This document shows, one piece after another, positions 1 through 64,000 of a stretch of 64,000 nucleotides of DNA. The stretch's first letter is position 1, and each line of letters starts with the position of its first letter. The DNA is taken from NCBI GenBank assembly GCA_022072085.1, contig JAJVII010000020.1:62001-126000 (forward strand), written 5' to 3'. Made by a program: the position numbers and the translations under genes. The DNA is from Phycisphaerae bacterium (GTDB taxonomy: Bacteria > Planctomycetota > Phycisphaerae > JAJVII01). The notes beneath the pieces were generated by a model that saw only the letters and a list, made by a program, of their open reading frames with translations, made no database searches and was not told where the DNA came from.

Positions 1-77
1 AGGAACGAGTGGTGGATGTTCACGATGCGCCGGGGGAAGCGATCGACGATGGCGTTCGCCGGATGCGGCGTTCTCAT
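1..77 (-). CDS. PurU-like formyltransferase fragment (runs off window)
   Basis: An ORF opens with an ATG that overlaps the nrnA stop (ATGA) and continues off the left edge, so 25 codons are visible. Residues 15-25 read PRRIVNIHHSF, close to the conserved NIHHSFLP segment of formyltetrahydrofolate deformylase (PurU), which hydrolyses 10-formyl-THF. In a normal PurU this motif lies more than halfway along the protein, after an ACT domain and half of the formyltransferase fold. Here it lies about 20 residues from the only available start, because the DNA upstream is the intact end of nrnA. The gene is therefore N-terminally truncated or rearranged. The identification rests on one short motif. 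Confidence 0.35.
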   Translation of the reverse strand, partial: MRTPHPANAIVDRFPRRIVNIHHSF

Positions 78-1051
78 GCAAGGGCGGCGGCGACGTGGGC
101 CTCAGCCGCCGACACGACGGCAGCGACCACTTCGTCGAATCGGCCCAGGATGCGGGCGCCGGCCGACTGGCGGTGCCCTCCGCCGTTGAACCGCTTCGCG
201 AGCGAGATGACCTCCGTGTCGCCCTTGCCGCGGAAGTTGATGCGGACGTTGCCGGGCTCGGCTTCGGAGAAGAGCATCGCCACCTGCACGCCGACGAGGT
301 TGCGCGGGACGGCGACCTGGTTGTCGATGTCCGACGCCGCGCAGCCGCTGGCGACGAACTCGCCGTGGCTGACCGTGGACCAGGCCAGGCGGCCGGCGGC
401 GGACAGCCTCGTGTTGTCGTAGACGGTCTTGAGCAGGCGGAACTCGGACATGGTCTGGCTGCGCACCAGCTTCTCGCCGAGCAGGGCGACGTCGGCGCCG
501 GCGCCGACCAGGCGGGCCGCCCCGGCCAGCGCCCGCTCGCTCACGCCCGGCAGCGAAAAGCCCAGCGTGTCCTCGTAGATGCCCGCGTAGAGCAGCGTGG
601 CGATGGGTGCGGTAATCGGCCAGCCCAGGGCCTCGAGCAGTTCCCCGACCAGTTCGCTGGTGCTGCCGGCCTCGGGGACGACCCAGTTGGCTGATCCGAA
701 CTTCTCGTTGGTCTGGTGGTGGTCGATGTTCAGCAGCGGCGGCGGGTCGGAGAGCGTGGCCAGTTTCTCCGGGGCGTTGATGCGTTTGGCGGCGGCGGTG
801 TCCAGGGCGACGATCCAGTCCGGCCGCGGCGAGTAGCCCCCGGCCCGCTCGACCTCGGCGGCGAACCCGGGCAGGAACGCCAGCCGCTGCGAGACGTCGC
901 CGTCGGACAGGATCACCCGCGGCCGCTTGCCGACGTTGCGCATCGCCAGGGCCAGCCCCAGCAGCGAGCCGATGCAGTCGGCGTCAGGAACCTGGTGCCC
1001 GACCAGCAGCGGGGCGTCCATCGTGCGCAGTGCGTCCAGGGCGTCGTTCAT
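74..1051 (-). CDS. nrnA: DHH/DHHA1 phosphoesterase, NrnA-type oligoribonuclease / pAp phosphatase
   Basis: The 325-residue protein has the bipartite NrnA plan. The N-terminal DHH domain shows His19-x3-Asp23-x-Asp25 (GHQVPDADCIGS), Asp84 and the DHH triad at 110-112, all metal ligands. The C-terminal DHHA1 domain carries the substrate-binding GGGHRQSAGA near residue 290. The family degrades nanoRNAs of 2-5 nt and dephosphorylates 3'-phosphoadenosine 5'-phosphate (pAp) to AMP in the cytoplasm. The length is typical and no key residue is missing. It begins 3 bases after the stop of a 92-residue ORF on the same strand, suggesting one transcript. pAp is a by-product of sulfate activation, and an APS kinase gene lies 3 kb away, but no operon links them. 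Confidence 0.9.
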   Translation of the reverse strand: MNDALDALRTMDAPLLVGHQVPDADCIGSLLGLALAMRNVGKRPRVILSDGDVSQRLAFLPGFAAEVERAGGYSPRPDWIVALDTAAAKRINAPEKLATLSDPPPLLNIDHHQTNEKFGSANWVVPEAGSTSELVGELLEALGWPITAPIATLLYAGIYEDTLGFSLPGVSERALAGAARLVGAGADVALLGEKLVRSQTMSEFRLLKTVYDNTRLSAAGRLAWSTVSHGEFVASGCAASDIDNQVAVPRNLVGVQVAMLFSEAEPGNVRINFRGKGDTEVISLAKRFNGGGHRQSAGARILGRFDEVVAAVVSAAEAHVAAALA

Positions 1052-1054
1052 CGT

Positions 1055-1333
1055 TCAGATCCCCGCCCCCCCGCCGAACCACTGCTCGGCGCCGGCGGTG
1101 TGCTCGCTGTCGGAAATGTAGAAGACCTGGAGCGAGTGCGGGTTGTATCCGACGCGCCGAAACGCGTGGCCGCCGAACTCGAACCGCGTGGGCCAGCCCG
1201 TGGGCAGGTCCTCCAGCGGCGCGGCGTCGTCGGGGGAGTAGGTGAAGGTGAGCAGTTCCGAGAGGATGCCCTCGGCCTCGAGTGCCGGCACGTGAACCTT
1301 GCCAAGATGTCTGGGTTGTCCGGAGTCTGTCAT
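1055..1333 (-). CDS. Hypothetical 92-residue protein upstream of nrnA
   Basis: Small soluble protein with no signal peptide or membrane segment and no family recognised. It contains an aromatic, acidic central part (LLTFTYSPDD, WPTRFEFGGHAFRRVGYNPHSLQVFYISD) and a Gly-rich end. It ends three bases before the nrnA ATG, so the two are probably co-transcribed and translationally coupled. A GGGAG sequence lies about 11 bases before the ATG. Compact spacing and GC-biased third positions support it as real, but the function is unknown. Confidence 0.6.
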   Translation of the reverse strand: MTDSGQPRHLGKVHVPALEAEGILSELLTFTYSPDDAAPLEDLPTGWPTRFEFGGHAFRRVGYNPHSLQVFYISDSEHTAGAEQWFGGGAGI

Positions 1334-1436
1334 GGTCTGGATGCTCCCGGCGGGCGCGACAGGCGGCCCGGTGGCTGTATCCTATTCGCCAAGGCCGGCG
1401 CGGCAAGGGGGCGCTGCGGAATTTGCGCAGAACGAG

Positions 1437-1463
1437 GGCCCCGACGACGGCGTCGTCGGGGCC
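1437..1463 (-). terminator. GC-rich hairpin downstream of the first PEP-CTERM gene
   Basis: Twelve perfectly paired bases (GGCCCCGACGAC with its complement) flank a 3-base loop. The hairpin lies about 40 bases after the stop of the minus-strand PEP-CTERM gene and is followed on that strand by CTCGTTCTG. The stem is strong but the T-tract is poor, so termination efficiency is uncertain. Confidence 0.5.
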
Positions 1464-1504
1464 TCTGCGCCTGGCAGTATGGCCGCATGTTTCCTGAAGT
1501 CGAA

Positions 1505-2311
1505 TCAACGCCCCTGCCGGCGGCGACGCGTGCCGCGAGCCAGCAGGCCCATGCCGCCCAGTCCGAGCAGCAGCATCGTGGCCGGCTCGGGCGCCGCGGC
1601 GAACTGGCTGTTGTGATCCAGGACCGCCCAGATGACGTTGTTGACGGTGTCCACGCCCCACGCGCCGAGGTCCATCGGCTGGCCGGCGTCGTCCCAGCTT
1701 CCCTGGTAGTTCTGCACGCCGACGTTCGTGCCGTTGTTGCCCAGGACGGCGTTCTCCCACATGGCGACGCCCTCGCCGCCGCCGTTGGGATTGAGCCAGT
1801 TGAGGTGAATACATCCGTTGGCGGCCTCGACCGCTTCGTCGAAGATCGCCCCGCCGTAGTCGTCATAGGACATCTGGAGCACGAAGACGTCGCCGGCGCC
1901 GACGCCCGAAATCTCCACGACATCGGTGCACAGTCCGAAGACGCCCTGGGAGATGAGCAGCGGGGGCTCGGTGGGCGAACCGCCCTCGGCGGTGAAGGTC
2001 TCGGCCTGCGTGCGGGTGCGCCAGGCGAACTGAACGGTCGCGCCACTGCCCGAGTTGTTGGTGCCGGCGAGAATCTCCACCGTGGTCCCAAGCAGCGGGC
2101 CGCCGCCCGGACCGTTGACGGTCGATGTGGCCTGCGAACCGACGCCCGCGTAGGACGCGCCGTTGGACACGACCTCGCTGACCGCCGATCCAAAGGTGTA
2201 CATGTCGTTGCTGTCGTCCGCAGCCGCCGACTGGATGGCGGCCTGGGCCGGCTGGGCCAGAATGACCGCGAGCACCGCCAACGCCGCCGCCCCCGCGCAA
2301 GTACGCCTCAT
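1505..2311 (-). CDS. PEP-CTERM sorting domain protein
   Basis: 268 residues. A Sec signal peptide (MRR start, hydrophobic to about residue 22, AQA|A cleavage site) precedes a Gly/Asn-rich, predicted beta-rich extracellular region. The end is a textbook PEP-CTERM tail: Pro-Glu-Pro (APEPATM), a hydrophobic segment LLLGLGGMGLLA, then a cluster of Arg. Such proteins are exported, processed by an exosortase at the PEP motif and usually delivered to the surface or exopolysaccharide matrix. No exosortase or EPS gene is in the window. Two other PEP-CTERM genes here share the tail but not the body. A perfect sigma-54 element lies 328 bases before the ATG (2639-2654), implying a long leader of about 315 nt. 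Confidence 0.85.
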   Translation of the reverse strand: MRRTCAGAAALAVLAVILAQPAQAAIQSAAADDSNDMYTFGSAVSEVVSNGASYAGVGSQATSTVNGPGGGPLLGTTVEILAGTNNSGSGATVQFAWRTRTQAETFTAEGGSPTEPPLLISQGVFGLCTDVVEISGVGAGDVFVLQMSYDDYGGAIFDEAVEAANGCIHLNWLNPNGGGEGVAMWENAVLGNNGTNVGVQNYQGSWDDAGQPMDLGAWGVDTVNNVIWAVLDHNSQFAAAPEPATMLLLGLGGMGLLARGTRRRRQGR

Positions 2312-2638
2312 CGCTGTCTCCTTAGAGCCAGCCCGCTCGTCCGGACATGCGTCGCGGGCGAAGAACGGGTTCGTGAATCAGGCCGATGCGCAACCGGAGC
2401 GCACCAAGACCCGTCTGCCCGCTGCGCGCGGACAGACATGCCCACCTGCTCACTCACTCTCTGGCTTCTGGCAGACAGACGGGTAGCCGGACACCGGCGG
2501 CCTGGCGGGCGCACCGACACCGCCACCATTTGGCATGAATTCCGGACAAGGAATGCATGCCGCCCTCTCAGAATCAGGCGATCAGGCGGATGCGAGTAGA
2601 CACACCGCCCAGATCGCCCTGGACGGAATTTGGATACA

Positions 2639-2654
2639 TGCAAACGGCGTGCCA
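2639..2654 (-). promoter_or_regulatory. Sigma-54 (-24/-12) promoter of the first PEP-CTERM gene
   Basis: On the minus strand the sequence reads TGGCAC-GCCGT-TTGCA, a full match to the RpoN consensus TGGCAC-N5-TTGCA with the invariant GG and GC in correct register. It points at the gene starting at 2311. Equivalent sites precede both other PEP-CTERM genes, which makes chance unlikely. Confidence 0.68.
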
Positions 2655-2764
2655 GAACAGGGCGGCGAAAGGGGCGAAACAAGAATCGTTCTAAGTCAAA
2701 TTATCCAAAAGCATTATGCAACCCGAAAAATGCGGCCTTTGGCGGCGATGAAGTCCGCGATTAT

Positions 2765-2822
2765 CGGATGTTGATTCCTCGCAACATCCGGCACGCCCAA
2801 TGCTGCTTTGACGCAACATCCG
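2765..2822 (-). promoter_or_regulatory. Candidate activator-binding repeats upstream of the sigma-54 site
   Basis: CGGATGTTG (2765-2773) forms a perfect 9-bp inverted repeat with CAACATCCG (2782-2790), and a third copy lies at 2814-2822. These are about 110-170 bp upstream of the -24 element, where enhancer-binding proteins normally sit. The same core word recurs upstream of the other two PEP-CTERM promoters. The inverted pair could alternatively act as an RNA hairpin for the gene ending at 2919. Confidence 0.4.
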
Positions 2823-2918
2823 AGCATGCCCCGGCTGGCCGCCGGTTCGGCGCGGGTCGAGCAGACCGCCACTTCTGCATTCGGCGGTAAAGGGTCCCGA
2901 GGCTGCCTGAGGGGTCTG

Positions 2919-3722
2919 TCAGGCGGCCCGCCGACGACGACGGCGTCGTCCCACGCCCATCAGACCCGCGCCCCCCAGGCCCAGCAGGGCCAGAGTGGCC
3001 GGCTCGGGCACGCTGGTGTCGGCGAACGCCCCGGTCTCGCCGGAATAGCCGCCGTTGACCGAAGCGAAACTGTAGGCCGTGCCCAGAGGATCGTAGCCCG
3101 CGGGCAGGAAGCCCGCGGGGCTGCCGACAAAGTCCACCTCGCCGCGCACGCCGGCCGACAGCCCGACCAGGCCGTAGTTGTTCGCCAACGCTCCGCCCAC
3201 GATGGTCCCGGTCGCCTCGACGGCGTAGGTCTGCGAGTCGGCGTAGCCGTAGAGCGCCGCGGCGTCCAGTTCCAGTGCCCACAGCAGGATGTTGGGCGTG
3301 TCGGGGGCCAGCGCGCCCCATATCTCCAGGTCTGCCCCGGCTTCGTTGCCGCCCGCGCCGGTCAGGCTGACCGTCAGCGGAGGCGGCGTCTCGTCATGGC
3401 CGGTGAACATGAGGCTCAGCCGCAGGTCTGCGCCATAGTAGGCGAACCCGTTGGTTGCCCCGTCCTCGTACCACAGCGGCGAGGGCAGGCCGCCCGGCCA
3501 GGGGACGTAGACCGTGGTCACATCGCCGTGGTTGGGATCGGACAGCGTGACCAGCGTGTCGGGGGCGGCGCCGTTGCTCGAAAGAGCGACGTTGGCCCCG
3601 AACTGGAAATCGATGTCGGTGAGAGTTGGCAGTATGGGCGCCGCGCAAGTCACAGCCGGCAAGGCAAGCAACAGGGCCACGGCCAAGACAGAACGGTAGC
3701 GCTGACCCGTAGAGGTAGACAT
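2919..3722 (-). CDS. PEP-CTERM sorting domain protein
   Basis: 267 residues. The signal peptide (hydrophobic SVLAVALLLALPAVTC, cleavage near CAA|P) is followed by a beta-rich Gly/Asp/Ala body with no recognised enzymatic motif. The C-terminus has VPEPATLALLGLGGAGLMG and then a run of eight Arg before AA. This is the exosortase recognition tail: PEP, transmembrane helix and basic stop. The likely role is a secreted surface or matrix protein. A consensus sigma-54 element lies 138 bases before the ATG. The Arg run is encoded by a short GAC/GTC-rich repeat that is almost self-complementary. Confidence 0.85.
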   Translation of the reverse strand: MSTSTGQRYRSVLAVALLLALPAVTCAAPILPTLTDIDFQFGANVALSSNGAAPDTLVTLSDPNHGDVTTVYVPWPGGLPSPLWYEDGATNGFAYYGADLRLSLMFTGHDETPPPLTVSLTGAGGNEAGADLEIWGALAPDTPNILLWALELDAAALYGYADSQTYAVEATGTIVGGALANNYGLVGLSAGVRGEVDFVGSPAGFLPAGYDPLGTAYSFASVNGGYSGETGAFADTSVPEPATLALLGLGGAGLMGVGRRRRRRRAA

Positions 3723-3859
3723 GGGGGGGCTCCTTCTCAGCTCACCCTTCTCATCAACTCGCGACGACCGGCCTGGTCGTTCCTTCTCACATAGAGGGCG
3801 CTGTCACGCGCAACGTCCCCCGACAGGCCTCTTGTCGCCTCTGGCCGAGGCGAGAACGC

Positions 3860-3875
3860 CGCAAATGGCGTGCCA
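3860..3875 (-). promoter_or_regulatory. Sigma-54 (-24/-12) promoter of the second PEP-CTERM gene
   Basis: The minus strand reads TGGCAC-GCCAT-TTGC-G, a perfect match in the core TGGCAC-N5-TTGC. The predicted transcript start would be near 3848, giving a leader of about 125 nt to the ATG at 3722. Confidence 0.68.
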
Positions 3876-3960
3876 GCGAAACAGAGACAAGGGAGAATGT
3901 GATTGAACAGCTTAAGCGAACAGGAGATATGGCGGAGAATTATTCTCTTTTGGGAGTCTC

Positions 3961-3994
3961 GCAACAGCGTCACTGTTGCAGGAAAGCAACATCC
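3961..3994 (-). promoter_or_regulatory. Candidate activator site (palindrome plus CAACATCC)
   Basis: GCAACAG-CGTCA-CTGTTGC is a perfect 7-bp palindrome (3961-3979). CAACATCC follows at 3987-3994. Both lie about 85-120 bp upstream of the sigma-54 element and share the CAACA core with sites upstream of the other PEP-CTERM promoters. Confidence 0.35.
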
Positions 3995-4086
3995 ATGTCG
4001 CCCAGGATCGACACTTGGGCGATTGTGCCCAGGCCCCGCGACCTGCGGAGACCGGGGACAAATCCGAGCCCGACCTGGCGGGCCGG

Positions 4087-4695
4087 TCACATGTAGCCGA
4101 TATCGCTGAGTCGTCGGCGGATCTGTTCCAACTCGTCCTCGGAGTATGGGCCCGCGGATTCCTCGGGCAGCCGGCCGAGCGTCTGGAGGCTGGCGACGAT
4201 CTGGTTCAGGCTCTCCCCGGCCGACTGCTGGTCGGTGTTCAGCAGCACCTCAGGCCGAAGCGGCTCTTCGTAGGGGGCGTTGATGCCGGCGACATTCTGG
4301 ATCTGGCCGGACTGGGCCTTCTCGAACAGCGAGTGGTCGTCCCGTCGCAGCAGTTCCTCCATCGAACAGCGGCAGTAGACTTCGACGAACTCGGCGACGT
4401 CGGCGCGGATCTCGCGGCGGAGGTCGCGGTAGGGCGAGATGGCCGACACGATCGCGATCACCCCGTTGCGGTTGAGCAGCTTGCACTCGTAGGCGATGCG
4501 GCGGAGGTTCTGCTCGACCTGCTCGCGGGTGAAGCCCAGGTCGCGGTTGAGCTGTTGGCGGATCTTGCCGCTGTCGAGCACCTCGACGCGCAGGCCCATC
4601 CCGGCCAGCCGGTCGCGGAGCATGCCGGCCAGCGTGCTCTTGCCCGAGCCGCTCAGACCCGTGAACCAGACGGTGAATGCCTTGGCGTCGCTCAT
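4087..4695 (-). CDS. cysC: Adenylylsulfate (APS) kinase
   Basis: 202 residues, the usual length. It phosphorylates APS to PAPS with ATP. The P-loop is GLSGSGKST near residues 11-19. The family signatures LGFTREQVEQNLRRIAYECKLL and AISPYRDLR, which bind APS and cover the active site, are present. I start at MSDAK (4695); the frame is open far upstream only as a shadow of the permease gene. The start lies 23 bases after the stop of the SLC13 transporter on the same strand, so uptake and activation of sulfate are probably co-expressed. ATP sulfurylase (cysD/N or sat) is not next to it. Confidence 0.9.
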   Translation of the reverse strand: MSDAKAFTVWFTGLSGSGKSTLAGMLRDRLAGMGLRVEVLDSGKIRQQLNRDLGFTREQVEQNLRRIAYECKLLNRNGVIAIVSAISPYRDLRREIRADVAEFVEVYCRCSMEELLRRDDHSLFEKAQSGQIQNVAGINAPYEEPLRPEVLLNTDQQSAGESLNQIVASLQTLGRLPEESAGPYSEDELEQIRRRLSDIGYM

Positions 4696-4718
4696 GTCGC
4701 GCTCCCGTTGAACGTCGC

Positions 4719-6173
4719 TTACCACAGGCTCAGTCCCACGATCGGCCACCATAGCAGCGCCACCAGCAGAAACGCCGCCAGCGCAATCGCCATCATCAGC
4801 AGGCCCGGACGCAGCACGTCGCGCATGCCGTAGTAGCCGCCGGAGTAGGCGATCGCGTTGGGCGGGCTGCTCATCGGCAGCGTGAACGCCAGCCCCGCGG
4901 GGATGGCCACTATGTAGACCATCGCGTGCGGCGAAATGCCGGTGACGCTGCACATCCCGAAGCCCGCCGGCAGAAGAATCGCCACCGCGGCCGTGTTGCT
5001 GACGGTCTCCGTGAGGGCGATCGTCACCACGGCCATCAGCACCAGCAGCGCCGCCGGCGGCATGCCCGAGGGAATCGCCGCGTGGGCCACGGTCGCCAGC
5101 GCCCCGGTCTCCTGCACCGCTCGGCCCAGCGCGACGGCGCCGCCGTACATCACGACCACGCCCCAGTTCACGTAGTGCTGGATGTCGTTCCATGTGACCA
5201 CCCGCAGCGCGAACACCGCGACGGCCGACAGGATGCTGATTCCCGCCAGGTCCAGCCGGATGCCCCATCGCCCGCCGTCGTGCCCGCCCAGCAGGATCCA
5301 CGCGGCAACGGTCAGCAGACCGATCGCCGCCAGCCGCCGCTCGCGGCCGCTCATCGGACCCAGCCCCGACACCTGCCGCGCCAGCAGTGTCCGGGCCCGC
5401 GTTACGTCGGTGACGTCCAGCCGCCCGCGCGTCAGGATCAGCAGGCCCGCCCCCAGCAGCAGCAGGACCACGGGCAGCGCCTTGATCATCCAGTCCAGGA
5501 ACGTCACCGGCACATACGCGGGCGTGCCGGCGTAGCTTTCGCGGAACAGCTCCAGCGCCAGCGGCGCCCGGGCCCCGCCCAGCAGCGTGCCCACCCCGCC
5601 GATCACGCTTCCCCAGGCCATCGCCAGGAACAGCTTGCGGGCAAGCGGCGAGCCGCGGCGGAGCTCCAGCCCCTCGGCGATGCCCAGCACCACCGGAAAC
5701 ATCATCGCCGCGACGGCGTGCTCGGGCATCCACAGCGCCAGGAACGCGGCGCTGGCCATCACCCCGGCGATCAGCCGGCGCGGCGAGCCCTCGAACCGCT
5801 CCAGCAGCCAGAGCGTCATGCGCTTGCTCAGGCCGGTCTGGATCATCGCCGCCGCCAGGATGAACACGCCCAGGATGAACAGCACCGCTGAGTTGCCGAA
5901 TTTGCTGAACGCCTGCGGCGCGTCCATGACCCCCAGCGCCGGCAGCAGCCCGATTGCAAGCAGACCCGTCGCCGCCAGTGGAATCAGGTTGCTCACCCAC
6001 AGCCCCAGGCAGAGACAGAAGACGGCCAGCGCGTTCTGCCCCGCGCGGTCCAGCCCCAGCACCGTCGGGCAGACCGCCAGCGCCGCCGCCGGTAGCAGGC
6101 CGGACAGAAACACCGCCCAGCGGATGATCCGGGCGACCTTCGGACGCCGCCGCGTTGTCGTCTGCTCGCTCAT
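4719..6173 (-). CDS. SLC13/DASS-family anion permease, probable sulfate transporter
   Basis: 484 residues with about a dozen hydrophobic segments spread over the whole length, in the inner membrane. The two-fold repeated DASS plan is visible: LWVSNLIPLAATGLLAIGLLP in the first half, and TETVSNTAAVAILLPAG followed by LPMSSPPNAIAYSGG near the end. These SNTA / PPNA-type loops form the Na+ and anion sites. The family moves sulfate or dicarboxylates. The adjacent APS kinase gene argues for sulfate, which is an inference from context. The divergent neighbour is a methyltransferase, so promoters for both should lie in 6174-6331. Confidence 0.82.
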   Translation of the reverse strand: MSEQTTTRRRPKVARIIRWAVFLSGLLPAAALAVCPTVLGLDRAGQNALAVFCLCLGLWVSNLIPLAATGLLAIGLLPALGVMDAPQAFSKFGNSAVLFILGVFILAAAMIQTGLSKRMTLWLLERFEGSPRRLIAGVMASAAFLALWMPEHAVAAMMFPVVLGIAEGLELRRGSPLARKLFLAMAWGSVIGGVGTLLGGARAPLALELFRESYAGTPAYVPVTFLDWMIKALPVVLLLLGAGLLILTRGRLDVTDVTRARTLLARQVSGLGPMSGRERRLAAIGLLTVAAWILLGGHDGGRWGIRLDLAGISILSAVAVFALRVVTWNDIQHYVNWGVVVMYGGAVALGRAVQETGALATVAHAAIPSGMPPAALLVLMAVVTIALTETVSNTAAVAILLPAGFGMCSVTGISPHAMVYIVAIPAGLAFTLPMSSPPNAIAYSGGYYGMRDVLRPGLLMMAIALAAFLLVALLWWPIVGLSLW

Positions 6174-6331
6174 GGGGCGATATCATACCCCGTCCCCCGA
6201 CCTCGAACACCATCGACCCTCAAAAATCGGGCGTGACAGGGACAAGACAGCCCGCGGCCCGGCGACCGGATTGACACTCGTCCTCGATCGTGTCAGTCTG
6301 TCGCTCGGAAGGGGCAAGGGGTCCGAGCGCG

Positions 6332-7138
6332 ATGGATGAGCGGCATGATCGGGACGAACTGCGGCGGCAGTGGCGGCAACTGGCGCCGGGCTGGGTGCGC
6401 GAGATGCGCGAGGGACGCAACGCGCCCCGCGCCGGGATGCTCGACGGCGCCATGCTCGAGGCCTGCGGGCCCGTCGCCGGGCTCCAGGTGCTGGACAGCG
6501 GATGCGGGGAAGGGCGGTTCGCCCGTATGCTCGCCGCCGCCGGCGCCCGGCGGGTGCTGGGGCTGGACGCGTGCGAGGCGATGATCGACGCCGCCCGCCA
6601 GCTCGCTTGCGGGCCCGACGAATACCGCGTCGCAGACGTCGAGGACCTGTCGTTCCTGCCCGACGCTTCGTTCGACCTGGCGGTCTCCTGCCTCAACCAG
6701 TGCGACCTGCCCGACTTCGCCGCCAACACGCGGGCGCTCTTCCGCGTCCTGCGCCCCGGCGGGCGGTTCGTCGTCGCCAACGTGCATCCGATGCGGTCCG
6801 CTGTCGGGGCCTGGCAGCGGGACGCCGGCGGCGCCAAGCAGCACGTGATCCTGGACAACTACTTCGACGAGTCGCAACGGCGATGGAAGATGCTGGGCGT
6901 CGAGATCACCAACTTTCATCGCACGCTGGGGACCTATCTGAACGCCTACCTCGACGCGGGCTTCGCGCTGTGCCGACTGATCGAGCCGACGGTCACCGAC
7001 GAGGCGCTCAAGGCCTACCCCGAGAATGACGACGAGCAGCGTGTCCCCAACTTCATCATCTTCGTGCTCGCCAAGCCGGAGCAGGGACTTGGCCGCCGTG
7101 GTGCTCGACCAGCACCTTGCCCGAGCCGTCGGGATTGA
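6332..7138 (+). CDS. Class I SAM-dependent methyltransferase
   Basis: 268 residues from MDERH. I prefer this ATG to the one at 6290 because a purine-rich GGGGCAAGGGG stretch lies just upstream. SAM-binding motif I is VLDSGCGEGRFARML (residues 53-67). The acidic end of strand 2 is LGLDACE, motif II includes SFDLAVSCLNQCDLPD, and post-motif III is LRPGGRFVVANVHP. This is the Methyltransf_11/UbiE-type fold. The substrate cannot be told from sequence. The last 80 bases overlap a decayed lipoprotein gene on the opposite strand, so the Arg/Pro-rich C-terminus may be a recent extension. Confidence 0.8.
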   Translation: MDERHDRDELRRQWRQLAPGWVREMREGRNAPRAGMLDGAMLEACGPVAGLQVLDSGCGEGRFARMLAAAGARRVLGLDACEAMIDAARQLACGPDEYRVADVEDLSFLPDASFDLAVSCLNQCDLPDFAANTRALFRVLRPGGRFVVANVHPMRSAVGAWQRDAGGAKQHVILDNYFDESQRRWKMLGVEITNFHRTLGTYLNAYLDAGFALCRLIEPTVTDEALKAYPENDDEQRVPNFIIFVLAKPEQGLGRRGARPAPCPSRRD

Positions 7139-7218
7139 TCGTGAATTCCTGCCGGACGCGGCAGCCGGCCAGCCAACAGAATCGCCGCGAGCAGCCAGTG
7201 CGTGCGCCGAACCGGCGT
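7056..7218 (-). pseudogene. Degraded lipoprotein gene (lost start, frameshift, truncated)
   Basis: One minus-strand frame encodes RTHWLLAAILLAG and the next frame continues with AGCRVRQEFTINPDGSGKV. Joined by a one-base shift near 7178, they give a lipoprotein signal peptide, a lipobox Cys and an NPDGSGKV segment of the kind that opens some secreted planctomycetal lipoproteins. An AGGAAAGG ribosome-binding site (7226-7233) sits 7 bases before an ACG where an ATG would be expected. The frame stops after about 30 further residues, inside the 3' end of the convergent methyltransferase gene. I infer three lesions. A sequencing error could explain only the frameshift. Confidence 0.45.
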
Positions 7219-7323
7219 GCGGTCGCCTTTCCTCGTGGGTGCGATGGACCGGCTGACGCGCTGTCGCCGGGACCAATCATAGGATCGGCCCGGCGCGCGG
7301 TCCACCGGCCGGCAGCCTTCACC

Positions 7324-8334
7324 TCACGCCCAGAGGTAGACGTACAGGCCGAAGGAGACGGCGATCAGACCGGCGACGGCCGCCAGCGACCAGAGCAGGT
7401 TGCGTCGGCGGGCCGCGACCGCGAAGGTCGCGATGATGACGCCCAACTGGGCCGCCAGCATGCCGTAGAAGAAGCTCTGGCTGCGCCGGTGGTGGCGCTG
7501 CGAGGAAATGTTGTTCCGCCGAACCTCCAGTTCCAGCAGGCTGGCGACCGCCTGGTTCAGCCTGGCCTCGGCGTCGTAGCGGGCAGCCGTGTAGCGCAGC
7601 CTCGCGACCGCGACGCCGCTGTCAACGGCCGGGTTGGCTGGGATCCCGGCGTCGCGCAGCAGTTCGGCCCGCTGGTCCATCAGCTTCTGGAAGCGGTCCA
7701 TTGCCCGGGTGGTTGACTCGGTCGCGTCGTCCATGGCCGCGACGCGGTCCTCGGCGGCGGTCAGGGCCTGTTGGTAGGCCTCTTCGGTGACGGCGGCGAT
7801 GGCGCGGTCGACGTCGGCTTCGGGTTTCGAACTGTCCATCGCCTCCAGGGCGGCCTTGACCTCGGCGGGCGGCGGACCGGCGGCTGGGACCTGCGGCACC
7901 TCCGCCTTCTCCAGGGCGGCCAGGAAGGGGGCGCCGCCGGTCGGGTCGATCAGCGCCAGCAGGCCGTCATGGACCGGTTTGGCCTTGGTCTGATCAGCCA
8001 GCGCCGCCAGCGACGCGGCGGCCTCCTCGATCATCGCCCGGTCGGCCGCCCGCGGGTGGGCCAGCGAGGTCAGGACGTCCACTGTGTTCCGCTGCGACGC
8101 GCCGCGCAGCCGCTTGGCCTGGAAGAACGCCCACTGGTCGCCGGCCTTGGACTGGTGCTGGGCCGCCAGCGAACGGTCGTACTGGGCGCGGGTCATCTCG
8201 CTGGAGGAGAGCCCGGCCAGCATGGTCGCGACGACGGCCATCACGACGGGGGTGGCGCTGAGGATGCGGCCCCACATGGAGGCGGGCAGGGCCTTCTTGA
8301 TCGCGTCGGGGACCTTGACGGAGAGCGATTTCAT
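7324..8334 (-). CDS. DUF4337-like membrane protein
   Basis: 336 residues. There is one membrane segment near residues 24-44 and two at the C-terminus (about 285-335). Between them is a long Ala/Glu-rich, probably helical periplasmic or cytoplasmic part. The segment QHQSKAGDQWAFFQAKRLRG after the first helix resembles the conserved start of DUF4337 proteins, whose function is unknown. It lies 27 bases downstream of the stop of the 759-residue membrane protein gene on the same strand, so the two probably form an operon and may act together at the membrane. Confidence 0.68.
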   Translation of the reverse strand: MKSLSVKVPDAIKKALPASMWGRILSATPVVMAVVATMLAGLSSSEMTRAQYDRSLAAQHQSKAGDQWAFFQAKRLRGASQRNTVDVLTSLAHPRAADRAMIEEAAASLAALADQTKAKPVHDGLLALIDPTGGAPFLAALEKAEVPQVPAAGPPPAEVKAALEAMDSSKPEADVDRAIAAVTEEAYQQALTAAEDRVAAMDDATESTTRAMDRFQKLMDQRAELLRDAGIPANPAVDSGVAVARLRYTAARYDAEARLNQAVASLLELEVRRNNISSQRHHRRSQSFFYGMLAAQLGVIIATFAVAARRRNLLWSLAAVAGLIAVSFGLYVYLWA

Positions 8335-8361
8335 CGCGGCTGCCTTTCGTGCTGACTGAAT

Positions 8362-10641
8362 CTACTTGCTCGGTTGCGTCGCCGGTGCGGGCGGGGCCTG
8401 CTTCTGCTGTTCGAGGCGGAGGCGCTCGGCCTCCTGGCGCTGGCGTTCCTCGTCGCGATGCTTGACCCAGCCGGACTTGGGCATCACGCCGGGGGCGACG
8501 CGCTCGATGACGCCGAAATTCCACAGGCCCCAGAAGAGGATCCCGAGGATCACGAGCGCCGAAACCAAGCGGCGGAGCGTCTTCTTCTCGGCGTACGGGT
8601 CGGCCAGGTCGCGGCGGGCGCCGGCGGGCAGGTGGGCGACCCTGGTCAGCGATCGGCCGAACGGCAGGTTGATCCGCACGCGGGCGTTGACGGCCCAGCC
8701 GTTGGCGTCGAGGATCGGGCCGATGTTCCGCTGGCGCAGCTTCAGCCAGGCGATGACCATCGAGGGCCCGGAGATCAGCAGGATCATCGCCAGCACGCCG
8801 ACGGGCATCCAGACGCCCAGTCCGAAGAAGGCCTGGAGCAACGCCCCGAACGCGGCTGCGATGCCGCCGACGGCTACGCCGATGGCCGCGACGACGCCGA
8901 TGTCGATCTTGGGTTTGGCGTCGGGGGCTTTTCCGGTCTGGGCGGCCTTGGTGGTGGTCTCCACGCTGCCGGCCAGCTTGCCGGTGGCGGCGGTGTCGGC
9001 GGTCGAGGCCCGCTTGGCGGCCAACTCCTCGATCATCCGCAGCACGCGTTTGTAGGGGGCCATGAATGCCTGGCCGACGCTGATGGGACTCTCGACGATC
9101 TTGACGATCGTGGCGTCCCAGTCGCGGCCCTGGCGGTCGTAGAAGATGCCGTTGCGCCCGACCATCAGGTTGTCGCCGTCGCCGGCAGTGAAGGCCGCCG
9201 CAATGGTCATCTTCTCGCCGCTGCTTCGGCGGACCAGGTCGCAGTAGACCAGGTAGTTTCGGCTGAGGTGGGCCATCGTCACGTGCTTGGCCAGGTCGTT
9301 CACGCGGATGCACAGGTCGCAGCTTCGCTGGTCCATGTAGAGCGTGCCGGCCAGGAAGATCGCCTTCTCGCGCCGGCGGTAGAACTCGCGGAACGTGACG
9401 AAGTTGTTCAGCAGGCGGACCAGGTCGCGGTTGAACCGCACCAGCTTGTCCACCTCAGCGATCGAGTTGGCGTGCGTCTCCAGGGCCTTGTCCCTGGCAA
9501 TCAGCGCGGCGATGGCGGCCTTGCTCGCGCCGGCGAGGATCTCGCGGATACGGGCGATGCCCAGCGCCTCGACCGAGCCGCCCTTCTTGCCCGCGGACCA
9601 TGCGTCGTAGTCGGCGAAGCGGGCCTTGAGCGCCCGCCAGTCCTCCTCGGTCAGGGCGTCCTTCTCGCCCAGCAGCGGTCGGACGGCCAACTCGGCCAGT
9701 CGGCCCAGCGCCTCGGCCCATGCCGGGTTGACCGGGCCGCTCAGCGGCAGCGTTCGTCCGGGGGCGATCGACGCCAGCGGGAAGCCTGCGACCTCCGTCG
9801 ATGTGATCGTCAGGTCGCCGGCTGCGATGGCCAGATACTCCGACTCCTGGCGGTTGAGCGCCGCCAGGGCCCGGGCGTCGAATGCCGCCAGCCGGCAGCG
9901 GGCGAAGAAGTCCTCGACCTTCGTGCGGACGGCCGCCAGCGCGCCGGCCGCCGCGACGGTCGCCTCGCCCAGCGGCAGAATGTCGGCGGCGCCCTTCTCG
10001 GCGGCCGCCCACCACTGTTCGTAGGCCTGGGCGTCGGCGAAGAACTTGTCCACGGCCTCCTGCGTCACGCCGGGCTTGCCGCTGCGGTCGGTCTGGGCGC
10101 CGGCGCAGGCGATGACGTCGCCGATGACCGCCTGCACCGCCGGATCGGTCGCGGCGTCGGCCGGGACGATCCCGTCGCCGTTGAAGGTCGTCTGGGCGAA
10201 AATCTTGACCGTGTCGGTCGTGTCCTCGATGCTGATGGTTGCGCTGTCGGACTTGCCCTGGTTGGCCAGGATCTGCCGGGCCGACTCCAGTAGCCGCCGT
10301 CCGTCGGGCGTCTGGTCGTTCAGGGCGTCCAGCTTCAGCGCCGCGGCCCCTTCGGTCAGCGTCCCGGGGTCCTTGAGCAGGCCGCACGCCCAGCGTGTCG
10401 CGGCGAGGATCTCGGTCGCGCGGATGCGTCCGTCGCCGTCGGAGTCGATCAGCTCCAGCGTGCGGGCGTCCAGGTCGAGCCCCTGCGTCGGGCAGGCCAG
10501 CGCGACCCAGAGCTTCTGGTCGAGCTGGTCGAGCGACGCGAGGTCCTGGCCGCTGTCCAGCCGCACCTGGTCGAAGCCGCCCTGGCGGAAGAAGACCCAC
10601 TTGTGCCTGTCGGCCTTGCCCGAGGACGCCTCTGACGTCAT
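8362..10641 (-). CDS. Conserved membrane protein of unknown function with one EF-hand-like loop
   Basis: 759 residues from MTSEAS; AGGAGAATCACC immediately before the ATG fixes the start, and the upstream open frame is discarded. Residues 66-77 read DSDGDGRIRATE, a calcium EF-hand loop with D, D, D and E at positions 1, 3, 5 and 12. A long soluble region follows, rich in helices and with YRRREKAIFLAGTLY and RVNDLAKHVTM segments. The C-terminal quarter has two to three membrane segments (about 580-645 and 690-715) flanking WLKLRQRNIGPILDANGWAVN. A charged Gln/Glu/Arg tail ends the protein. No enzymatic domain is recognised. It is probably expressed with the DUF4337-like gene downstream. Confidence 0.72.
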   Translation of the reverse strand: MTSEASSGKADRHKWVFFRQGGFDQVRLDSGQDLASLDQLDQKLWVALACPTQGLDLDARTLELIDSDGDGRIRATEILAATRWACGLLKDPGTLTEGAAALKLDALNDQTPDGRRLLESARQILANQGKSDSATISIEDTTDTVKIFAQTTFNGDGIVPADAATDPAVQAVIGDVIACAGAQTDRSGKPGVTQEAVDKFFADAQAYEQWWAAAEKGAADILPLGEATVAAAGALAAVRTKVEDFFARCRLAAFDARALAALNRQESEYLAIAAGDLTITSTEVAGFPLASIAPGRTLPLSGPVNPAWAEALGRLAELAVRPLLGEKDALTEEDWRALKARFADYDAWSAGKKGGSVEALGIARIREILAGASKAAIAALIARDKALETHANSIAEVDKLVRFNRDLVRLLNNFVTFREFYRRREKAIFLAGTLYMDQRSCDLCIRVNDLAKHVTMAHLSRNYLVYCDLVRRSSGEKMTIAAAFTAGDGDNLMVGRNGIFYDRQGRDWDATIVKIVESPISVGQAFMAPYKRVLRMIEELAAKRASTADTAATGKLAGSVETTTKAAQTGKAPDAKPKIDIGVVAAIGVAVGGIAAAFGALLQAFFGLGVWMPVGVLAMILLISGPSMVIAWLKLRQRNIGPILDANGWAVNARVRINLPFGRSLTRVAHLPAGARRDLADPYAEKKTLRRLVSALVILGILFWGLWNFGVIERVAPGVMPKSGWVKHRDEERQRQEAERLRLEQQKQAPPAPATQPSK

Positions 10642-10786
10642 GGTGATTCTCCTGTTTGCGGGAACTGCGACCGAAACCGAACGCCGGCCACGCAGACTTG
10701 GGCCCGATGCCCGGGCCGCAGGCGAGTATAGCCTTAGTCGGCCCGGCGGGCCAGTGAGACGGCGGAAAATCGTCCGGTGTCCGGCG

Positions 10787-13700
10787 TCAGGACTGGGCAC
10801 GATAGAGGCAGCCGTCGCGCGACTCCAGCGTGCCGGCGTCGGCCAGTCGGGCGACCTCGCGGGCGATGGCCCCGCGCAGGTTGGCCCCGGCGGCGCCGAA
10901 GCCCAGCAGCCGCGCGACGTGCGTCGCGACCTCGGTCTCGCCGATGCCCATGTTGGCTGACACCAGCGTCTCGACGGCCGCGGCGATCTCGGCCGGCGGC
11001 AGCATCTCGACCCGCCGCAATGTCGCCGGCTCGACGCCCGCGCGGTTGCGGATGGGGGCCTGCTGCCGGTCGGCCGGGCTGTAGAAGGGCCCGTCGGCGC
11101 GGAGCTTGCCCTGCTCGACGCCCAGCGCCAGGGCGGCGCGGATGGCGTCGGCGACGCGGCTGCCGGAGCGGTGCTGGCCCCACAGGGCCGCCGTGCGGCG
11201 TGCGACCTCCTCTTCGTGGACCGGGCCCTCGACGGCGACGATGCGGGCGACGATGCCGGCCAGCCTCGCGGCGCTCAGCTTGTGGATGGGCAGCTCGCGC
11301 GGGACGGAGAGCCGGGCGACGCGATAGGGCGCGGCGGCGATCCCGGAGGGGGCGTCGTCGTCGGCCGGGTCGCGGGCGATGGTTGCCGGATCGACTGGGG
11401 CATCGGAGGGCTCGGCGGTCTCGTCCAGCCGGTCGTCGGCGTCGCGGGCGGCCAACTCCGCGCGGGCCCGCTCGATGGCGGCAAGCGCCTTGGCCAGTTG
11501 CTCGACCGGCCTGTGGAACCAGTCCGTGCTCCAGATGCGGTGGAGGATCCAGCCGCGGTCCTCCAGCACCTCCTGCCGCAGGCGGTCGCGGTCGCGGGCT
11601 GACCGGGCTGAATGATAGGAAGCCCCGTCGCACTCAATGCCTAATAGGTAACGCCCCGGCTGCCGCGGATCGACGACGGCCAGGTCGATGAAGAACCCCG
11701 CGACGCCGACCTGGTAGTGGACCTCGTGGCCCTGTGCCCGCAGGGCCTCGGCCACCTCCAGCTCGAAGGGCGAGTCGGCGTCGCGCCCGCTGGGGCCGGC
11801 CGTTGCATCCAGGCGGCCCGTGCGGGCGTAGGCGAGGAACGTCTTGAGCACCAGCGGCCCGCGGCCGGTGGCCCGCGACAGGTCGATGTCGTCGTCGGTG
11901 ATCGACGAGAAGACCTCGCAGCGCTGGCGGGCGCGGGTGATCAGGACGTTCAGCCGCCGCTCGCCGCCGTCGGCCGACAGCGGGCCGAAGTTCATCGACA
12001 TCGCCCCGGCGTCATCGCGGCCATAGCCGATGGAGATGAAGATCACGTCGCGCTCGTCACCCTGAATGGTTTCGAGGTTCTTGACGAAGAAGGGCTCGGG
12101 TCGGCTGGGCGAGAAGAACTCGTGCGGGTCCGGGCCTTCGCGGCGGAGGCGCTCCAGTTCGTCGAGGATCGCGTCGCGCTGGCCGATGGAGAAGGCCCCG
12201 ACGCCCAGCGTCAGATCGCCGCATCGGCGGGCGTGGTCCATCACCGCGCGGGCGACGGCGCGGGCCTCGACGCGGTTGGTGGCTGACCGGCCGCGGTCGA
12301 AGACGCCGTCGGCCTGGTGGTGGAACTTCAGGCCCATCCGGTCGCCGCCGTCGGTCGGCGAGGGGATGACGTAGAGCCGGTTCTCGTAGAACTCGCGGTT
12401 GGAAACGGCTATCAGCGAGTGGTGGCGGCTGCGGTAGTGCCAGCGCAGCATCCGCTGGGCCATGCTCTGCGACGCGCACAGGCCGAGGATGCTCTCCAGG
12501 TCTGCGGTGTGCAGTTCGCCCTCGTCGGCGTCGTCGTCGCTTTCGAGCATGACGTTGAAGAACCGCGTCGGCGGGAGCTGCTTGTCGTCGCCGACGACGA
12601 CGATCTGCCCGGCCCGGGCGGCGGCGCCGAACGCGTCGACCGGCCGCACCTGGCTGGCTTCGTCGATCAGCAGCAGGTCGAACTCGACGCCGCCGGGCTC
12701 GAGGAACTGGGCGACGGACATCGGGCTCATCATGAGCACCGGCTTGATCGCCTGCACCGCGCGGCCGGCCCGGCGGAGCAACTGGCGGATCGGCAGGTGC
12801 CGCCGCTGCTTGGCCAGCTCGTGCCGCAGCACGCCCATCTCGCCGAGCGAGCCGCCGTTGTGCGGCAGGCCCCGGTAGTGGGCGGCGGCGACTTCGCGCC
12901 GGGCCATCCGCTCGATCCAGCTCCGGTCCAGCGACTGGAACTCCTCGCGCACGCGGCTGTGCGACTTGCCGTCGAACGCGGCCAGCTCGGGATGCTCGGC
13001 CAGGACGCGGCGCATCATCGTCTCGCAGCAGGCGGCGTGGAACTGGTCCTCCGCGCCGTCGGGGGCAATCCGCCCGTCGTACAGCCGATCGGCCAGCTCG
13101 CCCAGGCCCTCGCTCGCGAGCCCGTCCAGGCGCAGCCGCGCGGCGATCCATCGGCTGAGCGACTCGGGATCGCGCCGCCAGTCGGCCAGACGCGACCGCA
13201 GGTCGGCCAGCGCGACGGCCGGGAGTTCCTTCACGCCGAACGCCCGCGGCAGGTCGAGCTTCAGCCGCTCGGCCAGCTCGCCGGCTTCGCTCAGCAGCGG
13301 CGGCAGGTCGGCGGCCACCTGGTCGGCCGGCACGGTCAGCGCTGCGGCGTCCGGCGGGTCGGCGACGACGCGGCGCAGGACGGCCGGGTCGCAGATCTCC
13401 GCGTTTGCGGCGTCCCACTGCTCGACGGCGGCCAGGGCGGCCCAGTCAGACTCCGGCCCGGCCCACAGCCGCCCGAACGCCGCGGCGCCCAGGGCATCGG
13501 CCCGCTCGACGGCGGCCTTGGCGGCCTGGGCGGCAATCAGGCTGTCGAGGATGCCCAGCCGCTCGTCGGCCGACGCGGGCAGGGGCCCAGCCAGCATGCC
13601 GCGGAGCGTCGCCTTGGCCCGCCGCCAGTTGCGGTTGAGCCAGCGAATCCACGAGTGCGAATAGGCAGCCAGGTCGGCGCGGGTCTGGGCCAGGTCCATC

Positions 13701-15604
13701 GACCAGGCGGCCGGGCTGACGACGCCGGTGAGCTGGCCTCGCGATTCGGCAAGCAGGCGTCCGTGGCTGACCAGGTCGGCGATCCGGGCCCGCTGGTCGG
13801 CCCAGGAGGCGTTGGCGATTGCGGCGCGGTCCATCGGTGGGGCGTCGGCGAGTCGGCGGGCGGCGTCGGCGAGCCGGGCGAGGTCGGCTGCCGTCCCAGC
13901 CGGCAGCGGCGTGAGCAGTTGGCCCAGCGCGTCGGCGACCCCGGCCAGCCGATCCAGCCGGGCGATCGGCGACGTCATCGCCGCCGCCAGCCGATCCTGG
14001 TCGGTCGGCAGGATCGCGTCGAGCAGGACGCCGCGCCAGGGGTGGGCCGACGGCGTGCCGGTTTCGCGCAGATGTTCGGCGGCGTCGCGGATTCGGCCGA
14101 CGCGGCGGTGGCGCTCGTCGGGCGGCCACTGCGGGGCGTCGGGCAACTCGAAGTCGGCTGCCGGCACGCCGCGGCGGCGGAGGCTCACCAGCTCGCCCAG
14201 CAGCCGATAGGGCGTCAGTCCGCTGGGCGGCAGCGGAGCGAGCATCAGGCCGGCGTGGGCGTTGAGCCGGTCGCGGACGCGGGCCAGGTCTGCGGCGCCG
14301 CCGTCGTCGGCGTCGCCGCTGGGCCGCCCGAGTTCGAGCGTTCGGCCGAGTTCCTGGAGCACGAGACGCTTGTTGGCCTTGTTGCTGTGCAGCTCCAGGC
14401 ACATGTCGCCCAGGCCGATGTGGTCGAGCCGGCGCTTGACCACCGACAGGGCGGCCATCTTCTCGGCCAGGAAGAGCACCTTGCGTCCGTCGCGGACAGC
14501 GGCGGCGATGAGGTTGGCGATGGTCTGCGACTTGCCCGTGCCGGGCGGGCCCTGGATGACGAGGTTGCGGCCGCGGCGGACCTCCTCGATGGCGATCGCC
14601 TGCGAACTGTCGGCGTCCAGGACGTGGACCATGTCGCCCGGAGCGATCAGCGGGTCGATCGGGTCGTCAGGCCCGCACAGCGGCGGGGCGTCGTCGAAGC
14701 CTTCGCCCAGCAGCCCGCCGATCAGCGGGCGCGACTGCGGGCCGCCGCTCCCGGTCGGCCAGGTCCGCGGGTCCAGGTCGCGATACATCAGGAATTTGGA
14801 GAACGAAAAGAAGCCGAGAACGATGTCGTCGGCGAGCACCTGCCAGCGCGGCCGACCGGCGACGGCCCGGCTCACCGCGGCGAAGTAGTCCGCCGGGGAC
14901 AGTTCCTCGATGTCGGGGACCTCGGGCAGGTCGACGTTGAAGTCGCTCTTGAGCTTGGCGGCCAGCGAGAGGTTCGTCGCGACCTCCTCGCCGGTGTAGC
15001 GGAGGCGGAACCTCGTGTTGGCGGCCTGCCGCTCGAGGGCGACGGGGATCAGCAGCAGCGGGGCGAAGAACTCGCGGTCGGAGGTCTCACTCTCCAGCCA
15101 CTTGAGGAAGCCCAGCGCAAGATAGAGGATGCCGACGCCCTGTTCCTCCTCCGCGGTGCGGGCGTCGTAGTAGGTCGAGAGCAGGCGTTTCTGCAACGCC
15201 TCGCTGGTCAGCGTCGTCTGGAGCATCGCATCGGAGGTGTCGGTCTGGCGAGCGACGCCGGCTTCGTCGAACTCGTCGGCTTCGGGCTGGGGCAGCAGCG
15301 ACGGGGGCTGGCCGCCGGCGTCGGGCGGGGCGTCGGCCGGCGGCTCCTCAGCCGGCAGAAAGCCCATCGCTTTGTCCTCGGCGACGAGCATCGAGAAGAC
15401 CTGGGCGGACCGCTCGGCGACGATCTCGACGCTGCGCGAGCGGTTGCGGCGGCGCGGCGTGTTGAGCAGCCGGTTGCGGTTGGAGACGTCCAGCAGGTCC
15501 CGCCGGGCGGCCATCAGCCTGGCGGCGATGGGCGAGGCGTCGGCGGCGTCGGGCGGCGCGGTGTCCGCCGGGTTCGATGCGTCGGTTTGCGGTTCGATGC
15601 TCAT
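10787..15604 (-). CDS. DUF4011 - SF1 helicase - Vsr-like nuclease - DUF3320 protein (Hhe-type anti-phage candidate)
   Basis: 1605 residues from MSIEPQ. Domains in order: DUF4011 (LLDVSNRNRLLNTP near 35); UPF1-like superfamily 1 helicase with Walker A GPPGTGKSQT near 352, Walker B LLIDEASQV near 980 and VVVGDDKQLPPTRFF near 1003; helicase 2A end with LNVLITRARQRCEVF; a Vsr/MTES_1575-type PD-(D/E)xK nuclease near 1275-1355 (FELEVAEAL, FIDLAVV, GIECDGASYH); and C-terminal DUF3320 repeats (about 1440-1600). This single-gene architecture matches the Hhe system reported among predicted anti-phage systems. It likely unwinds and cuts foreign nucleic acid. All catalytic motifs appear intact. The ribosome-binding site is weak, and the start could be 14 codons earlier. 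Confidence 0.85.
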   Translation of the reverse strand: MSIEPQTDASNPADTAPPDAADASPIAARLMAARRDLLDVSNRNRLLNTPRRRNRSRSVEIVAERSAQVFSMLVAEDKAMGFLPAEEPPADAPPDAGGQPPSLLPQPEADEFDEAGVARQTDTSDAMLQTTLTSEALQKRLLSTYYDARTAEEEQGVGILYLALGFLKWLESETSDREFFAPLLLIPVALERQAANTRFRLRYTGEEVATNLSLAAKLKSDFNVDLPEVPDIEELSPADYFAAVSRAVAGRPRWQVLADDIVLGFFSFSKFLMYRDLDPRTWPTGSGGPQSRPLIGGLLGEGFDDAPPLCGPDDPIDPLIAPGDMVHVLDADSSQAIAIEEVRRGRNLVIQGPPGTGKSQTIANLIAAAVRDGRKVLFLAEKMAALSVVKRRLDHIGLGDMCLELHSNKANKRLVLQELGRTLELGRPSGDADDGGAADLARVRDRLNAHAGLMLAPLPPSGLTPYRLLGELVSLRRRGVPAADFELPDAPQWPPDERHRRVGRIRDAAEHLRETGTPSAHPWRGVLLDAILPTDQDRLAAAMTSPIARLDRLAGVADALGQLLTPLPAGTAADLARLADAARRLADAPPMDRAAIANASWADQRARIADLVSHGRLLAESRGQLTGVVSPAAWSMDLAQTRADLAAYSHSWIRWLNRNWRRAKATLRGMLAGPLPASADERLGILDSLIAAQAAKAAVERADALGAAAFGRLWAGPESDWAALAAVEQWDAANAEICDPAVLRRVVADPPDAAALTVPADQVAADLPPLLSEAGELAERLKLDLPRAFGVKELPAVALADLRSRLADWRRDPESLSRWIAARLRLDGLASEGLGELADRLYDGRIAPDGAEDQFHAACCETMMRRVLAEHPELAAFDGKSHSRVREEFQSLDRSWIERMARREVAAAHYRGLPHNGGSLGEMGVLRHELAKQRRHLPIRQLLRRAGRAVQAIKPVLMMSPMSVAQFLEPGGVEFDLLLIDEASQVRPVDAFGAAARAGQIVVVGDDKQLPPTRFFNVMLESDDDADEGELHTADLESILGLCASQSMAQRMLRWHYRSRHHSLIAVSNREFYENRLYVIPSPTDGGDRMGLKFHHQADGVFDRGRSATNRVEARAVARAVMDHARRCGDLTLGVGAFSIGQRDAILDELERLRREGPDPHEFFSPSRPEPFFVKNLETIQGDERDVIFISIGYGRDDAGAMSMNFGPLSADGGERRLNVLITRARQRCEVFSSITDDDIDLSRATGRGPLVLKTFLAYARTGRLDATAGPSGRDADSPFELEVAEALRAQGHEVHYQVGVAGFFIDLAVVDPRQPGRYLLGIECDGASYHSARSARDRDRLRQEVLEDRGWILHRIWSTDWFHRPVEQLAKALAAIERARAELAARDADDRLDETAEPSDAPVDPATIARDPADDDAPSGIAAAPYRVARLSVPRELPIHKLSAARLAGIVARIVAVEGPVHEEEVARRTAALWGQHRSGSRVADAIRAALALGVEQGKLRADGPFYSPADRQQAPIRNRAGVEPATLRRVEMLPPAEIAAAVETLVSANMGIGETEVATHVARLLGFGAAGANLRGAIAREVARLADAGTLESRDGCLYRAQS

Positions 15605-15741
15605 GCGATCGGGCCCCGGATCGGTTGGCCACATTCTGTCCGCGCCGCGGCCGGGCTGCAAGCCGAAGATTGCCCCCGGCGGCGGCGACCGGTATACACT
15701 ATCCCGTCCGGCGACCGAAAATGCGACCGGCGGAGGCGACG

Positions 15742-16605
15742 ATGGACGTTCGATTCGGCAGCCTGGCAATCCGCATCCGGGATTTCAATGCGTCGGACTT
15801 CCGCCTCGACGGCGGCGGCATGTTCGGCGTCGTGCCCCGCACGATGTGGCAGGGCAAGTCCCCGCCCGACGCCAACAACCGCATCCGCATGGCGACCCGC
15901 TGCCTGCTCATCGACATCGGCGGGCGGCGGGTTCTCGTCGAGACCGGCTGCGGCGACAAGCTCGGCGCCAAGGACCGCGAGATTTACGCGATCGAAAACG
16001 CCGGCGGCATCCTGGCGGCGCTGCGCGGCGCGGATATCGACCCGGCGACGATCGACGCGGTCATCATGACTCACCTGCACTTCGACCACGCCGGCGGCGC
16101 GACGACGCTGGACGCCTCGGGAACGCCCGTGCCCAGTTTTCCCAACGCGACATACTACGTGCAGCGACGGGAGTTCGCCGACGCGTCGGCCAACGCGTCG
16201 CACATGAAGACGACCTATCGGCCTGAAAATTTCCAGCCGCTGGCCGACGCCGGTCGGCTGACGCTGCTGGAGGGCGACGCGGAAATCTGCGAGGGCGTCC
16301 GCGTGCGGGCGACGCCGGGGCACACGCCGGGGCATCAGTCGGTCATTGTGGGCGACCCGGCCGGCCCGGCTGTCTGCTTCATCGGCGACCTGGTCCCGAC
16401 GGCCCACCATCTTCGGCCGTTCTGGACGATGGCCTACGACATCGAACCGGCGACGGTCAACCAGTCGCGGCAGAAGCTGGTCGGCGACGCGGCGGCCGCC
16501 GGCTGGACGCTGGTCTTCCCCCACGACCCCGACACCCCCGCGGTCCGCGTGAGCCTGGACGCCAGGGGCCGCTGGCAGGGCGACCCCGTCGACCTGGACG
16601 CGTGA
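15742..16605 (+). CDS. MBL-fold metallo-hydrolase
   Basis: 287 residues. GGCGGAGG just upstream supports the ATG at 15742. The metallo-beta-lactamase signature HLHFDHAGG starts at residue 111, giving the two-metal site. Further ligands are the His in TPGHTPGH, the Asp in FIGDLVP and the late His in VFPHDPD. The family includes lactonases and other hydrolases, and the substrate is not evident. It diverges from the Hhe-like gene, and the 137 bases between should hold both promoters. It is convergent with the reductase gene, from which a large inverted repeat separates it. Confidence 0.85.
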   Translation: MDVRFGSLAIRIRDFNASDFRLDGGGMFGVVPRTMWQGKSPPDANNRIRMATRCLLIDIGGRRVLVETGCGDKLGAKDREIYAIENAGGILAALRGADIDPATIDAVIMTHLHFDHAGGATTLDASGTPVPSFPNATYYVQRREFADASANASHMKTTYRPENFQPLADAGRLTLLEGDAEICEGVRVRATPGHTPGHQSVIVGDPAGPAVCFIGDLVPTAHHLRPFWTMAYDIEPATVNQSRQKLVGDAAAAGWTLVFPHDPDTPAVRVSLDARGRWQGDPVDLDA

Positions 16606-16612
16606 CCGAGGA

Positions 16613-16813
16613 AGAGACTCATCCGCAGATTGCGCAGACGGCGCAGATTTCAAGACAAGAGAGAGAACCGCGAATGAACGCAAATGGACAAGAATGAGAA
16701 CAAGAGCCGAATCGGATATGCCTCTGCATTAGCGTCCATTCGCGTTCATTCGCGGTTCTCCGTTCTTCTCTTCTTTGAAATCTGCGCAATCTGCGTAATC
16801 TGCGGATGCTCTT

Positions 16814-16815
<2 letters not shown>
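16613..16815. repeat. Long imperfect inverted repeat between convergent genes
   Basis: Two arms of about 70 bases (left about 16618-16690, right about 16735-16810) are reverse complements with scattered mismatches. Each has CATCCGCAGATT, further CGCAGAT copies, a purine-rich patch and AACCGCGAATGAACG. The loop is about 45 bases. A CATCCGCAGATTACGCAGATTT copy occurs again at 28093, so this is a dispersed element. Its position between two gene ends would let it act as a bidirectional terminator. The last bases include the stop of the reductase gene. Confidence 0.8.
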
Positions 16816-17845
<1,030 letters not shown>

Positions 17846-18188
17846 GGATGTGTCCTTTCAGGTTGTCCCATCGCAGATGGGATTGTACGCGAAGGCGAGT
17901 AAATGCAAACCCCCCGCGATCGGTCCACGTCGCGTCGGGACGCGACGAGCCTGTCTTGGCCTGCAACAGCCTGTATTTGCCTGTATTATAAACCGCTGGG
18001 GGGCAAGGTGTTACAAGACAGGCCGGCCAATGCGATCTGACGCATCCGGCCGGGGCGCCTCGACTCCGGGTCGATCAAATCGGCCGCGTCGGCCCTGCGC
18101 AAGCGGCCACCCCTTAGAACGCAAGCGGCCGGGGGGATGCCTCCGGGTCGCTGGATCGCGGTTGTGTGATTGGCGGCGAGGCGCCGGC
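17846..18188. other. Gene-free stretch
   Basis: 343 bases without a credible ORF or RNA gene. The word CGCAAGCGGCC occurs twice as a direct repeat (18098-18108 and 18120-18130) 22 bases apart. Repeated CCTGTATTTGCCTGTATT words lie at about 17970-17990. The leader of the reductase gene must lie in the first 100 bases. Nothing else is recognised. Confidence 0.5.
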
Positions 18189-19793
18189 TCAGGCCGGGCG
18201 ACGGCGGCGGACGGAGGCGCCGCCCAGGCCCATGCACCCGACGATCAGGAGCGCCAGGGCGGTCGGCTCGGGAACCTGCTGAATGAGCAGCAGTCCGCCG
18301 GCGCCGGCGACGCCGTTCTCGTCGGCCAGCCGGTAGACGTTGCCGCCGAGGTAATCGTTGAGTTCGCCCGGGGCGTAGTTGTAGTAGACGAACTGGCCTT
18401 CGGGCGCACGCAAGGCGGTCTGCGTGGTGACGATGGGGTCGGCCAACGTGCCGCTGCCCGTGCCGGCGGTGGCGAAGTTGAGCAGTTCGCCCGCGAGGAA
18501 CGTCATCCCTGCGTCGCTGTCGAAGCTGACGACGCCCAGCCCGGCCAGATTGAGCTGGTCGGTGACGTCGTCACCGATGTAGATGATGCCGTTGCTGGCG
18601 GCCGAGGTGGTCAGGATCAGATCGCCGGATTTGCCCGCCTGGGCCGAGGAGAGGTTGATCGCCCCGACGATCGAGAGGTTGCCGTGGGCCGTCACCGTGA
18701 CGTCGCCGCCGTAGCCGTAGCTGGCGTTGCTGCTGACGCTCGACGTGTCGATGTCGGCGAGGGCGACGGCTCCGACGCTGCTGACGATCTGCACGTTCCC
18801 GCCGTTGCGAACGTAGCTGTGGGCGGTGGCGTTGGCGGTGGAGGTGCGGATCAGGCCGCTGACCTGAACCAGGCCGCCGGCGGTCAGGTAGATGTTTCCG
18901 CCACTATGGTAGAGCCAGTCGCCGCTGGTGGGGGTTCCGGCGCGAGAATCGATGCCGCCCAGGCCGATCGCGCCGGTGGTGGTGACGGTAATATCGGCCA
19001 TTGTGCCCTGGCCGTAGTCCTCGTAGTTGGCCAGCACGCCGCCGATCTGGACGCCGCCGTCGCCGATGGAGGTGATGTTGATGGCTGCGGCATTCGAACC
19101 GGCTGGCTTGCCCAGCTTGTGGGCGTCGACACTGCCGGCGATGGCGACCGAGTAATATCCGATGATGTTGACCGCGCCGGGATTGCCGCCCTTGCTGGTG
19201 ATTCCGCCGCCGATGTAGAGCGTTCCCGCTCCGCCTCCGCCGGTTAGCGTTACCACGCCGCTCGTGCCGCTGCCCCAGTTGCTGTTGCTTGACACGCTGC
19301 CAGTTGCGTAGAACGATCCCGTCTGTGTGACATGGACCGCGGCGCCGGCGCCCCAGTTGCCGCTGGTCTGGTTGGCGTAGATGCCCTCGACGGTGATGTT
19401 GGCTGCACCCAGGATGGTGATCGCCCCGGTGCCGGCGTCGGCGGCGCGGGCGGTGGTGATCTTGCCGCCGGACAACGTGCCCTGGCCGGACCACGTGATC
19501 GAACCGTTGCTCGTTCCGTCGTTGAGGTTCAACGTGAAGCCGACGTTGTCGCCGGTGCGGGTGAGGTTGTAGTTGGCCAGTTCCAACCCCGCGGCCGCCG
19601 GGTCGTCGGCTGTGCCGTTGCCGTTGCTGTCGGCCCAGGAATAGGTCGAGCCATTCGCGGTGATGCTGCCCGGCGTGGCGCTCAGAACGCCGTCGCCGAC
19701 GTTCTCGTTGCCCGCGAGAGTGGCCGCCCAGGCGGGCGGCGACACGCTGAGCAGGGCAACGACGGCCATCGTCGGGATCAATCGTCGGGTCAT
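18189..19793 (-). CDS. PEP-CTERM protein with beta-helix-like repetitive body
   Basis: 534 residues from MTRRLIP; GAGGAG lies 8 bases upstream, so the longer open frame is rejected. A signal peptide (cleavage near AWA|A) precedes about 470 residues rich in Gly, Asn, Ser, Thr and Ala. Recurrent short strands (GAITILGAANITVEGIYA, GAVNIIGYYSVAIAGSV) resemble filamentous-haemagglutinin or pectate-lyase-like beta-solenoids. The end is VPEPTALALLIVGCMGLGG followed by RRRR, the exosortase tail. It is likely a surface or extracellular-matrix protein. A sigma-54 element with one mismatch lies 113 bases before the ATG. Confidence 0.85.
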   Translation of the reverse strand: MTRRLIPTMAVVALLSVSPPAWAATLAGNENVGDGVLSATPGSITANGSTYSWADSNGNGTADDPAAAGLELANYNLTRTGDNVGFTLNLNDGTSNGSITWSGQGTLSGGKITTARAADAGTGAITILGAANITVEGIYANQTSGNWGAGAAVHVTQTGSFYATGSVSSNSNWGSGTSGVVTLTGGGGAGTLYIGGGITSKGGNPGAVNIIGYYSVAIAGSVDAHKLGKPAGSNAAAINITSIGDGGVQIGGVLANYEDYGQGTMADITVTTTGAIGLGGIDSRAGTPTSGDWLYHSGGNIYLTAGGLVQVSGLIRTSTANATAHSYVRNGGNVQIVSSVGAVALADIDTSSVSSNASYGYGGDVTVTAHGNLSIVGAINLSSAQAGKSGDLILTTSAASNGIIYIGDDVTDQLNLAGLGVVSFDSDAGMTFLAGELLNFATAGTGSGTLADPIVTTQTALRAPEGQFVYYNYAPGELNDYLGGNVYRLADENGVAGAGGLLLIQQVPEPTALALLIVGCMGLGGASVRRRRPA

Positions 19794-19905
19794 CACGCGC
19801 TCCTCGCTTGCCTGGCGTCCGTCGAAGGTCCGCCGCCCGGCCGGTATGGCCGCCCCGACTGACGCGGCGGCAGGTAACCGGTCGGAAGCTAGCTGGTCTG
19901 ATACC

Positions 19906-19921
19906 TGCAAAATGTATGCCA
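19906..19921 (-). promoter_or_regulatory. Sigma-54 (-24/-12) promoter of the third PEP-CTERM gene
   Basis: The minus strand reads TGGCAT-ACATT-TTGCA, one mismatch to TGGCAC-N5-TTGCA, with the invariant GG and GC correctly spaced. The predicted leader is about 100 nt. Confidence 0.6.
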
Positions 19922-20014
19922 GCCAGGTAGGAATTCATATCGTTTTCTATAAATCACTTTGGTGAAATGTGTTAGAGAAAGTATGGGCGAGGGGGACGGT
20001 CTCGCGGCCGGTCC

Positions 20015-20060
20015 CGATGTTTATCGGAATCAACACCCCTGTGGCGTGCGGACAACATCG
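20015..20060 (-). promoter_or_regulatory. Candidate activator-binding words upstream of the third sigma-54 site
   Basis: CGATGTT at 20015-20021 and CAACATCG at 20053-20060 are inverted copies of the word seen upstream of the other PEP-CTERM promoters. They lie about 95-140 bp upstream of the -24 element. Confidence 0.33.
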
Positions 20061-20094
20061 GCCGGACAGGGAGAGGGGCCGCCGAGGGCAGCAT

Positions 20095-23085
20095 TCAGCG
20101 GACGGGGACGGCGTAGTTGACCACGCGGGAGCCCTGGACCTCGCGCAGGCCGACGCGGAGCGATTGGCCGATCATCTCCTTCGCGTTGTCCAGGCGGAAG
20201 CTCTTGACCACCGTCGCGCCAGGCAGCAGGCCGGCGATGACGCGCTCCTGCCGCGGTCGGCCGGGGGCGGCGACGAAGCAGAACATGTCCAGGCCGCCCG
20301 CGTCTTCGGCGCTGCGGTTGGTCACGGTGATCGTGACCAGCAGGTTGCCGTCGCCCAGCCACTGGGTCAGCGTGCGGACGCCGACGTCGCCCAGCCCGAA
20401 CTCGAACCGCGAGGCGATCTGGAGGCGGTAGGCCCGGTCGGCGTCCAGGACCATGTCGGCCAGCAGTTCCTTCGTGCCGGCCTCGGCGTTGTAGGGGAAG
20501 CGGATTTCGATTTCGCGTTCGATCCGCTCGCCGGCCTGGGCGGAGAAGGGGATGATGCGCGGCCGAACGTTCCAGTTGGCCGGGAAGTGAAGCGTCAGCT
20601 TGCCGCTGACGGGCATGTTGAAGGGGTTGATGAAGGAAATCTTGCGGACGTGCTTCTGGTAGGCCGACGGCACGAACGCCGGGACCATCGCAAACGACGC
20701 CCGCATGCGGGCGATGCGCGGGTCGATGTGGTCGAGGTAGAAGGGGTATCGGCCGGCGGTGATCGGCTGCTTTGTCCCGGTGCGCATCTCGACGGACTTG
20801 ACCGGCGTGCGGTTGCCCCAGAGGTCGACGCGCTGGGCGTTCTCGCCGAGGAACAGCTCGATGGGCGCGGTCGGGTCGCCGCCCTCGTTGCGGATCGCGA
20901 GCACGCCGTCGCCCTCGCCGCGGTCGAAGATGAGCCCGACGACGCCGTCTGCCAGTTGCATCTGCCCGCCGAACGAGGCCCCGCCCAGCAGGTCGGCGGC
21001 GGTGCGGTAGATCAGCAGTTCCTCGGTGGGTTCGAGAATCTGTCGGCCGCTCAGCTCGCGCACGGTCCAGGGGGCGTCGAGGAACAGGGCGCCGCCGGCC
21101 CGTGGGCCGCGGACGTTGGCCGGCGGCAGGGGCTCAGCCAGCCCGGCCGACGCGTTGACCAGCCGCCAGGCCAGGTCGGCCAATCGCGGCAGACGTTCGT
21201 ATTCGTCAGCGTCCAGCGGCTGGACCGTCGCCCAGGGCCGCGTCTCGGAGAGGTCCATGAACTCCTCGACGTAATCGCCCAGCGTGTCGGGCGCCAGCCG
21301 ATTGGACAGGAAGATGTTGGCGATGTCGGCGGGGAACTTGCCCGGCCCGCCCGCGGACAGGTCGGCCTGCAGCGCCAGCCCGTGCCGCCAGGAGTAGAGC
21401 CCCGGCCAGGTCGCGACGAACGTCGGGGCGGTCAGCAGCGTGCGGAACTCGCGCTGCACGCCGCGAAGCGTTCCGCTGAACCGCGGGTCCTGGGCGAAGG
21501 CGACGGTGTTCTCCTGGCCGATCTGCCAGTAGCGGATCTGCTCGGCGTAGCGGGCGAGTTGGGCGGCGACGTACGGCCGCCAGACCGTCGGATCGCCGGC
21601 GAAGACGTCCAGGATCGTCAGCGGCAGGCCGTAGCGCTGGGCGGTCCCGGCTGTTGCGGCCCCCTGCTGGAGCTGCTCGGGAATCTCGCCGAAGGTCGCG
21701 ATCAGCCCCAACCGCTGGCGCGAGAGCCGCCGGATGAGCTGGTCGGCCCAGGGGTCGGCGGCCTCGATCTGATCCAGCCGCATCCGCCCGCGCCACAGGG
21801 GCAGTTTGACCAGCGACGCGGGCAGCCGGGCCAGCGCGTCGGCCTGCTCGTCGGCCAGCAGACGGGCGGAGGCTTCGTCGATGTTGCCGTCGGCGGCCTG
21901 GACGATGAGCCCGAACCCCCCGCCTCGTCCGACGTGCGGGGCGCCGCCGTCGCCGGGCAACTGCACGAAGGTGAGGTTGCGGGTGAGCAGCGGCGGCAGG
22001 CCCGCCCGCCTGGCCCCGCCGGCGTAGAGGAACAACGCGGCGCGATAGAGCCCGGCCGGCAGCTTGCCGGTCTGCCATTTGAAGCTGCGCTCGTTGGACC
22101 GGTCGTCGGCGCCGCTGGTGAAGAGCTGGTGTCCGATCAGCCGATCGGCGGCGTCGCGGATGAGCAGTTCGGCTTCGAGCGGCTGGTTGGGGAAGCCCTC
22201 GACGTTGATCGTCAGCGAGGCGTCGGCGCCCGGCGGGATCATCTGGCCGGGCTGGCCGGTTCCCAGCGTCACCCGCGGCAGGCGGTAGATCGTGACGTTG
22301 TCGAACCAGACGCAGCCGTGGACGTCGATGTAGTCGATCAGCGCCGGCGTGTTGCGGGTGGCCGGGTCCAGTTCGCGCCACAGCCGCGGCTGGAGCAGGT
22401 AGACTTCGAGGTTGACGAACCGCGCCGAGGGGAACTTGCCGGCGACCAGGACCGAGACGGTCAGCCAGCGGTCGTTCAGGTTTTCGCCGCCGATAAGCGG
22501 GCTCAGCCGCATGCTGCCGTCGATGACCTGGCGGCGGGCGTCGGTGAAGTAGACCTTCAGCAGGGCCCGGGCGTGCCGCAGCTCGTGCGTGCGGACCATC
22601 GCCTCGACGCGGATGTCCTGGCCCGGTGCGATGGCGATCGTCGAAGGCCGGTAGTAGTAGCCGACGTTGCCGCCGTTGAGCTTGAGCAGGAAGCTTTCCT
22701 TGGAGCGGTAGCCGAACGTGCGGTCCCAGCGGCCCTCGGCGTAGAGGGGGAAATCGGCGCCGGTGCGGCGATACCAGTACATCGGCAGGCGGTCTTCGTT
22801 GCCCAGCCGGGCCTCGTCGAAGTCGAACCGCTTGACCACATGCCAGTCGGTCGGGTCGGGCCGGGCGTCGGCGTCGTCGGGCAGCGTCGTGGGGATCGTC
22901 AACGGCGGATCGTCAGGGTCGGCTGCCGAGACGGGGGCGTTGGTGCGGGCCGATGCGTTAGCCGGCGGCGTGGGCGAGTCGTCGTCGCCCTCCTGGGCCC
23001 GGGCGGCCAGGGCGCAAAGCAGCACCGCCAGCGCAGCCAGCAACACGCGGCGCGTCTGTCGGCGCAATGGCGATGCCTCCTGCAT
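20095..23085 (-). CDS. Large secreted protein of unknown function
   Basis: 996 residues from the ATG at 23085, which has GAGG 8 bases upstream; a TTG two codons earlier is possible. The Arg-rich start and hydrophobic VLLAALAVLLCALAARAQ form a signal peptide. A low-complexity acidic linker follows. Residues about 75-280 look like a jelly-roll carbohydrate-binding or beta-sandwich module (VVKRFDFDEA...WYRRTGADFPLYAEG; later VWFDNVTIYRLP). The middle (about 420-680) resembles a TIM-barrel glycosidase-like region with RYWQIGQENT and GLIATFGEIPEQ. The C-terminus returns to beta-rich domains (NPFNMPVSGKLTLHFPANW). No catalytic pair can be assigned with confidence. A polysaccharide-active or surface role is an inference. 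Confidence 0.7.
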   Translation of the reverse strand: MQEASPLRRQTRRVLLAALAVLLCALAARAQEGDDDSPTPPANASARTNAPVSAADPDDPPLTIPTTLPDDADARPDPTDWHVVKRFDFDEARLGNEDRLPMYWYRRTGADFPLYAEGRWDRTFGYRSKESFLLKLNGGNVGYYYRPSTIAIAPGQDIRVEAMVRTHELRHARALLKVYFTDARRQVIDGSMRLSPLIGGENLNDRWLTVSVLVAGKFPSARFVNLEVYLLQPRLWRELDPATRNTPALIDYIDVHGCVWFDNVTIYRLPRVTLGTGQPGQMIPPGADASLTINVEGFPNQPLEAELLIRDAADRLIGHQLFTSGADDRSNERSFKWQTGKLPAGLYRAALFLYAGGARRAGLPPLLTRNLTFVQLPGDGGAPHVGRGGGFGLIVQAADGNIDEASARLLADEQADALARLPASLVKLPLWRGRMRLDQIEAADPWADQLIRRLSRQRLGLIATFGEIPEQLQQGAATAGTAQRYGLPLTILDVFAGDPTVWRPYVAAQLARYAEQIRYWQIGQENTVAFAQDPRFSGTLRGVQREFRTLLTAPTFVATWPGLYSWRHGLALQADLSAGGPGKFPADIANIFLSNRLAPDTLGDYVEEFMDLSETRPWATVQPLDADEYERLPRLADLAWRLVNASAGLAEPLPPANVRGPRAGGALFLDAPWTVRELSGRQILEPTEELLIYRTAADLLGGASFGGQMQLADGVVGLIFDRGEGDGVLAIRNEGGDPTAPIELFLGENAQRVDLWGNRTPVKSVEMRTGTKQPITAGRYPFYLDHIDPRIARMRASFAMVPAFVPSAYQKHVRKISFINPFNMPVSGKLTLHFPANWNVRPRIIPFSAQAGERIEREIEIRFPYNAEAGTKELLADMVLDADRAYRLQIASRFEFGLGDVGVRTLTQWLGDGNLLVTITVTNRSAEDAGGLDMFCFVAAPGRPRQERVIAGLLPGATVVKSFRLDNAKEMIGQSLRVGLREVQGSRVVNYAVPVR

Positions 23086-23178
23086 GCCCAAATCCTCGAC
23101 TCCCCGCCTCCGCGGGGATTATGGGACGTATTCACTATCGGCCGGCGGGACGCGAAGGCTTGAAGGCTTCCGGGCGGA

Positions 23179-23206
23179 TTGACCGGCGGACGGGCGGGGG
23201 TACGAT
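23179..23206 (+). promoter_or_regulatory. Sigma-70-like promoter of the VOC gene
   Basis: TTGACC, a 16-bp spacer, then TACGAT, ending 28 bases before the ATG of the VOC gene. Confidence 0.4.
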
Positions 23207-23234
23207 TGGGCACCTTCTTTCAAGGAGTCAACCG

Positions 23235-23717
23235 ATGGCCAAGCCGGTCAAGGCGATACCCGACGGATACCACACAGTGACCCCCAGCATCGTGATCCAG
23301 GACGCCGACCGCGACATCCCGTTCTACGAGAAGGCGTTCGGGGCCAGGGTGAAGATGTGCATGAACGGGCCCGACGGAAAGATGATGCACGCCGAGATGG
23401 TCATCGGCGACAGCCACATGATGCTCGGCGGCGAGAGCGACGCGATGGGCTGCAAGGCCCCGGCCACGCTGGGGGCCCGCAGTTCGGCGCTCTATCTCTA
23501 CGTCCCCGACGCCGACGCGGCGTTCGATCGCGCGGTCAAGGCCGGCGCCGCCGTCGTCATGCCCGTCACCGACATGTTCTGGGGCGACCGCTGCGGCACG
23601 GTGCTCGATCCCTCGGGCCACCAGTGGTCGCTGGCCACCCACAAACAGGACCTGAGCGAAGTGCAGATCAAGAAGGCGGCCGAGGAGTGGATGGCCAAGA
23701 TGTCCTGCGGGGAATGA
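23235..23717 (+). CDS. VOC-family (glyoxalase/PhnB-like) protein
   Basis: 160 residues from the ATG at 23235, preceded by AAGGAG at 8 bases. It has the two beta-alpha-beta-beta-beta modules of the vicinal oxygen chelate fold. Features are TVTPSIVIQDADRDIPFYEKAFGA at the start, the central MHAEMVIGDSHMML, and WGDRCGTVLDPSGHQWSLATH at the end, as in PhnB/YdcJ-like proteins. The glutamate and histidine positions that would bind a metal are partly present. The biochemical role is unknown. It is convergent with a small membrane-protein gene 11 bases away. Confidence 0.85.
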   Translation: MAKPVKAIPDGYHTVTPSIVIQDADRDIPFYEKAFGARVKMCMNGPDGKMMHAEMVIGDSHMMLGGESDAMGCKAPATLGARSSALYLYVPDADAAFDRAVKAGAAVVMPVTDMFWGDRCGTVLDPSGHQWSLATHKQDLSEVQIKKAAEEWMAKMSCGE

Positions 23718-23728
23718 ACCGGCAGGCG

Positions 23729-23974
23729 TCACCTCATGCCGGGCGGTCTGATCCAGACATCCTGGCCGATTGCGATCAGGATGGTGAAGATGATCAGCCC
23801 GGCCTGGATGGCGATGGCAACCCAAGCGGGCCAACTCAGCAGGTAGATCGCCGCCAGGACGGCCGCCCACGCAACGGCCAGGCCGACGATCCATCGCCAG
23901 CCCAGGAGCGAATGGCAGACGGCCAGCACGATCAGCAAGATCAACGCGAACAGGGGCGCCGAGTCCAGTGGCAT
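23729..23974 (-). CDS. Small hydrophobic membrane protein
   Basis: 81 residues from MPLDSAP, chosen because AGGCAAGCC precedes it; starts 5 or 13 codons earlier are open. Three closely packed hydrophobic stretches (about 6-22, 27-45 and 47-68) suggest a small three-helix inner-membrane protein with a short basic tail ending IRPPGMR. No family is recognised. It stands alone, transcribed toward the VOC gene. Confidence 0.55.
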   Translation of the reverse strand: MPLDSAPLFALILLIVLAVCHSLLGWRWIVGLAVAWAAVLAAIYLLSWPAWVAIAIQAGLIIFTILIAIGQDVWIRPPGMR

Positions 23975-24086
23975 GGCTTGCCTCGCGGCCATTGACGGCC
24001 TTTCTCTGGCCATCCTATCACGGGATGCGGGCGGTGGCCATTACAGGCGGAGGCTCTTTGTCTAATCGCTTGTCGGGATGCGCCAC

Positions 24087-24114
24087 TTGCAATCGCCCCG
24101 TCATCGGATAGAGT
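24087..24114 (+). promoter_or_regulatory. Sigma-70-like promoter of the isomerase/UroD-like pair
   Basis: TTGCAA, a 16-bp spacer and TAGAGT, about 50 bases before the ATG at 24166. Confidence 0.33.
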
Positions 24115-24165
24115 GCCCCCTTCGTGTCGCACATTCCGAACCTGGCCCCCTGAAAGGCGGACACC

Positions 24166-24936
24166 ATGTCGCAACTGCGAATCGGCGCACAGCTCTACAC
24201 CCTCCGCGATTTCTGCAAGACCATCGACGGCGTGGCCGCGTCGCTCAAGAAGGTCGCCGACATCGGCTACAGGGAAGTGCAGGTTTCGGGCTTCGGGCCG
24301 GTCGATCCCAAGGCCGTCGCCAAGGCCCTGGCCGACAACGGCCTGGCCTGCGTCTCCACGCACTTGAGCTGGGACCGCTTCCGCAACGACCTGGACGCGG
24401 TGATCGAGGAGCACAAGCTCTGGAAGTGCACGCACCCGGCCATCGGCGGGCTGCCGGGGGACTATCGGTCGGCTGACGGCGTCAAGCGCTTCGTCGACGA
24501 ACTGAGGCCGATCGCCGCGAAGCTGGCGGCCGCCGGCATGGACTTCTCCTATCACAACCACAACCACGAACTGGTGAAATACAACGGGCGGACCTGGCTG
24601 GCGTCGCTGTACGAGCTGGCCGGCCCGGACGTGCTCAAGGCCGAGATCGACGTCTACTGGATCACCGCCGGCGGCGGCGACCCGGCCGACTGGATCCGCC
24701 GCCTCGGCCCGCGCCAGCCGGTGGTCCACTTCAAGGACATGGCCATCACCCCCGAGCGCGAGCAGCGCTTCGCCGAGGTCGGCGAGGGCAACCTGAACTG
24801 GAGGGCCATCATCGACGCCTGCCGCTCCGTCGGCGTCCGGCACGCCCTGGTCGAGCAGGACAAGTGCTACGACCGCGACCCGTTCGAGAGCCTGGCGATT
24901 AGCTACCGCAACCTCAAGGCGATGGGCCTGGAGTAG
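24166..24936 (+). CDS. Sugar phosphate isomerase/epimerase (xylose-isomerase-like TIM barrel)
   Basis: 256 residues; GAAAGG lies 8 bases before the ATG. It belongs to the AP-endonuclease-2/IolE superfamily. Visible metal and substrate positions are HNHNHE near 128-133, the Glu and Asp in AEIDVYWI near 163-168, the His in VVHFKDMAI near 187 and the late Glu in VEQDKCYDRDP. The product probably isomerises or epimerises a sugar, inositol or keto-sugar. The UroD-like gene 26 bases downstream is probably co-transcribed. The natural substrate cannot be deduced. Confidence 0.85.
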   Translation: MSQLRIGAQLYTLRDFCKTIDGVAASLKKVADIGYREVQVSGFGPVDPKAVAKALADNGLACVSTHLSWDRFRNDLDAVIEEHKLWKCTHPAIGGLPGDYRSADGVKRFVDELRPIAAKLAAAGMDFSYHNHNHELVKYNGRTWLASLYELAGPDVLKAEIDVYWITAGGGDPADWIRRLGPRQPVVHFKDMAITPEREQRFAEVGEGNLNWRAIIDACRSVGVRHALVEQDKCYDRDPFESLAISYRNLKAMGLE

Positions 24937-24962
24937 GCGGCCGGTCGCGGAAAGGCGATGCA

Positions 24963-26021
24963 GTGAACATCCGCGAGCGCACGCTGATGGCCATCGGCCA
25001 CGCCGACGTGTCGCCGGTCCCCGTGGACTACAAGGCCACCGACGTCATCACGTCGCGTCTCCTGGAGCGGTTCGGCCTGGCCGATGTTGAGGCCCTGAAC
25101 CGCCGCCTGTCGGCCGCCATCCGCTGGGTCGGCCCGAAGCGCGACCCGGCCAACTCCGCCGCCGCCGAGTTCTACGCCGCTCCGGCGCCGAACGTGGACG
25201 TTCACGCCTTCGGATTCCACCGCCGCTGGGGCGAGAAGGACGCCTTCGGCGACGCCCACTACATCGAGCTGCCGCGGCTGGCCGGCGAGATTGCCGTCGC
25301 CAACGTCGAGGCCCTGTCGCTGCCGCAGGCCGAGTGGTTCGACTTCTCGACGCTGCCGGCAGCCTGCGACGACTTCCTGACGCTCTACAACAGCGGCTCC
25401 TACATGCTCATCGCCGGCGGCCTGCGCGGCATGGAGGACCTGTTAGTTGACATGGTCGCCAACAAGCCGGCCGCCGACGCCCTGATCGGTCGCATCCACG
25501 AGATGATGATGTCGTTTGCCCGGCGGAGTCTGGCCGGTCCGGGCGGCAAGCCCGACATCGTCCGCGTCGGGTCCGACTTCGCGTCGGCCAACGCCCTGAC
25601 GATCAGCCTGCGGGCGTTCCGCGAGTTCTTCCTGCCGCGGATTCGCGAACTGGTCGCCTGCATCCACGCCGGCGGGGCCCTGGCGTTCTTTCACTGCTGC
25701 GGGGCCATGTCGGAACTGATCCCCGACCTGATCGACGCGGGCATCGACCTGCTCGATCCGGTGCAGACGGTCTGCCCGGGCATGGAGCCCGAGCGGCTGA
25801 AGCGCGAGTTCGGCCGGCATCTCACCTTCCACGCCGGCGTGGACACGATGCACCTGCTGCCGGAGGCTTCGCCGGGCGAGGTCCGCGACGCGGTCGGCCG
25901 ACTGATCGACGTGCTGGGCGCCGGCGGGGGCTACATCATGGGCCCGTCCAACGGATTCCGCAGCGACACGCCCATCGAAAACGTTCTGGCCCTCTACCGG
26001 GCCGCCGGCATCGACATCTGA
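24963..26021 (+). CDS. Uroporphyrinogen-decarboxylase-like methyltransferase family protein
   Basis: 352 residues starting at GTG (24963), with GGAAAGG 8 bases upstream. The fold is the UroD/MtaA TIM barrel. The segment [27 protein letters not shown] carries the His-x-Cys zinc motif typical of corrinoid-dependent methyltransferases and of many UroD-like proteins of unknown role. The Arg-rich N-terminus of true HemE that binds the porphyrin is not obvious, so haem synthesis is unlikely. It follows a sugar isomerase, a pairing that suggests catabolism rather than tetrapyrrole metabolism. Confidence 0.82.
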
Positions 26022-26035
26022 ATCGGCGAGAGGCA

Positions 26036-26064
26036 TTTTCCCGCTCGCCGCCAATCCCTATAAT
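26036..26064 (+). promoter_or_regulatory. Promoter of uvrB
   Basis: A perfect TATAAT at 26059-26064 lies 31 bases before the uvrB ATG. The -35 position holds only a T-rich stretch. No LexA-type palindrome was recognised nearby. Confidence 0.4.
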
Positions 26065-26095
26065 GGACCGACTCTTTCCTTTCGGCGGGAGCGAT

Positions 26096-28090
26096 ATGGA
26101 CCGCTTCGAGGTTGTCAGCGATTTCGCGCCGGCGGGCGATCAGCCACAGGCTATCGCCGCGCTGACCGATGCGCTCGCGGGCGGGGAGAAGTTCCAGACG
26201 CTGCTGGGCGTCACCGGGTCGGGCAAGACCTTCACCATGGCCCACGTGATCGCCAAGCTCAATCGGCCCGCCCTGGTCATCAGCCACAACAAGACGCTGG
26301 CGGCCCAGCTCTTCGAGGAGTTCCGCGAGTTGCTGCCGCGCAACGCGGTCGAATACTTCGTCAGCTACTACGACTACTACCAGCCCGAGGCCTACATCCC
26401 GCAGCGCGACATCTACATCGAGAAGGACGCCTCGCGCAACGACGACCTGGACCGGCTGCGGCTCTCGGCGACCAGCTCGCTCTCCAGCCGACGGGACGTG
26501 GTCATCGTCGCGTCGGTTTCCTGTATCTTCGGCCTGGGCAGCCCCGAGGACTACAAGCGGATGATCGTCGACATCCACGTCGGCGACCGCATGGAGCGCG
26601 ACGAACTGCTGCGGCGGTTCATCGACCTCCAGTACGACCGCAACGACATCGACTTCAAGCGCGGCACGTTCCGCGTCCGCGGCGACGTGGTCGAGGTTCA
26701 CCCGGCTGACGAGGAGTTCGCCTACCGCATCGAGTTCTTCGGCGACGAGGTCGAGAAGATTTCGCTGATCAACCCGCTGACCGACGCGGTGCTCAGCACG
26801 GCCCGGCAGGCGTTCGTCTTCCCGGCGCAGCATTACGTGATGCCCGAGGACCGCATCGAGTCGGCCGTCGCGGGCATCCGCGAGGAGATGGACGCCCGGG
26901 TGATGGAGCTGCGCAGCCAGGGCAAACTGCTCGAGGCTCAGCGGCTGTTGGCCCGCACGCAGTACGACCTGGAGATGATCCAGGAGGTCGGTTACTGCTC
27001 GGGGATCGAGAATTACGCCCGGCACCTGGCCGGCCTGCCGCCGGGCGCCAAGCCCTACACGCTGATCGACTACTTCCCCAAGGACTACCTGCTTATCCTC
27101 GACGAGAGCCACGTGACGATCCCGCAGTTGCGGGCCATGTTCAACGGCGACCGATCGCGCAAGCAGGTGTTGGTAGATCACGGCTTCCGCCTGCCGTCGG
27201 CGCTGGACAACCGGCCGCTGCGGTTCGAGGAGTTTCAGGAGGCGTGGAACCAGACGGTGTTCGTCTCCGCGACGCCCGGCCCGTGGGAGCTGGAAAAATG
27301 CGGCGGGGTGGTCGTCGAGCAGGTCATCCGCCCGACCGGCCTGGTGGACCCGGCCATCACCGTCGCCCCGGCCCGCGGGCAGGTGGCCGACCTGCTGGAG
27401 CGTGTCAAGGTGCGGGCCGCCCGCAACGAGCGCGTGCTGGTGACCACGCTGACCAAGCGGCTGGCCGAGGATCTGGCCGACTACATCGCCGCCGAGGGCC
27501 TGCGGTCCAAGTACCTGCACAGCGAGATCGAGACCATCGAGCGCGTGCAGATCCTCCGCGACCTCCGCCGCGGCGAGTTCGACGTGCTGGTCGGCGTGAA
27601 CCTGCTGCGCGAAGGCCTCGACCTGCCGGAGGTCAGCCTGGTTGCGATCCTGGACGCCGACAAGGAGGGCTTCCTGCGGTCGGAGACCTCGCTGGTGCAG
27701 ACGATCGGCCGAACCGCCCGCAACGTCAACGCCGAGGTCGTGCTTTACGCCGACAAGATGACCCCGTCGATGCAGCGGGCGATCGACGAGACCGAGCGGC
27801 GGCGCAAGCTCCAGCTCGACTACAACCGCGAGCACGGCATCACGCCCAGGACGATCGTCAAGGCCATCCGCAGCGGCTTGGAGCACGAACTGGAGGCCCA
27901 CCGCATCGCCCGCGAGGCCGTCGGCGCCGAGGAGAAGGACTACGAACGCGAGGAACTGATCGCGATGCTCGAAGCCGAGATGCTCGCGGCGGCCGAGGCG
28001 CTGGAATTCGAGAAAGCCGCCCGCCTCCGCGACCGCATCCAGGAACTCAAGGACGTGCCCGAGCTGACGCCGACGAAGAAGAAGAGATAG
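26096..28090 (+). CDS. uvrB: Excinuclease ABC subunit B
   Basis: 664 residues from MDRFEVV; the ATG at 26096 is preceded by GGGAG, and an in-frame ATG 11 codons earlier overlaps the TATAAT box. Walker A is GVTGSGKT at 38-45. The beta-hairpin that clamps damaged DNA includes [20 protein letters not shown]. The helicase motifs [12 protein letters not shown] and [22 protein letters not shown] are present. The C-terminal UVR domain ([20 protein letters not shown]) contacts UvrC. The protein verifies lesions found by UvrA in nucleotide excision repair. It appears complete. Confidence 0.97.
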
Positions 28091-28092
28091 GA

Positions 28093-28135
28093 CATCCGCA
28101 GATTACGCAGATTTCGGAGGATAGGAAGAAGACTC
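28093..28135 (+). repeat. Copy of the CATCCGCAGATTACGCAGATTT dispersed repeat
   Basis: Begins three bases after the uvrB stop and matches the arms of the inverted repeat at 16613-16815, followed by a purine-rich patch. Only one arm is present here. Confidence 0.7.
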
Positions 28136-28199
28136 AGAGACGCCGACGTCAACGGGGCTGTGCCGCGTTGCTTGGGTCCTGGAGGATGCACAACCATAG

Positions 28200-28862
28200 A
28201 TGGTTACCGACGGTCCGATCCATTCTGACCCGCAGGCATTGGCCAAAGCCACGGCTGAACTTGAATCCATCCACGTCCGAAGCATGCTCGGCATCGTGGT
28301 GCTCTTCGTCGCTCAATGCCTGCTGATGCTGGTCCTCAGCAGGACGCTGCGGATACAACTCTCCCGGGCGGCAACTCTCCTCTTCTTCGTTATTCCCATG
28401 GCGTTCTATGGGGTCCTGATCGTGACATGGTCTTGGCGGGCTGTTCGGCGACTCCGTAAGCAGGTCGATGAGGAGTTGGCTGCTCGCGAGCTGATGTCCG
28501 ATGCCGACTTCCTGGCCGCCGTTGGCGCGACCCCCGCGCAGGCGACCGCCTGCCTGGCCGCCCGCGACGCCTTCGCCGCTGTTGCGAACGTCGAGCCGGG
28601 CAGGCTTCGCCCGACCGACTTGGCCGAGTGGCTCAGCCAGCATCTTTCCTTGCCGTTGGATACGATTGAAATTACCCTCGAAGCCGAGAAACGGCTGGGC
28701 GTCAAGATTCGCGGCGGCCTGGAGGGCGAGTTGCTCTGCGGAACGTCTGGGCCCGCAAGACGGCGCGACAAGATCCGCGGCTTCCGCCTCCTCACGGTCG
28801 GCCGATTCGCCATCGACCTGGCCCGCGCGGTCGAGGCCGGACGGTGTCCGCCCAAAGAGTGA
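28200..28862 (+). CDS. Hypothetical protein with two membrane helices
   Basis: 220 residues. Two hydrophobic helices (about 29-47 and 58-78) form a hairpin anchoring a cytoplasmic C-terminal domain. In that domain LSLPLDTIEITLEAEKRLGVKI vaguely recalls the helix II-III region of acyl-carrier-like folds, but no phosphopantetheine Ser is present, so no function is assigned. A GGAGG lies about 14 bases before the ATG, rather far. It ends 21 bases before nadC and is probably co-transcribed. Confidence 0.6.
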   Translation: MVTDGPIHSDPQALAKATAELESIHVRSMLGIVVLFVAQCLLMLVLSRTLRIQLSRAATLLFFVIPMAFYGVLIVTWSWRAVRRLRKQVDEELAARELMSDADFLAAVGATPAQATACLAARDAFAAVANVEPGRLRPTDLAEWLSQHLSLPLDTIEITLEAEKRLGVKIRGGLEGELLCGTSGPARRRDKIRGFRLLTVGRFAIDLARAVEAGRCPPKE

Positions 28863-28883
28863 TGGGAGAACACGGAGCAATCC

Positions 28884-29792
28884 ATGACGGATCGGCTGGA
28901 CATCGAGGAACTGATGCCGCTGCTTCAGCGGGCACGCGAAGAGGACCTCGGTGGCGGGGACGTGACCAGCGAAGCGGTCATCCCGGCTGACGCGGTGGCC
29001 GTCGGTACGTTCATCGCCAAGGCGCCGGGCGTGGCGGCCGGGATGGCGCTGCTGGCGCCCCTGGCTTCGATTTACGACGAGCGGCTGGCGATCGAGGCGA
29101 AGGTCAAGGACGGCGGGACTCTCGCCGCCGGCGACGTGATGGCCGAGGTCCGCGGGCCGGCGCGGGGCATGCTGGCGTTCGAGCGGGTCGCGCTCAACTT
29201 TCTCCAGCGGCTCTCGGGCATCGCGACGCTCACCCGGGCGTTCGTGCAGGCTGTCGCGGGCACGCGGGCGAAGATTCTCGACACGCGCAAGACCACGCCC
29301 GGCCTGCGGGCGCTGGAGAAATACGCCGTCCGTTGCGGCGGCGGGACCAGCCACCGCGTCGGCCTGTTCGACGCGGTGCTGCTCAAGGACAACCACATCG
29401 CCCTGGCCGGCGGCGACGCGGACCTTGCGTGGGCGGCCTGTCGGCTGCGCGAGGCCCATCCGCGGATGCTCATCGAGGTCGAGGTCGATACGCTGGAGCA
29501 GTTCGGCCTGCTGCTGAGCGGCGCCCCCAAGGCCGTCGACGTGGTCCTGCTGGACAACATGACCCCGGCCCAGATGGCAGACGCCGTGCAGATGCGCGAC
29601 GAGTTGAGCCGCCGCCCGGAGTCGGCCGGTCCGGGCCTGCCCCTGCTGGAGGCCAGCGGCGGCGTGACGCTGGCGACCGTGGCCGCCATCGCCGCGACGG
29701 GCGTCGAGCGTATCAGCATCGGCGCCCTGACCCACTCGGCGACGGCGTTGGACATCGGCCTCGACATTCAGCCCGCGGCAAATGTCGAATGA
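28884..29792 (+). CDS. nadC: Nicotinate-nucleotide diphosphorylase (carboxylating)
   Basis: 302 residues. It converts quinolinate and PRPP to nicotinate mononucleotide, the joining step of de novo NAD synthesis. Signatures are EDLGGGDVTSEAVIP, the KTTPGLR loop with preceding ILDTR, KYAVRCGGGTSHRVGLFDAVLLKDNH, VEVDTLEQ, VVLLDNM and the phosphate-binding LEASGGVT...ISIGALTHS. All conserved Arg, Lys and His of the active site appear present. The last codons and the stop (NVE-stop) are made by a copy of a short dispersed repeat that continues downstream. nadA and nadB are not nearby. Confidence 0.95.
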   Translation: MTDRLDIEELMPLLQRAREEDLGGGDVTSEAVIPADAVAVGTFIAKAPGVAAGMALLAPLASIYDERLAIEAKVKDGGTLAAGDVMAEVRGPARGMLAFERVALNFLQRLSGIATLTRAFVQAVAGTRAKILDTRKTTPGLRALEKYAVRCGGGTSHRVGLFDAVLLKDNHIALAGGDADLAWAACRLREAHPRMLIEVEVDTLEQFGLLLSGAPKAVDVVLLDNMTPAQMADAVQMRDELSRRPESAGPGLPLLEASGGVTLATVAAIAATGVERISIGALTHSATALDIGLDIQPAANVE

Positions 29793-29815
29793 CGAATGTC
29801 GAGTGTCGAATGACT
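29781..29815 (+). repeat. AATGTCGAATGACGA-type tandem repeat at the nadC 3' end
   Basis: Degenerate tandem units of about 10 bases built on AATGTCGAATG / GAGTGTCGAATGA overlap the last four codons of nadC and supply its stop. Confidence 0.65.
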
Positions 29816-29858
29816 CAAGACCTGCTGCCACTTGCCCACTGGATCTCGCGGGAGTTCG

Positions 29859-30878
29859 ATGGCACTTCCCCCTAATCTGGTCAAGCTGATCGAGTCGCTG
29901 CGGCGGGCGCATCCGGGGGGGCGGAGCGTGGCGGACCTGGCGGGCGAGTTGGACATCCAGGCCTGGCGGGCCGCGGAACTGCTCGGGCGGCTGAAGTCGC
30001 TCGGCGTCGCCGTCGAGGAGCCCGCGCCCGGCCGACTGGCGACCGACCCGGCTGCCACGCCGCTGATCGGCGACTTGATCGAACTGGGCCTGGCCCCCGT
30101 CCGCGTCGGCCGGTCGGTCGTCGTCTTCCCCCGCGTCGGATCGACCAACGACGTCTGCCGCCAGGCGACGGCCCGCCGCGACAGCGACGGCCTGGTCGTG
30201 CTCGCGGAGTCGCAGTCGGCCGGCCGTGGGAGGCGCGGGCGTGTCTGGCACGACGCCCCGGGCGCGAGCCTGCTGCTGAGCCTGCTGCTGCTGGACGAGC
30301 CCGGCGGGGAGGGGCTGACGCATCGGCTGATGATGGCGGCCGCGGTCGCGCTGGCTGAGGCGCTGGACGAGGGCCTCGGCGTGCCGGCCGTCATCCGCTG
30401 GCCCAACGACCTCTACGTTCACGGCCGCAAGCTGGCCGGCGTTCTCGTTGAGGCGGCGCGCTCGCCGTCGCCGGCAGCCGGTGCGCCCCTCTTCGACGTG
30501 GTCATCGGCATCGGGGTCAACTGCAACCAGCAGGCTGACGACTTTAACTTCCCGCCCGCCGTCCGGACGATCGCAACGTCGCTGGCGGTCGAGGTCGGCC
30601 GACGCGTGGACCGCACGGCCGTGGCCCGGGCGCTGCTGGGTCGGCTGGACGGCTGGCTGGCCGGCGGCGATGCCTGCCCGTCGCTGGACGAACTGCACCG
30701 GGCGTACCTTCAGCGGATGGACCACTCGGCGCGGCGGGTTCGCGTTCACCACGACGGGCGGACGTTCGAGGGGACGGTCCGCGACGTGGATCCGCTGGCC
30801 GGCCTGATCGTGGAGTTGGGCGGCGGCGTGGCCCACTTCGACCCGTCGGACACGTCGGTGGAGTGGCTGGCGGGTTGA
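29859..30878 (+). CDS. birA: Biotin--[acetyl-CoA-carboxylase] ligase
   Basis: 339 residues from MALPPN (GGGAG just upstream). An N-terminal winged-helix-like part (about 1-60, VADLAGELDIQAWRAAELLGRLKSLG) suggests a class II BirA able to repress biotin genes. The catalytic domain has the biotinyl-AMP loop AGRGRRGRVW at 121-130, STNDVC for substrate entry, RWPNDLYVHGRKLAGVLVE with the catalytic Lys, and FDVVIGIGVNCNQ. The C-terminal SH3-like domain follows. It attaches biotin to the carrier protein of acetyl-CoA carboxylase. Whether the helix-turn-helix binds an operator here is unknown. Confidence 0.93.
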   Translation: MALPPNLVKLIESLRRAHPGGRSVADLAGELDIQAWRAAELLGRLKSLGVAVEEPAPGRLATDPAATPLIGDLIELGLAPVRVGRSVVVFPRVGSTNDVCRQATARRDSDGLVVLAESQSAGRGRRGRVWHDAPGASLLLSLLLLDEPGGEGLTHRLMMAAAVALAEALDEGLGVPAVIRWPNDLYVHGRKLAGVLVEAARSPSPAAGAPLFDVVIGIGVNCNQQADDFNFPPAVRTIATSLAVEVGRRVDRTAVARALLGRLDGWLAGGDACPSLDELHRAYLQRMDHSARRVRVHHDGRTFEGTVRDVDPLAGLIVELGGGVAHFDPSDTSVEWLAG

Positions 30879-30977
30879 AGCTTCGCGGGGGGGCGATTTG
30901 CACTTCCCACCCCGGGCGACGTGAAGTAGGCTGAGATCGCGGGTTGGTCGAAGCCCCTCCGGGCCCGGGGAAAAGCG

Positions 30978-32897
30978 ATGAAGGCGGCATTTCCCTTTGC
31001 GATCGTCCTGATCGTCGCCCTGCTGCCGGCAGCCGCGGCGCTGGCTGACGATGCGCCGACTACGCAGCCGGCGGCCACGTCGCAGCCGGCCGAGTTCGAC
31101 CGCGCCTGGGTGGTGGACATCCTGGCCGACGACCTGGGCAAGTGCGAATCCGGCGAGGATTTCGTCCGGCTGTCCGCTCGCACCCGCAAAGTGATTCTCG
31201 ACGTCCTCTGTTGCGGCGGGCGGGACGAATTGAAGGTGCTCAGCCGCCTGGTCGCGCTGGAGCGGGCGTGCAGGTTCCTGCCGGCGGTCCGGGAAATGGC
31301 CGGCGACGACGGGTTCGACCGCTGGCTGCTGAAGCACGGCGAAGTTTCCCGCCGACTGTTCAGGGCGATCGCCCCGCAGCCGTACTTCCACGAGTCGCTG
31401 ACGCGGCTGCACGATCTGGTCGAGGCCGACGCCTCCGCGGTCGCAGGCTATCCCGACCTGGCGGTGGCATTTGCGGCGTCGACGGCGGCCGATTCCCGTC
31501 AGCGGGCCCGCGTGGAGAATGCGACCCTGGTGCAGGCGTTCGCCTACTACACGCGGTCGCGGGCGTCGTTCCGCTACGATCTGCGGTCGATGCCCTACGA
31601 ACTGTCGTGCCACCTGGCCGACTCGCGGCTGCCGCTGGATCAGCGGGCCTGGGCGATGCGGCAGTACGGCCGCCAGTCCACGCCGGCCAAGTGCTACTTC
31701 GACGTGCCCTACGACACGCAGTCGTTCTACGCCGGCGCGCAGCCGCAGGGCTCGCGGATGACGGGGCGGGCCTACACGCTGAATAACATCAAGCAGTTCG
31801 GGGGCATCTGCGTGGACCAGGCCTATTTCGCCAGCGAGGTGTGCAAGGCCCTGGGCATCCCCGCGGCGGCGGTCACGGGCAAGAGCGAGTCGGCCCTCGG
31901 CCACGCCTGGACGGTCAGCCTGACGCTCGCCGCGGACAAACGCCGGTTCTACTGGGACTCGGCCACCGGCCGATACGAGGAGCAGAAGTATTTCGTCGGC
32001 CAGCTTCGCGATCCGATCAGCGGCGACATGATCACCGACGTGGACCTGATGCTCTCCGGGGCCGCTGCTCAGCTCAGCCTCGAACGCCGCGAGGAAGCCG
32101 ACGTGGCGACGGAGTTGGCCCGCGTGGTGGCCGATTCGATCCGCAAGATCGCCCCGCCCGACGGCAGCGAACTCCGGGCACTGGCCGAGGACTACAACAG
32201 GCGATTTGCCGGGATCCGGCCGCCCGTCGTGCTGGACGCCGACCTGAAGGCCCGCCGCCAGATGGACGCGGACCTGGTGGAGGAACTGATCGTCCTGGCC
32301 GTTCAGCGCAACGTCGCCCACCGCCCGGCGTGGGACCTGCTGCTGAAGCTTCAGCAGGCGGACGTCTTTCCCGACGACCACATGGACCGGTTCTTCGATC
32401 TGCTGATCGCAAGGACGGCGGGGCCGTACCCGGATTACTGCTGCGCGAAGATCCTGCAGATTCTGCCGACGATCGACAAGCCCGCGACGGCGGCCAAGGT
32501 CTGCGAGCGGGCGGTCGGGCTGTTCCCCAGGAGGGCCGACCTCCAGGGGACGCTGCTGCTGGCGGCCGGCGAATACATGGAGAAGGCCAAGCGGCTCAAC
32601 GACGCGCTGTCCTGCTACCAGCAGGCGGCGGATGTCTGCCCCGACGCGTCGTCCATCGTCCTGGACGCGACCGCCGGGTGCGAGAAGCTGATGCTCGCGG
32701 CCGGCCGCATCGACCTGGCGATCGCCATGTATCGCAAACTGTTCGCCCGCACCCCCAGCCAGCAGGGCGTCAAGATCCAGTTCCGCACCCAGACGGTCTA
32801 CTACCAGGTCGGCACGCGGCTGGCACGCCTGTACGCCCGTAACGGCCAGGGCAAGGAAGCCCAGCAACTCTACAGTCTCATCAACGCCAACCAGTAG
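30978..32897 (+). CDS. Secreted transglutaminase-like protein with C-terminal TPR region
   Basis: 639 residues. The signal peptide (MKAAFPFAIVLIVALLPAAAALA) is followed by the TTQPAATSQPA linker often seen in these organisms. A transglutaminase-core segment near 270-340 gives the probable triad: Cys in GGICVDQAYFASEVCKALGIP, His in LGHAWTVSL and Asp in FYWDSATGRY. The C-terminal 200 residues form TPR-like helical pairs (AGEYMEKAKRLNDALSCYQQAAD; AGRIDLAIAMYRKLFAR). Such periplasmic proteins may act as cysteine proteases or cross-linking enzymes; the substrate is unknown. A short repeat cluster follows immediately after the stop. Confidence 0.8.
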   Translation: MKAAFPFAIVLIVALLPAAAALADDAPTTQPAATSQPAEFDRAWVVDILADDLGKCESGEDFVRLSARTRKVILDVLCCGGRDELKVLSRLVALERACRFLPAVREMAGDDGFDRWLLKHGEVSRRLFRAIAPQPYFHESLTRLHDLVEADASAVAGYPDLAVAFAASTAADSRQRARVENATLVQAFAYYTRSRASFRYDLRSMPYELSCHLADSRLPLDQRAWAMRQYGRQSTPAKCYFDVPYDTQSFYAGAQPQGSRMTGRAYTLNNIKQFGGICVDQAYFASEVCKALGIPAAAVTGKSESALGHAWTVSLTLAADKRRFYWDSATGRYEEQKYFVGQLRDPISGDMITDVDLMLSGAAAQLSLERREEADVATELARVVADSIRKIAPPDGSELRALAEDYNRRFAGIRPPVVLDADLKARRQMDADLVEELIVLAVQRNVAHRPAWDLLLKLQQADVFPDDHMDRFFDLLIARTAGPYPDYCCAKILQILPTIDKPATAAKVCERAVGLFPRRADLQGTLLLAAGEYMEKAKRLNDALSCYQQAADVCPDASSIVLDATAGCEKLMLAAGRIDLAIAMYRKLFARTPSQQGVKIQFRTQTVYYQVGTRLARLYARNGQGKEAQQLYSLINANQ

Positions 32898-33007
32898 TTT
32901 GTGGTTCGTGGCTTGTGGTCTGTGGTCCGTGGCTTGTTGCGGCGGCGGAAGGGGGGGCCGTTTCCGTCCCCCCTGACCCCTGATCTCTGATCTCTGACCC
33001 CTCAGGG
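32898..33007. repeat. Two short-period repeats at a convergent gene junction
   Basis: GTGGTTCGTGGCTTGTGG-type units (32900-32940) begin right after one stop. CCTGACCCCTGATCTCTGAT units (about 32970-33007) run into the stop codon of the minus-strand zinc-ribbon gene. The two families differ in sequence; each recalls short tandem words at other gene ends in this window. Confidence 0.65.
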
Positions 33008-33928
33008 TCTGTCCGGATGGGCCTGGACGCCGAAGAGGCTCGGCTGCTCTGCGCCGGAAATCGGGATTTCGCGCCCGGTAACCTGGCGGACGGCTGCGAC
33101 GGCCCGGGTGATCTGTGTGACCGGCGCCAGGTCGACCACGCCGGCGGTCGCGGCTCGCAGGCGTTCGACCGCCTGGCGGACGAGCTGCCAGGCCTGCTCG
33201 CCCTGTCCGCTGCGGCGGCTGAGCAACTCGCCCGTCGCCGCCTCGACCAGGGCCAGGTAGGGCTGGTCCTGCGGGCCCCAGGGCAGGGACGCCTCGGCCT
33301 GAAGGCGGGCGAGCAGCTTCTGGTCGTCCTGCAAATCAGGGGTCCGGGCAGTTGCCTCCATCTCGGCGGCGAACCGGGTGTCGAACATCGCGCGGGCCCG
33401 GACCACGGTCTCCTGCAACTTTGCCACCTCGGCTGATTCCTTCGAAGGATCGTCAGCCGGCGGTCTGGTCGGTGTCGGGCGCTCGGGGCGCGTCCGGGCG
33501 CCGGCTGCCGGGGAGTCGGACGGCCCGGAGAAATCGTCCGATCTGTCGGCCGACGTGGCGGTCGAGCGGTCGGGCGGTGAGTTCGACGTCGCGACCATGA
33601 TGGCCCCGAAGATCACCAGAATGACAACCGTACCCAGGAACATGACGACCAGCAGGGCATTGGGCCGCCGGGCGACGCGATATCGCCCGCGGGCCGGGGC
33701 CTGCCCGCCTGACTCGGCCAGCGACGCGAGGTGATCCGCGTCGTCGGCGGGCGCGGCGGCGGGTGGGTCGGCCGGCGGCGCCGGCTCAAACGCCGGCGGC
33801 GACGGGCGGCGGGTCATGACGAACTGCCAGCCGCACTGCGGACAGGCGAGCGTGTGGTCGGCCAGGTCGTCGATCAACTGGATCCTCTGGCCGCACTGCG
33901 AGCACTGAATGGACTGCATCGGCATCAT
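33002..33928 (-). CDS. Zinc-ribbon membrane protein of unknown function
   Basis: 308 residues. A two-knuckle zinc ribbon opens the protein (CSQCG and CPQCG, about 9-33). A Pro/Ala linker, one membrane helix (about 90-112, LLVVMFLGTVVILVIFGAIMV), a Ser/Pro/Asp-rich low-complexity stretch and a helical C-terminal domain follow. The ribbon is expected in the cytoplasm. Several starts are close together (MMPMQ); I keep the first. It belongs to a widespread group of planctomycetal zinc-ribbon sensors or adaptors without known role. Confidence 0.65.
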   Translation of the reverse strand: MMPMQSIQCSQCGQRIQLIDDLADHTLACPQCGWQFVMTRRPSPPAFEPAPPADPPAAAPADDADHLASLAESGGQAPARGRYRVARRPNALLVVMFLGTVVILVIFGAIMVATSNSPPDRSTATSADRSDDFSGPSDSPAAGARTRPERPTPTRPPADDPSKESAEVAKLQETVVRARAMFDTRFAAEMEATARTPDLQDDQKLLARLQAEASLPWGPQDQPYLALVEAATGELLSRRSGQGEQAWQLVRQAVERLRAATAGVVDLAPVTQITRAVAAVRQVTGREIPISGAEQPSLFGVQAHPDRP

Positions 33929-34053
33929 GGCCGTACATGTCTTTCCGCCAGGACGCGGCTATGGAAGCGATTGGTTCCCCAGGCAACGAGCATTCACTCG
34001 TGGACGAAGTGATTATACCCGATCCCGCAGGAAAGTCCTGCGCCCCGTTGGAG

Positions 34054-34929
34054 CTACTGCTTCAGGGCGGACGTGAACACGTGGGCGTAGGCGCCCAGCC
34101 AGATCACCGCCAGGGTGACCAGCCAGGCGATCGTCATGATCAGGATGCCGCCCACCACCACCCACCAGGTCCGCAGGCTGGCCAGCAGGAGGCCCAGGCC
34201 CCGGCGGTCGGCCTGGGCCAGGAAGGCCTGCGCCGCCCGGTGATAGTGCAGCATGCGGAAGGCGGCCAGGATCAGCAGTCCGGCCATCAGGCCCGGCAGG
34301 ACGATCGTCAACAGGGCGGCCGCGACCAGGTCGCCGCCGTCGAGGGCGGCGGCGCGGGCCACGACCGCGATCGCCAGCCCCACGCCGGTGGCCAAGAGGC
34401 CCGCGAGCAGAAACAGGGCGACCGCGGAGAAGATCAGCCACGGGCCGCTGCGCCCCAGCAGGATGCGCGACTGGGAGCCGAGCAGGTCTTCCCGGCTGCG
34501 AGGCTCCAGTGTGATCTGTCCTCCGCCGCCGCTGCCGATGACCGGCGCAGGGGCAGGGGCGGGCGAAGGGACAGGGGCCGTGGTCGGCGCGCCCAGGACG
34601 AACTGCTGCTGGCAGGCCGGGCAGGCCAGCGTCTGACCGCGGAGTTCTTCCGCCAGTTCCATCGCCTGGCCGCAGCGGGGGCAGTTGAACAGCGTGGTCG
34701 GCGGCGGAGGCGGCTCGGGTTCGGGGGCCGGTGGCGGCGTCTGGGCCGGGGGAGGGGGGGCCGGAGGCGGAGCGGCCTGCGCGGCCGTCGCCCCGGCGGC
34801 CGATCCGGCGTCGCGGAGACGAAGCTGCTTGCCGCACAGCGGGCAAAGCACGGGTTGGCCGACCGATTCGATCGGAACGCGGATCATGCCGCTGCAATGG
34901 GGGCAGCGTGTGCGGACGGTCTTTGGCAT
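34054..34929 (-). CDS. Membrane protein with two zinc ribbons
   Basis: 291 residues from MPKTVR; the frame is open upstream but MPKTV puts the first ribbon at the N-terminus as in relatives. Ribbon 1 is CPHC...CPLCG (about 9-35) and ribbon 2 is CPRCG...CPAC (about 80-105), separated by a Pro/Ala-rich linker. Three to four membrane helices lie after residue 160, with GPWLIFSAVALFLLAGLLATGVGLAIAVV as the clearest pair. The function is unknown. It may form a pair with the other zinc-ribbon gene 125 bases downstream. Confidence 0.68.
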   Translation of the reverse strand: MPKTVRTRCPHCSGMIRVPIESVGQPVLCPLCGKQLRLRDAGSAAGATAAQAAPPPAPPPPAQTPPPAPEPEPPPPPTTLFNCPRCGQAMELAEELRGQTLACPACQQQFVLGAPTTAPVPSPAPAPAPVIGSGGGGQITLEPRSREDLLGSQSRILLGRSGPWLIFSAVALFLLAGLLATGVGLAIAVVARAAALDGGDLVAAALLTIVLPGLMAGLLILAAFRMLHYHRAAQAFLAQADRRGLGLLLASLRTWWVVVGGILIMTIAWLVTLAVIWLGAYAHVFTSALKQ

Positions 34930-35131
34930 GGGCAAGCCCCGGCTCCGCAAGGGGACCGATGCCCAGCCGAGGGTGGCTGGGCCACATTTCCCCGCGTCTC
35001 CTGCGGCACCAGACACTGAGGCTATCGAGGGGCGATTCCGGGGTCAAGGGTGTCGGCCGGCCGGCGGCAAGGGGCAAGGGACTCAACAGGTTGGCCCCAG
35101 CCGACGGCGTTGGAATATGACTTCTCCCAAT

Positions 35132-35159
35132 TTGACTGTCGGCGAATCAATCTTACATT
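35132..35159 (+). promoter_or_regulatory. Sigma-70-like promoter of the riboswitch/pilus transcript
   Basis: TTGACT, a 16-bp spacer and TACATT in a locally AT-rich patch. The predicted start near 35166 is about 50 bases before the riboswitch. Confidence 0.45.
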
Positions 35160-35216
35160 TGCCTTGTCGCCCCCATACGGGGCGGAGATTCGCCACGGGC
35201 GAATCGCGCATCCAAC

Positions 35217-35313
35217 GAAAGGGCAATCTCCGGTCCGGTAAGACCGGCCGGGGAGCGCAAAGCCACGGTCCTCCGGCGCCCTCGGGGCGAAGGAGGAGGC
35301 CGGGCTGCCGAAG
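35217..35313 (+). promoter_or_regulatory. Class I cyclic-di-GMP (GEMM-I) riboswitch
   Basis: The conserved core is readable in order: AAGGGCAA; a P2-like arm with GGTAAGACC at its tip; GCGCAAAGCCACGG; a second arm (CCTCCGGCGCC / GGCGAAGGAGG); and GGCCGGGCTGCCGAA. The GCAAAGCCACGG and GGG-x-TGCCGA blocks, and their spacing around two hairpins, match the class I aptamer that binds c-di-GMP. It lies on the strand of the pilus locus about 490 bases before the first pilin. c-di-GMP riboswitches often control pilin and adhesion genes. Whether binding turns expression on or off cannot be told. Confidence 0.85.
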
Positions 35314-35320
35314 GGATGTG

Positions 35321-35377
35321 AGCCAAGAGCCCGTCCACCCGACCGCGTCCGAACGGACGCGGGCCCCTTCGTTGGCT
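35321..35377 (+). promoter_or_regulatory. Hairpin after the riboswitch (candidate expression platform)
   Basis: An inner perfect stem CCGCGTCCG-AA-CGGACGCGG (35343-35362) is nested in an outer AGCCAA / TTGGCT pairing. It lies 8 bases after the aptamer. The following CCCCTTCGTTGG has only a weak T-run, so it may be an imperfect terminator or an RNA-processing element. Confidence 0.4.
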
Positions 35378-35802
35378 TGAAAACCCGGTTCCCAGTACTG
35401 CCAGGGCGGAAAGAGGCCGGCGGGCCGATCGGAAATTTCCGGCGGCCAAGTTAAGTCGTCCTCCCTTCCTGACGATGCACGGATAGCAAAAAGTCGCGAT
35501 CCGGCACGTACCCGGGCAGATGGGTCAAACGAAGTTCGCAGACATCGTGGTTTGCCGGAGCGAGCGACATGGACGCTACGTTCAGGGCAAACTCAGGTCC
35601 GCTGTGAGGAGGTGAATGGAATCAGCGGGCAACAGGCTTCGACCGTCACGCAGGCCGCGAGGCCTGCCGACCAGGCAGAGGTTGCGACGGAACGAGGGCC
35701 TTGCACTTGCAGACTCGGTTCATTCTCGAACGTGTGGCTGACAACAGAAGACAGATCCTTTTCGGATCGCCAAGACGCGATCCCGTTTCGGAGGGAACAC
35801 AG

Positions 35803-36219
35803 ATGAATAGGACTCGCAGCGCATTTACGCTGGTTGAAATTCTGATCGTCGTGATCATCCTGGGCATCCTGGCGGCCATCGTCATCCCGCAGTTCACCGA
35901 GGCCAGCAACGACGCCCGCCTCAGCAGCATGACCAGCGACCTGCAGACCGTCCGCAGCCAGCTGGAGCTGTACAAGGTTCAGCACCTGGACAAGTACCCG
36001 GCGCTGGACACCTTCGAGGCCGAGATGACCGGCACGACTGACATCAACGGCGACACGACGGGCACGGACTTCGGTCCCTACCTGCACCGCGTCCCGACCA
36101 ACCCGTTCACCAACACCAATGACGTGGGCAGCGGCGAGGTCGGCTCCAGCGCGTGGTACTACGATGCGACGACCGGCGCGTTCCATGCCAACGACACGGA
36201 CGCCCACGCCGCCCTGTAG
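35803..36219 (+). CDS. Major type IV pilin / GspG-like pseudopilin
   Basis: 138 residues; GGAGG lies 9 bases before the ATG. A short basic leader (MNRTRSA) precedes FTLVEILIVVIILGILAAIVIPQF with the Glu5 needed for assembly. The residue before the cleavage site is Ala rather than the commoner Gly. The C-terminal part (YLHRVPTNPFTNTNDVG...WYYDATTGAFHAN) is the GspG-type end seen in major pseudopilins. As the first gene after the riboswitch it should be the most strongly expressed subunit. Cleavage would need a PilD/GspO peptidase, which is not in the window. Confidence 0.88.
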   Translation: MNRTRSAFTLVEILIVVIILGILAAIVIPQFTEASNDARLSSMTSDLQTVRSQLELYKVQHLDKYPALDTFEAEMTGTTDINGDTTGTDFGPYLHRVPTNPFTNTNDVGSGEVGSSAWYYDATTGAFHANDTDAHAAL

Positions 36220-36280
36220 TTCGTGAAGCATGCCCAGGCGTCCCGCCCCGGCGGGGCGTTCGGGCTCAAGTCGGCCCGTC

Positions 36281-36328
36281 GGGGCGGCAGAGGAATCTCC
36301 GGCAGACGCCGGTGTTCCTCTCCGCCCC
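36281..36328 (+). promoter_or_regulatory. Strong hairpin between the tandem pilin genes
   Basis: GGGGCGG-(C)-AGAGGAA pairs with TTCCTCT-CCGCCCC: 14 base pairs with one bulge, and its loop holds a further CCGGC/GCCGG stem. No T-tract follows. Such hairpins often protect the upstream message or dampen read-through, which would raise the first pilin relative to the rest. Confidence 0.5.
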
Positions 36329-36475
36329 GCAGGCACGACGCTGGCGGTCGGACGTTCCGCCCCAGCGAAAGCCTGACGATCCAGTTCGAGACCGCGCGGC
36401 CTGGCATCGAAGAGACGAAATCCGGCGTTCGACCCGGACTTGAAGTCGAGTCTCGCCAGGCAGTGGGATAAGACC

Positions 36476-37027
36476 ATGACAAGCGTCGCAAGACTACCGA
36501 TGTCCGCTCGATCGCTGCCTGCGCTTAGGCGGGGCAACCGGGAGAGGCCGGGCTTCACCCTGGTCGAAATCCTGATCGTAGTGGTCATCCTGGCCATCCT
36601 GGCGACGATCGTCATCCCCAAGCTTTCCAACGCCTCGCAGACCGCCGCCGAGAACACGCTGAAGGAAGACCTTCGCTACATGCGGACGCAAATCCAGGTC
36701 TACCGCTTCCAGCACCTGGAGGTCATGCCCGGCTTCAACGGCAGCGACTACGACGCGGACACGTTCCGGGCGCAGATGACCATGGCCACCAACATCAACG
36801 GCCAGACGGCTGCCCCGGGCTCCGACGGCTACCCGTACGGGCCCTATCTCCGCCAGTTGCCGGCCAACCCGCTGAACAACAAGGCCAGCGTAGAGGTCGT
36901 CAGCGGGCTGGGGCAGTTGCCCGACGCCGACAGCAGCCACGGGTGGATTTATCAGCCCGAGACAAACTCCTTCGTCGCCGACATCCCGGGCGTCGACCTG
37001 GGCGGGGTCGCGTTCGCGAATTACTAG
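36476..37027 (+). CDS. Second type IV pilin / GspG-like pseudopilin
   Basis: 183 residues from MTSVAR; a shorter start MSARSL at 36500 is possible. The leader is long (about 26 residues) and ends RPG before FTLVEILIVVVILAILATIVIPKL, giving canonical Gly at -1 and Glu at +5. The helix and the following segment (LRYMRTQIQVYRFQHLE) clearly resemble the preceding pilin, and both end with a YGPYLRQLPANPLNN-type stretch, so the pair arose by duplication. A 16-bp hairpin made of a dispersed repeat begins a few bases after the stop. Confidence 0.87.
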   Translation: MTSVARLPMSARSLPALRRGNRERPGFTLVEILIVVVILAILATIVIPKLSNASQTAAENTLKEDLRYMRTQIQVYRFQHLEVMPGFNGSDYDADTFRAQMTMATNINGQTAAPGSDGYPYGPYLRQLPANPLNNKASVEVVSGLGQLPDADSSHGWIYQPETNSFVADIPGVDLGGVAFANY

Positions 37028-37030
37028 AGG

Positions 37031-37096
37031 GCAGGGATCAGGGGTCGGGAATCAGGGGTCAGTCAGACCGATCCCCGACCCCTGATCCCCGACCCC
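37031..37096 (+). repeat. GGATCAGGGGTCGGG repeat forming a perfect 16-bp hairpin
   Basis: GGGATCAGGGGTCGGG (37034-37049) is perfectly complementary to 37074-37089, with a 24-base loop. Extra half-copies flank it. Related GGGGTCGG and GATCCCCGATCC words occur inside the RND pump gene at 63814-63900 and at about 32970-33000. Confidence 0.75.
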
Positions 37097-37117
37097 GGCT
37101 CATCAACGGGAGCAGGC

Positions 37118-37795
37118 ATGATGCAACGGTCTGCACAACGCGCCGGGGGCTTCACGCTGATCGAAGGCCTGCTGGCTTCGGCGGTGCTGGCTGTCGCGGC
37201 CGGCGCGCTGCTCTATCCCTTCACCGTCGGCGCCCAGAACAACGTGATCGTCGTCGACCAGGCGGCCGCGGTGAACCTGGGCGAGTCTCTCATGGAGGAG
37301 ATACTCACCCGCAACTTCCACGACCCTGACGGCGACAGCAGTCCGGGTCCGGAATCCGGCGAGACCAGCCGACTGCTGTTCGACAACTTCGACGACTACG
37401 ACGGCTACACCGAAGGGCCCGGACACATGAAGGACGCCGCCGGGACGCTGATTTCCGAGTCGTCGCTGTCGTCCTACGGACGCAGCGTCAGCGTCGCCTC
37501 TATCCGCCTGCCCGACCAGCCCGCCGACGCCGATCCGAACTTCGTGCGGGTGATCGTCACGGTCACCAGCCAGGGCCGGACGGTGTGCGAACTGACCAGG
37601 CTGATCGGCGCCGGCAATGAGAACTTCGACGGCGTGCAGCTCAACGACGGGTCGTCCAACAACGGCAACGGCAACGGCAACGGCAACAGCGGGTCCAACA
37701 GCAACGGCAACGCCGCGGACGCCGGCGCCGGCGACGCGTCGGCCACCGGCACCAACGGGCACAACGGGCAGACCCGCGGGCGATGGGCCCGCTAG
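37118..37795 (+). CDS. Prepilin-like minor pseudopilin (GspI/PilV type)
   Basis: 225 residues. The leader MMQRSAQRAGG precedes FTLIEGLLASAVLAVAAGALLYPF, a prepilin helix with Glu5. The middle part (VDQAAAVNLGESLMEEILTRNF) resembles the I/V-type minor pseudopilins that start the pilus tip. The C-terminus is a low-complexity Asn/Gly/Ser tail made of NG and GN units (about 185-205), encoded by an AACGGC tandem repeat that could vary in length by slippage. It overlaps nothing; the next gene starts 37 bases later. Confidence 0.8.
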   Translation: MMQRSAQRAGGFTLIEGLLASAVLAVAAGALLYPFTVGAQNNVIVVDQAAAVNLGESLMEEILTRNFHDPDGDSSPGPESGETSRLLFDNFDDYDGYTEGPGHMKDAAGTLISESSLSSYGRSVSVASIRLPDQPADADPNFVRVIVTVTSQGRTVCELTRLIGAGNENFDGVQLNDGSSNNGNGNGNGNSGSNSNGNAADAGAGDASATGTNGHNGQTRGRWAR

Positions 37796-37832
37796 CGAGG
37801 GTCCGGCCGCCGCCGGACCGGGAAGACCGAGC

Positions 37833-38456
37833 ATGAGCAGGAGCGCGAAAGCAAGGGCAGGGGCGTTCACGCTGGCTGAGCTGATCATCAGCCTGGCGGT
37901 GGGGGCGTTCGTGCTTTCGGCGGCGGCGGCGCTGGCATTTGCTGTCGGCCATGCCTGGAACGCCAGCGACGACGTGAACGAGCTGGTGAATCACGGCCGC
38001 AACGGGGCGGTGAGGATCGCCGAGCGGATCCGAGCGGCCCGGGCGGTGGGTTATGTGAGCAATCGCCATCTCGTGCTGTGGCGCGAGGACAGCAACGGCG
38101 ACGGGAAGATCAACCTGGACGAATTAACGGTCTACTACCTCAACAAGTCCAGCAACGAGCTGATGGAGGGCCAGGTGGTCATGCGGTCCGACACGGACGC
38201 GCGGACGCAGGCCGCCAACGATTACGAAGTGACCACTGATGATTTCACCCGGGCGTCGATCGTCTCGACTCTGACCCGGGCCAGCCTCTACCAGGAAGGC
38301 CCAGTCGCGGACTACGTGTCGGCGATCGACTGGGTAATCGACCTGGACGCCCCGTACACGCGGCTGGTTCAGTTGCGCCTGACACTGACCAAGGACAACA
38401 TGAGTCAGACGCTTCAGTCGGGGGCGTCGCTGAGAGCGCCTCTGGAGCTGGAATGA
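37833..38456 (+). CDS. Prepilin-like minor pseudopilin (GspJ/PilW type)
   Basis: 207 residues from the ATG at 37833. Leader MSRSAKARAGA, then FTLAELIISLAVGAFVLSAAAALAF with Glu5. A calcium-loop-like DSNGDGKINLDE (about 92-103) lies in the globular part; calcium-stabilised pseudopilins are known, so this may be structural. The last codons overlap the start of the next gene (ATGA), showing translational coupling. Confidence 0.8.
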   Translation: MSRSAKARAGAFTLAELIISLAVGAFVLSAAAALAFAVGHAWNASDDVNELVNHGRNGAVRIAERIRAARAVGYVSNRHLVLWREDSNGDGKINLDELTVYYLNKSSNELMEGQVVMRSDTDARTQAANDYEVTTDDFTRASIVSTLTRASLYQEGPVADYVSAIDWVIDLDAPYTRLVQLRLTLTKDNMSQTLQSGASLRAPLELE

Positions 38457-39697
38457 ACAGGCGGACGCCTAACGTGACGGCGGTATCGGACGGCGGCTGC
38501 GGCCGCCGCCGCGGCAACGTGCTGGTCGTCGTCCTCGGGCTGGTGGCGGCTGTCTCCGTGCTGGGCATCGCCTACATCGAGGACAACGGGCTGAGCGTGC
38601 AGGGGGCGTTCAACCTCTCCAGCATGAGCCGGGCCCGCTACGTCGCCGAATCGGGCGTCGAGGAGGCGACCTACTGGCTCAGCCAGACCAGCCCGCCCCA
38701 CGCCAACGCCCAGGGCTACTGGCCCGGCGCGACCGGCCGACACGTCGATTCGACCGACGACTACTACGACGTGACCGTCGTGCGCGACTCTTCCAACCGC
38801 AACCGTTACACAATCACGAGCATCGGCTACGCCACCAGCCGCGGGGCGGCCCTTTCGCACAAGACGGTGGCCGTGGTCACCGTCAGCCCGCTGCTGACGG
38901 TGACGCTGCCCTACGCGTTGCACCTGGATGCGTTCAGTTGGCTGGCCCACGATTTTCGGATTACCGGCGACGTCCACTGCAACAACACGGTCTATAGTGA
39001 CGCGATCATCAACGGCAACCTGACGGCCTCGGGGTGGATGGTCTACTGGACCAAACCGACCGGGTCGGCCCAGGCGTTGCAGCCGACCTCGCAGTTCCCG
39101 CCGCTGAACGTGTCGGCCTACACCAGCTATCTGCTGGAGGGGACGACCTACACCGCCGCGACCTACACGAGTGAAACCATCGGCACGCCCAGCAACTTCG
39201 CCGGCACGGACCCCAATCACAGCGGCTCGTCACAGTGGAACGTCAGCGCGACCAACCCGGGCGGGGTGCTCAAGTGTACCTATCGCCCGGGCTACGGCAC
39301 GCGGCGGGTGGTGCTCAGCAACGGCTGCGACTTCACGGGCACGATCATCTGCGACGGGGACGTCTACCTCAACGGCAAGACGATCACGGTCACGCCGCTG
39401 CCGGGTTTCCCGGCGATCGTCTGCACGGGCAACCTCTACGTGAGCGACAACAACGCGGACATCACGCTGAACGGAGCGGTGATCGTCGGCGGCACGCTGG
39501 CGGCGTCGGTGAGCAACATCAAGAAGTCGTGGATCGCCGCGAACGGGCCGGTCCACTTCGGCGGCGGCCTGTCGCTGTTCGCCGACTGGACGGGCATGAC
39601 GATCAATCCGTCGGCGGACCGCAAGTGGCTGTATGACGTGACGGGGACGCTGGGAACCGGCAGCGGAGGGCCGGTAACCGTGCAAAGCTGGCAGTGA
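38453..39697 (+). CDS. PilX/GspK-like minor pilin component
   Basis: 414 residues. A Gly-Arg leader (GCGRRRGN) precedes a hydrophobic helix VLVVVLGLVAAVSVLGIAYIED, then SMSRARYVAESGVEEATYWL, the conserved block after the helix in PilX/GspK-like proteins. The rest is a beta-rich domain with repeated DVYLNGKTITV / ITLNGAVIVGG motifs like a short beta-solenoid. This could form the pilus tip or an adhesive domain. It begins by ATGA overlap with the PilW-like gene. Confidence 0.75.
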   Translation: MNRRTPNVTAVSDGGCGRRRGNVLVVVLGLVAAVSVLGIAYIEDNGLSVQGAFNLSSMSRARYVAESGVEEATYWLSQTSPPHANAQGYWPGATGRHVDSTDDYYDVTVVRDSSNRNRYTITSIGYATSRGAALSHKTVAVVTVSPLLTVTLPYALHLDAFSWLAHDFRITGDVHCNNTVYSDAIINGNLTASGWMVYWTKPTGSAQALQPTSQFPPLNVSAYTSYLLEGTTYTAATYTSETIGTPSNFAGTDPNHSGSSQWNVSATNPGGVLKCTYRPGYGTRRVVLSNGCDFTGTIICDGDVYLNGKTITVTPLPGFPAIVCTGNLYVSDNNADITLNGAVIVGGTLAASVSNIKKSWIAANGPVHFGGGLSLFADWTGMTINPSADRKWLYDVTGTLGTGSGGPVTVQSWQ

Positions 39698-39727
39698 ACG
39701 GGCCCAGACGGGCCGGGAGATCCGGAC

Positions 39728-40078
39728 ATGAGACAGTGGGCGGTGAGAAAGCGGAACTGGATGCTGGCGGCGCTGCTGCTGGCGGTCGCGGGGGTGCTGG
39801 TGCAGGAGCGGATGTTCCTGCCCGGCCCGCCGCAGGCGCAGGCGCTCTATCCGGCCGACGACCGGGCGAGCATGATCGACCAGCTCAAGCTGATGAACCA
39901 GAAGCTGGACACGCTGATTTCGATTATGCAGTCGGGCAAAGTTAAGGTGGTCGTCGCCAATGCCGAAGAACTGAAGGCGGCGCCCTCCGGCGCCGGCGTT
40001 CAGGCTCAACCGGCCCCCGGACAGGCCGCCCCCGACAATGAGCCCAGGGTGATCATTCGGAGGAAGGGCGAAGAGTGA
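39728..40078 (+). CDS. Small single-pass protein of unknown function in the pilus locus
   Basis: 116 residues. One membrane helix (about 12-25, MLAALLLAVAGVLVQ) follows a basic start. Next is a short amphipathic coil (MIDQLKLMNQKLDTLISIMQSG), a VKVVVAN strand and a Pro/Ala-rich basic-acidic tail ending RRKGEE. No family is recognised. Its stop overlaps the GTG of the GspH-like gene (GTGA), so expression is coupled to the pseudopilins. A role in assembly is only a guess from position. Confidence 0.65.
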   Translation: MRQWAVRKRNWMLAALLLAVAGVLVQERMFLPGPPQAQALYPADDRASMIDQLKLMNQKLDTLISIMQSGKVKVVVANAEELKAAPSGAGVQAQPAPGQAAPDNEPRVIIRRKGEE

Positions 40079-40572
40079 TCGGGAGAGCGGGACATCGCGG
40101 AGGGGCGTTCACCCTCGTCGAACTGCTGGTCGTGCTGGTGATCCTGGGGATCGCGGCGTCGATCGTGGTGGCTGTCTTTGGCAGCACGGGCGACCTGAAG
40201 ACGGCGGCGGCGGCCCGCAAGCTGACCAGCGACCTCCAGTATGCCCAGAACTTCGCCATCACCCACCAGACGAAGGTGCGCGTGGCGTTCGACGCCTCGG
40301 GCAACAGCTACACGCTGCTGTCGGTTCCCGACGCGGGCAGTGCGACGGTGATGACCCATCCGATCACACACAAGCCCTACGTCGTGACGCTGTCGTCGGA
40401 CGAGGGGCTCAAGAACGTCAGCCTGGGCAGCGTGGACTTCTCCGGTTCGACAGCGATCGATTTCGACGCGCTGGGCGCCCCGGACCAGGGCGGCCAGATC
40501 ACGGTCGTCAGCGGCAGCACTCTCAAGACGCTGACGGTCGCTCCGGTGACCGGGAAGATTTCGATCCAGTAG
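40075..40572 (+). CDS. GspH/FimT-like minor pseudopilin
   Basis: 165 residues starting at GTG in a GTGA overlap. Leader MIGRAGHRGGA, then FTLVELLVVLVILGIAASIVVAVF with Glu5. RKLTSDLQYAQNFAITHQTKVRVAFDASGNSYTL is the classic GspH/FimT block, and FDALGAPDQGGQITV is its C-terminal strand pair. It acts in the minor pseudopilin tip complex. Confidence 0.85.
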   Translation: MIGRAGHRGGAFTLVELLVVLVILGIAASIVVAVFGSTGDLKTAAAARKLTSDLQYAQNFAITHQTKVRVAFDASGNSYTLLSVPDAGSATVMTHPITHKPYVVTLSSDEGLKNVSLGSVDFSGSTAIDFDALGAPDQGGQITVVSGSTLKTLTVAPVTGKISIQ

Positions 40573-40601
40573 CACGAGACGCCATTGGAAAGGACCAGAC
40601 C

Positions 40602-41870
40602 CTGATCCTGCGAAAGAACATACTGGGCTCGCTGCTCCATCGGGACTACTCCCCGATCGGCATCGACATCGGGCACGAGTCGATCAAGATGCTCCAGCTT
40701 CACCGCCGCGGCGTTCAGTGGCAGGTGGCCGCCAGCGGGCTGCACATCTTCGGACAGGACGTCCGCCAGAGCCCCGACCTGCGATGGCGGCAGGCCGTCG
40801 GGGCGATCGACTCGCTGCTGAGCTCCAACGCCTTCCGCGGGCGGCGCGTGGTGCTCTGCCTGGGCAGCGATCAGGTGATGATCAAGAACGCCCGGCTGCC
40901 CAAGATGCCCGCCGCCGACATGGGCGAGGCCGTGCGGTGGGAGGCCGCCGACCGGTTCCCCTTCGACGTCAATGCAGGCATCCTGCGGTTCATGGTCGCC
41001 GGCGAGGTCCGCCAGGGCGGCGAACTGCGGCAGGAAGTGCTCATGCTGGCCGCCTCCGATCAGTGCATCCGCGAGCAACTCCGCCTGCTCGAACTGGCCG
41101 GCTGCCAGCCGGTCGGCATGGACGCCCAGCCGATGGCACTGGCGAGGGCGGTCGAGGCCTTCTGGCCGATTTCTCCCTCCGAGGACGAGCCGGTCCGCGT
41201 GCTGGCCGACCTGGGCGCCGAGACCTGCCAGCTCCTGGTCATGCGGGGCAGGCAGGTGGTGTTCGTCAAGACGATCGAGATCGGGTCGGCCCACCTGACC
41301 CGTGCGGTAGCCGAGAGCGTCGGCACGAGCTTCGAGGACAGCCACGCCCTTCGCCTGCGGATGGGCAACGGGGCAACCGACGGCGCCGGCGGGGACGAAA
41401 GCCTGGCTGAGGGGTCCAAGATTCACCGTGCGGTGACCGCGGCGATGCGGCCGGTGATCGAGCGCCTGACGCAGGAAATTTCGCTCTGCCTGCGTTACTA
41501 CTCGGTGACGTTCCGCGGCAATCGGCCGGGGACGGTGAGCTTCGCCGGCGGCGCCAGCCACGACCAGTTGCTGATGCCGATGCTGGGCGAGGCGCTGGGG
41601 ATGACGGTGCAGATCGCCGGTCCGCTGACGCACTGCCGGCCTGACGAGCAGACTTGCCAGTGGGGCGCCGGGGCGGCGATCGGAGGCCCGGAGTGGGCGG
41701 CGGCGCTGGGCTGCTGCCTCAAGCCTTTGCCCAACGGAAAGGCGAGCGTGGATCCGTCGGCCGTCGTGCCGGCGATGGCGGGCAGCGTGGGCGGATCGAC
41801 GGCGGCCGTGACGGCCCAGGCGGAACCGGCGTTGCCGGCCGCCGCAACCGAGGAGGCATCGGTTCGCTGA
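40602..41870 (+). CDS. pilM: PilM-like actin-fold pilus assembly protein, probable non-ATG start
   Basis: The conserved start PIGIDIGHESIKMLQL, which is the phosphate-1 motif of PilM, lies mostly upstream of the first in-frame ATG (40689). The reading frame is open farther 5'. No ATG, GTG or TTG is available, but CTG at 40602 follows GGAAAGG at 8 bases and gives LILRKNILGSLLHRDYSPIGIDIG and 422 residues. An in-frame ATT at 40584 is another candidate. The protein also has ADLGAETCQLLVM (phosphate 2) and VSFAGGASHDQLL (adenosine). PilM binds ATP and the N-terminus of PilN at the inner-membrane face. Confidence 0.85.
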   Translation: MILRKNILGSLLHRDYSPIGIDIGHESIKMLQLHRRGVQWQVAASGLHIFGQDVRQSPDLRWRQAVGAIDSLLSSNAFRGRRVVLCLGSDQVMIKNARLPKMPAADMGEAVRWEAADRFPFDVNAGILRFMVAGEVRQGGELRQEVLMLAASDQCIREQLRLLELAGCQPVGMDAQPMALARAVEAFWPISPSEDEPVRVLADLGAETCQLLVMRGRQVVFVKTIEIGSAHLTRAVAESVGTSFEDSHALRLRMGNGATDGAGGDESLAEGSKIHRAVTAAMRPVIERLTQEISLCLRYYSVTFRGNRPGTVSFAGGASHDQLLMPMLGEALGMTVQIAGPLTHCRPDEQTCQWGAGAAIGGPEWAAALGCCLKPLPNGKASVDPSAVVPAMAGSVGGSTAAVTAQAEPALPAAATEEASVR

Positions 41871-41895
41871 CGGCAGCGCGAACCGGATCAGAACC

Positions 41896-42600
41896 ATGAC
41901 AGAACTCGACTTCCTGCCAGACTGGTATCACGTCCGCCGGGAGCGGCGTCGGGGCTACTTCGTGCTCTTCTGGTTGCTGGGGTGCCTGATTGCCCTGATG
42001 GGCGTCTGGTTCTACCTGACTCACAACCAGCTCGGGAAGGTCCAGGCCGAACTGAAGGACCTCAAGGCCGAGCGCGCCGTCGTCAACGACCACCTGGTCA
42101 AGATTGACAAGCTGCGTTCGGTGCGCGACGACCTGATCCGCAAGGCGGCCATCAACGCCCAGCTCCAGAACCAGCCCGACGCCCTCCAGGTGGTCGGGCA
42201 GATCATGGAACTGATGCCCGAGGACATCAGCCTGATGGACCTCCAGTTGAGCACCGAGGTGGTCAAGGCCAAGGCCCCGCCGGTCCGCAAGGGCTCCAAG
42301 GCCCCCGCGGCCCCCAAGGAGCCGGACAAGATTCACTACCTGGTGCAGATCACCGGGCTGGCGCCCTACGACGTGTCGGTGGCCAACTTCATCGCCCGGC
42401 TGTCGGCGACCGAGGGGTTCCAGAACGTGCAGATGGGCTACGCCAAGGATCTGCTTCGAAACGATCGCCGGATGCGCGAGTTCCAGGTGAACTGCCGCCT
42501 GGCCGACGACTGGAAGCCCGTCAGCGCCGACCGCTGGGAACATGCCCAGGTCGTGCCGTTGGCCGGTCAGGCGTCGGCGCCGGTGTCCGAGGGACAGTGA
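41896..42600 (+). CDS. pilN: PilN-like inner-membrane assembly protein
   Basis: 234 residues. The N-terminus ELDFLPDWYHVRRERRR has the FLP-x-W element by which PilN docks on PilM. One membrane helix (about 21-41) is followed by a coiled coil (LGKVQAELKDLKAERAVV) and a ferredoxin-like periplasmic domain (VQITGLAPYDVSVANFIARLSATEGFQNVQM). The middle has a Lys/Pro/Ala-rich insertion (KAKAPPVRKGSKAPAAPK). It lies 25 bases after pilM and 28 before the pilO start. Confidence 0.85.
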   Translation: MTELDFLPDWYHVRRERRRGYFVLFWLLGCLIALMGVWFYLTHNQLGKVQAELKDLKAERAVVNDHLVKIDKLRSVRDDLIRKAAINAQLQNQPDALQVVGQIMELMPEDISLMDLQLSTEVVKAKAPPVRKGSKAPAAPKEPDKIHYLVQITGLAPYDVSVANFIARLSATEGFQNVQMGYAKDLLRNDRRMREFQVNCRLADDWKPVSADRWEHAQVVPLAGQASAPVSEGQ

Positions 42601-42628
42601 GTGGGATTCCGATCCGGGAGGGAGTGAC

Positions 42629-43159
42629 GTGCGGATTCGAAAAGACCAGTTTCTGACGGCCGCGATCGTGGGAGTGATCCTCGTGACCTTCCTGTTCGTG
42701 GTCTTCCTGCCCCAGCGGCGGGATTTGAAGCGGCTGCACCAGGAGCGCGACGAGGCCGTCCAGTCGCTGGACCGCGACAAGGAGAAGGCCAAGGAACTGG
42801 CCAAACTCCGCGGCGACGTGCGGCAGATGGAAGATCGGCTGAGTTTCTTCGACCAGCGGCTGCCCGACCAGCAGGAACTGGGCGAGTTCCTCCGCGACGT
42901 GTCGCGCTACGCCCAGTTCGCCGGGCTCAAGCAGGCGACCTTCCAGCCGCGCAACGTCAGCCAGAGCGAACTGCACCTGGAGATGCCGATCGACATGAAG
43001 TTCACCGGCCGATTCCTGAGCCTGTGCAACTTCCTGCGCCAGACCAAGAGCATGACGCGGCTGACGCACGTGCAGACCCTGACGGTCTCCAACGACAAGG
43101 ACCTCAAGGGCGACTGCGGCATCGAACTGGTGATGACCATCTACTTCACGCGGAGCTAG
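42629..43159 (+). CDS. pilO: PilO-like inner-membrane assembly protein
   Basis: 176 residues from GTG at 42629 with GGGAGGGAG just upstream; the longer frame lacks a ribosome-binding site. The order is a basic start, membrane helix (about 9-27), coiled coil (LKRLHQERDEAVQSLDRDKEKAKEL) and a ferredoxin-like domain (FLRDVSRYAQFAGLKQATFQP, MKFTGRFLSLCNFLRQTKSMTRL). It pairs with PilN in the inner-membrane alignment complex that links the motor to the secretin. Confidence 0.83.
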   Translation: MRIRKDQFLTAAIVGVILVTFLFVVFLPQRRDLKRLHQERDEAVQSLDRDKEKAKELAKLRGDVRQMEDRLSFFDQRLPDQQELGEFLRDVSRYAQFAGLKQATFQPRNVSQSELHLEMPIDMKFTGRFLSLCNFLRQTKSMTRLTHVQTLTVSNDKDLKGDCGIELVMTIYFTRS

Positions 43160-43206
43160 CCGACGGACCGGACGCGCCCCGGGCCGGAGGAGAGGACGGC
43201 GGAACC

Positions 43207-43842
43207 ATGAGCGAGTGGCAGGAAAAGCTGATCACGGAACTCAAGCGGGACTGGCGGCGGACCAGCATCCTGGTCGTGCTGACCATCGTGGCCCTGGTCC
43301 TGGTGATCCGGCAGTTCGCCGGCGGGGACCCGGGCACAGCCAAGGCCAACGCCATCGCGCCGGACAAGCCGGCGACCTCCCGGAGCAAAGGCAGCCAGCC
43401 GACGGCGGCGACGGCGGCCGCGACCCGCGCGCCGGTGTCGGCCGAGGCCATCAAGGCCGCCTGGCAGGATCCGGCCACGCTGGCCCGGGTTGCCCTGCCG
43501 ACGTTCAACCGCGACCCGTTCGTAATCAACTTCAACAGCTTCCCGCCGGCCCCCAAGACCGACAAGAAGGGCGCCGAGGGCGTGCAGATCCCCGAGTCGG
43601 CCCAGGCCGAGCAGAAGCGACAGGCCCAGCTCGAAATCCTGCGCGCCGAAGCCGGGCGACTCAAGCTCCAGAGCATCCTGATGGGCAGCGAGCCGCGGGT
43701 GATCGTCAACGGCGAAATCTACCATGTCGGCGACCTGATCCGGGCCGACGCAAAGTGCCAACCATTTAATCTGACAAGAATTGCGTCTACATCGGCGGTC
43801 CTGGAGCGTGACGGATTTGAGGTGATCCTCCGCCTGGAATAG
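43207..43842 (+). CDS. PilP/GspC-like periplasmic linker protein
   Basis: 211 residues. One membrane helix (about 22-38), an Ala/Thr/Pro linker, then FNRDPFVINFNSFPP and a small beta domain LKLQSILMGSEPRVIVNGEIYHVGDLI...FNLTRIASTSAVLERDGFEVIL, the HR/PilP fold that contacts the secretin N0 domain. Unlike true PilP it has a membrane helix, not a lipobox, so it resembles GspC. The codons around 43750-43790 (AACCATTTAATCTGACAAGA) are noticeably AT-richer than the flanks. Confidence 0.72.
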   Translation: MSEWQEKLITELKRDWRRTSILVVLTIVALVLVIRQFAGGDPGTAKANAIAPDKPATSRSKGSQPTAATAAATRAPVSAEAIKAAWQDPATLARVALPTFNRDPFVINFNSFPPAPKTDKKGAEGVQIPESAQAEQKRQAQLEILRAEAGRLKLQSILMGSEPRVIVNGEIYHVGDLIRADAKCQPFNLTRIASTSAVLERDGFEVILRLE

Positions 43843-44038
43843 CACGCCGCCTCCCCTGGCCGCGATCCCCTGGGCAAACCCTCACTGCCATGCCTGCCAC
43901 AGTTGGGATTCGTTGGGCGCCGGGATGTGAAGATGGGCAGCTTTTAACGAAAGCAGCCGTCAATCCCCCCCGATAAATCCTTGGGACGAACCGCAGCGTT
44001 GCGCCCGTTCGCCGCGGGCACTGGTAAGGAGCGTTGTC

Positions 44039-46132
44039 ATGCAGAGCGTGAATTCGTTCGTTCGCTGGATGGCCTGGGGAGTGGCTCTGGGCGCGGTAGG
44101 CCTGCTGGCCCGACCGGCCTGGGGACAGACGGCCCCGCCGCCGGCCGAGGAATCGGCAGCGGGCGAGACGACGGCGTCGGTCCCCGACATGCCGGCGGCA
44201 GCCATCGCCGACTTTGCGACGGGCGCGCCGACGACCCAGCCTGACGCGGCGCCGGCGGCGTCCGCTCCGGCGCCGGTGGCCCAGGTCTCGGGCGGCAACC
44301 GGGGCGACCAGTTTGTATTCTCCGACGTGCACATCAAGGAGACCGAGCTGGCGGCGGCCCTGCGGATGCTGACGCTCCAGACCAAGGACAACGTCATCTT
44401 TTCCAGCAAGGTTGACGCGTCGCAGAAGGTGGAGGCCAACCTCTACAACGTCACCTTCGAGCAGGTGCTCAGTTCGTTGCTGACCCCGCTGGGTCTGACC
44501 CATCAGCGGCAGGGCAACTTCATCTACATCTACACGGTGAAGGAGCTGGAAGAGCGCAAGGCCAAGGAACGCCAGGCGGCGTCGCAGATTTTCAAGCTCA
44601 ACTACGTCACCGCCGCCGATGCGGCCGTGCTGATCAAGCCGTTGCTCAGCCAGTCCGGCCAGGTGGCCGTGACCGCCGCTCCGCAGACCGGAATCAGCAA
44701 GAGTCCCGAGACGACCGGCGGTGTGTCGTACGCCACTGAGGACGCGCTGGTGGTGGCCGACTATCCCGAGAACCTCCGGCAGATCGAGAAGGCGATCCGC
44801 ATGCTGGACGTGCGCCCGCGGCAGGTGCTGATCGAGGCGACGATCCTGCGGGCGACGCTGAACGAGGACAACACGCTGGGCGTGGACTTCAACGCCCTGG
44901 GCGGAATCGACTTCGCCAGCCTGACGGCGACGACCGCCGACAGTTCCGGCGGCGACGACAGTTCCTCCAGCACCGCGACGTCGTCGTCGTATCCCGGCAA
45001 TGCCACGTCGGTGGACGGGAACATGACGCGGCCGGACTTCAACAACACGACCTTCAACATCAAGACCGACTTCCTGGACCCCGCGCTGTTCCCCAAGGGC
45101 GGGTTCAGCTTCGGGTTCATCAAGAACAACGTCGCCGCCTTCGTGCGGGCCCTGGAAGAGGTGACCGACACGACCGTGGTGGCCAACCCGAAGATTCTCG
45201 CCCTGAACAAGCAGAAGGGCGAGATCATCGTCGGCCGCCGCGACGGCTACCTGACCACGATTCAGACCGACACCCAGCAGATTCAGAAGGTGGAGTTCCT
45301 GGAGACCGGCGTGCAGATGATCTTCAGGCCCTTCATCGCCAAGGACGGCTACGTCCGGCTGGAACTGCACCCCGAGGACAGCAGCGGCGCCCTGACGGCC
45401 GCCAATCTGCCCTTTGAGGAGACCACCGAAGTCACCACCAACGTGATGGTGAAGGACGGGCACACGATCGTGATCGGCGGCCTGTTCCGCGAGCAGACCA
45501 AGAGCGCCCGGGCCCAGGTCCCCTGGCTGGGCAACCTGCCCTACGCCGGCGTGTTGTTCCGCCGCAAGGCCGACGATACCGTCCGCGAGGAGGTCATCAT
45601 CCTGCTGACCGTCCACATCATCGAGGACAACCAGGCCTACGCCGAGGTCGGCGAGCAGGTGCTCCAGGACGTCGAGAAGATCCGCGTCGGGCTGCGTCAG
45701 AACCTGATGCCGCACGGACGCGAGCGTCTGGCCCAGGCCCACTACAAGCGGTCCCTGGAGCTGCTGGACGCCGGCAACACCGACAAGGCGCTGTGGGAAC
45801 TGGACATGGCCCTGCACCTTCAGCCGCGGTTCACGGAGGCGATCAACCTGCGGATCAAGCTGACCAACGAGCGGGCCTGGGACGGCAACGGTTCGCTGAT
45901 CCACAACTTCATCTACAACCGGCTGATCGGCGCCGAGGACCGCTGGATCGATTCGCTGGGACGCGAGCATCACCCGCTGGGACCGGCGCCCGACCTGCAC
46001 TCCTCGGAGTGGGGCCAGCCTGTCCGCTCGATCGAGCAGGGCTCCCTCAGGTCGCCGACCACGCAGCCGGATGACGACGGCGTGATCAACATGCCCTCGC
46101 CGATGTCCGAGGCGATGCAGCCGACGCCCTGA
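44039..46132 (+). CDS. Secretin (PilQ/GspD type) with C-terminal TPR-like extension
   Basis: 697 residues; AGGAG precedes the ATG. The signal peptide ends near AWG|Q. An Ala/Pro linker leads to an STN/N0 domain (FSDVHIKETELAAALRML, about 95-165), an N1-type domain (IFKLNYVTAADAAVLIKPLL; ENLRQIEKAIRMLDVRPRQVLIEATI, about 180-270) and the secretin beta-barrel (about 350-535) with VVANPKILALNKQKGEI, HTIVIGGLFREQT, VPWLGNLPYAGVLFR and EEVIILLTVHI. About 150 further residues are helical, one part TPR-like (LLDAGNTDKALWELDMALHLQP). That extension is unusual for PilQ. Confidence 0.92.
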   Translation: MQSVNSFVRWMAWGVALGAVGLLARPAWGQTAPPPAEESAAGETTASVPDMPAAAIADFATGAPTTQPDAAPAASAPAPVAQVSGGNRGDQFVFSDVHIKETELAAALRMLTLQTKDNVIFSSKVDASQKVEANLYNVTFEQVLSSLLTPLGLTHQRQGNFIYIYTVKELEERKAKERQAASQIFKLNYVTAADAAVLIKPLLSQSGQVAVTAAPQTGISKSPETTGGVSYATEDALVVADYPENLRQIEKAIRMLDVRPRQVLIEATILRATLNEDNTLGVDFNALGGIDFASLTATTADSSGGDDSSSSTATSSSYPGNATSVDGNMTRPDFNNTTFNIKTDFLDPALFPKGGFSFGFIKNNVAAFVRALEEVTDTTVVANPKILALNKQKGEIIVGRRDGYLTTIQTDTQQIQKVEFLETGVQMIFRPFIAKDGYVRLELHPEDSSGALTAANLPFEETTEVTTNVMVKDGHTIVIGGLFREQTKSARAQVPWLGNLPYAGVLFRRKADDTVREEVIILLTVHIIEDNQAYAEVGEQVLQDVEKIRVGLRQNLMPHGRERLAQAHYKRSLELLDAGNTDKALWELDMALHLQPRFTEAINLRIKLTNERAWDGNGSLIHNFIYNRLIGAEDRWIDSLGREHHPLGPAPDLHSSEWGQPVRSIEQGSLRSPTTQPDDDGVINMPSPMSEAMQPTP

Positions 46133-46143
46133 ATGACGACCTG

Positions 46144-46187
46144 ACGGGACGGCGCCGCCCGGGCTGACCAGGCGGCCCGTCCCCGTT
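46144..46187 (+). terminator. Hairpin after the secretin gene
   Basis: ACGGGACG and CCGCC pair with GGCGG and CGTCCCCGT around a 10-base loop, with one bulge and a small internal loop. Only a short T-run follows, so it is a weak terminator or a message-stabilising structure. Confidence 0.33.
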
Positions 46188-46269
46188 CGCGGGCTGCGGG
46201 GCGGCGGCGAAAGCGGCCGCCCACGCGGCGGATTCCGAAAACCCCGGGAGGGGCACAAAGGATTCGACC

Positions 46270-47577
46270 ATGACCGCACGTTTGACAAGGAAGTTCGCCG
46301 TCGTTTGCCTCTTCGCCGTCGCCGGGCCGGTCCTGATCGGCTGCGAGAACAACCACAGCAAGAACATGCAGCAGGCCGAGGCCCGCTGGGCCCGCGCCCG
46401 GGCGTCGGTCATGATGCAACTGGCCCAGCAGCAGTACGAGGCCGGCCAGCTCGACAAGGCCCTGGTCACCCTGGGCAAGGGCATCGAGACCGATCCGAAC
46501 TTTGCCCGGCTTCAAGTCCTCCGCGGGCAGATTCTCGCGGAGATGGGCCGCGACCAGGCGGCGGCCAAGTGCTTCGAGCTGGCCATCGCGATGGACCCGC
46601 GGTCGGCTGAGGCCCGCTACGCGATGGGCGTGCAGATGGAGAAGTGGCGGCAGTTCGACAAGGCCGCCGCCTGCTACCAGGACGCCCACGACCTGGAGCC
46701 CAACAACATCCACTTCGTGGTGGCGCTGGCTGAGATCCTCGGCCAGCTCAACCGCACCGGCGAGGCACTGGAACTGATCGACCGCACGCTGGCGGTCCAG
46801 GAGCAGTCGGTCGCCCTGCGGGTCACCGCCGGCGGGCTGTGCACCGCCCGCGGGGACTACGAAGGGGCGGTGAATTATTACCGCGACGCCGCCCGGCTGG
46901 CCAACGACGACAGCGACGTCACCTGCTCGCTGGCGATGGCCTACTTCCATTGCAACCAGTTCGACAAGGCCCGCACGCTCCTGGAGCAGATCGTCCAGGA
47001 GAGCAAGAGCCCCGAGGCCGAGGAGGACGTGAACGTCGAGCAGCCCGTCCGCACGATTGCGATGGGCGAGGTCTACACGACGCTGGGCGACTGCTACCTG
47101 GCGACCAACCAGGTCCGTCAGGCGCGCGAATGCTTCGACAAGGTGGTCCAGCTTCACCCCGACCAGGCCGGCGCCTGGGAGAACGTCGGCAAGGTGGCCC
47201 TGCACCAGGGCCGCTGGGGCGACGCCCTGACGGCGGCCCAGCGGGCGGTGGCGATGAACCCCAAGTCGCCGACGGCCTACATGATCCGCGGCTTCGCCCT
47301 GAGCAACCAGGGCTACGTGGACCAGGCGCTGGCGGCGTTTCAGTCGGCCCACCGGCTGGCTCCGCGCGACGTGCTGCTGCTCTGCCTGCTGGCTGACAGT
47401 TATCGCAAGCTCGGCGACCTGGGCAACGCCCGCTCGGTGCTGGTGACGGCGCTGAAGATTGCCCCGACCGACCCGCTGGCTGGGCGAATGATGAACGAAC
47501 TGGCCAAGGCCCAGTTCAAGGACCTGCCCGGCGGGGCAGCCGGCGGGACGGCGACCGCGGGCGTGAACGTGCAGTAG
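46270..47577 (+). CDS. TPR-repeat lipoprotein
   Basis: 435 residues. The signal peptide ends in a lipobox (VLIGC, Cys about 24), placing it on a membrane facing the periplasm. At least eight tetratricopeptide units follow (for example YEAGQLDKALVTLGKGIETDPN, EKWRQFDKAAACYQDAHDLEPN, NQGYVDQALAAFQSAHRLAP). By position right after the secretin it may serve as a pilotin-like PilF/PilW protein that helps secretin assembly. PilF usually has about six TPRs and 250 residues, so this one is larger. Confidence 0.8.
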   Translation: MTARLTRKFAVVCLFAVAGPVLIGCENNHSKNMQQAEARWARARASVMMQLAQQQYEAGQLDKALVTLGKGIETDPNFARLQVLRGQILAEMGRDQAAAKCFELAIAMDPRSAEARYAMGVQMEKWRQFDKAAACYQDAHDLEPNNIHFVVALAEILGQLNRTGEALELIDRTLAVQEQSVALRVTAGGLCTARGDYEGAVNYYRDAARLANDDSDVTCSLAMAYFHCNQFDKARTLLEQIVQESKSPEAEEDVNVEQPVRTIAMGEVYTTLGDCYLATNQVRQARECFDKVVQLHPDQAGAWENVGKVALHQGRWGDALTAAQRAVAMNPKSPTAYMIRGFALSNQGYVDQALAAFQSAHRLAPRDVLLLCLLADSYRKLGDLGNARSVLVTALKIAPTDPLAGRMMNELAKAQFKDLPGGAAGGTATAGVNVQ

Positions 47578-47741
47578 TGAGACGAGGCGGCCCCAGCCGA
47601 TCGAGGGCAGTGCAGGCTGCGGCTGCGGGAGCGCAACGATGAGGCAGTTCGAGTGACGGAGGGGTCCGTAACGCAGACGGCGGAGGGCGGATCGGCCTTC
47701 CCCTCGCGGCCCCCCGGCATTCGACGTGAGCGGAACGATCC

Positions 47742-49184
47742 ATGGGAACCGCGAGACGGTTGATTCTGGTGCTGATCGTCCTGATCGCGTTGGCGTCGAG
47801 CACCGCCTATTACGCCACTGAGATGAGCCTGCGCGGCGTCCCGGTGCGCGAGCGCGTGATGGGCTGGCTGGCTGTCGGGCTGACCAGCAGCGTCTGCGCC
47901 CTGGTGATGGTCATCATCTGGCGGTCGCTGGGCAAGACGGTGCAGATCGTCCGCCACCAGCTCTCGCTGCTGGAGGGCAGCGGCGAGGTCGGGCTGATCA
48001 TGGTCGACAGCCACGACGAGCTGGGCATGCTGGTCCAGGAATTCAACCACTACCTGACGCGAATCAAGAGCCGCTTCGAGCAGGTCAAGCTCCAGAAGCG
48101 CGAGTTGGACATCCAGATCCGCGTCGCCGACGTGGAGAAGAAGCACACCGAGGCGATCATCTTCTCGATCTCCGACGCGGTCGTGGTCACCGACAGCTTC
48201 GACGAGCTCGTGCTGGCCAACGAGGCCGCGGAGCGCACCTTCGGCTTCCGGATGTCCGAGTGCTATCGCCAGCCGGTCGGGCAGGTGATCCGGGATCCGC
48301 AGTTCGTGCGGCTGATCTCCGACGCCCGGGGCGAGAACATGGAGCATCGCCGGCGCGTGGTGGAATACTCCGGGAAGGTGGAAGGCCAGCCGCGGAGCTT
48401 CAACGTTACGCTTTCAGGGGTGATGGATTCCAAGGGCCGCTGCAACGGCGTCGTGGCCGTGATGCACGACGTGACGCGCGAGAAGGAGATAGCGGCCATG
48501 AAGACCGACTTCGTCTCCAATGTCTCGCACGAGCTGCGCACCCCGCTGTCGTCGATCAAGGCCTACGTCGAGATGCTCGTGGACGGCGAAGCCGAGGACG
48601 AGCAGACCCGCCGCGAGTTCTACGACATCATCCAGAACGAGACCGACCGGCTGGGCCGCCTGATCGACAACATCCTGAACATCAGCCGCATCGAGTCGGG
48701 CGTGATCCGGATCAACAAGCAGCCGCTGGCGCTGACCAGCGTGATCAAGGACGCGCTGGAGGTGGCCAAGCCGCAGGCGGCGGCCAAGCAGATCGAGCTG
48801 ATCGACCAGCTCTCGGTAGTCTGCCACCAGGTGAACGCCGACCGCGACATGCTCTATCAGGCGGTGCTGAACCTGCTGAGCAACGCGATCAAGTACACCC
48901 CCGCGGGCGGCAGCGTGACGGTGCGGTCGGTTTCCGACGACGCTCGGCACCTGGTCCGCGTGGAGGTCAAGGACACCGGCGTGGGCCTGAGCCCCGAGGA
49001 CCAGGCCCACATCTTCGAGAAATTCTACCGCGTCGAGGCGAGCAAGAACATGGCCAAGGGAACCGGGCTGGGCCTGAGCCTGGTCAAGCACATTATCGAG
49101 ACCGTTCACGAAGGCGAGATGGGCGTATTCAGCCGGCTGGGACAGGGAAGCACGTTCTACTTCCAGTTGCGGCTGTGCGATTGA
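47742..49184 (+). CDS. Membrane sensor histidine kinase (HAMP-PAS-HisKA-HATPase)
   Basis: 480 residues. Two membrane helices (about 6-26 and 41-62) with almost no periplasmic loop, then a HAMP-like linker and coiled coil (DELGMLVQEFNHYLTRIKSRFEQVKLQKRELD). A PAS domain (IIFSISDAVVVTDSFDELVLANEAAERTFGF, about 140-245) precedes the H-box SNVSHELRTPLSSIKAY (His about 263), N-box LYQAVLNLLSNAIKYTPAGG, G1 VKDTGVGLSPEDQ and G2 KGTGLGLSLVKHIIE. This is PhoR/ResE-like. The short loop suggests it senses a membrane or cytoplasmic cue. The receiver gene follows after 38 bases. Confidence 0.92.
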   Translation: MGTARRLILVLIVLIALASSTAYYATEMSLRGVPVRERVMGWLAVGLTSSVCALVMVIIWRSLGKTVQIVRHQLSLLEGSGEVGLIMVDSHDELGMLVQEFNHYLTRIKSRFEQVKLQKRELDIQIRVADVEKKHTEAIIFSISDAVVVTDSFDELVLANEAAERTFGFRMSECYRQPVGQVIRDPQFVRLISDARGENMEHRRRVVEYSGKVEGQPRSFNVTLSGVMDSKGRCNGVVAVMHDVTREKEIAAMKTDFVSNVSHELRTPLSSIKAYVEMLVDGEAEDEQTRREFYDIIQNETDRLGRLIDNILNISRIESGVIRINKQPLALTSVIKDALEVAKPQAAAKQIELIDQLSVVCHQVNADRDMLYQAVLNLLSNAIKYTPAGGSVTVRSVSDDARHLVRVEVKDTGVGLSPEDQAHIFEKFYRVEASKNMAKGTGLGLSLVKHIIETVHEGEMGVFSRLGQGSTFYFQLRLCD

Positions 49185-49222
49185 CCGGGGAGGGACCGGC
49201 CCGGCGCCGGGGAGGAGTTGTG

Positions 49223-49615
49223 ATGTCCAAGCGGATCATGGTGGTCGACGACGAGGCCCACATCCTGCACGTGGTTTCCCTGAAACTGCGGAACGCGGGT
49301 TACGAGGTGCAGACGGCCGGCGACGGCGAGGAGGCCCTGGAACTGGCCCTGGCCGAGCCGCCCGATCTGCTGATTACGGATTACCACATGCCGGTGATGA
49401 ACGGCGTCCAGCTTTGCTCCCAGTTGCGGGCGCACGAGCAGCTCAAGTCCATCCCGGCGGTGATGTTGACGGCGCGGGGCTATGCCCTGGAGCCCGAGGA
49501 CATGGAGAAGACGGGCATCCTCACGCTGCTGAGCAAGCCGTTCAGCCCGCGCGAGCTGCTCGCGGTCGTCCAGCAGGTGCTGGAAGGCAACGGCGTCGCG
49601 CAGGGCGCCGAGTAG
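49223..49615 (+). CDS. Single-domain response regulator (CheY-like)
   Basis: 130 residues with a GGAGGAG ribosome-binding site. Acidic pair D9/D10, phospho-acceptor Asp53 (LLITDYHMPVMNG), Thr in VMLTARG and Lys in LLSKPFSPREL are all present. No output domain exists, so it must act by protein contact, as in pilus or motility control. It is the likely partner of the kinase just upstream, and the HD-GYP protein downstream is a candidate target. Confidence 0.92.
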   Translation: MSKRIMVVDDEAHILHVVSLKLRNAGYEVQTAGDGEEALELALAEPPDLLITDYHMPVMNGVQLCSQLRAHEQLKSIPAVMLTARGYALEPEDMEKTGILTLLSKPFSPRELLAVVQQVLEGNGVAQGAE

Positions 49616-49672
49616 TGTGGCGGATTTTCAGTCATCGTGCCGGCAGGCGGCCGGCTTCTTGAAAGACAGGCC

Positions 49673-51463
49673 ATGGACACATTGGAACCCGAATCCAAGT
49701 CGTTGCCGAGCCGGGCGGGGGATGCTGCCGGCCAGGCCCTGAAGGTCGTCTCGGCGGCTGACGCGCCCGCGTCGCCGGCCGTCGCCGGCTCGTGGGCCTG
49801 GCTGAGCGACGTGATCGGCCAGCTTGCCAGCCTGGGTCTGCACGCCGTGGTATACGATGAGAAGGGTCAACTGGTTCTGGCTGCGCCGGCGCCTGCACCC
49901 TTCTTCAAGATGGTCGCTCCCAGATGCCTGCCGGCCTGCTCGATGGGGCACAGGGCCGCGGAAATCGTTGGTAACGTCGAAGCCAAGGACGTGGCCGCCT
50001 GCATCCCCGGCGTCTACACGATCTTCGTGCCCGTCCTGCGCCGCCGTCGCAGGATCGGCGTCGTCGCCGCGTGCCTGGTCTGTCGCGACCTGGCCGACTC
50101 CGAGGAGTTCGCCCACTTCTGCCAGCGTCACGGCTTCGACCGTGAGGCGCTGCTGCGGATGGGCGCCCAACAGGCCCGCTTCGAATCCAGCCAGCTCTCC
50201 ACCGTGCGGCTGACCGTCCGGCTGCTGGTCGACCAGGCCGTCGCCCGCCACCAGGCCGACCAGGAGCTGTCGGAGCTGAGCCTGAACCTGACCAACACCT
50301 ACGAAGAGCTGAACCTGGTCTACCGGATGTCGGCCGGCATGAAGGTGACCGAGAAGCCCGGCGACTACCTCAACGGCGTGGGCAGCGAACTGCTGGAGGT
50401 CATGGGCGTCGAGTCGCTGGCGATCCGTTACTTCCGCCCGGACGAGCCGCTGATCAGCGAGCACATCGGCGTCGGCGCCGAACTGACCACGCCGTCGATC
50501 GAGCAGACGCTGTGGGACGAGCTGCTGGGCTACTTCGAGGCCGGCCGATCCGAGATCGTCAACAACCGCGTGGGCGAGATCGACGAATCCGCGCCGCTGC
50601 GGTCGCTGGCCCACCACCGCCGGGTCCGGCAGCTGGCCGCCGTGCCGATGCTCCGCAACGGCAAGCTGCTGGGCGCGATGGTGGCGATGAACAAGCTGGC
50701 CGAGGACTTCGACTCGGTCGACGTGAAGCTGATGCGGTCGATCGCCGACGAGGCGGGCGTGTTCCTCGAGAACGCGTTCCTCTACGAAGATCTCCAGCAA
50801 CTGCTGATCGGCATGTTGCGGGCGCTGACCAGCGCGATCGACGCGAAGGATCCGTACACCTGCGGCCATTCCGAGCGCGTGGCGGCCATCTCGGCGCAGA
50901 TCGCCCGGTCCGCGGGGCTGGACGAGAAGACGGTCGGCCGCGTCTACCTGTCGGGCCTGCTGCACGACATCGGCAAGATCGGCGTGCCCGAGGCGGTGCT
51001 GACCAAGCCCGGTCGGCTGACCAAGGCCGAGTTCGCGGTGATGAAGAAGCACCCCGAGATCGGCGCCCGTATCCTGGCCGGCATCAAGCAGGTCCAGGAC
51101 ATCGTGCCCGGCGTGCTCTATCACCACGAGCGGATGGACGGGCGAGGCTATCCCGAGGGGCTCACGGCGGCGAACATCCCGCTGTTCGGGCGGATCGTCG
51201 GGCTGGCCGACTGCTTCGACGCGATGACCAGCAACCGCACCTATCGGCGGGCCCTGCCGCTGGAGGTGACGCTGACGGAAATCCGGCGGTTCGCCGGGAC
51301 GCAGTTCGACCCCGAACTGGTCGAGGCGTTCTTCCGGATCGATCCGCGCAAACTGATCCAGGAAACGCGGCAGGTGAACCCGAACGACCCGCTGGCCAAC
51401 GTGGTCCGCAACAGCGGGGCGCTGCTCGGATTCGACGCGGCGCCGGTCAGCCTGCTGCCGTGA
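49673..51463 (+). CDS. GAF / HD-GYP domain protein, putative c-di-GMP phosphodiesterase
   Basis: 596 residues from MDTLEP. The N-terminal sensor region (about 45-170) has Cys residues spaced as in redox- or ligand-sensing PocR-like domains (RCLPACSMGHR, VAACIPGVYTI, ACLVCRDL). A GAF domain follows (about 215-375). The HD-GYP domain (about 395-570) has HSERVA, HDIGKIG, the proton-donor Lys in LTKPGRLT, HPEIGARIL, HHERMDGRGYPEGL and DCFDAMTSNRTYR, all metal and GYP residues intact. The family hydrolyses c-di-GMP. It lies inside a locus headed by a c-di-GMP riboswitch, suggesting local feedback. Confidence 0.88.
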   Translation: MDTLEPESKSLPSRAGDAAGQALKVVSAADAPASPAVAGSWAWLSDVIGQLASLGLHAVVYDEKGQLVLAAPAPAPFFKMVAPRCLPACSMGHRAAEIVGNVEAKDVAACIPGVYTIFVPVLRRRRRIGVVAACLVCRDLADSEEFAHFCQRHGFDREALLRMGAQQARFESSQLSTVRLTVRLLVDQAVARHQADQELSELSLNLTNTYEELNLVYRMSAGMKVTEKPGDYLNGVGSELLEVMGVESLAIRYFRPDEPLISEHIGVGAELTTPSIEQTLWDELLGYFEAGRSEIVNNRVGEIDESAPLRSLAHHRRVRQLAAVPMLRNGKLLGAMVAMNKLAEDFDSVDVKLMRSIADEAGVFLENAFLYEDLQQLLIGMLRALTSAIDAKDPYTCGHSERVAAISAQIARSAGLDEKTVGRVYLSGLLHDIGKIGVPEAVLTKPGRLTKAEFAVMKKHPEIGARILAGIKQVQDIVPGVLYHHERMDGRGYPEGLTAANIPLFGRIVGLADCFDAMTSNRTYRRALPLEVTLTEIRRFAGTQFDPELVEAFFRIDPRKLIQETRQVNPNDPLANVVRNSGALLGFDAAPVSLLP

Positions 51464-51476
51464 GAGGAAGAAGGCG

Positions 51477-51812
51477 ATGAACATCAGCCACGAAAACTAC
51501 GGACACGTCACGGTGCTCTCGCTCCGCGGGGAGTTCACCAACGACGACGTGGAGAACTTCCAGCGGGTGGCCAACGACCAGATCAGCCACGACGTGCGCG
51601 ACCTGGTGATCGACCTGGAGAAGGTGCCGTTCGTGGACTCGGCGGCGCTGGAGGCGATGCTGGCTCTGCGGGACCAGGCGGCCGAGCAGATGGGCATGGT
51701 CAAGCTTGCAGGCGCTGACGAGAACGTCGCGCGGATCCTGTCGCTGACCCGCCTGGACCATCAGTTCGAGACGCACGGAGACATGATCGAGGCGGTCAAG
51801 AGCTTCCGTTAA
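51477..51812 (+). CDS. STAS-domain protein (anti-sigma-factor-antagonist-like)
   Basis: 111 residues. A complete STAS fold: VTVLSLRGEFTNDDVENF, then LVIDLEKVPFVDSAALEAML, with Ser55 in the DSAALE motif as the likely phosphorylation site, as in SpoIIAA-type proteins. It starts 13 bases after the HD-GYP gene. No SpoIIAB-type kinase is in the window, so the partner is unknown. It may be a switch in pilus regulation. Confidence 0.87.
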   Translation: MNISHENYGHVTVLSLRGEFTNDDVENFQRVANDQISHDVRDLVIDLEKVPFVDSAALEAMLALRDQAAEQMGMVKLAGADENVARILSLTRLDHQFETHGDMIEAVKSFR

Positions 51813-51848
51813 GCCGACCGGAGCAGACGGCGTGAGCGAGGAAGGATC

Positions 51849-53558
51849 ATGGTAGAAGCGATCAAACTGAAGAAACAGGTCGGCGAGGTTCTGCTGGAGC
51901 GGGGCTGGCTGACGACCGGGCAACTGGAGCAGGCCCTGGCCGCCCAGAAGAAGGAAGGCCACCAGCGGCTGCTCGGCGAGATGCTCATCGAGCTGGGCTT
52001 CGTCACCGAGGAGCAGGTCACCGAGGCGCTGGCCGAGGGCTACGGCGTGCCGTTCGCCCGCATCTCGCCCAAGGTGGCCGACGCGAAGATCATCGACGTG
52101 CTGCCGCGCGACTTCCTGGAGAAGCACTCGATCCTGCCGCTGTTCAAGGTCAACCGCCAGCTCACCGTGGCCATGACCGAGCCGGCCAACGTCTTCCTGA
52201 TCGAAGAGATCGAGCGGATGACCGAGTGCGAGGTGCTCGTCGTCGCCGCGTCGGGCAAGGACATCAAGAACACGCTGACGACGCACATGCCGTCGGCCAA
52301 CATCTTCGTGATCGACGAGATCATCGAGGACGTGCAGCTCGACCAGTTCTCCGTGGTCGAGGAGCAGCCCGAGGACATCGGCAACCTCGAGGACATCGCC
52401 GGGCACAGCCCGGTGGTCAAGCTGGTCAACTACCTGCTCTACAACGCGGTCAAGGAAGGCGCCAGCGACATCCACATCGAGCCGGACGAGCACCACCTGC
52501 GCGTGCGCTACCGCATCGACGGCCGCCTGTTCGAGAAGATCCGCCCGCCGCTCCAGATGCACCCGGCCGTGGTCAGTCGCGTGAAGATCATGGCCCGGAT
52601 GGACATCTCCGAGCGCCGCCTGCCGCAGGACGGCGGCATCCACGTGCTGATGCAGCGCCGACCGATCGACCTGCGCGTCAGCACGATGCCCGGCAAGCAC
52701 GGCGAGAAGGTGGTCATCCGCGTCATCGACAACCGCGCGGTGCTGGTCAGCCTGGACAAGCTGGGCTTCAACTACGAGATGCTCAAGCTGTTCCGCAAGG
52801 AGATCGTCCGGCCGCACGGCATGGTCCTGGTCACCGGGCCCACCGGCAGCGGCAAGAGCACGACGCTCTACTCGGTGCTCAACGAACTGGCCAGCGAGGA
52901 GGTCAACGTCTGCACCGTCGAGGACCCGATCGAGTTCAACCTGCCCTGGATCAACCAGTTTCAGGTGAACGACAAGATCGGCTTCACCTTCGCCAACGCC
53001 CTGCGGGCGCTGCTGCGGCAGGACCCCGACATCATCATGGTCGGCGAAATCCGCGACCAGGACACCGCCCGCATCGCCACGCAGGCGTCGCTGACCGGGC
53101 ACATGGTCTTCTCCACGCTGCACACCAACGACGCCCCCGGCGCGATCACGCGGCTGTTCAACATCGGCGTCGAGCCGTACCTCGTCGCCGCGTCGATGAC
53201 CGCAATCGTGGCCCAGCGGCTGGTCCGCAAGATCTGCACCAACTGCAAGGAGCCCTACGATCCGCCGATCAACATCCGCCGGGCGATCGAGAAGATCGGC
53301 GGTGAGTTCGACACGCTCTATCGCGGCGTCGGCTGCAAGCGATGCCACAGCACCGGCTACGCCGGCCGCATCGGCATCTACGAGCTGATCGTTCCCTCCG
53401 ACGAGCTGCGCGACGCGATCGCCGCGGGCAAGAACCTGGGCGACCTGCGGCAGATCGCCCGCAAGGAAGGCTACGTCGGACTGCGCGAGGACGGCCTGAG
53501 CAAGGTGAAGGCCGGCATCACCAGCCCCGACGAAATCTTCACCGCGACGGCGATGTAG
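51849..53558 (+). CDS. pilB: PilB/GspE assembly ATPase with MshEN-like N-terminus
   Basis: 569 residues. Residues about 10-60 contain two successive copies of an MshEN-type motif: GEVLLERGWLTTGQLEQALAAQ and, after 6 residues, LLGEMLIELGFVTEEQVTEAL. In MshE such motifs bind c-di-GMP. The first copy lacks the usual Arg-Leu-Gly lead (KQVG) and the second lacks the final Gln. Walker A GPTGSGKST is near 329, the Asp box TVEDPIEFNLPWINQFQVN, Walker B PDIIMVGEIRDQDTARIA and His box HMVFSTLHTND follow. The zinc tetracysteine CTNC...CKRCH lies near 462-500. It powers pilus extension or secretion. Confidence 0.93.
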   Translation: MVEAIKLKKQVGEVLLERGWLTTGQLEQALAAQKKEGHQRLLGEMLIELGFVTEEQVTEALAEGYGVPFARISPKVADAKIIDVLPRDFLEKHSILPLFKVNRQLTVAMTEPANVFLIEEIERMTECEVLVVAASGKDIKNTLTTHMPSANIFVIDEIIEDVQLDQFSVVEEQPEDIGNLEDIAGHSPVVKLVNYLLYNAVKEGASDIHIEPDEHHLRVRYRIDGRLFEKIRPPLQMHPAVVSRVKIMARMDISERRLPQDGGIHVLMQRRPIDLRVSTMPGKHGEKVVIRVIDNRAVLVSLDKLGFNYEMLKLFRKEIVRPHGMVLVTGPTGSGKSTTLYSVLNELASEEVNVCTVEDPIEFNLPWINQFQVNDKIGFTFANALRALLRQDPDIIMVGEIRDQDTARIATQASLTGHMVFSTLHTNDAPGAITRLFNIGVEPYLVAASMTAIVAQRLVRKICTNCKEPYDPPINIRRAIEKIGGEFDTLYRGVGCKRCHSTGYAGRIGIYELIVPSDELRDAIAAGKNLGDLRQIARKEGYVGLREDGLSKVKAGITSPDEIFTATAM

Positions 53559-53569
53559 AAGAAGAACTG

Positions 53570-53606
53570 CGGAGTGCTGAGTGCTGACTCCTAGCTCCTA
53601 AGTGCT
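53570..53606 (+). repeat. GAGTGCTGAGTGCTGA-type tandem repeat between pilB and pilT
   Basis: Degenerate 7-8 base units (GAGTGCTGA, CTCCTAGCTCCTAAGTGCTAA) fill most of the 54-base gap between the two ATPase genes. Confidence 0.6.
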
Positions 53607-53612
53607 AATGAC

Positions 53613-54740
53613 ATGACCCTGGGCCAACTGCTCCAATCCGCCTGCCGGCTGCACGCCAGCGATCTGGTGCTGGCCGCCGGGGCTGCGCCGACCGTCTGGG
53701 TCCACGGCCGCATGCGGACGATGGACGATTGGCCGACGCCGCTGGAGGCCGGGGCCGTGGGCGAACTGTTCGCTCCGCTGCTGAGCGACGACCAGCGGGA
53801 CCGCCTCCAGCGCTGCGGCGACCTGGACTGGTCGGCGTCGCTGGACGGGCTGCTGGCTGACGAACAGGAGGGCGACCTGGCGCGGATTCGCGTCAACCTG
53901 CATCGCCAGCGCGGCGACCTGGCAGCCGCCGTCCGGTTCATCTCCCGCCATGTGCCGACGCTGGAGTCGCTGAACCTGCCGGCCGTCGTGGGCGAATGGG
54001 TCGACCTGCCGCGCGGGCTGGTGCTGGTGACCGGCCCGACCGGCGCTGGCAAGAGCACGACCCTGGCGGCCATGGTCCAGCAGGCCAACCGGACCCACGA
54101 CTACCACGTGATCACGCTGGAGGACCCGATCGAATACCAGTTCGAGCACGGGCGATGCCTGATCGAGCAGCGTCAGATCGGCGAGGACTGCCCGGGCTTT
54201 GCCGAGGCGCTGCGGCACGTCGTGCGGCAGCGGCCGGACGTGATCCTGGTCGGCGAGATGCGCGACCGCGAGACGATCGCGGCGGCGCTGACGGCGGCCG
54301 AGACAGGCCATCTTGTGCTGGCGACGCTGCACACGAGTTCGGCCCCGGCGACACTGGCGCGGATCATCGACGTGTTCGACCACGAGCGGCAGGGGCAGAT
54401 CCGGCTGCAACTGGCCGGCTCGCTCCAGTGCATCCTCTGCCAGTGCCTGCTGCCCGACCGGCTGGGCGGCGGGGTGGTGCCGGCGACGGAGGTGCTGATC
54501 GCCGGGACGGCCATCCGCCGGGCGATCCGCGACGGCGCCGAGCACCAGATCGACGCGATGCTGGAGACCGGCGGCGGGTTGGGCATGCACAGCCTGGAGC
54601 AGGATCTGGCCCGGCTGGTCGACGAGGGGCGTATCGCACTGGACGACGCGGCGGCGCGGTGCGACGACGTCGAGAAACTGAACCGCCGGCTGGGATCCCA
54701 ACGGGCGCCCGACGCCCGAGTCCGGGGAGGCAGGAGATGA
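53613..54740 (+). CDS. pilT: PilT/PilU-like retraction ATPase
   Basis: 375 residues. The N-terminal PAS-like domain begins LLQSACRLHASDLVLAAGAAPTVWVHG. Walker A is GPTGAGKST near 141, then TLEDPIEYQFEHGRCLIEQRQIG, Walker B PDVILVGEMRDRETIAAALTAAETGHLVLATLHT and the C-terminal ATEVLIAGTAIRRAIRDG. The AIRNLIRE motif needed for retraction in PilT is here AIRRAIRDG, so retraction competence is plausible but not certain. Its stop overlaps the pilC start (ATGA). Confidence 0.9.
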   Translation: MTLGQLLQSACRLHASDLVLAAGAAPTVWVHGRMRTMDDWPTPLEAGAVGELFAPLLSDDQRDRLQRCGDLDWSASLDGLLADEQEGDLARIRVNLHRQRGDLAAAVRFISRHVPTLESLNLPAVVGEWVDLPRGLVLVTGPTGAGKSTTLAAMVQQANRTHDYHVITLEDPIEYQFEHGRCLIEQRQIGEDCPGFAEALRHVVRQRPDVILVGEMRDRETIAAALTAAETGHLVLATLHTSSAPATLARIIDVFDHERQGQIRLQLAGSLQCILCQCLLPDRLGGGVVPATEVLIAGTAIRRAIRDGAEHQIDAMLETGGGLGMHSLEQDLARLVDEGRIALDDAAARCDDVEKLNRRLGSQRAPDARVRGGRR

Positions 54741-55996
54741 TCAAGTTCAACTACGTCGCCCGCGACAGCAGCGGGCAATCGATCAACGGGACGGTGTCGG
54801 CGCTGACGCCGGCGGCCGCCAGCCGGCAGCTCCGCCAGGAGGGCAAATTCCTCCTGCGCCTGGAGGCGGCGTCGGCCGGGGCGAGCGGGCCGGTTGCCAA
54901 GGCCGCTGCCGCGTCGCAGCCCCTGGCCACCCCCTCGGGCAGCCGGCGCGGCATCAAGCGCAAGGACCTGATCTACGTCACCACGCAGATGGCGGTGATG
55001 GCCGAGACCGGCGTGCCGCTGGCCGACGCGCTGGACTCGATCTGCGATCAGATGAGCAACCAGAACCTCCAGGCAATCCTCAAGGACGTGGCCGAGCGGG
55101 TCAAGAGCGGCGAAGAATTCAGCTCGGCGCTGGGCCGGTATCCCAAGCTCTTCTCGGCGATGTACGTCGCGATGGTCAAGGCGGCTGAAGCCAGCGGCAC
55201 GCTGGGCGTCATGCTCGAGCGCATCGCCGAATACCTGACCGACGAGGAGGAGACCCGCAAGAAGGTCCGCGGGGCGCTGGTCTACCCGGTTTCGATGCTG
55301 GTCTTCGCGCTGGCGGTCACGGTGTTCCTGATGGCGTTCGTGCTGCCGAAGTTCACCGCCATTTACGCCCAGAAGCAGGCGGCCCTGCCGGTGCTCACGA
55401 AGGTCGTGATGGGCATCAGCAACTTCATGGTGACCTACTGGATCCACCTGGTCATCGGCACAGCGGCCGCGACGACCGGGCTGGTCTTCTTCTTCCGCAG
55501 CGAGGGCGGCAAGGACTGGTGGGCCGGCGCCAAGCTGAAGATTCCGCTGCTGGGCAGCATGTTCCACAAGGCCTACATGACCCGCTGCCTGCGGACGCTG
55601 GGCACGCTGATCGCCACCGGCGTGAGCATGCTGGAGGCGGTCGAGATCACCCGGCGCGTCGCCGGACGCGGACCGTTCGGGCGGCTGTGGGAGAACGTCG
55701 ACCAGACGCTGCGCGGCGGGCAGCAGTTGTCCGACCCGCTGCTGCGCGAGCCGCTGATCCCGCGGTCGGTGGCCCAGATGATCTCGGCCGGCGAGCGGAC
55801 CGGCACGCTGCCCAACGTGCTGGAGCGCGTCGCGGGGTTCAGCGACCGCGAGCTGAAGAACCAGATCAAGACGATCACCTCGATGATCGAGCCGATCATG
55901 ATCTCGCTCATGGGCCTGATCGTCGGCACGATCGTGATGGCGCTGCTGATGCCGATCTTCACGATCAGCAAGGTGATGACGACCCACGGCGGATAA
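54737..55996 (+). CDS. pilC: PilC/GspF inner-membrane platform protein
   Basis: 419 residues; GGAGGCAGGAG precedes the ATG. It starts with FNYVARDSSGQSINGTVSA, as PilC/GspF proteins do. Two T2SSF helical domains follow (about 80-205 and 285-410), each with the GEEFSSAL / GGQQLSDPL and KAAEASGTLGVMLERIA / SAGERTGTLPNVLERVA pattern. Three membrane helices lie near 185-210, 235-255 and 385-410. It couples the cytoplasmic ATPases to pseudopilin assembly. An Ala/Ser linker (52-70) is longer than usual. Confidence 0.93.
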   Translation: MIKFNYVARDSSGQSINGTVSALTPAAASRQLRQEGKFLLRLEAASAGASGPVAKAAAASQPLATPSGSRRGIKRKDLIYVTTQMAVMAETGVPLADALDSICDQMSNQNLQAILKDVAERVKSGEEFSSALGRYPKLFSAMYVAMVKAAEASGTLGVMLERIAEYLTDEEETRKKVRGALVYPVSMLVFALAVTVFLMAFVLPKFTAIYAQKQAALPVLTKVVMGISNFMVTYWIHLVIGTAAATTGLVFFFRSEGGKDWWAGAKLKIPLLGSMFHKAYMTRCLRTLGTLIATGVSMLEAVEITRRVAGRGPFGRLWENVDQTLRGGQQLSDPLLREPLIPRSVAQMISAGERTGTLPNVLERVAGFSDRELKNQIKTITSMIEPIMISLMGLIVGTIVMALLMPIFTISKVMTTHGG

Positions 55997-56230
55997 GACC
56001 GTCGCGGCCGCCGATTCGGCCGGGCCGCCGTCGCCCGGCGCAGACAAACTGAGTTATCCTCGTCTCCTTACCGGGGCGGGGGGCCGGTCCCAATGATCCA
56101 GGGCGGCGCCCCGCTCTTTCTCTTGCGCCCCACCGGTTCGGGGGGATTCCCCATCGAAGCGAATCCTCACGCCCCCGGTACGGTTCAACCAGGATGGAGG
56201 GCTCTACCGGACGCCTTGGACGGGGTGGCG

Positions 56231-57550
56231 ATGCGACATCTGCCGATCATTGCGACGGTCCTGCTGCTGGCTGCCGCGACGGGACTGGCCGACGGCGGGG
56301 CGACGACCCGGCCGCAGGGAATGTCGGCTGCCGAGGCGCGGGAGTTGTTCGCCAACACCCAGGCCGCCGCCGCCAAGGCCGCGACCGGCGCCCACGGCGT
56401 GATCATCTGGAAGCAGTTTCTGGAGATTCAGGCCGAGGGCCCGGTGGCCGACGCCGCCCGCCGCGAGTTGGCCGTCTGGCAGGAGCGGGCCGACAAGAAC
56501 CTCGTCCGCTTCGGACCCTACTGGATACCGGCCGACAAGGCGGCGGAGCATTCGGCCCGAGCCGACGAACTGTTGGCCGAGGCACGCAGGACCGACCCGC
56601 CCGACGAGGCCATTCGCCTGCTGAACGAGGCGGCCAAGGCCCATCCCTACCGGATGGACATCCCGGCGATCAAGGCCGAGCGGGCGTTCGCTGCCAAGCG
56701 CCTGCGGGATTTCGGCTTGGCGCTGGGGGAAATCCTGGCGATCGACCCCGAGCAGGCAGCCGCCCGATGCGACCTGGGCGTGCTGGCGGTGAACACGCGC
56801 GACTGGGACGGGGCGCTGCGAAACCTGATCAAGGCGGCCGAGCCGGCTGACCGCGATGAGATTCTGGACGACCTGGACGAGGTGATCCGGATGGCCGAGT
56901 CGGCCGGCTATGACCGTCCGCTGCTCGCCCAGGCGCGGGCCCAGTCGGCGCGAACCGCGGCCGCGATGCAGCAGTCGGGCATGCGTCGCGGCCAGGCCCG
57001 CTGGGGGACGCAGTGGGTCTCGCAGGATCAGTATGACACGTGGGCTCGCGAGAACGCCCACTTCGACAAGCAGATCGAGGACGTCAAGAGCCGCATGGCC
57101 GCCCTTGACAAGACCTATCGCAAGGCGCGATGGGTCATGGACCACCACGACGAATTCCGCCGCGACCTCCAGGACCGCATCAGACGCACGTCCATCGCCC
57201 GCCGCAAGAACGAGTACATTCAACAGCTCAACGACCTGGAGAACGCCCATACGCAGGCCATGGAGGCCATGCCGACCTTCAAGGACGAGGCACAGAAGTT
57301 GCAGGACGAACTGGCCGAGGTGGCGTCGCACAAGAACCAGCCGCCGTACGCCAGGAAGCTCTACCTGCTGGGACCCGGGGGGCAGGGCATTTTGGAGACC
57401 ATCGATCTGAATCCGCCCCAGCCGGAGAATCCGGGCGACCGCAAGGAGAACCGTCCGGACAGGCGTCAGGGGCAGGATCGCCCCAAGCCGAACCCAGCCA
57501 AGGAGTTGACGCTACCAGATGGCGTTTCGCCCATGGCCGAGCCCGGTTGA
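56231..57550 (+). CDS. Secreted helical/TPR-like protein of unknown function
   Basis: 439 residues from MRHLPI (GGGGTGG upstream). A signal peptide (about 1-20, ending GLADGG) is followed by a TTRPQG linker. Helical repeats include TPR-like units (AIRLLNEAAKAHPYRMDIPAIKAERAF; VLAVNTRDWDGALRNLIKAAEP). The motif KNLVRFGPYWIPADKA resembles the W-x-P surface motif of other planctomycetal periplasmic proteins. The C-terminal half is a long charged helix and a Pro/Asp/Arg-rich tail. No family is recognised. It may be the last gene linked to the pilus locus, but 234 bases separate it from pilC. Confidence 0.7.
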   Translation: MRHLPIIATVLLLAAATGLADGGATTRPQGMSAAEARELFANTQAAAAKAATGAHGVIIWKQFLEIQAEGPVADAARRELAVWQERADKNLVRFGPYWIPADKAAEHSARADELLAEARRTDPPDEAIRLLNEAAKAHPYRMDIPAIKAERAFAAKRLRDFGLALGEILAIDPEQAAARCDLGVLAVNTRDWDGALRNLIKAAEPADRDEILDDLDEVIRMAESAGYDRPLLAQARAQSARTAAAMQQSGMRRGQARWGTQWVSQDQYDTWARENAHFDKQIEDVKSRMAALDKTYRKARWVMDHHDEFRRDLQDRIRRTSIARRKNEYIQQLNDLENAHTQAMEAMPTFKDEAQKLQDELAEVASHKNQPPYARKLYLLGPGGQGILETIDLNPPQPENPGDRKENRPDRRQGQDRPKPNPAKELTLPDGVSPMAEPG

Positions 57551-57578
57551 GGTAAGGAACTACCTGATAGCGATGGAA

Positions 57579-57606
57579 TTGACGGCGTAGCGGCTCGTGA
57601 TATAAA
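57579..57606 (+). promoter_or_regulatory. Sigma-70-like promoter of the PerR-like/peroxiredoxin genes
   Basis: TTGACG, a 16-bp spacer and TATAAA in an AT-rich patch that stands out from its surroundings, about 110 bases before the regulator ATG. Confidence 0.45.
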
Positions 57607-57625
57607 TTACTGGTAAGGGGAATTG

Positions 57626-57646
57626 AGACCCATAATTGGGGGGTCT
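57626..57646 (+). terminator. Small hairpin in the regulator leader
   Basis: AGACCC and GGGTCT pair around a 9-base loop and are followed by TGAATTTAAT. It could terminate transcription from upstream or attenuate the regulator transcript. Confidence 0.3.
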
Positions 57647-57655
57647 TGAATTTAA

Positions 57656-57670
57656 TCGTAATTATTATTT
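57656..57670 (+). promoter_or_regulatory. PerR/Fur-box-like operator
   Basis: TCGTAATTATTATTT matches the 7-1-7 PerR box TTATAAT-N-ATTATAA at 10 of 14 defined positions, with an intact core TAAT-N-ATTAT. It lies between the candidate promoter and the regulator ATG, suitable for autorepression. Confidence 0.4.
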
Positions 57671-57718
57671 GATAGCTTGAGGGCTCGGGTTACAATTTCG
57701 GCTCTAATGGGAGACAAC

Positions 57719-58171
57719 ATGCTTAAGGCGGACACGGCAATGCTGAGGGAGGCTCTTGCCCGGCAGGGGCAGCGTTTCACGCGTCAACGCGCCCGGGTGT
57801 ATGAGGTGCTCTGCGCGACCGACCGTCATCCGACGGCCGAGGAAGTCTATGTGAAGGTCAAGCGGGAGCTGCCGTCGGTGTCGTTGGCGACGGTCTACAA
57901 GTCGCTGGACGCCCTGGTCCAGTGCGGACTGGCGCAGAAGCTCACTTACGGCGACGGGTCGGCCCGTTTCGACGCCAACATCAAGCATCACCCCCATCTC
58001 CGCGACCTGGAGACGGGGCAGGTGCTGGATGTGCCGATGGAACTGGCCGATCGCGTGGCGCTGCGGCTGCCCGACGACGTCATCGCGGGCATCCAGAAGA
58101 TGTCCGGCTTCGAGGTCACAGGTCTGCGGGTCGAACTGGTTGGCCGGCGCGTTCCCGCCGGCGTGAGCTGA
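57719..58171 (+). CDS. Fur-family regulator, PerR-like, without CxxC zinc motifs
   Basis: 150 residues from MLKADT, chosen because GGGAG lies 6 bases upstream. The winged helix includes RFTRQRARVYEVLCATDRHPTAEEVY and PSVSLATVYKSLDAL, the DNA-recognition helix. The regulatory-metal ligands of PerR seem kept: His in DRHPTAEE, Asp in ARFD, two His in KHHPH, and Asp in QVLDV. However, both structural CxxC pairs of typical Fur/PerR are missing: HHPHLRDLETGQVLD replaces H-H-C-x-x-C, and the C-terminus has no Cys. The peroxiredoxin gene downstream supports peroxide sensing. Confidence 0.88.
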   Translation: MLKADTAMLREALARQGQRFTRQRARVYEVLCATDRHPTAEEVYVKVKRELPSVSLATVYKSLDALVQCGLAQKLTYGDGSARFDANIKHHPHLRDLETGQVLDVPMELADRVALRLPDDVIAGIQKMSGFEVTGLRVELVGRRVPAGVS

Positions 58172-58307
58172 GCCGGCCGGGTTCGATCTGCGGGAGCGGG
58201 TCGTTCTCTTTCTGTCCGTCCTGCTGCGTTGGGCCCATCGTGGAGTGACGACTAACAGGCCACAAAGCATCAAGGGGAGTCCCTTTTCCGAGGAAGGAAC
58301 GCATTCG

Positions 58308-58871
58308 ATGTCAGATCAGGATTGCTGCTGCTGCACCGCGAAGGTAGGGCAGGCCGCGCCGCAGTTCGACATGCCGGCCGTCGTGGATGGGCGTCTGGAC
58401 GCCCGGGCCCGGCTGAAGGACCTCAAGGGCAAGTGGGTGGTGCTCTACTTCTATCCGCTGGACTTCACGTTCGTCTGCCCGACCGAAATCACGGGCCTGG
58501 ACAACCGCATCAACGAGTTCCAGGAACTCAACGCGGTCGTCATCGGATGCTCGACCGACTCGGTCCACAGCCATAACGCCTGGATGCAGAAGAGCCCCAA
58601 GGAAGGCGGCATCGGCAAGCTGGTTCACCCGCTGGCCTCGGACCTGACCGGCAAGGTCTGCCGCGACTACGGCGTCTACCTCGATGACCAGGGCATCGCC
58701 CTTCGTGGCCTGTTCATCATCGACCCCGACGGCGTGCTCCAGTACGGCGTTGTGCACGCTCTGAACGTCGGCCGCAGCGTCGATGAGACCCTCCGCGTCC
58801 TCCAGGCGCTCCAGAGCGGCGGGCTGTGCCCGATCAACTGGCAGCCGGGGCAGAGCACGCTGAAGGTCTGA
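58308..58871 (+). CDS. 2-Cys peroxiredoxin (AhpC/Prx1 type)
   Basis: 187 residues from MSDQDC, with GGAAGGAAC upstream. The peroxidatic Cys57 lies in PLDFTFVCPTEI and the resolving Cys174 in GGLCPINW. It reduces H2O2 and organic hydroperoxides and is recycled by a thioredoxin or AhpF-like reductase not seen here. A GGIG motif is present but the C-terminal YF motif is not, so it should resist over-oxidation. Residues 6-9 are four consecutive Cys, absent from ordinary AhpC and of unknown use. It follows the PerR-like gene and ends at a strong terminator. Confidence 0.94.
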   Translation: MSDQDCCCCTAKVGQAAPQFDMPAVVDGRLDARARLKDLKGKWVVLYFYPLDFTFVCPTEITGLDNRINEFQELNAVVIGCSTDSVHSHNAWMQKSPKEGGIGKLVHPLASDLTGKVCRDYGVYLDDQGIALRGLFIIDPDGVLQYGVVHALNVGRSVDETLRVLQALQSGGLCPINWQPGQSTLKV

Positions 58872-58895
58872 CCCGTCGCACCTGTCGAACCGTCG

Positions 58896-58924
58896 CGCCG
58901 CCCGGGCCGCTGGTCCGGGCGGCG
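58896..58924 (+). terminator. Intrinsic-type terminator after the peroxiredoxin gene
   Basis: A 13-bp GC-rich stem (CGCCGCCCGG...CCGGGCGGCG) with one wobble pair and a 3-base loop, followed by TTCT, 25 bases after the stop. Confidence 0.6.
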
Positions 58925-58956
58925 TTCTGATGTACGCTCCGCGCGGGCCGGACGCG

Positions 58957-58985
58957 TTGACAGACCGCCCCGCTTGCGGCAGACT
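58957..58985 (+). promoter_or_regulatory. Promoter of the RND efflux genes
   Basis: A perfect TTGACA with a 17-bp spacer leads to a weak CAGACT, about 37 bases before the adaptor ATG. Confidence 0.35.
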
Positions 58986-59021
58986 GTCTTCCGCCCGAAG
59001 AACGGAAGCGAGGTTCACACC

Positions 59022-60074
59022 ATGAAGCGAATTCTGGCCATCATTCGAATCACACTGGTCGCCCTCGTCGGCGTGGGGGCGATGGTCCTGCTGATGTACT
59101 GGCTGCAGGGCGGGTTCGTCCGCAAAGTCTCGCCCGGCCAGGCGTCGCCGGTGGCCCAGTCGGCCATCCCCGCGACGATCACCGTCCAGATCACCCAGGT
59201 GCCGACCTACACCGAGAGTTGGGGCACGGTGCAGGCCGAGCACGAGACGGCCGTCGCCAGCAAGCTGTTGGCCCGGGTGAAGGAAGTGAAGGTCTCCGCC
59301 GGCCAGTCCGTCGGCAAGGGCGACCCGCTGGTGGTCCTGGACGATACGGAATACAAGGCCCGGCTGGACCAGGCCCAGGCCGCCCTCAAGCAGGCCCAGG
59401 ACGACTTCGAGCGCATCACGAAGCTCCACGCGGACGGCCGCGCGACCGAGCGCGAGCTGACCGTCGCGACCAACGCCCTGGCCGCCGCCAAGGCGAAGGT
59501 GGCCGAGGCCGACGCGGTTTGGAAGGATGCCGTCATCGTCGCCCCGGCCGACGGCGTGGTGATCGACCGGCTGGTTCAGCCGGGCGACACGGTCTCGCCG
59601 GGGCACGTCATCGCGCGGATGTTCGATCACCTCCAGATGGTTGCCCGCGTCGCCGAGTCGCTGCGGCCCAATCTGTTCCTGACCCAGTCGATCGGCGTCC
59701 GGCTCCAGGGCCTGCCGCACGCCTGCGCGGGCACGGTCAGCGAGATCGTCCCCCAGGCCGACCCGACCAACCGCACGTTCGAGGTGAAGGTGACCGGTCC
59801 CTGCCAGCCGGGCGTGATGATCGGAAACTCCGGCCGCATCGTCATTCCCACAGGCGTCAGCGAGCAGATTCTCATCCCCGTCGCCGCGGTCCAGCGGGTC
59901 GGGCAGATCACCAGCGTGCTCAGGGTCGTTGACGGCTCGCCCGGGGGCCAGCCGCACCTTCTCCGCCAGTTCGTCGAGCTGGGCAGCCTGCGCGACGGGC
60001 AGTACGAGGTGACCAGCGGGCTGAAGGTCGGCGACCGGATCGTCGCCGACGTGCGGTCAGCCGACCGCGGCTGA
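59022..60074 (+). CDS. RND efflux periplasmic adaptor (membrane fusion protein)
   Basis: 350 residues. An N-terminal membrane anchor (about 10-30) precedes the lipoyl half-motif SKLLARVKEVKVSAGQSVGKGDPLVVLDDTEYKARL. A coiled-coil hairpin (LDQAQAALKQAQDDFERITKLHADGRATERELTVATNALAAAKAKV) and the second lipoyl half IVAPADGVVIDRLVQPGDTV follow, then the beta-barrel and membrane-proximal domains (GQPHLLRQFVELGSLRDGQYEVTSGLKVGDRIV). It links an RND pump to an outer-membrane channel. The pump gene is two genes downstream; no TolC-like gene is seen. Confidence 0.9.
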   Translation: MKRILAIIRITLVALVGVGAMVLLMYWLQGGFVRKVSPGQASPVAQSAIPATITVQITQVPTYTESWGTVQAEHETAVASKLLARVKEVKVSAGQSVGKGDPLVVLDDTEYKARLDQAQAALKQAQDDFERITKLHADGRATERELTVATNALAAAKAKVAEADAVWKDAVIVAPADGVVIDRLVQPGDTVSPGHVIARMFDHLQMVARVAESLRPNLFLTQSIGVRLQGLPHACAGTVSEIVPQADPTNRTFEVKVTGPCQPGVMIGNSGRIVIPTGVSEQILIPVAAVQRVGQITSVLRVVDGSPGGQPHLLRQFVELGSLRDGQYEVTSGLKVGDRIVADVRSADRG

Positions 60075-60122
60075 CCGACGGGACATTCCTCAACTTCGAT
60101 CACACCGGGAGTCTGCGAATTC

Positions 60123-61127
60123 ATGGCCAGGACCTACGGCGTCGGCATCATCGGGTTGGGCATGGGACGTGCGCACTGCCAGCGGATCGTCGGGAGCGAA
60201 AAACGCGTGCGGCTGGCCGCCGTCTGCGATGTTGACGCCGACCGCGGCCGCCAGACCAGCGAGACCTACGGCATCCCGTGGTATCCGAAATATGCCGACA
60301 TGCTCGCCGACCCGGGTGTGGACATCGTGCTGGTGGCCACGCCGACGGGCATGCACGCCGAGCACAGCATCGCCGCCGCCCGCGCCGGCAAGCACGTGCT
60401 CTGCGAGAAGCCGCTGGATGTCGAACTGCCGGCGGCCAGGCGGATCATCGCCGAGTGCCGCAAGGCCGGCGTGAGGCTCCAGGTCGGCTTCCAGAACCGC
60501 TGCTCGCAGGACAGCCGCCGCACGCGGCACGACATTGAGGCTGGCCGACTCGGCCGACTGCTGTTCAGCGAGATGCAGCTGCACTGGTGGCGCGGCAAGC
60601 CGGGCTACTTCACCAAGGGCGGCTGGCGCGGGACGTGGCGCTACGACGGCGGCGGGGCGTTCATGAACCAGGGCATCCACTTCATCGACCTGCTGGTCTG
60701 GTTCATGGGGCGTCCGGTCGCCGTGCTGGGGCGCTGCGCGACCACGTTGTTCCCCATCGAGACCGAGGACGTGGGCATGGCCATCGTGACCTTCGAGTCC
60801 GGCGCCCGGGCCTGCCTGACGGCGACGACGACCGCCCACCCGATCGAGACCGACCGGACGCGCATCTACCTCCAGGGCAGCGAGGGCCGCGTGGTTCTCA
60901 GCGGTTCCTACACGCTCGACCGCACCGAGGTCGAACTGGGCAAGGCCCGCCCCGGCGCCGGCCGACCGCCGCGCGGCACGACGCTCTACGCCGACCTGGC
61001 GCAGGCGATCGACGACGGCCGCGACCCGATCAGCAGCGGCGAGTCGGCGTTGCATTCGCTGGCGGTCATCAAGGCGATCTACAAGTCCAGCAAGACCGGC
61101 CGCGAGGTGAAGCTGGACCTGGACTGA
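60123..61127 (+). CDS. Gfo/Idh/MocA-family oxidoreductase
   Basis: 334 residues. The NAD(P)-binding Rossmann motif GIIGLGMGRAHC is at the start, followed by AVCDVDADRG. The signature LCEKPLDVELPAARRI near 95-110 holds the catalytic Lys. The substrate domain has GGGAFMNQGIHFIDLLVWFMG, in which Gly-x-His places the catalytic His. The enzyme oxidises or reduces a sugar or cyclitol; which one is unclear. It sits between the efflux adaptor and the RND pump, 48 bases after one and 13 before the other, all on one strand, an odd place for a sugar dehydrogenase. Confidence 0.92.
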   Translation: MARTYGVGIIGLGMGRAHCQRIVGSEKRVRLAAVCDVDADRGRQTSETYGIPWYPKYADMLADPGVDIVLVATPTGMHAEHSIAAARAGKHVLCEKPLDVELPAARRIIAECRKAGVRLQVGFQNRCSQDSRRTRHDIEAGRLGRLLFSEMQLHWWRGKPGYFTKGGWRGTWRYDGGGAFMNQGIHFIDLLVWFMGRPVAVLGRCATTLFPIETEDVGMAIVTFESGARACLTATTTAHPIETDRTRIYLQGSEGRVVLSGSYTLDRTEVELGKARPGAGRPPRGTTLYADLAQAIDDGRDPISSGESALHSLAVIKAIYKSSKTGREVKLDLD

Positions 61128-61140
61128 GCAGGAACGCAAC

Positions 61141-64000
61141 ATGAGCGAACATCAGCCCGGCCCCAAGCGCGTGCCCCTGACCTCCCGCATCGTGGAGGTC
61201 TTCCTCACCGGCAACCTGTCGGCGATGCTGATCATCGTCTCGCTGATCGGCGGCGCGTTCGCTCTGCTGGCCACGCCGCGCGAGGAGGACCCGCAGATCG
61301 TCGTGCCGATGGCCGACGTCATCATCCGCACCAAGTCCGCCACCACGCCGCGCGAGGTCGAGCAGCAGGTGGCCGGTGAACTGGAGAAACTGCTCTACGA
61401 AATCGACGGCGTTGAATACGTCTACTCCACCAGCTACGCCGACCAGGCGGTCGTGACCGTGCGGTTCTACGTCGGCCAGGACCGCGAAGCCAGCCTGGTC
61501 AAGATATACAACAAGCTCTCGATGAACCTCGACCGCGTCCCGCCGCAGGTCGCCTCGTGGGTCGTCAAGCCGGTCGAGATCGACGACGTTCCGATCCTCG
61601 CGGTGACGCTCTTCTCCGACCGCCAGGACGACTACGTCCTCCGCCGCGTCGCCGAGGAGATCGAGAGCCGGCTCAAAGCCGTGCCTGACACGGGGCGGAC
61701 CTACGTCGTCGGCGGCCGCCCGCGCAAGCTTCTGATCCACGTCGATCCGCAGGCGGCGGCGGCCCGCGGCGTGGGGATCGACCAGATCGCCCGGGCCCTC
61801 CAGGCGGCCGACGTGCAGTGGTCCGCCGGCACGATCGATGAGGTCCGCAAGGGCCCGGCCGGCGAGCGGCTGGACGAGGCCGTCGTCGAGGCCGGCCAGG
61901 TGGTCACCAGCGTCGACGAGGTCCGCAGCCTGATCGTCGCGGTCAGTGGCGGGGCCCCGGTCTACCTGCGCGACGTGGCCGACGTGCAACTGGGACCCGA
62001 CGAGGCGACCAACTACTGCCGCATCGGCTTCGGCCCGCGGGCCGACCCCGAGCTGATCCCCGCCGCCTTCCGCGACACGGGCAAGGATTTTCCTGCGGTC
62101 ACCGTCGCGGTCGCCAAGCGCAAGGGGACCAACGCGGTCACCGTCGCCAACGCCCTGCTGGGCCGGCTGAAGGAGATCAAACAGGACATCCTGCCCGACA
62201 GCGTCTACTACCACGTGACGCGGAACTACGGCCAAACCTCCAACGACAAGGTGAACGAACTGGTCGAGAGCCTCGGCGTCGCGATCGTCATCGTCATCGC
62301 CCTGATCGCCGTCACGCTCGGCTGGCGCGAGGGGTTGGTCGTCGCGACGGCCGTCCCGATCACCTTCTCGCTGACGCTGCTGGTGAACTACTGGGCCGGC
62401 TACACGATCAACCGCGTGACGCTGTTCGCGCTGATCCTGGCGCTGGGCCTGGTGGTGGACGACCCGATCGTCGATGTCGAGAACATCCACCGGCACTTCC
62501 GGCTGCGGCCGAAGAACCCTTTCCAGGCCGTGCTGGACGCCGTCAACGAGGTCCGCCCGCCGATCATCCTGGCGACGCTGGCCGTCATCGTCAGCTTCCT
62601 GCCGATGTTCTTCATCACCGGAATGATGGGCCCGTACATGAGGCCGATGGCCCTGAACGTCCCGCTGGCGATGCTCATGTCGCTGCTGGTCGCGTTCACC
62701 GTCACGCCGTGGCTGAGCTACCACGTGCTCAAACGCGGCGACGCCCACGGCGCGCCCGAAGCCGAGTTCCGGATCGAGCGGACGCTGCTCTTCCGCGCCT
62801 ACCACGCGACGCTTGCTCCGCTGCTGAAGCACCGCGGGCTGCGCTGGGCAGTGCTGGGCGCGACAACGCTGCTGTTCGCGGGGAGCTGCTGGCTGGCGGC
62901 CGACCGGCTGGTGCCGCTCAAGATGCTGCCCTACGACAACAAGAACGAGTTCCAGGTCGTGCTGGACATGGACGAGGGGACGACGCTGGAGGATACCGAG
63001 GCGACCGCGGCGGAGATGGCCGCCTGGCTGCGCACGCAGGCCGAGGTGACCGACGTCACCAGCTACGCCGGCCTGGGCAGCCCGATGGACTTCAACGGCA
63101 TGGTGCGGCACTACTACATGCGCGCCGGGGCCAACGTCGCCGACCTGCGCGTCAACATTGTCCACAAGAAGGAGCGCGTCCAGCAGAGCCACGAGATCGC
63201 CCTGCGCATCCGCGACGAACTCCAGAAGATCGCCGACCGCCACCACGCGTCCATGAAGATTGTCGAGATTCCGCCGGGCCCGCCGGTGCTCTCGACCGTC
63301 GTGGCCGAGGTCTACGGCAAGCCCTACACCCCCTACGCCGAGATGATCGACGCCGCCGAAACAGTCAAGCGGCGGCTGGCCCAGGAGGAGGGCGTCGTCG
63401 ACGTCGACAGCACTGTCGAGGCCAGGCAGCGGCTGTGGCGGTTCGTGCCCGACCGCGAGAAGGCCCGCCTGTCGTTCGTCGGCGAAAACCAGATTGCTCA
63501 GGCGCTGTCGGCTGCCAACGGCGGCTGGCAGGTCGCGGTCCTGCACGACGAGCACGACGTGAACCCCACGATGATCGAGCTGCGCCTGCCGCGGACCGAC
63601 CGCACGACTGTCGATGAACTGTCGGCGGTCTCGGTGACCCCGACGAGCGGCCAATCGCCCGTGCGGCTGTCGGAACTGGGCCAGTGGAAGGATCTGACCC
63701 GCGAGCAGCCGGTCTATCACAAGAACCTCGCCCGCGTGGTCTACGTGACCGCTGAGATGGCCGGTCGCCCGCCGGCCGAGGCGATCCTCGACATCCAGGC
63801 CGACCGGACGAAGCTGGGGTCGGGGGACGGGGGGCAGGGGTCGGAAGAGAACGCGCGGGCATCGTCGGTCGCGGCATCGGGCGATTCCCGATCCCCGATC
63901 CCCGATCCCCGCCATCTCTCCGAGCGCAGCTTCATCGACAACGGCGCGGGCGTCGCCTGGAGCGTGCCCGACGACGTGACCGTCAAGTGGAACGGGGAAG
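61141..64000 (+). CDS. RND efflux pump, permease subunit (3' end outside the window)
   Basis: At least 953 residues, open at the right edge. The N-terminal helix NLSAMLIIVSLIGGAFALLATPREEDPQIVVP is the family start. Porter-domain blocks follow, then TM2-TM6. The TM4 proton-relay pair is in GLVVDDPIVDVENIHRHF (the two Asp equal AcrB D407/D408). TFTVTPWLSYHVLK ends the first half. The second porter half includes EFQVVLDMDEGTTLEDTEATAAEMAAWL. Around codons 892-922 an in-frame stretch (GSGDGGQGSEENARASSV...GDSRSPIPDPRH) interrupts the conserved sequence between ILDIQADRTKL and LSERSFIDNG. It exports a small hydrophobic or toxic compound. Confidence 0.92.
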   Translation, partial: MSEHQPGPKRVPLTSRIVEVFLTGNLSAMLIIVSLIGGAFALLATPREEDPQIVVPMADVIIRTKSATTPREVEQQVAGELEKLLYEIDGVEYVYSTSYADQAVVTVRFYVGQDREASLVKIYNKLSMNLDRVPPQVASWVVKPVEIDDVPILAVTLFSDRQDDYVLRRVAEEIESRLKAVPDTGRTYVVGGRPRKLLIHVDPQAAAARGVGIDQIARALQAADVQWSAGTIDEVRKGPAGERLDEAVVEAGQVVTSVDEVRSLIVAVSGGAPVYLRDVADVQLGPDEATNYCRIGFGPRADPELIPAAFRDTGKDFPAVTVAVAKRKGTNAVTVANALLGRLKEIKQDILPDSVYYHVTRNYGQTSNDKVNELVESLGVAIVIVIALIAVTLGWREGLVVATAVPITFSLTLLVNYWAGYTINRVTLFALILALGLVVDDPIVDVENIHRHFRLRPKNPFQAVLDAVNEVRPPIILATLAVIVSFLPMFFITGMMGPYMRPMALNVPLAMLMSLLVAFTVTPWLSYHVLKRGDAHGAPEAEFRIERTLLFRAYHATLAPLLKHRGLRWAVLGATTLLFAGSCWLAADRLVPLKMLPYDNKNEFQVVLDMDEGTTLEDTEATAAEMAAWLRTQAEVTDVTSYAGLGSPMDFNGMVRHYYMRAGANVADLRVNIVHKKERVQQSHEIALRIRDELQKIADRHHASMKIVEIPPGPPVLSTVVAEVYGKPYTPYAEMIDAAETVKRRLAQEEGVVDVDSTVEARQRLWRFVPDREKARLSFVGENQIAQALSAANGGWQVAVLHDEHDVNPTMIELRLPRTDRTTVDELSAVSVTPTSGQSPVRLSELGQWKDLTREQPVYHKNLARVVYVTAEMAGRPPAEAILDIQADRTKLGSGDGGQGSEENARASSVAASGDSRSPIPDPRHLSERSFIDNGAGVAWSVPDDVTVKWNGE
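63814..63900 (+). repeat. Repeat-derived insertion inside the RND pump gene
   Basis: GGGGTCGGGGGACGGGG and GGGGTCGG at the left and CGATTCCCGATCCCCGATCC at the right are near-complementary words of the same type as the 37031-37096 element. The frame is preserved. Confidence 0.6.

Follow-up and report, generated by a model that had tools for sequence, protein, structure and literature searches.

A Phycisphaerae type IVa pilus operon with a c-di-GMP-I riboswitch and a putative sigma-28 type promoter ahead of its pilin genes

Gene content of the pilus locus

The sequence analyzed is a 64,000-nt window of a Phycisphaerae bacterium (GCA_022072085.1, contig JAJVII010000020.1, 62,001-126,000 of the forward strand), and all coordinates below are window positions. 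Between 35803 and 55996 lie 20 genes, all on the (+) strand, with gaps of no more than 280 bases between neighbors. The cluster begins with a major, PilA-like pilin (35803..36219; PF07963 and GspG/pilin models) and a second pilin-like gene (36500..37027, start possibly 36440; PF07963). Minor pilins resembling PilV (37118..37795) and PilW (37833..38456) follow, each matching PF07963 slightly below the cut-off, as does a PilX-like protein (38453..39697) with PF14341. Next come a small protein with no Pfam match (39728..40078), at whose position G001 and G049 have a similar small ORF, and a GspH-like pseudopilin (40075..40572; PF12019). PilM (40689..41870; PF11104, E 9e-21), PilN (41896..42600; PF05137), PilO (42629..43159; PF04350, E 2e-21), and the PilQ secretin (44039..46132; PF00263, E 1e-36, with TIGR02515 below cut-off) were identified by family matches. 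The gene at 43207..43842, conserved in relatives and with no PilP family match, was assigned as PilP by position. Downstream are a TPR protein (46270..47577; TPR repeats, with the PilW model TIGR02521 below cut-off) and, from domain matches, a membrane PAS-HisKA-HATPase histidine kinase (47742..49184) and a receiver-only response regulator (49223..49615). The remaining genes encode an HD-GYP phosphodiesterase (49673..51463), a STAS protein of the anti-sigma antagonist family that adjoins pilB (51477..51812; PF01740 and TIGR00377, above cut-off), PilB (51849..53558), the PilT retraction ATPase (53613..54740; TIGR01420, above cut-off), and the PilC platform protein (54737..55996; PF00482, E 7e-62). 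With the pilins, PilMNOPQ, PilB, PilT, and PilC all represented (PilP from position only), the locus is, judged by gene content, a complete type IVa pilus operon.

Candidate c-di-GMP proteins within the operon

A first-pass annotation, the coordinates of which are correct, had placed three c-di-GMP elements here: a GEMM-I riboswitch at the head of the locus, an HD-GYP phosphodiesterase inside it, and a PilB with two MshEN-like motifs at its N terminus. All three are real. The HD-GYP protein also has a GAF domain, preceded by a weak PocR match. It matches PF13487 with E 1.4e-38, and its catalytic motifs are all intact: H399, HDIGK (431-435), HHE (484-486), and GRGYP (490-494), each conserved in five orthologues. 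Its best PDB relative is the cGAMP phosphodiesterase 5z7c, followed by the 4mcw type, with 4r8z also related. The enzyme probably hydrolyzes c-di-GMP (or cGAMP).

For PilB, the NCBIfam c-di-GMP motif model NF053729 matches residues 11-63 with 55.5 bits (cut-off 38), PF05157 matches residues 65-145, and phmmer finds V. cholerae MshE (5htl; E 3.6e-15). The MshEN domain has its c-di-GMP motif in residues 10-64, made up of a first motif, QVGEVLLERGWLTTGQLEQALAAQ, and a second, LLGEMLIELGFVTEEQVTEALAEG, in the manner of the tandem 24-residue motifs of the extension ATPases V. cholerae MshE and Thermus PilF GSPII (PMC5013675, PMC11731258). Unlike these, PilB of the window has a spacer two residues longer than that of MshE and the substitutions Arg9->Gln, Arg38->Leu, and Gln61->Gly. 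It retains both LG glycines (G11 and G40), Gln32, L25, L29, L39, and L58; Leu10 and Leu54 are replaced by Val. Of the R/K/L expected at motif position 1, the Leu of motif II fits the extended consensus and the Gln of motif I does not. The Gln that ends each motif is kept at position 32 and is Gly at position 61. Loss of the two Arg and of Gln61 leaves c-di-GMP binding by PilB plausible or likely at most, as does the fact that a known non-binder scores with the same motif model. The NF053729 score was ruled out as a predictor: in a direct comparison the non-binder GSPII-A reaches 52.9 bits against 58.4 for PilB of the window.

The pilus motor might instead lie outside c-di-GMP control, its MshEN domain surviving as a structural relic comparable to GSPII-A of Thermus PilF, with c-di-GMP acting on expression only. 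We give this reading appreciable weight, although somewhat less than even. It would be compatible with the expression part of the two-promoter model developed below. It draws on the Arg9->Gln change, on the two Leu-to-Val changes in this genome, on the replacement of Gln61 by Gly or Ala in most of the PilBs compared, on the passing score of the non-binder, and on the finding that restoring the consensus in GSPII-A was still insufficient (PMC12002112). Against it, the ligand-contacting glycines G11 and G40, as well as L58, are present in 28/28 Phycisphaerae PilBs and Gln32 in 26/28, with the Leu cluster largely kept, whereas the glycines are lost in most PilBs of a second locus type. Moreover, GSPII-B, which binds c-di-GMP at 6 nM, likewise has Leu at motif II position 1 (PMC11731258).

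The riboswitch and the promoter motifs ahead of pilA

At the head of the locus lies a c-di-GMP-I (GEMM-I) aptamer with an outer P1 extension (35208..35317, +). Its core at 35212-35312 (+) matches RF01051 with 38.8 bits, above the gathering score of 35 (E 4.7e-4 with all Rfam families over the whole window). A class covariance model trained without this genome and without its family-mate G001 gives the region 35208-35317 a score of 54.1 bits (E 6.7e-15). In an alignment of 21 aptamers the two-hairpin fold is supported by double-sided changes at 14/21 pairs, and the GGC, CGCAAAG, and CC segments are invariant in 21/21. We take the ligand residues to be G20, A47, and C92 in Vc2 numbering, and A20 to be the mark of the cGAMP type. 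The ligand residues class the aptamer with the c-di-GMP type; a cGAMP-type (GEMM-Ib) aptamer was ruled out by the G at the G20 position in all 21 aligned aptamers. The genome encodes nine GGDEF proteins, possible makers of the c-di-GMP ligand.

Transcription of the riboswitch presumably starts from a distal sigma-70-like promoter, TTGACT-N16-TACATT (35132..35159, +; 9/12 matches). Comparable TTG..-N17-TA...T sites stand at a similar upstream distance in most related loci, each weak alone (p ~0.03 against shuffles in the window). The expression platform is uncertain, because no conventional U-tract terminator was found 3' of the aptamer. Terminators 3' of type A aptamers in relatives are few, most having none, and an intrinsic terminator was rejected as the platform. 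A possible platform is the anti-aptamer segment GCCCCTTCGTTGG (35362..35376, +), preceded by the hairpin CCGCGTCC-GAAC-GGACGCGG and able to pair with the aptamer 5' strand CCAACGAAAGGGC in a duplex of -22.9 kcal/mol (p 0.013 against shuffles). G001 has the same arrangement (p 0.007), and the pairing is not conserved in the loci of the other family. As a general platform this pairing was also rejected: among type A loci it is significant in the window and G001 only.

Between the aptamer and pilA is a bipartite motif of the sigma-28 (FliA) promoter type, TTAAG-N17-CGATG (35451..35477, +). The first-pass annotation had overlooked it. The form T[T/C]AAG-N17-CGAT[A/G] is found in this interval in 18/18 riboswitch-headed pilin operons of Phycisphaerae, always with a spacing of 17; the chance of such a match is ~0.0007 per region. 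It is present in 0/17 loci of the second type (pilMNOP-BTC) and in 3/6 type A pilus loci devoid of the aptamer, or 4/6 if CGATG is allowed. Flagellin genes of this genome and its relatives are preceded by T[A/T/C]AAG-N16-18-CGAT[A/G]; the -10 element of pilA is CGATG rather than CGATA, as it is in the genome's own flagellins, and two FliA-family sigma factors score above cut-off in the genome. By sequence, the motif thus has the TTAAG/TAAA -35, the CGATA-class -10, and the fixed spacing of FliA promoters, in common with flagellin genes, and experimental mapping in Bdellovibrio gave a FliA consensus of TTAAG-N16-CCGATA (PMC3627812). A scan upstream of other pil genes gave 19/472 matches, mostly before pilM, pilQ, and GspH with a similar TCAAGGT...CCGATA. 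These are probably coding sequence, so only matches directly upstream of a pilin were counted.

Because the motif is conserved and matches both the Bdellovibrio consensus and the genome's own flagellin promoters, pilA is probably served by two promoters, of which the distal acts through the riboswitch and the proximal is of the flagellar sigma-28 type. From the position of the motif, the riboswitch would gate the distal transcript only. As read here, it cannot be the sole transcriptional gate of the pilin, and swimming cells could probably make pilin while bypassing the RNA sensor. The first-pass annotation had proposed that c-di-GMP acts on the locus at three levels, through transcription, its own local level, and motor activity, and had counted separate promoters isolating the pilin genes from the riboswitch against that proposal. 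Such a promoter is apparently present, at least in part. What stands of the three-level wiring, which we infer from the sequence, is the combination of elements: riboswitch, HD-GYP, and PilB lie on one stretch in seven of the 18 riboswitch-headed loci, from seven genera and two families. HD-GYP, STAS, and PilB are present also in Phycisphaerae pilus loci with no riboswitch, and the riboswitch therefore looks like a lineage-specific layer.

It is unlikely, in our estimate, that the bipartite motif is inactive as a promoter and that transcription of the entire operon is gated mainly by the riboswitch, a single-input arrangement as framed by the first-pass annotation. In its favor, the aptamer shares its strand with the 20 genes that it precedes, which are collinear and closely spaced. 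A GEMM switch does govern a polycistronic pil locus from pilM in Geobacter metallireducens, as a transcriptional ON switch (PMC9262584). Such a single gate is at odds with the fixed-spacing motif in all 18 riboswitch-headed loci, its likeness to the flagellin FliA sites, and its presence in aptamer-free type A loci.

We counted 62 aptamers across the class, 16 of them in front of pilin operons and 17 in front of pilMNOP-BTC loci. They precede three kinds of surface-appendage genes, pilin, pilMNOP, and Tad-type, and for the latter two stand near the start codon. This steady placement points to cis regulation and suggests that control of surface appendages by c-di-GMP riboswitches is general in the class. 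It also makes it very improbable, as does the absence of a detectable terminator behind most type A aptamers, that the RNA is mostly a short c-di-GMP-binding buffer ending before a sigma-28 promoter that alone drives pilA, despite the intervening promoter motif and the Bdellovibrio merRNA, a massively expressed c-di-GMP aptamer RNA with no regulated ORF (PMC3627812).

A two-promoter model and its relation to known systems

We favor, with moderate confidence, a pilin operon with two stacked promoters, riboswitch-gated distal and sigma-28 proximal, and with downstream HD-GYP and PilB proteins that are probably c-di-GMP-linked. Transcription from the distal sigma-70-like promoter would yield a leader containing the c-di-GMP-I riboswitch, with read-through into the pilin genes depending on c-di-GMP. 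The proximal promoter, just 3' of the aptamer, would fire pilA with the flagellar regulon and bypass the riboswitch. Swimming cells could thus make pilin via sigma-28, and a change in c-di-GMP at a surface would cause pilin to be made again, or no longer, via the riboswitch. Farther along the operon are HD-GYP, a probable hydrolase of c-di-GMP (or cGAMP), and PilB, a motor that probably senses c-di-GMP by means of its MshEN domain. Ligand binding, sigma-28 dependence, read-through to pilB, and feedback through HD-GYP are steps we infer. A more specific and rather doubtful extension is that in Phycisphaerae the promoter and riboswitch form a hand-over device, in which pilin production would begin together with the flagellum and pass to c-di-GMP control once the cell is at the surface, HD-GYP and PilB tuning the same signal. 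The two-promoter model offers a testable, sequence-based account of how swimming could be coupled to attachment in a phylum whose surface sensing has seen little molecular study. Over a few hundred bases, pilin expression would answer both to a flagellar sigma factor and to c-di-GMP, which may exert further effects on the pilus motor and on its own breakdown.

The riboswitch at pilA1 of Clostridioides difficile belongs to class II. We know of no in-operon HD-GYP or FliA-type promoter in that organism. Its type IV pili are reported to be controlled by c-di-GMP through riboswitches (PMC6200980, PMC6366702), which is the likeness to the present locus; the window differs in riboswitch class and in phylum. 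The Bdellovibrio case (PMC3627812) is similar in that a FliA-type motif serves non-flagellar surface genes and a c-di-GMP aptamer RNA takes part in the same life-style switch. There, however, the merRNA is free-standing, whereas in the window the aptamer and the FliA-type promoter motif are stacked before one pilin operon.

As in G. metallireducens (PMC9262584), a GEMM-I class aptamer heads a type IV pilus operon. The G. metallireducens switch binds cGAMP, heads pilM, and is an ON switch with a terminator; in contrast, the window aptamer has c-di-GMP-type residues and heads pilin genes, with a FliA-type promoter motif between. Closer to the G. metallireducens case is a second aptamer in this genome, which heads a second pilus locus (L011, pilMNOP-BTC) and lies directly before pilM.

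The aptamer and its leader

The type IV pilus operon (35132-55996, plus strand) carries near its head an Rfam c-di-GMP-I match at 35212-35312 (+), scoring 38.8 bits against a gathering score of 35. Because this barely exceeds the threshold, a held-out covariance model was built from 18 aptamers of other families, excluding the genome that holds the window (G000) and its family-mate (G001). With this model, the window's aptamer scored 54.1 bits (E 6.7e-15), that of G001 56.8 bits, and a second aptamer of G000 62.1 bits. Compensatory changes affect 14 of the 21 aptamer base pairs, and the ligand-contact residues GGC, CGCAAAG and CC are invariant among the aligned aptamers and of the c-di-GMP type; at the G20 position, the cGAMP-sensing variant would have A. 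Judged by its sequence, this is a genuine c-di-GMP-I riboswitch aptamer, as the first-pass annotation had proposed. G000 encodes nine GGDEF proteins.

For the riboswitch transcript, a sigma-70-like site at 35132-35159 would put the start near 35166; relatives have weak counterparts of this site at comparable distances. No conventional terminator was found after the window's aptamer. Downstream of it, the segment 35362-35376 is complementary to the aptamer's 5' strand and could compete with the aptamer. This pairing is stronger than in shuffles in both the window and G001, where the sequences differ and the pairing is kept; it does not rise above shuffles in the other riboswitch-bearing family.

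A candidate sigma-28 promoter ahead of pilA

The riboswitch had been read as a possible transcriptional control of the locus. The aptamer does head the operon, but that reading missed a candidate sigma-28 (FliA) promoter: the bipartite motif T[T/C]AAG-N17-CGAT[A/G] lies between the aptamer and pilA, the first pilin gene (start 35803), in 18 of 18 riboswitch-headed pilin loci. It sits 99-264 bases past the aptamer, and its spacer is invariably 17 bases long; the window's copy is at 35451-35477 (TTAAGTCGTCCTCCCTTCCTGACGATG). Its chance of occurrence is about 0.0007 per region, 127 kb of gene bodies contained a single copy, and it is absent from all 17 riboswitch-headed pilMNOP-pilBTC (type B) loci. 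In Bdellovibrio, mapped FliA promoters share the consensus TTAAG-N16-CCGATA (PMC3627812). The two main flagellin genes of G000 are preceded by TAAAGTCGGTCTCCCCGTCAGACGATG and TAAAGTTTCGCGTCCCTTCCTGCCGATG, and similar sites occur at the main flagellin genes of six of seven relatives. From this proximal promoter, transcription would start near 35484 and pilA would be made without the riboswitch. The motif is also found in some operons like the window's (type A) that have no riboswitch; the simplest reading is of an older flagellar-type pilin promoter, upstream of which a riboswitch-bearing leader was later added in two families.

Two FliA-family sigmas scored above the cut-off: one (L111) adjoins a MinD/FlhG-like gene, and the second, of the FliA/WhiG family (L112, G000:C34:31014-31682, 227 bits), lies near a receiver-domain gene. 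At four loci (L098, L100, L019, L101), a near-copy of the aptamer 5' strand (TTTCCCCGAAAAGGC), about 80-100 bases after the aptamer and just upstream of the sigma-28 motif, might act as a competitor for the 3' strand of the aptamer.

Operon genes and the PilB N-terminus

Twenty collinear genes follow the aptamer (35803-55996): a pilin, a second pilin, three minor pilins (one PilX-like), a small protein and a GspH-like pseudopilin; PilM, PilN, PilO, PilP, PilQ and a TPR protein; then a PAS histidine kinase, a receiver-only regulator, a GAF/HD-GYP protein, a STAS protein, PilB, PilT and PilC. The HD-GYP, which the first-pass annotation had also placed in the locus, retains its full set of catalytic motifs, which four orthologues also have, and is a predicted phosphodiesterase of c-di-GMP or cGAMP; the nearest solved structures are 5z7c (a cGAMP phosphodiesterase) and 4mcw. 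GC-rich inverted repeats at 36230-36295, after the first pilin gene, look as if they held back or protected the pilA transcript. The STAS gene (anti-sigma antagonist type, 51477-51812) is immediately upstream of pilB, an adjacency also seen in Phycisphaerae pilus loci with no detected kinase, regulator or HD-GYP (L136, L146, L150, L169, L176).

The MshEN-like motifs claimed for PilB are present as a tandem motif at its N-terminus (NF053729, 55.5 bits against a cut-off of 38). Like MshE, the window PilB keeps both glycines, Gln32 and most of the leucine cluster; unlike MshE, it has Arg9 replaced by Gln, Arg38 by Leu, Gln61 by Gly, and Leu10 and Leu54 by Val, with a spacer two residues longer (PMC5013675). 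Relatives' PilBs repeat this pattern: among 28 compared, G11, G40 and L58 are invariant, and most have Gly or Ala in place of Gln61. In Thermus GSPII-B, which binds c-di-GMP at 6 nM, a Leu opening motif II is tolerated, even favourable (PMC11731258), and the PilF sequence places the same seven-residue spacer in GSPII-C, a c-di-GMP binder. The motif model cannot decide binding, since the non-binder GSPII-A still scores 52.9. On balance, we lean towards c-di-GMP binding by the window PilB. Type B PilBs have mostly lost the glycines.

Distribution and precedents

Of 397 genomes in the class, 43 carry the riboswitch. Scanning named genomes with PilQ as the anchor assigned the lineage to Phycisphaerae (Planctomycetota) and recovered about 18 loci whose genes run PilQ-TPR-HK-RR-HD-GYP-STAS-PilB-PilC. 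Nine of these have a full aptamer ahead of the pilin (model R1), including the new L194 (SM23_33) and L197, which bring the riboswitch-headed type A total to 18; the same model detected none in L125, L128, L140, L149, L170 and L178, six full loci whose upstream sequence was present. Seven loci combine riboswitch, HD-GYP and PilB (the window, G202, G049, G116, G028, G140 and G042), and these conserved parts would act on transcription (through two inputs), c-di-GMP breakdown (HD-GYP) and the motor (PilB).

As here, a GEMM-I switch precedes pilus genes in Geobacter, where it lies ahead of pilM, responds to cGAMP and turns expression ON (PMC9262584). Binding of c-di-GMP by extension ATPases is likewise already known. 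No paper found in the non-subscription literature searched deals with type IV pili and c-di-GMP in Planctomycetota, or with c-di-GMP riboswitches in Phycisphaerae. What is new, as predicted from sequence, is the combination of known parts, foremost the riboswitch stacked with a predicted sigma-28 promoter.

Among 62 aptamers examined, 16 head type A operons and 17 head type B loci. The latter include the second c-di-GMP-I aptamer of G000 (L011, G000:C22:8001-28000, 9971-10051, minus strand; 60.4 bits, and 62.1 with the held-out model). It heads another pilus locus of G000, pilMNO-(P)-BTC; the PilB encoded there has a degraded MshEN motif, and the class contains 16 loci of a similar kind. Downstream of about 19 of the remaining aptamers, TadE/G-like genes were recognized by eye, and all four tested passed Pfam. 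These genes (Flp pilus or vWA) start about 30-135 bases past the aptamer, and some aptamers are tandem in one locus; such loci include L055, L058, L062, L064, L067, L081, L083, L094 and L102.
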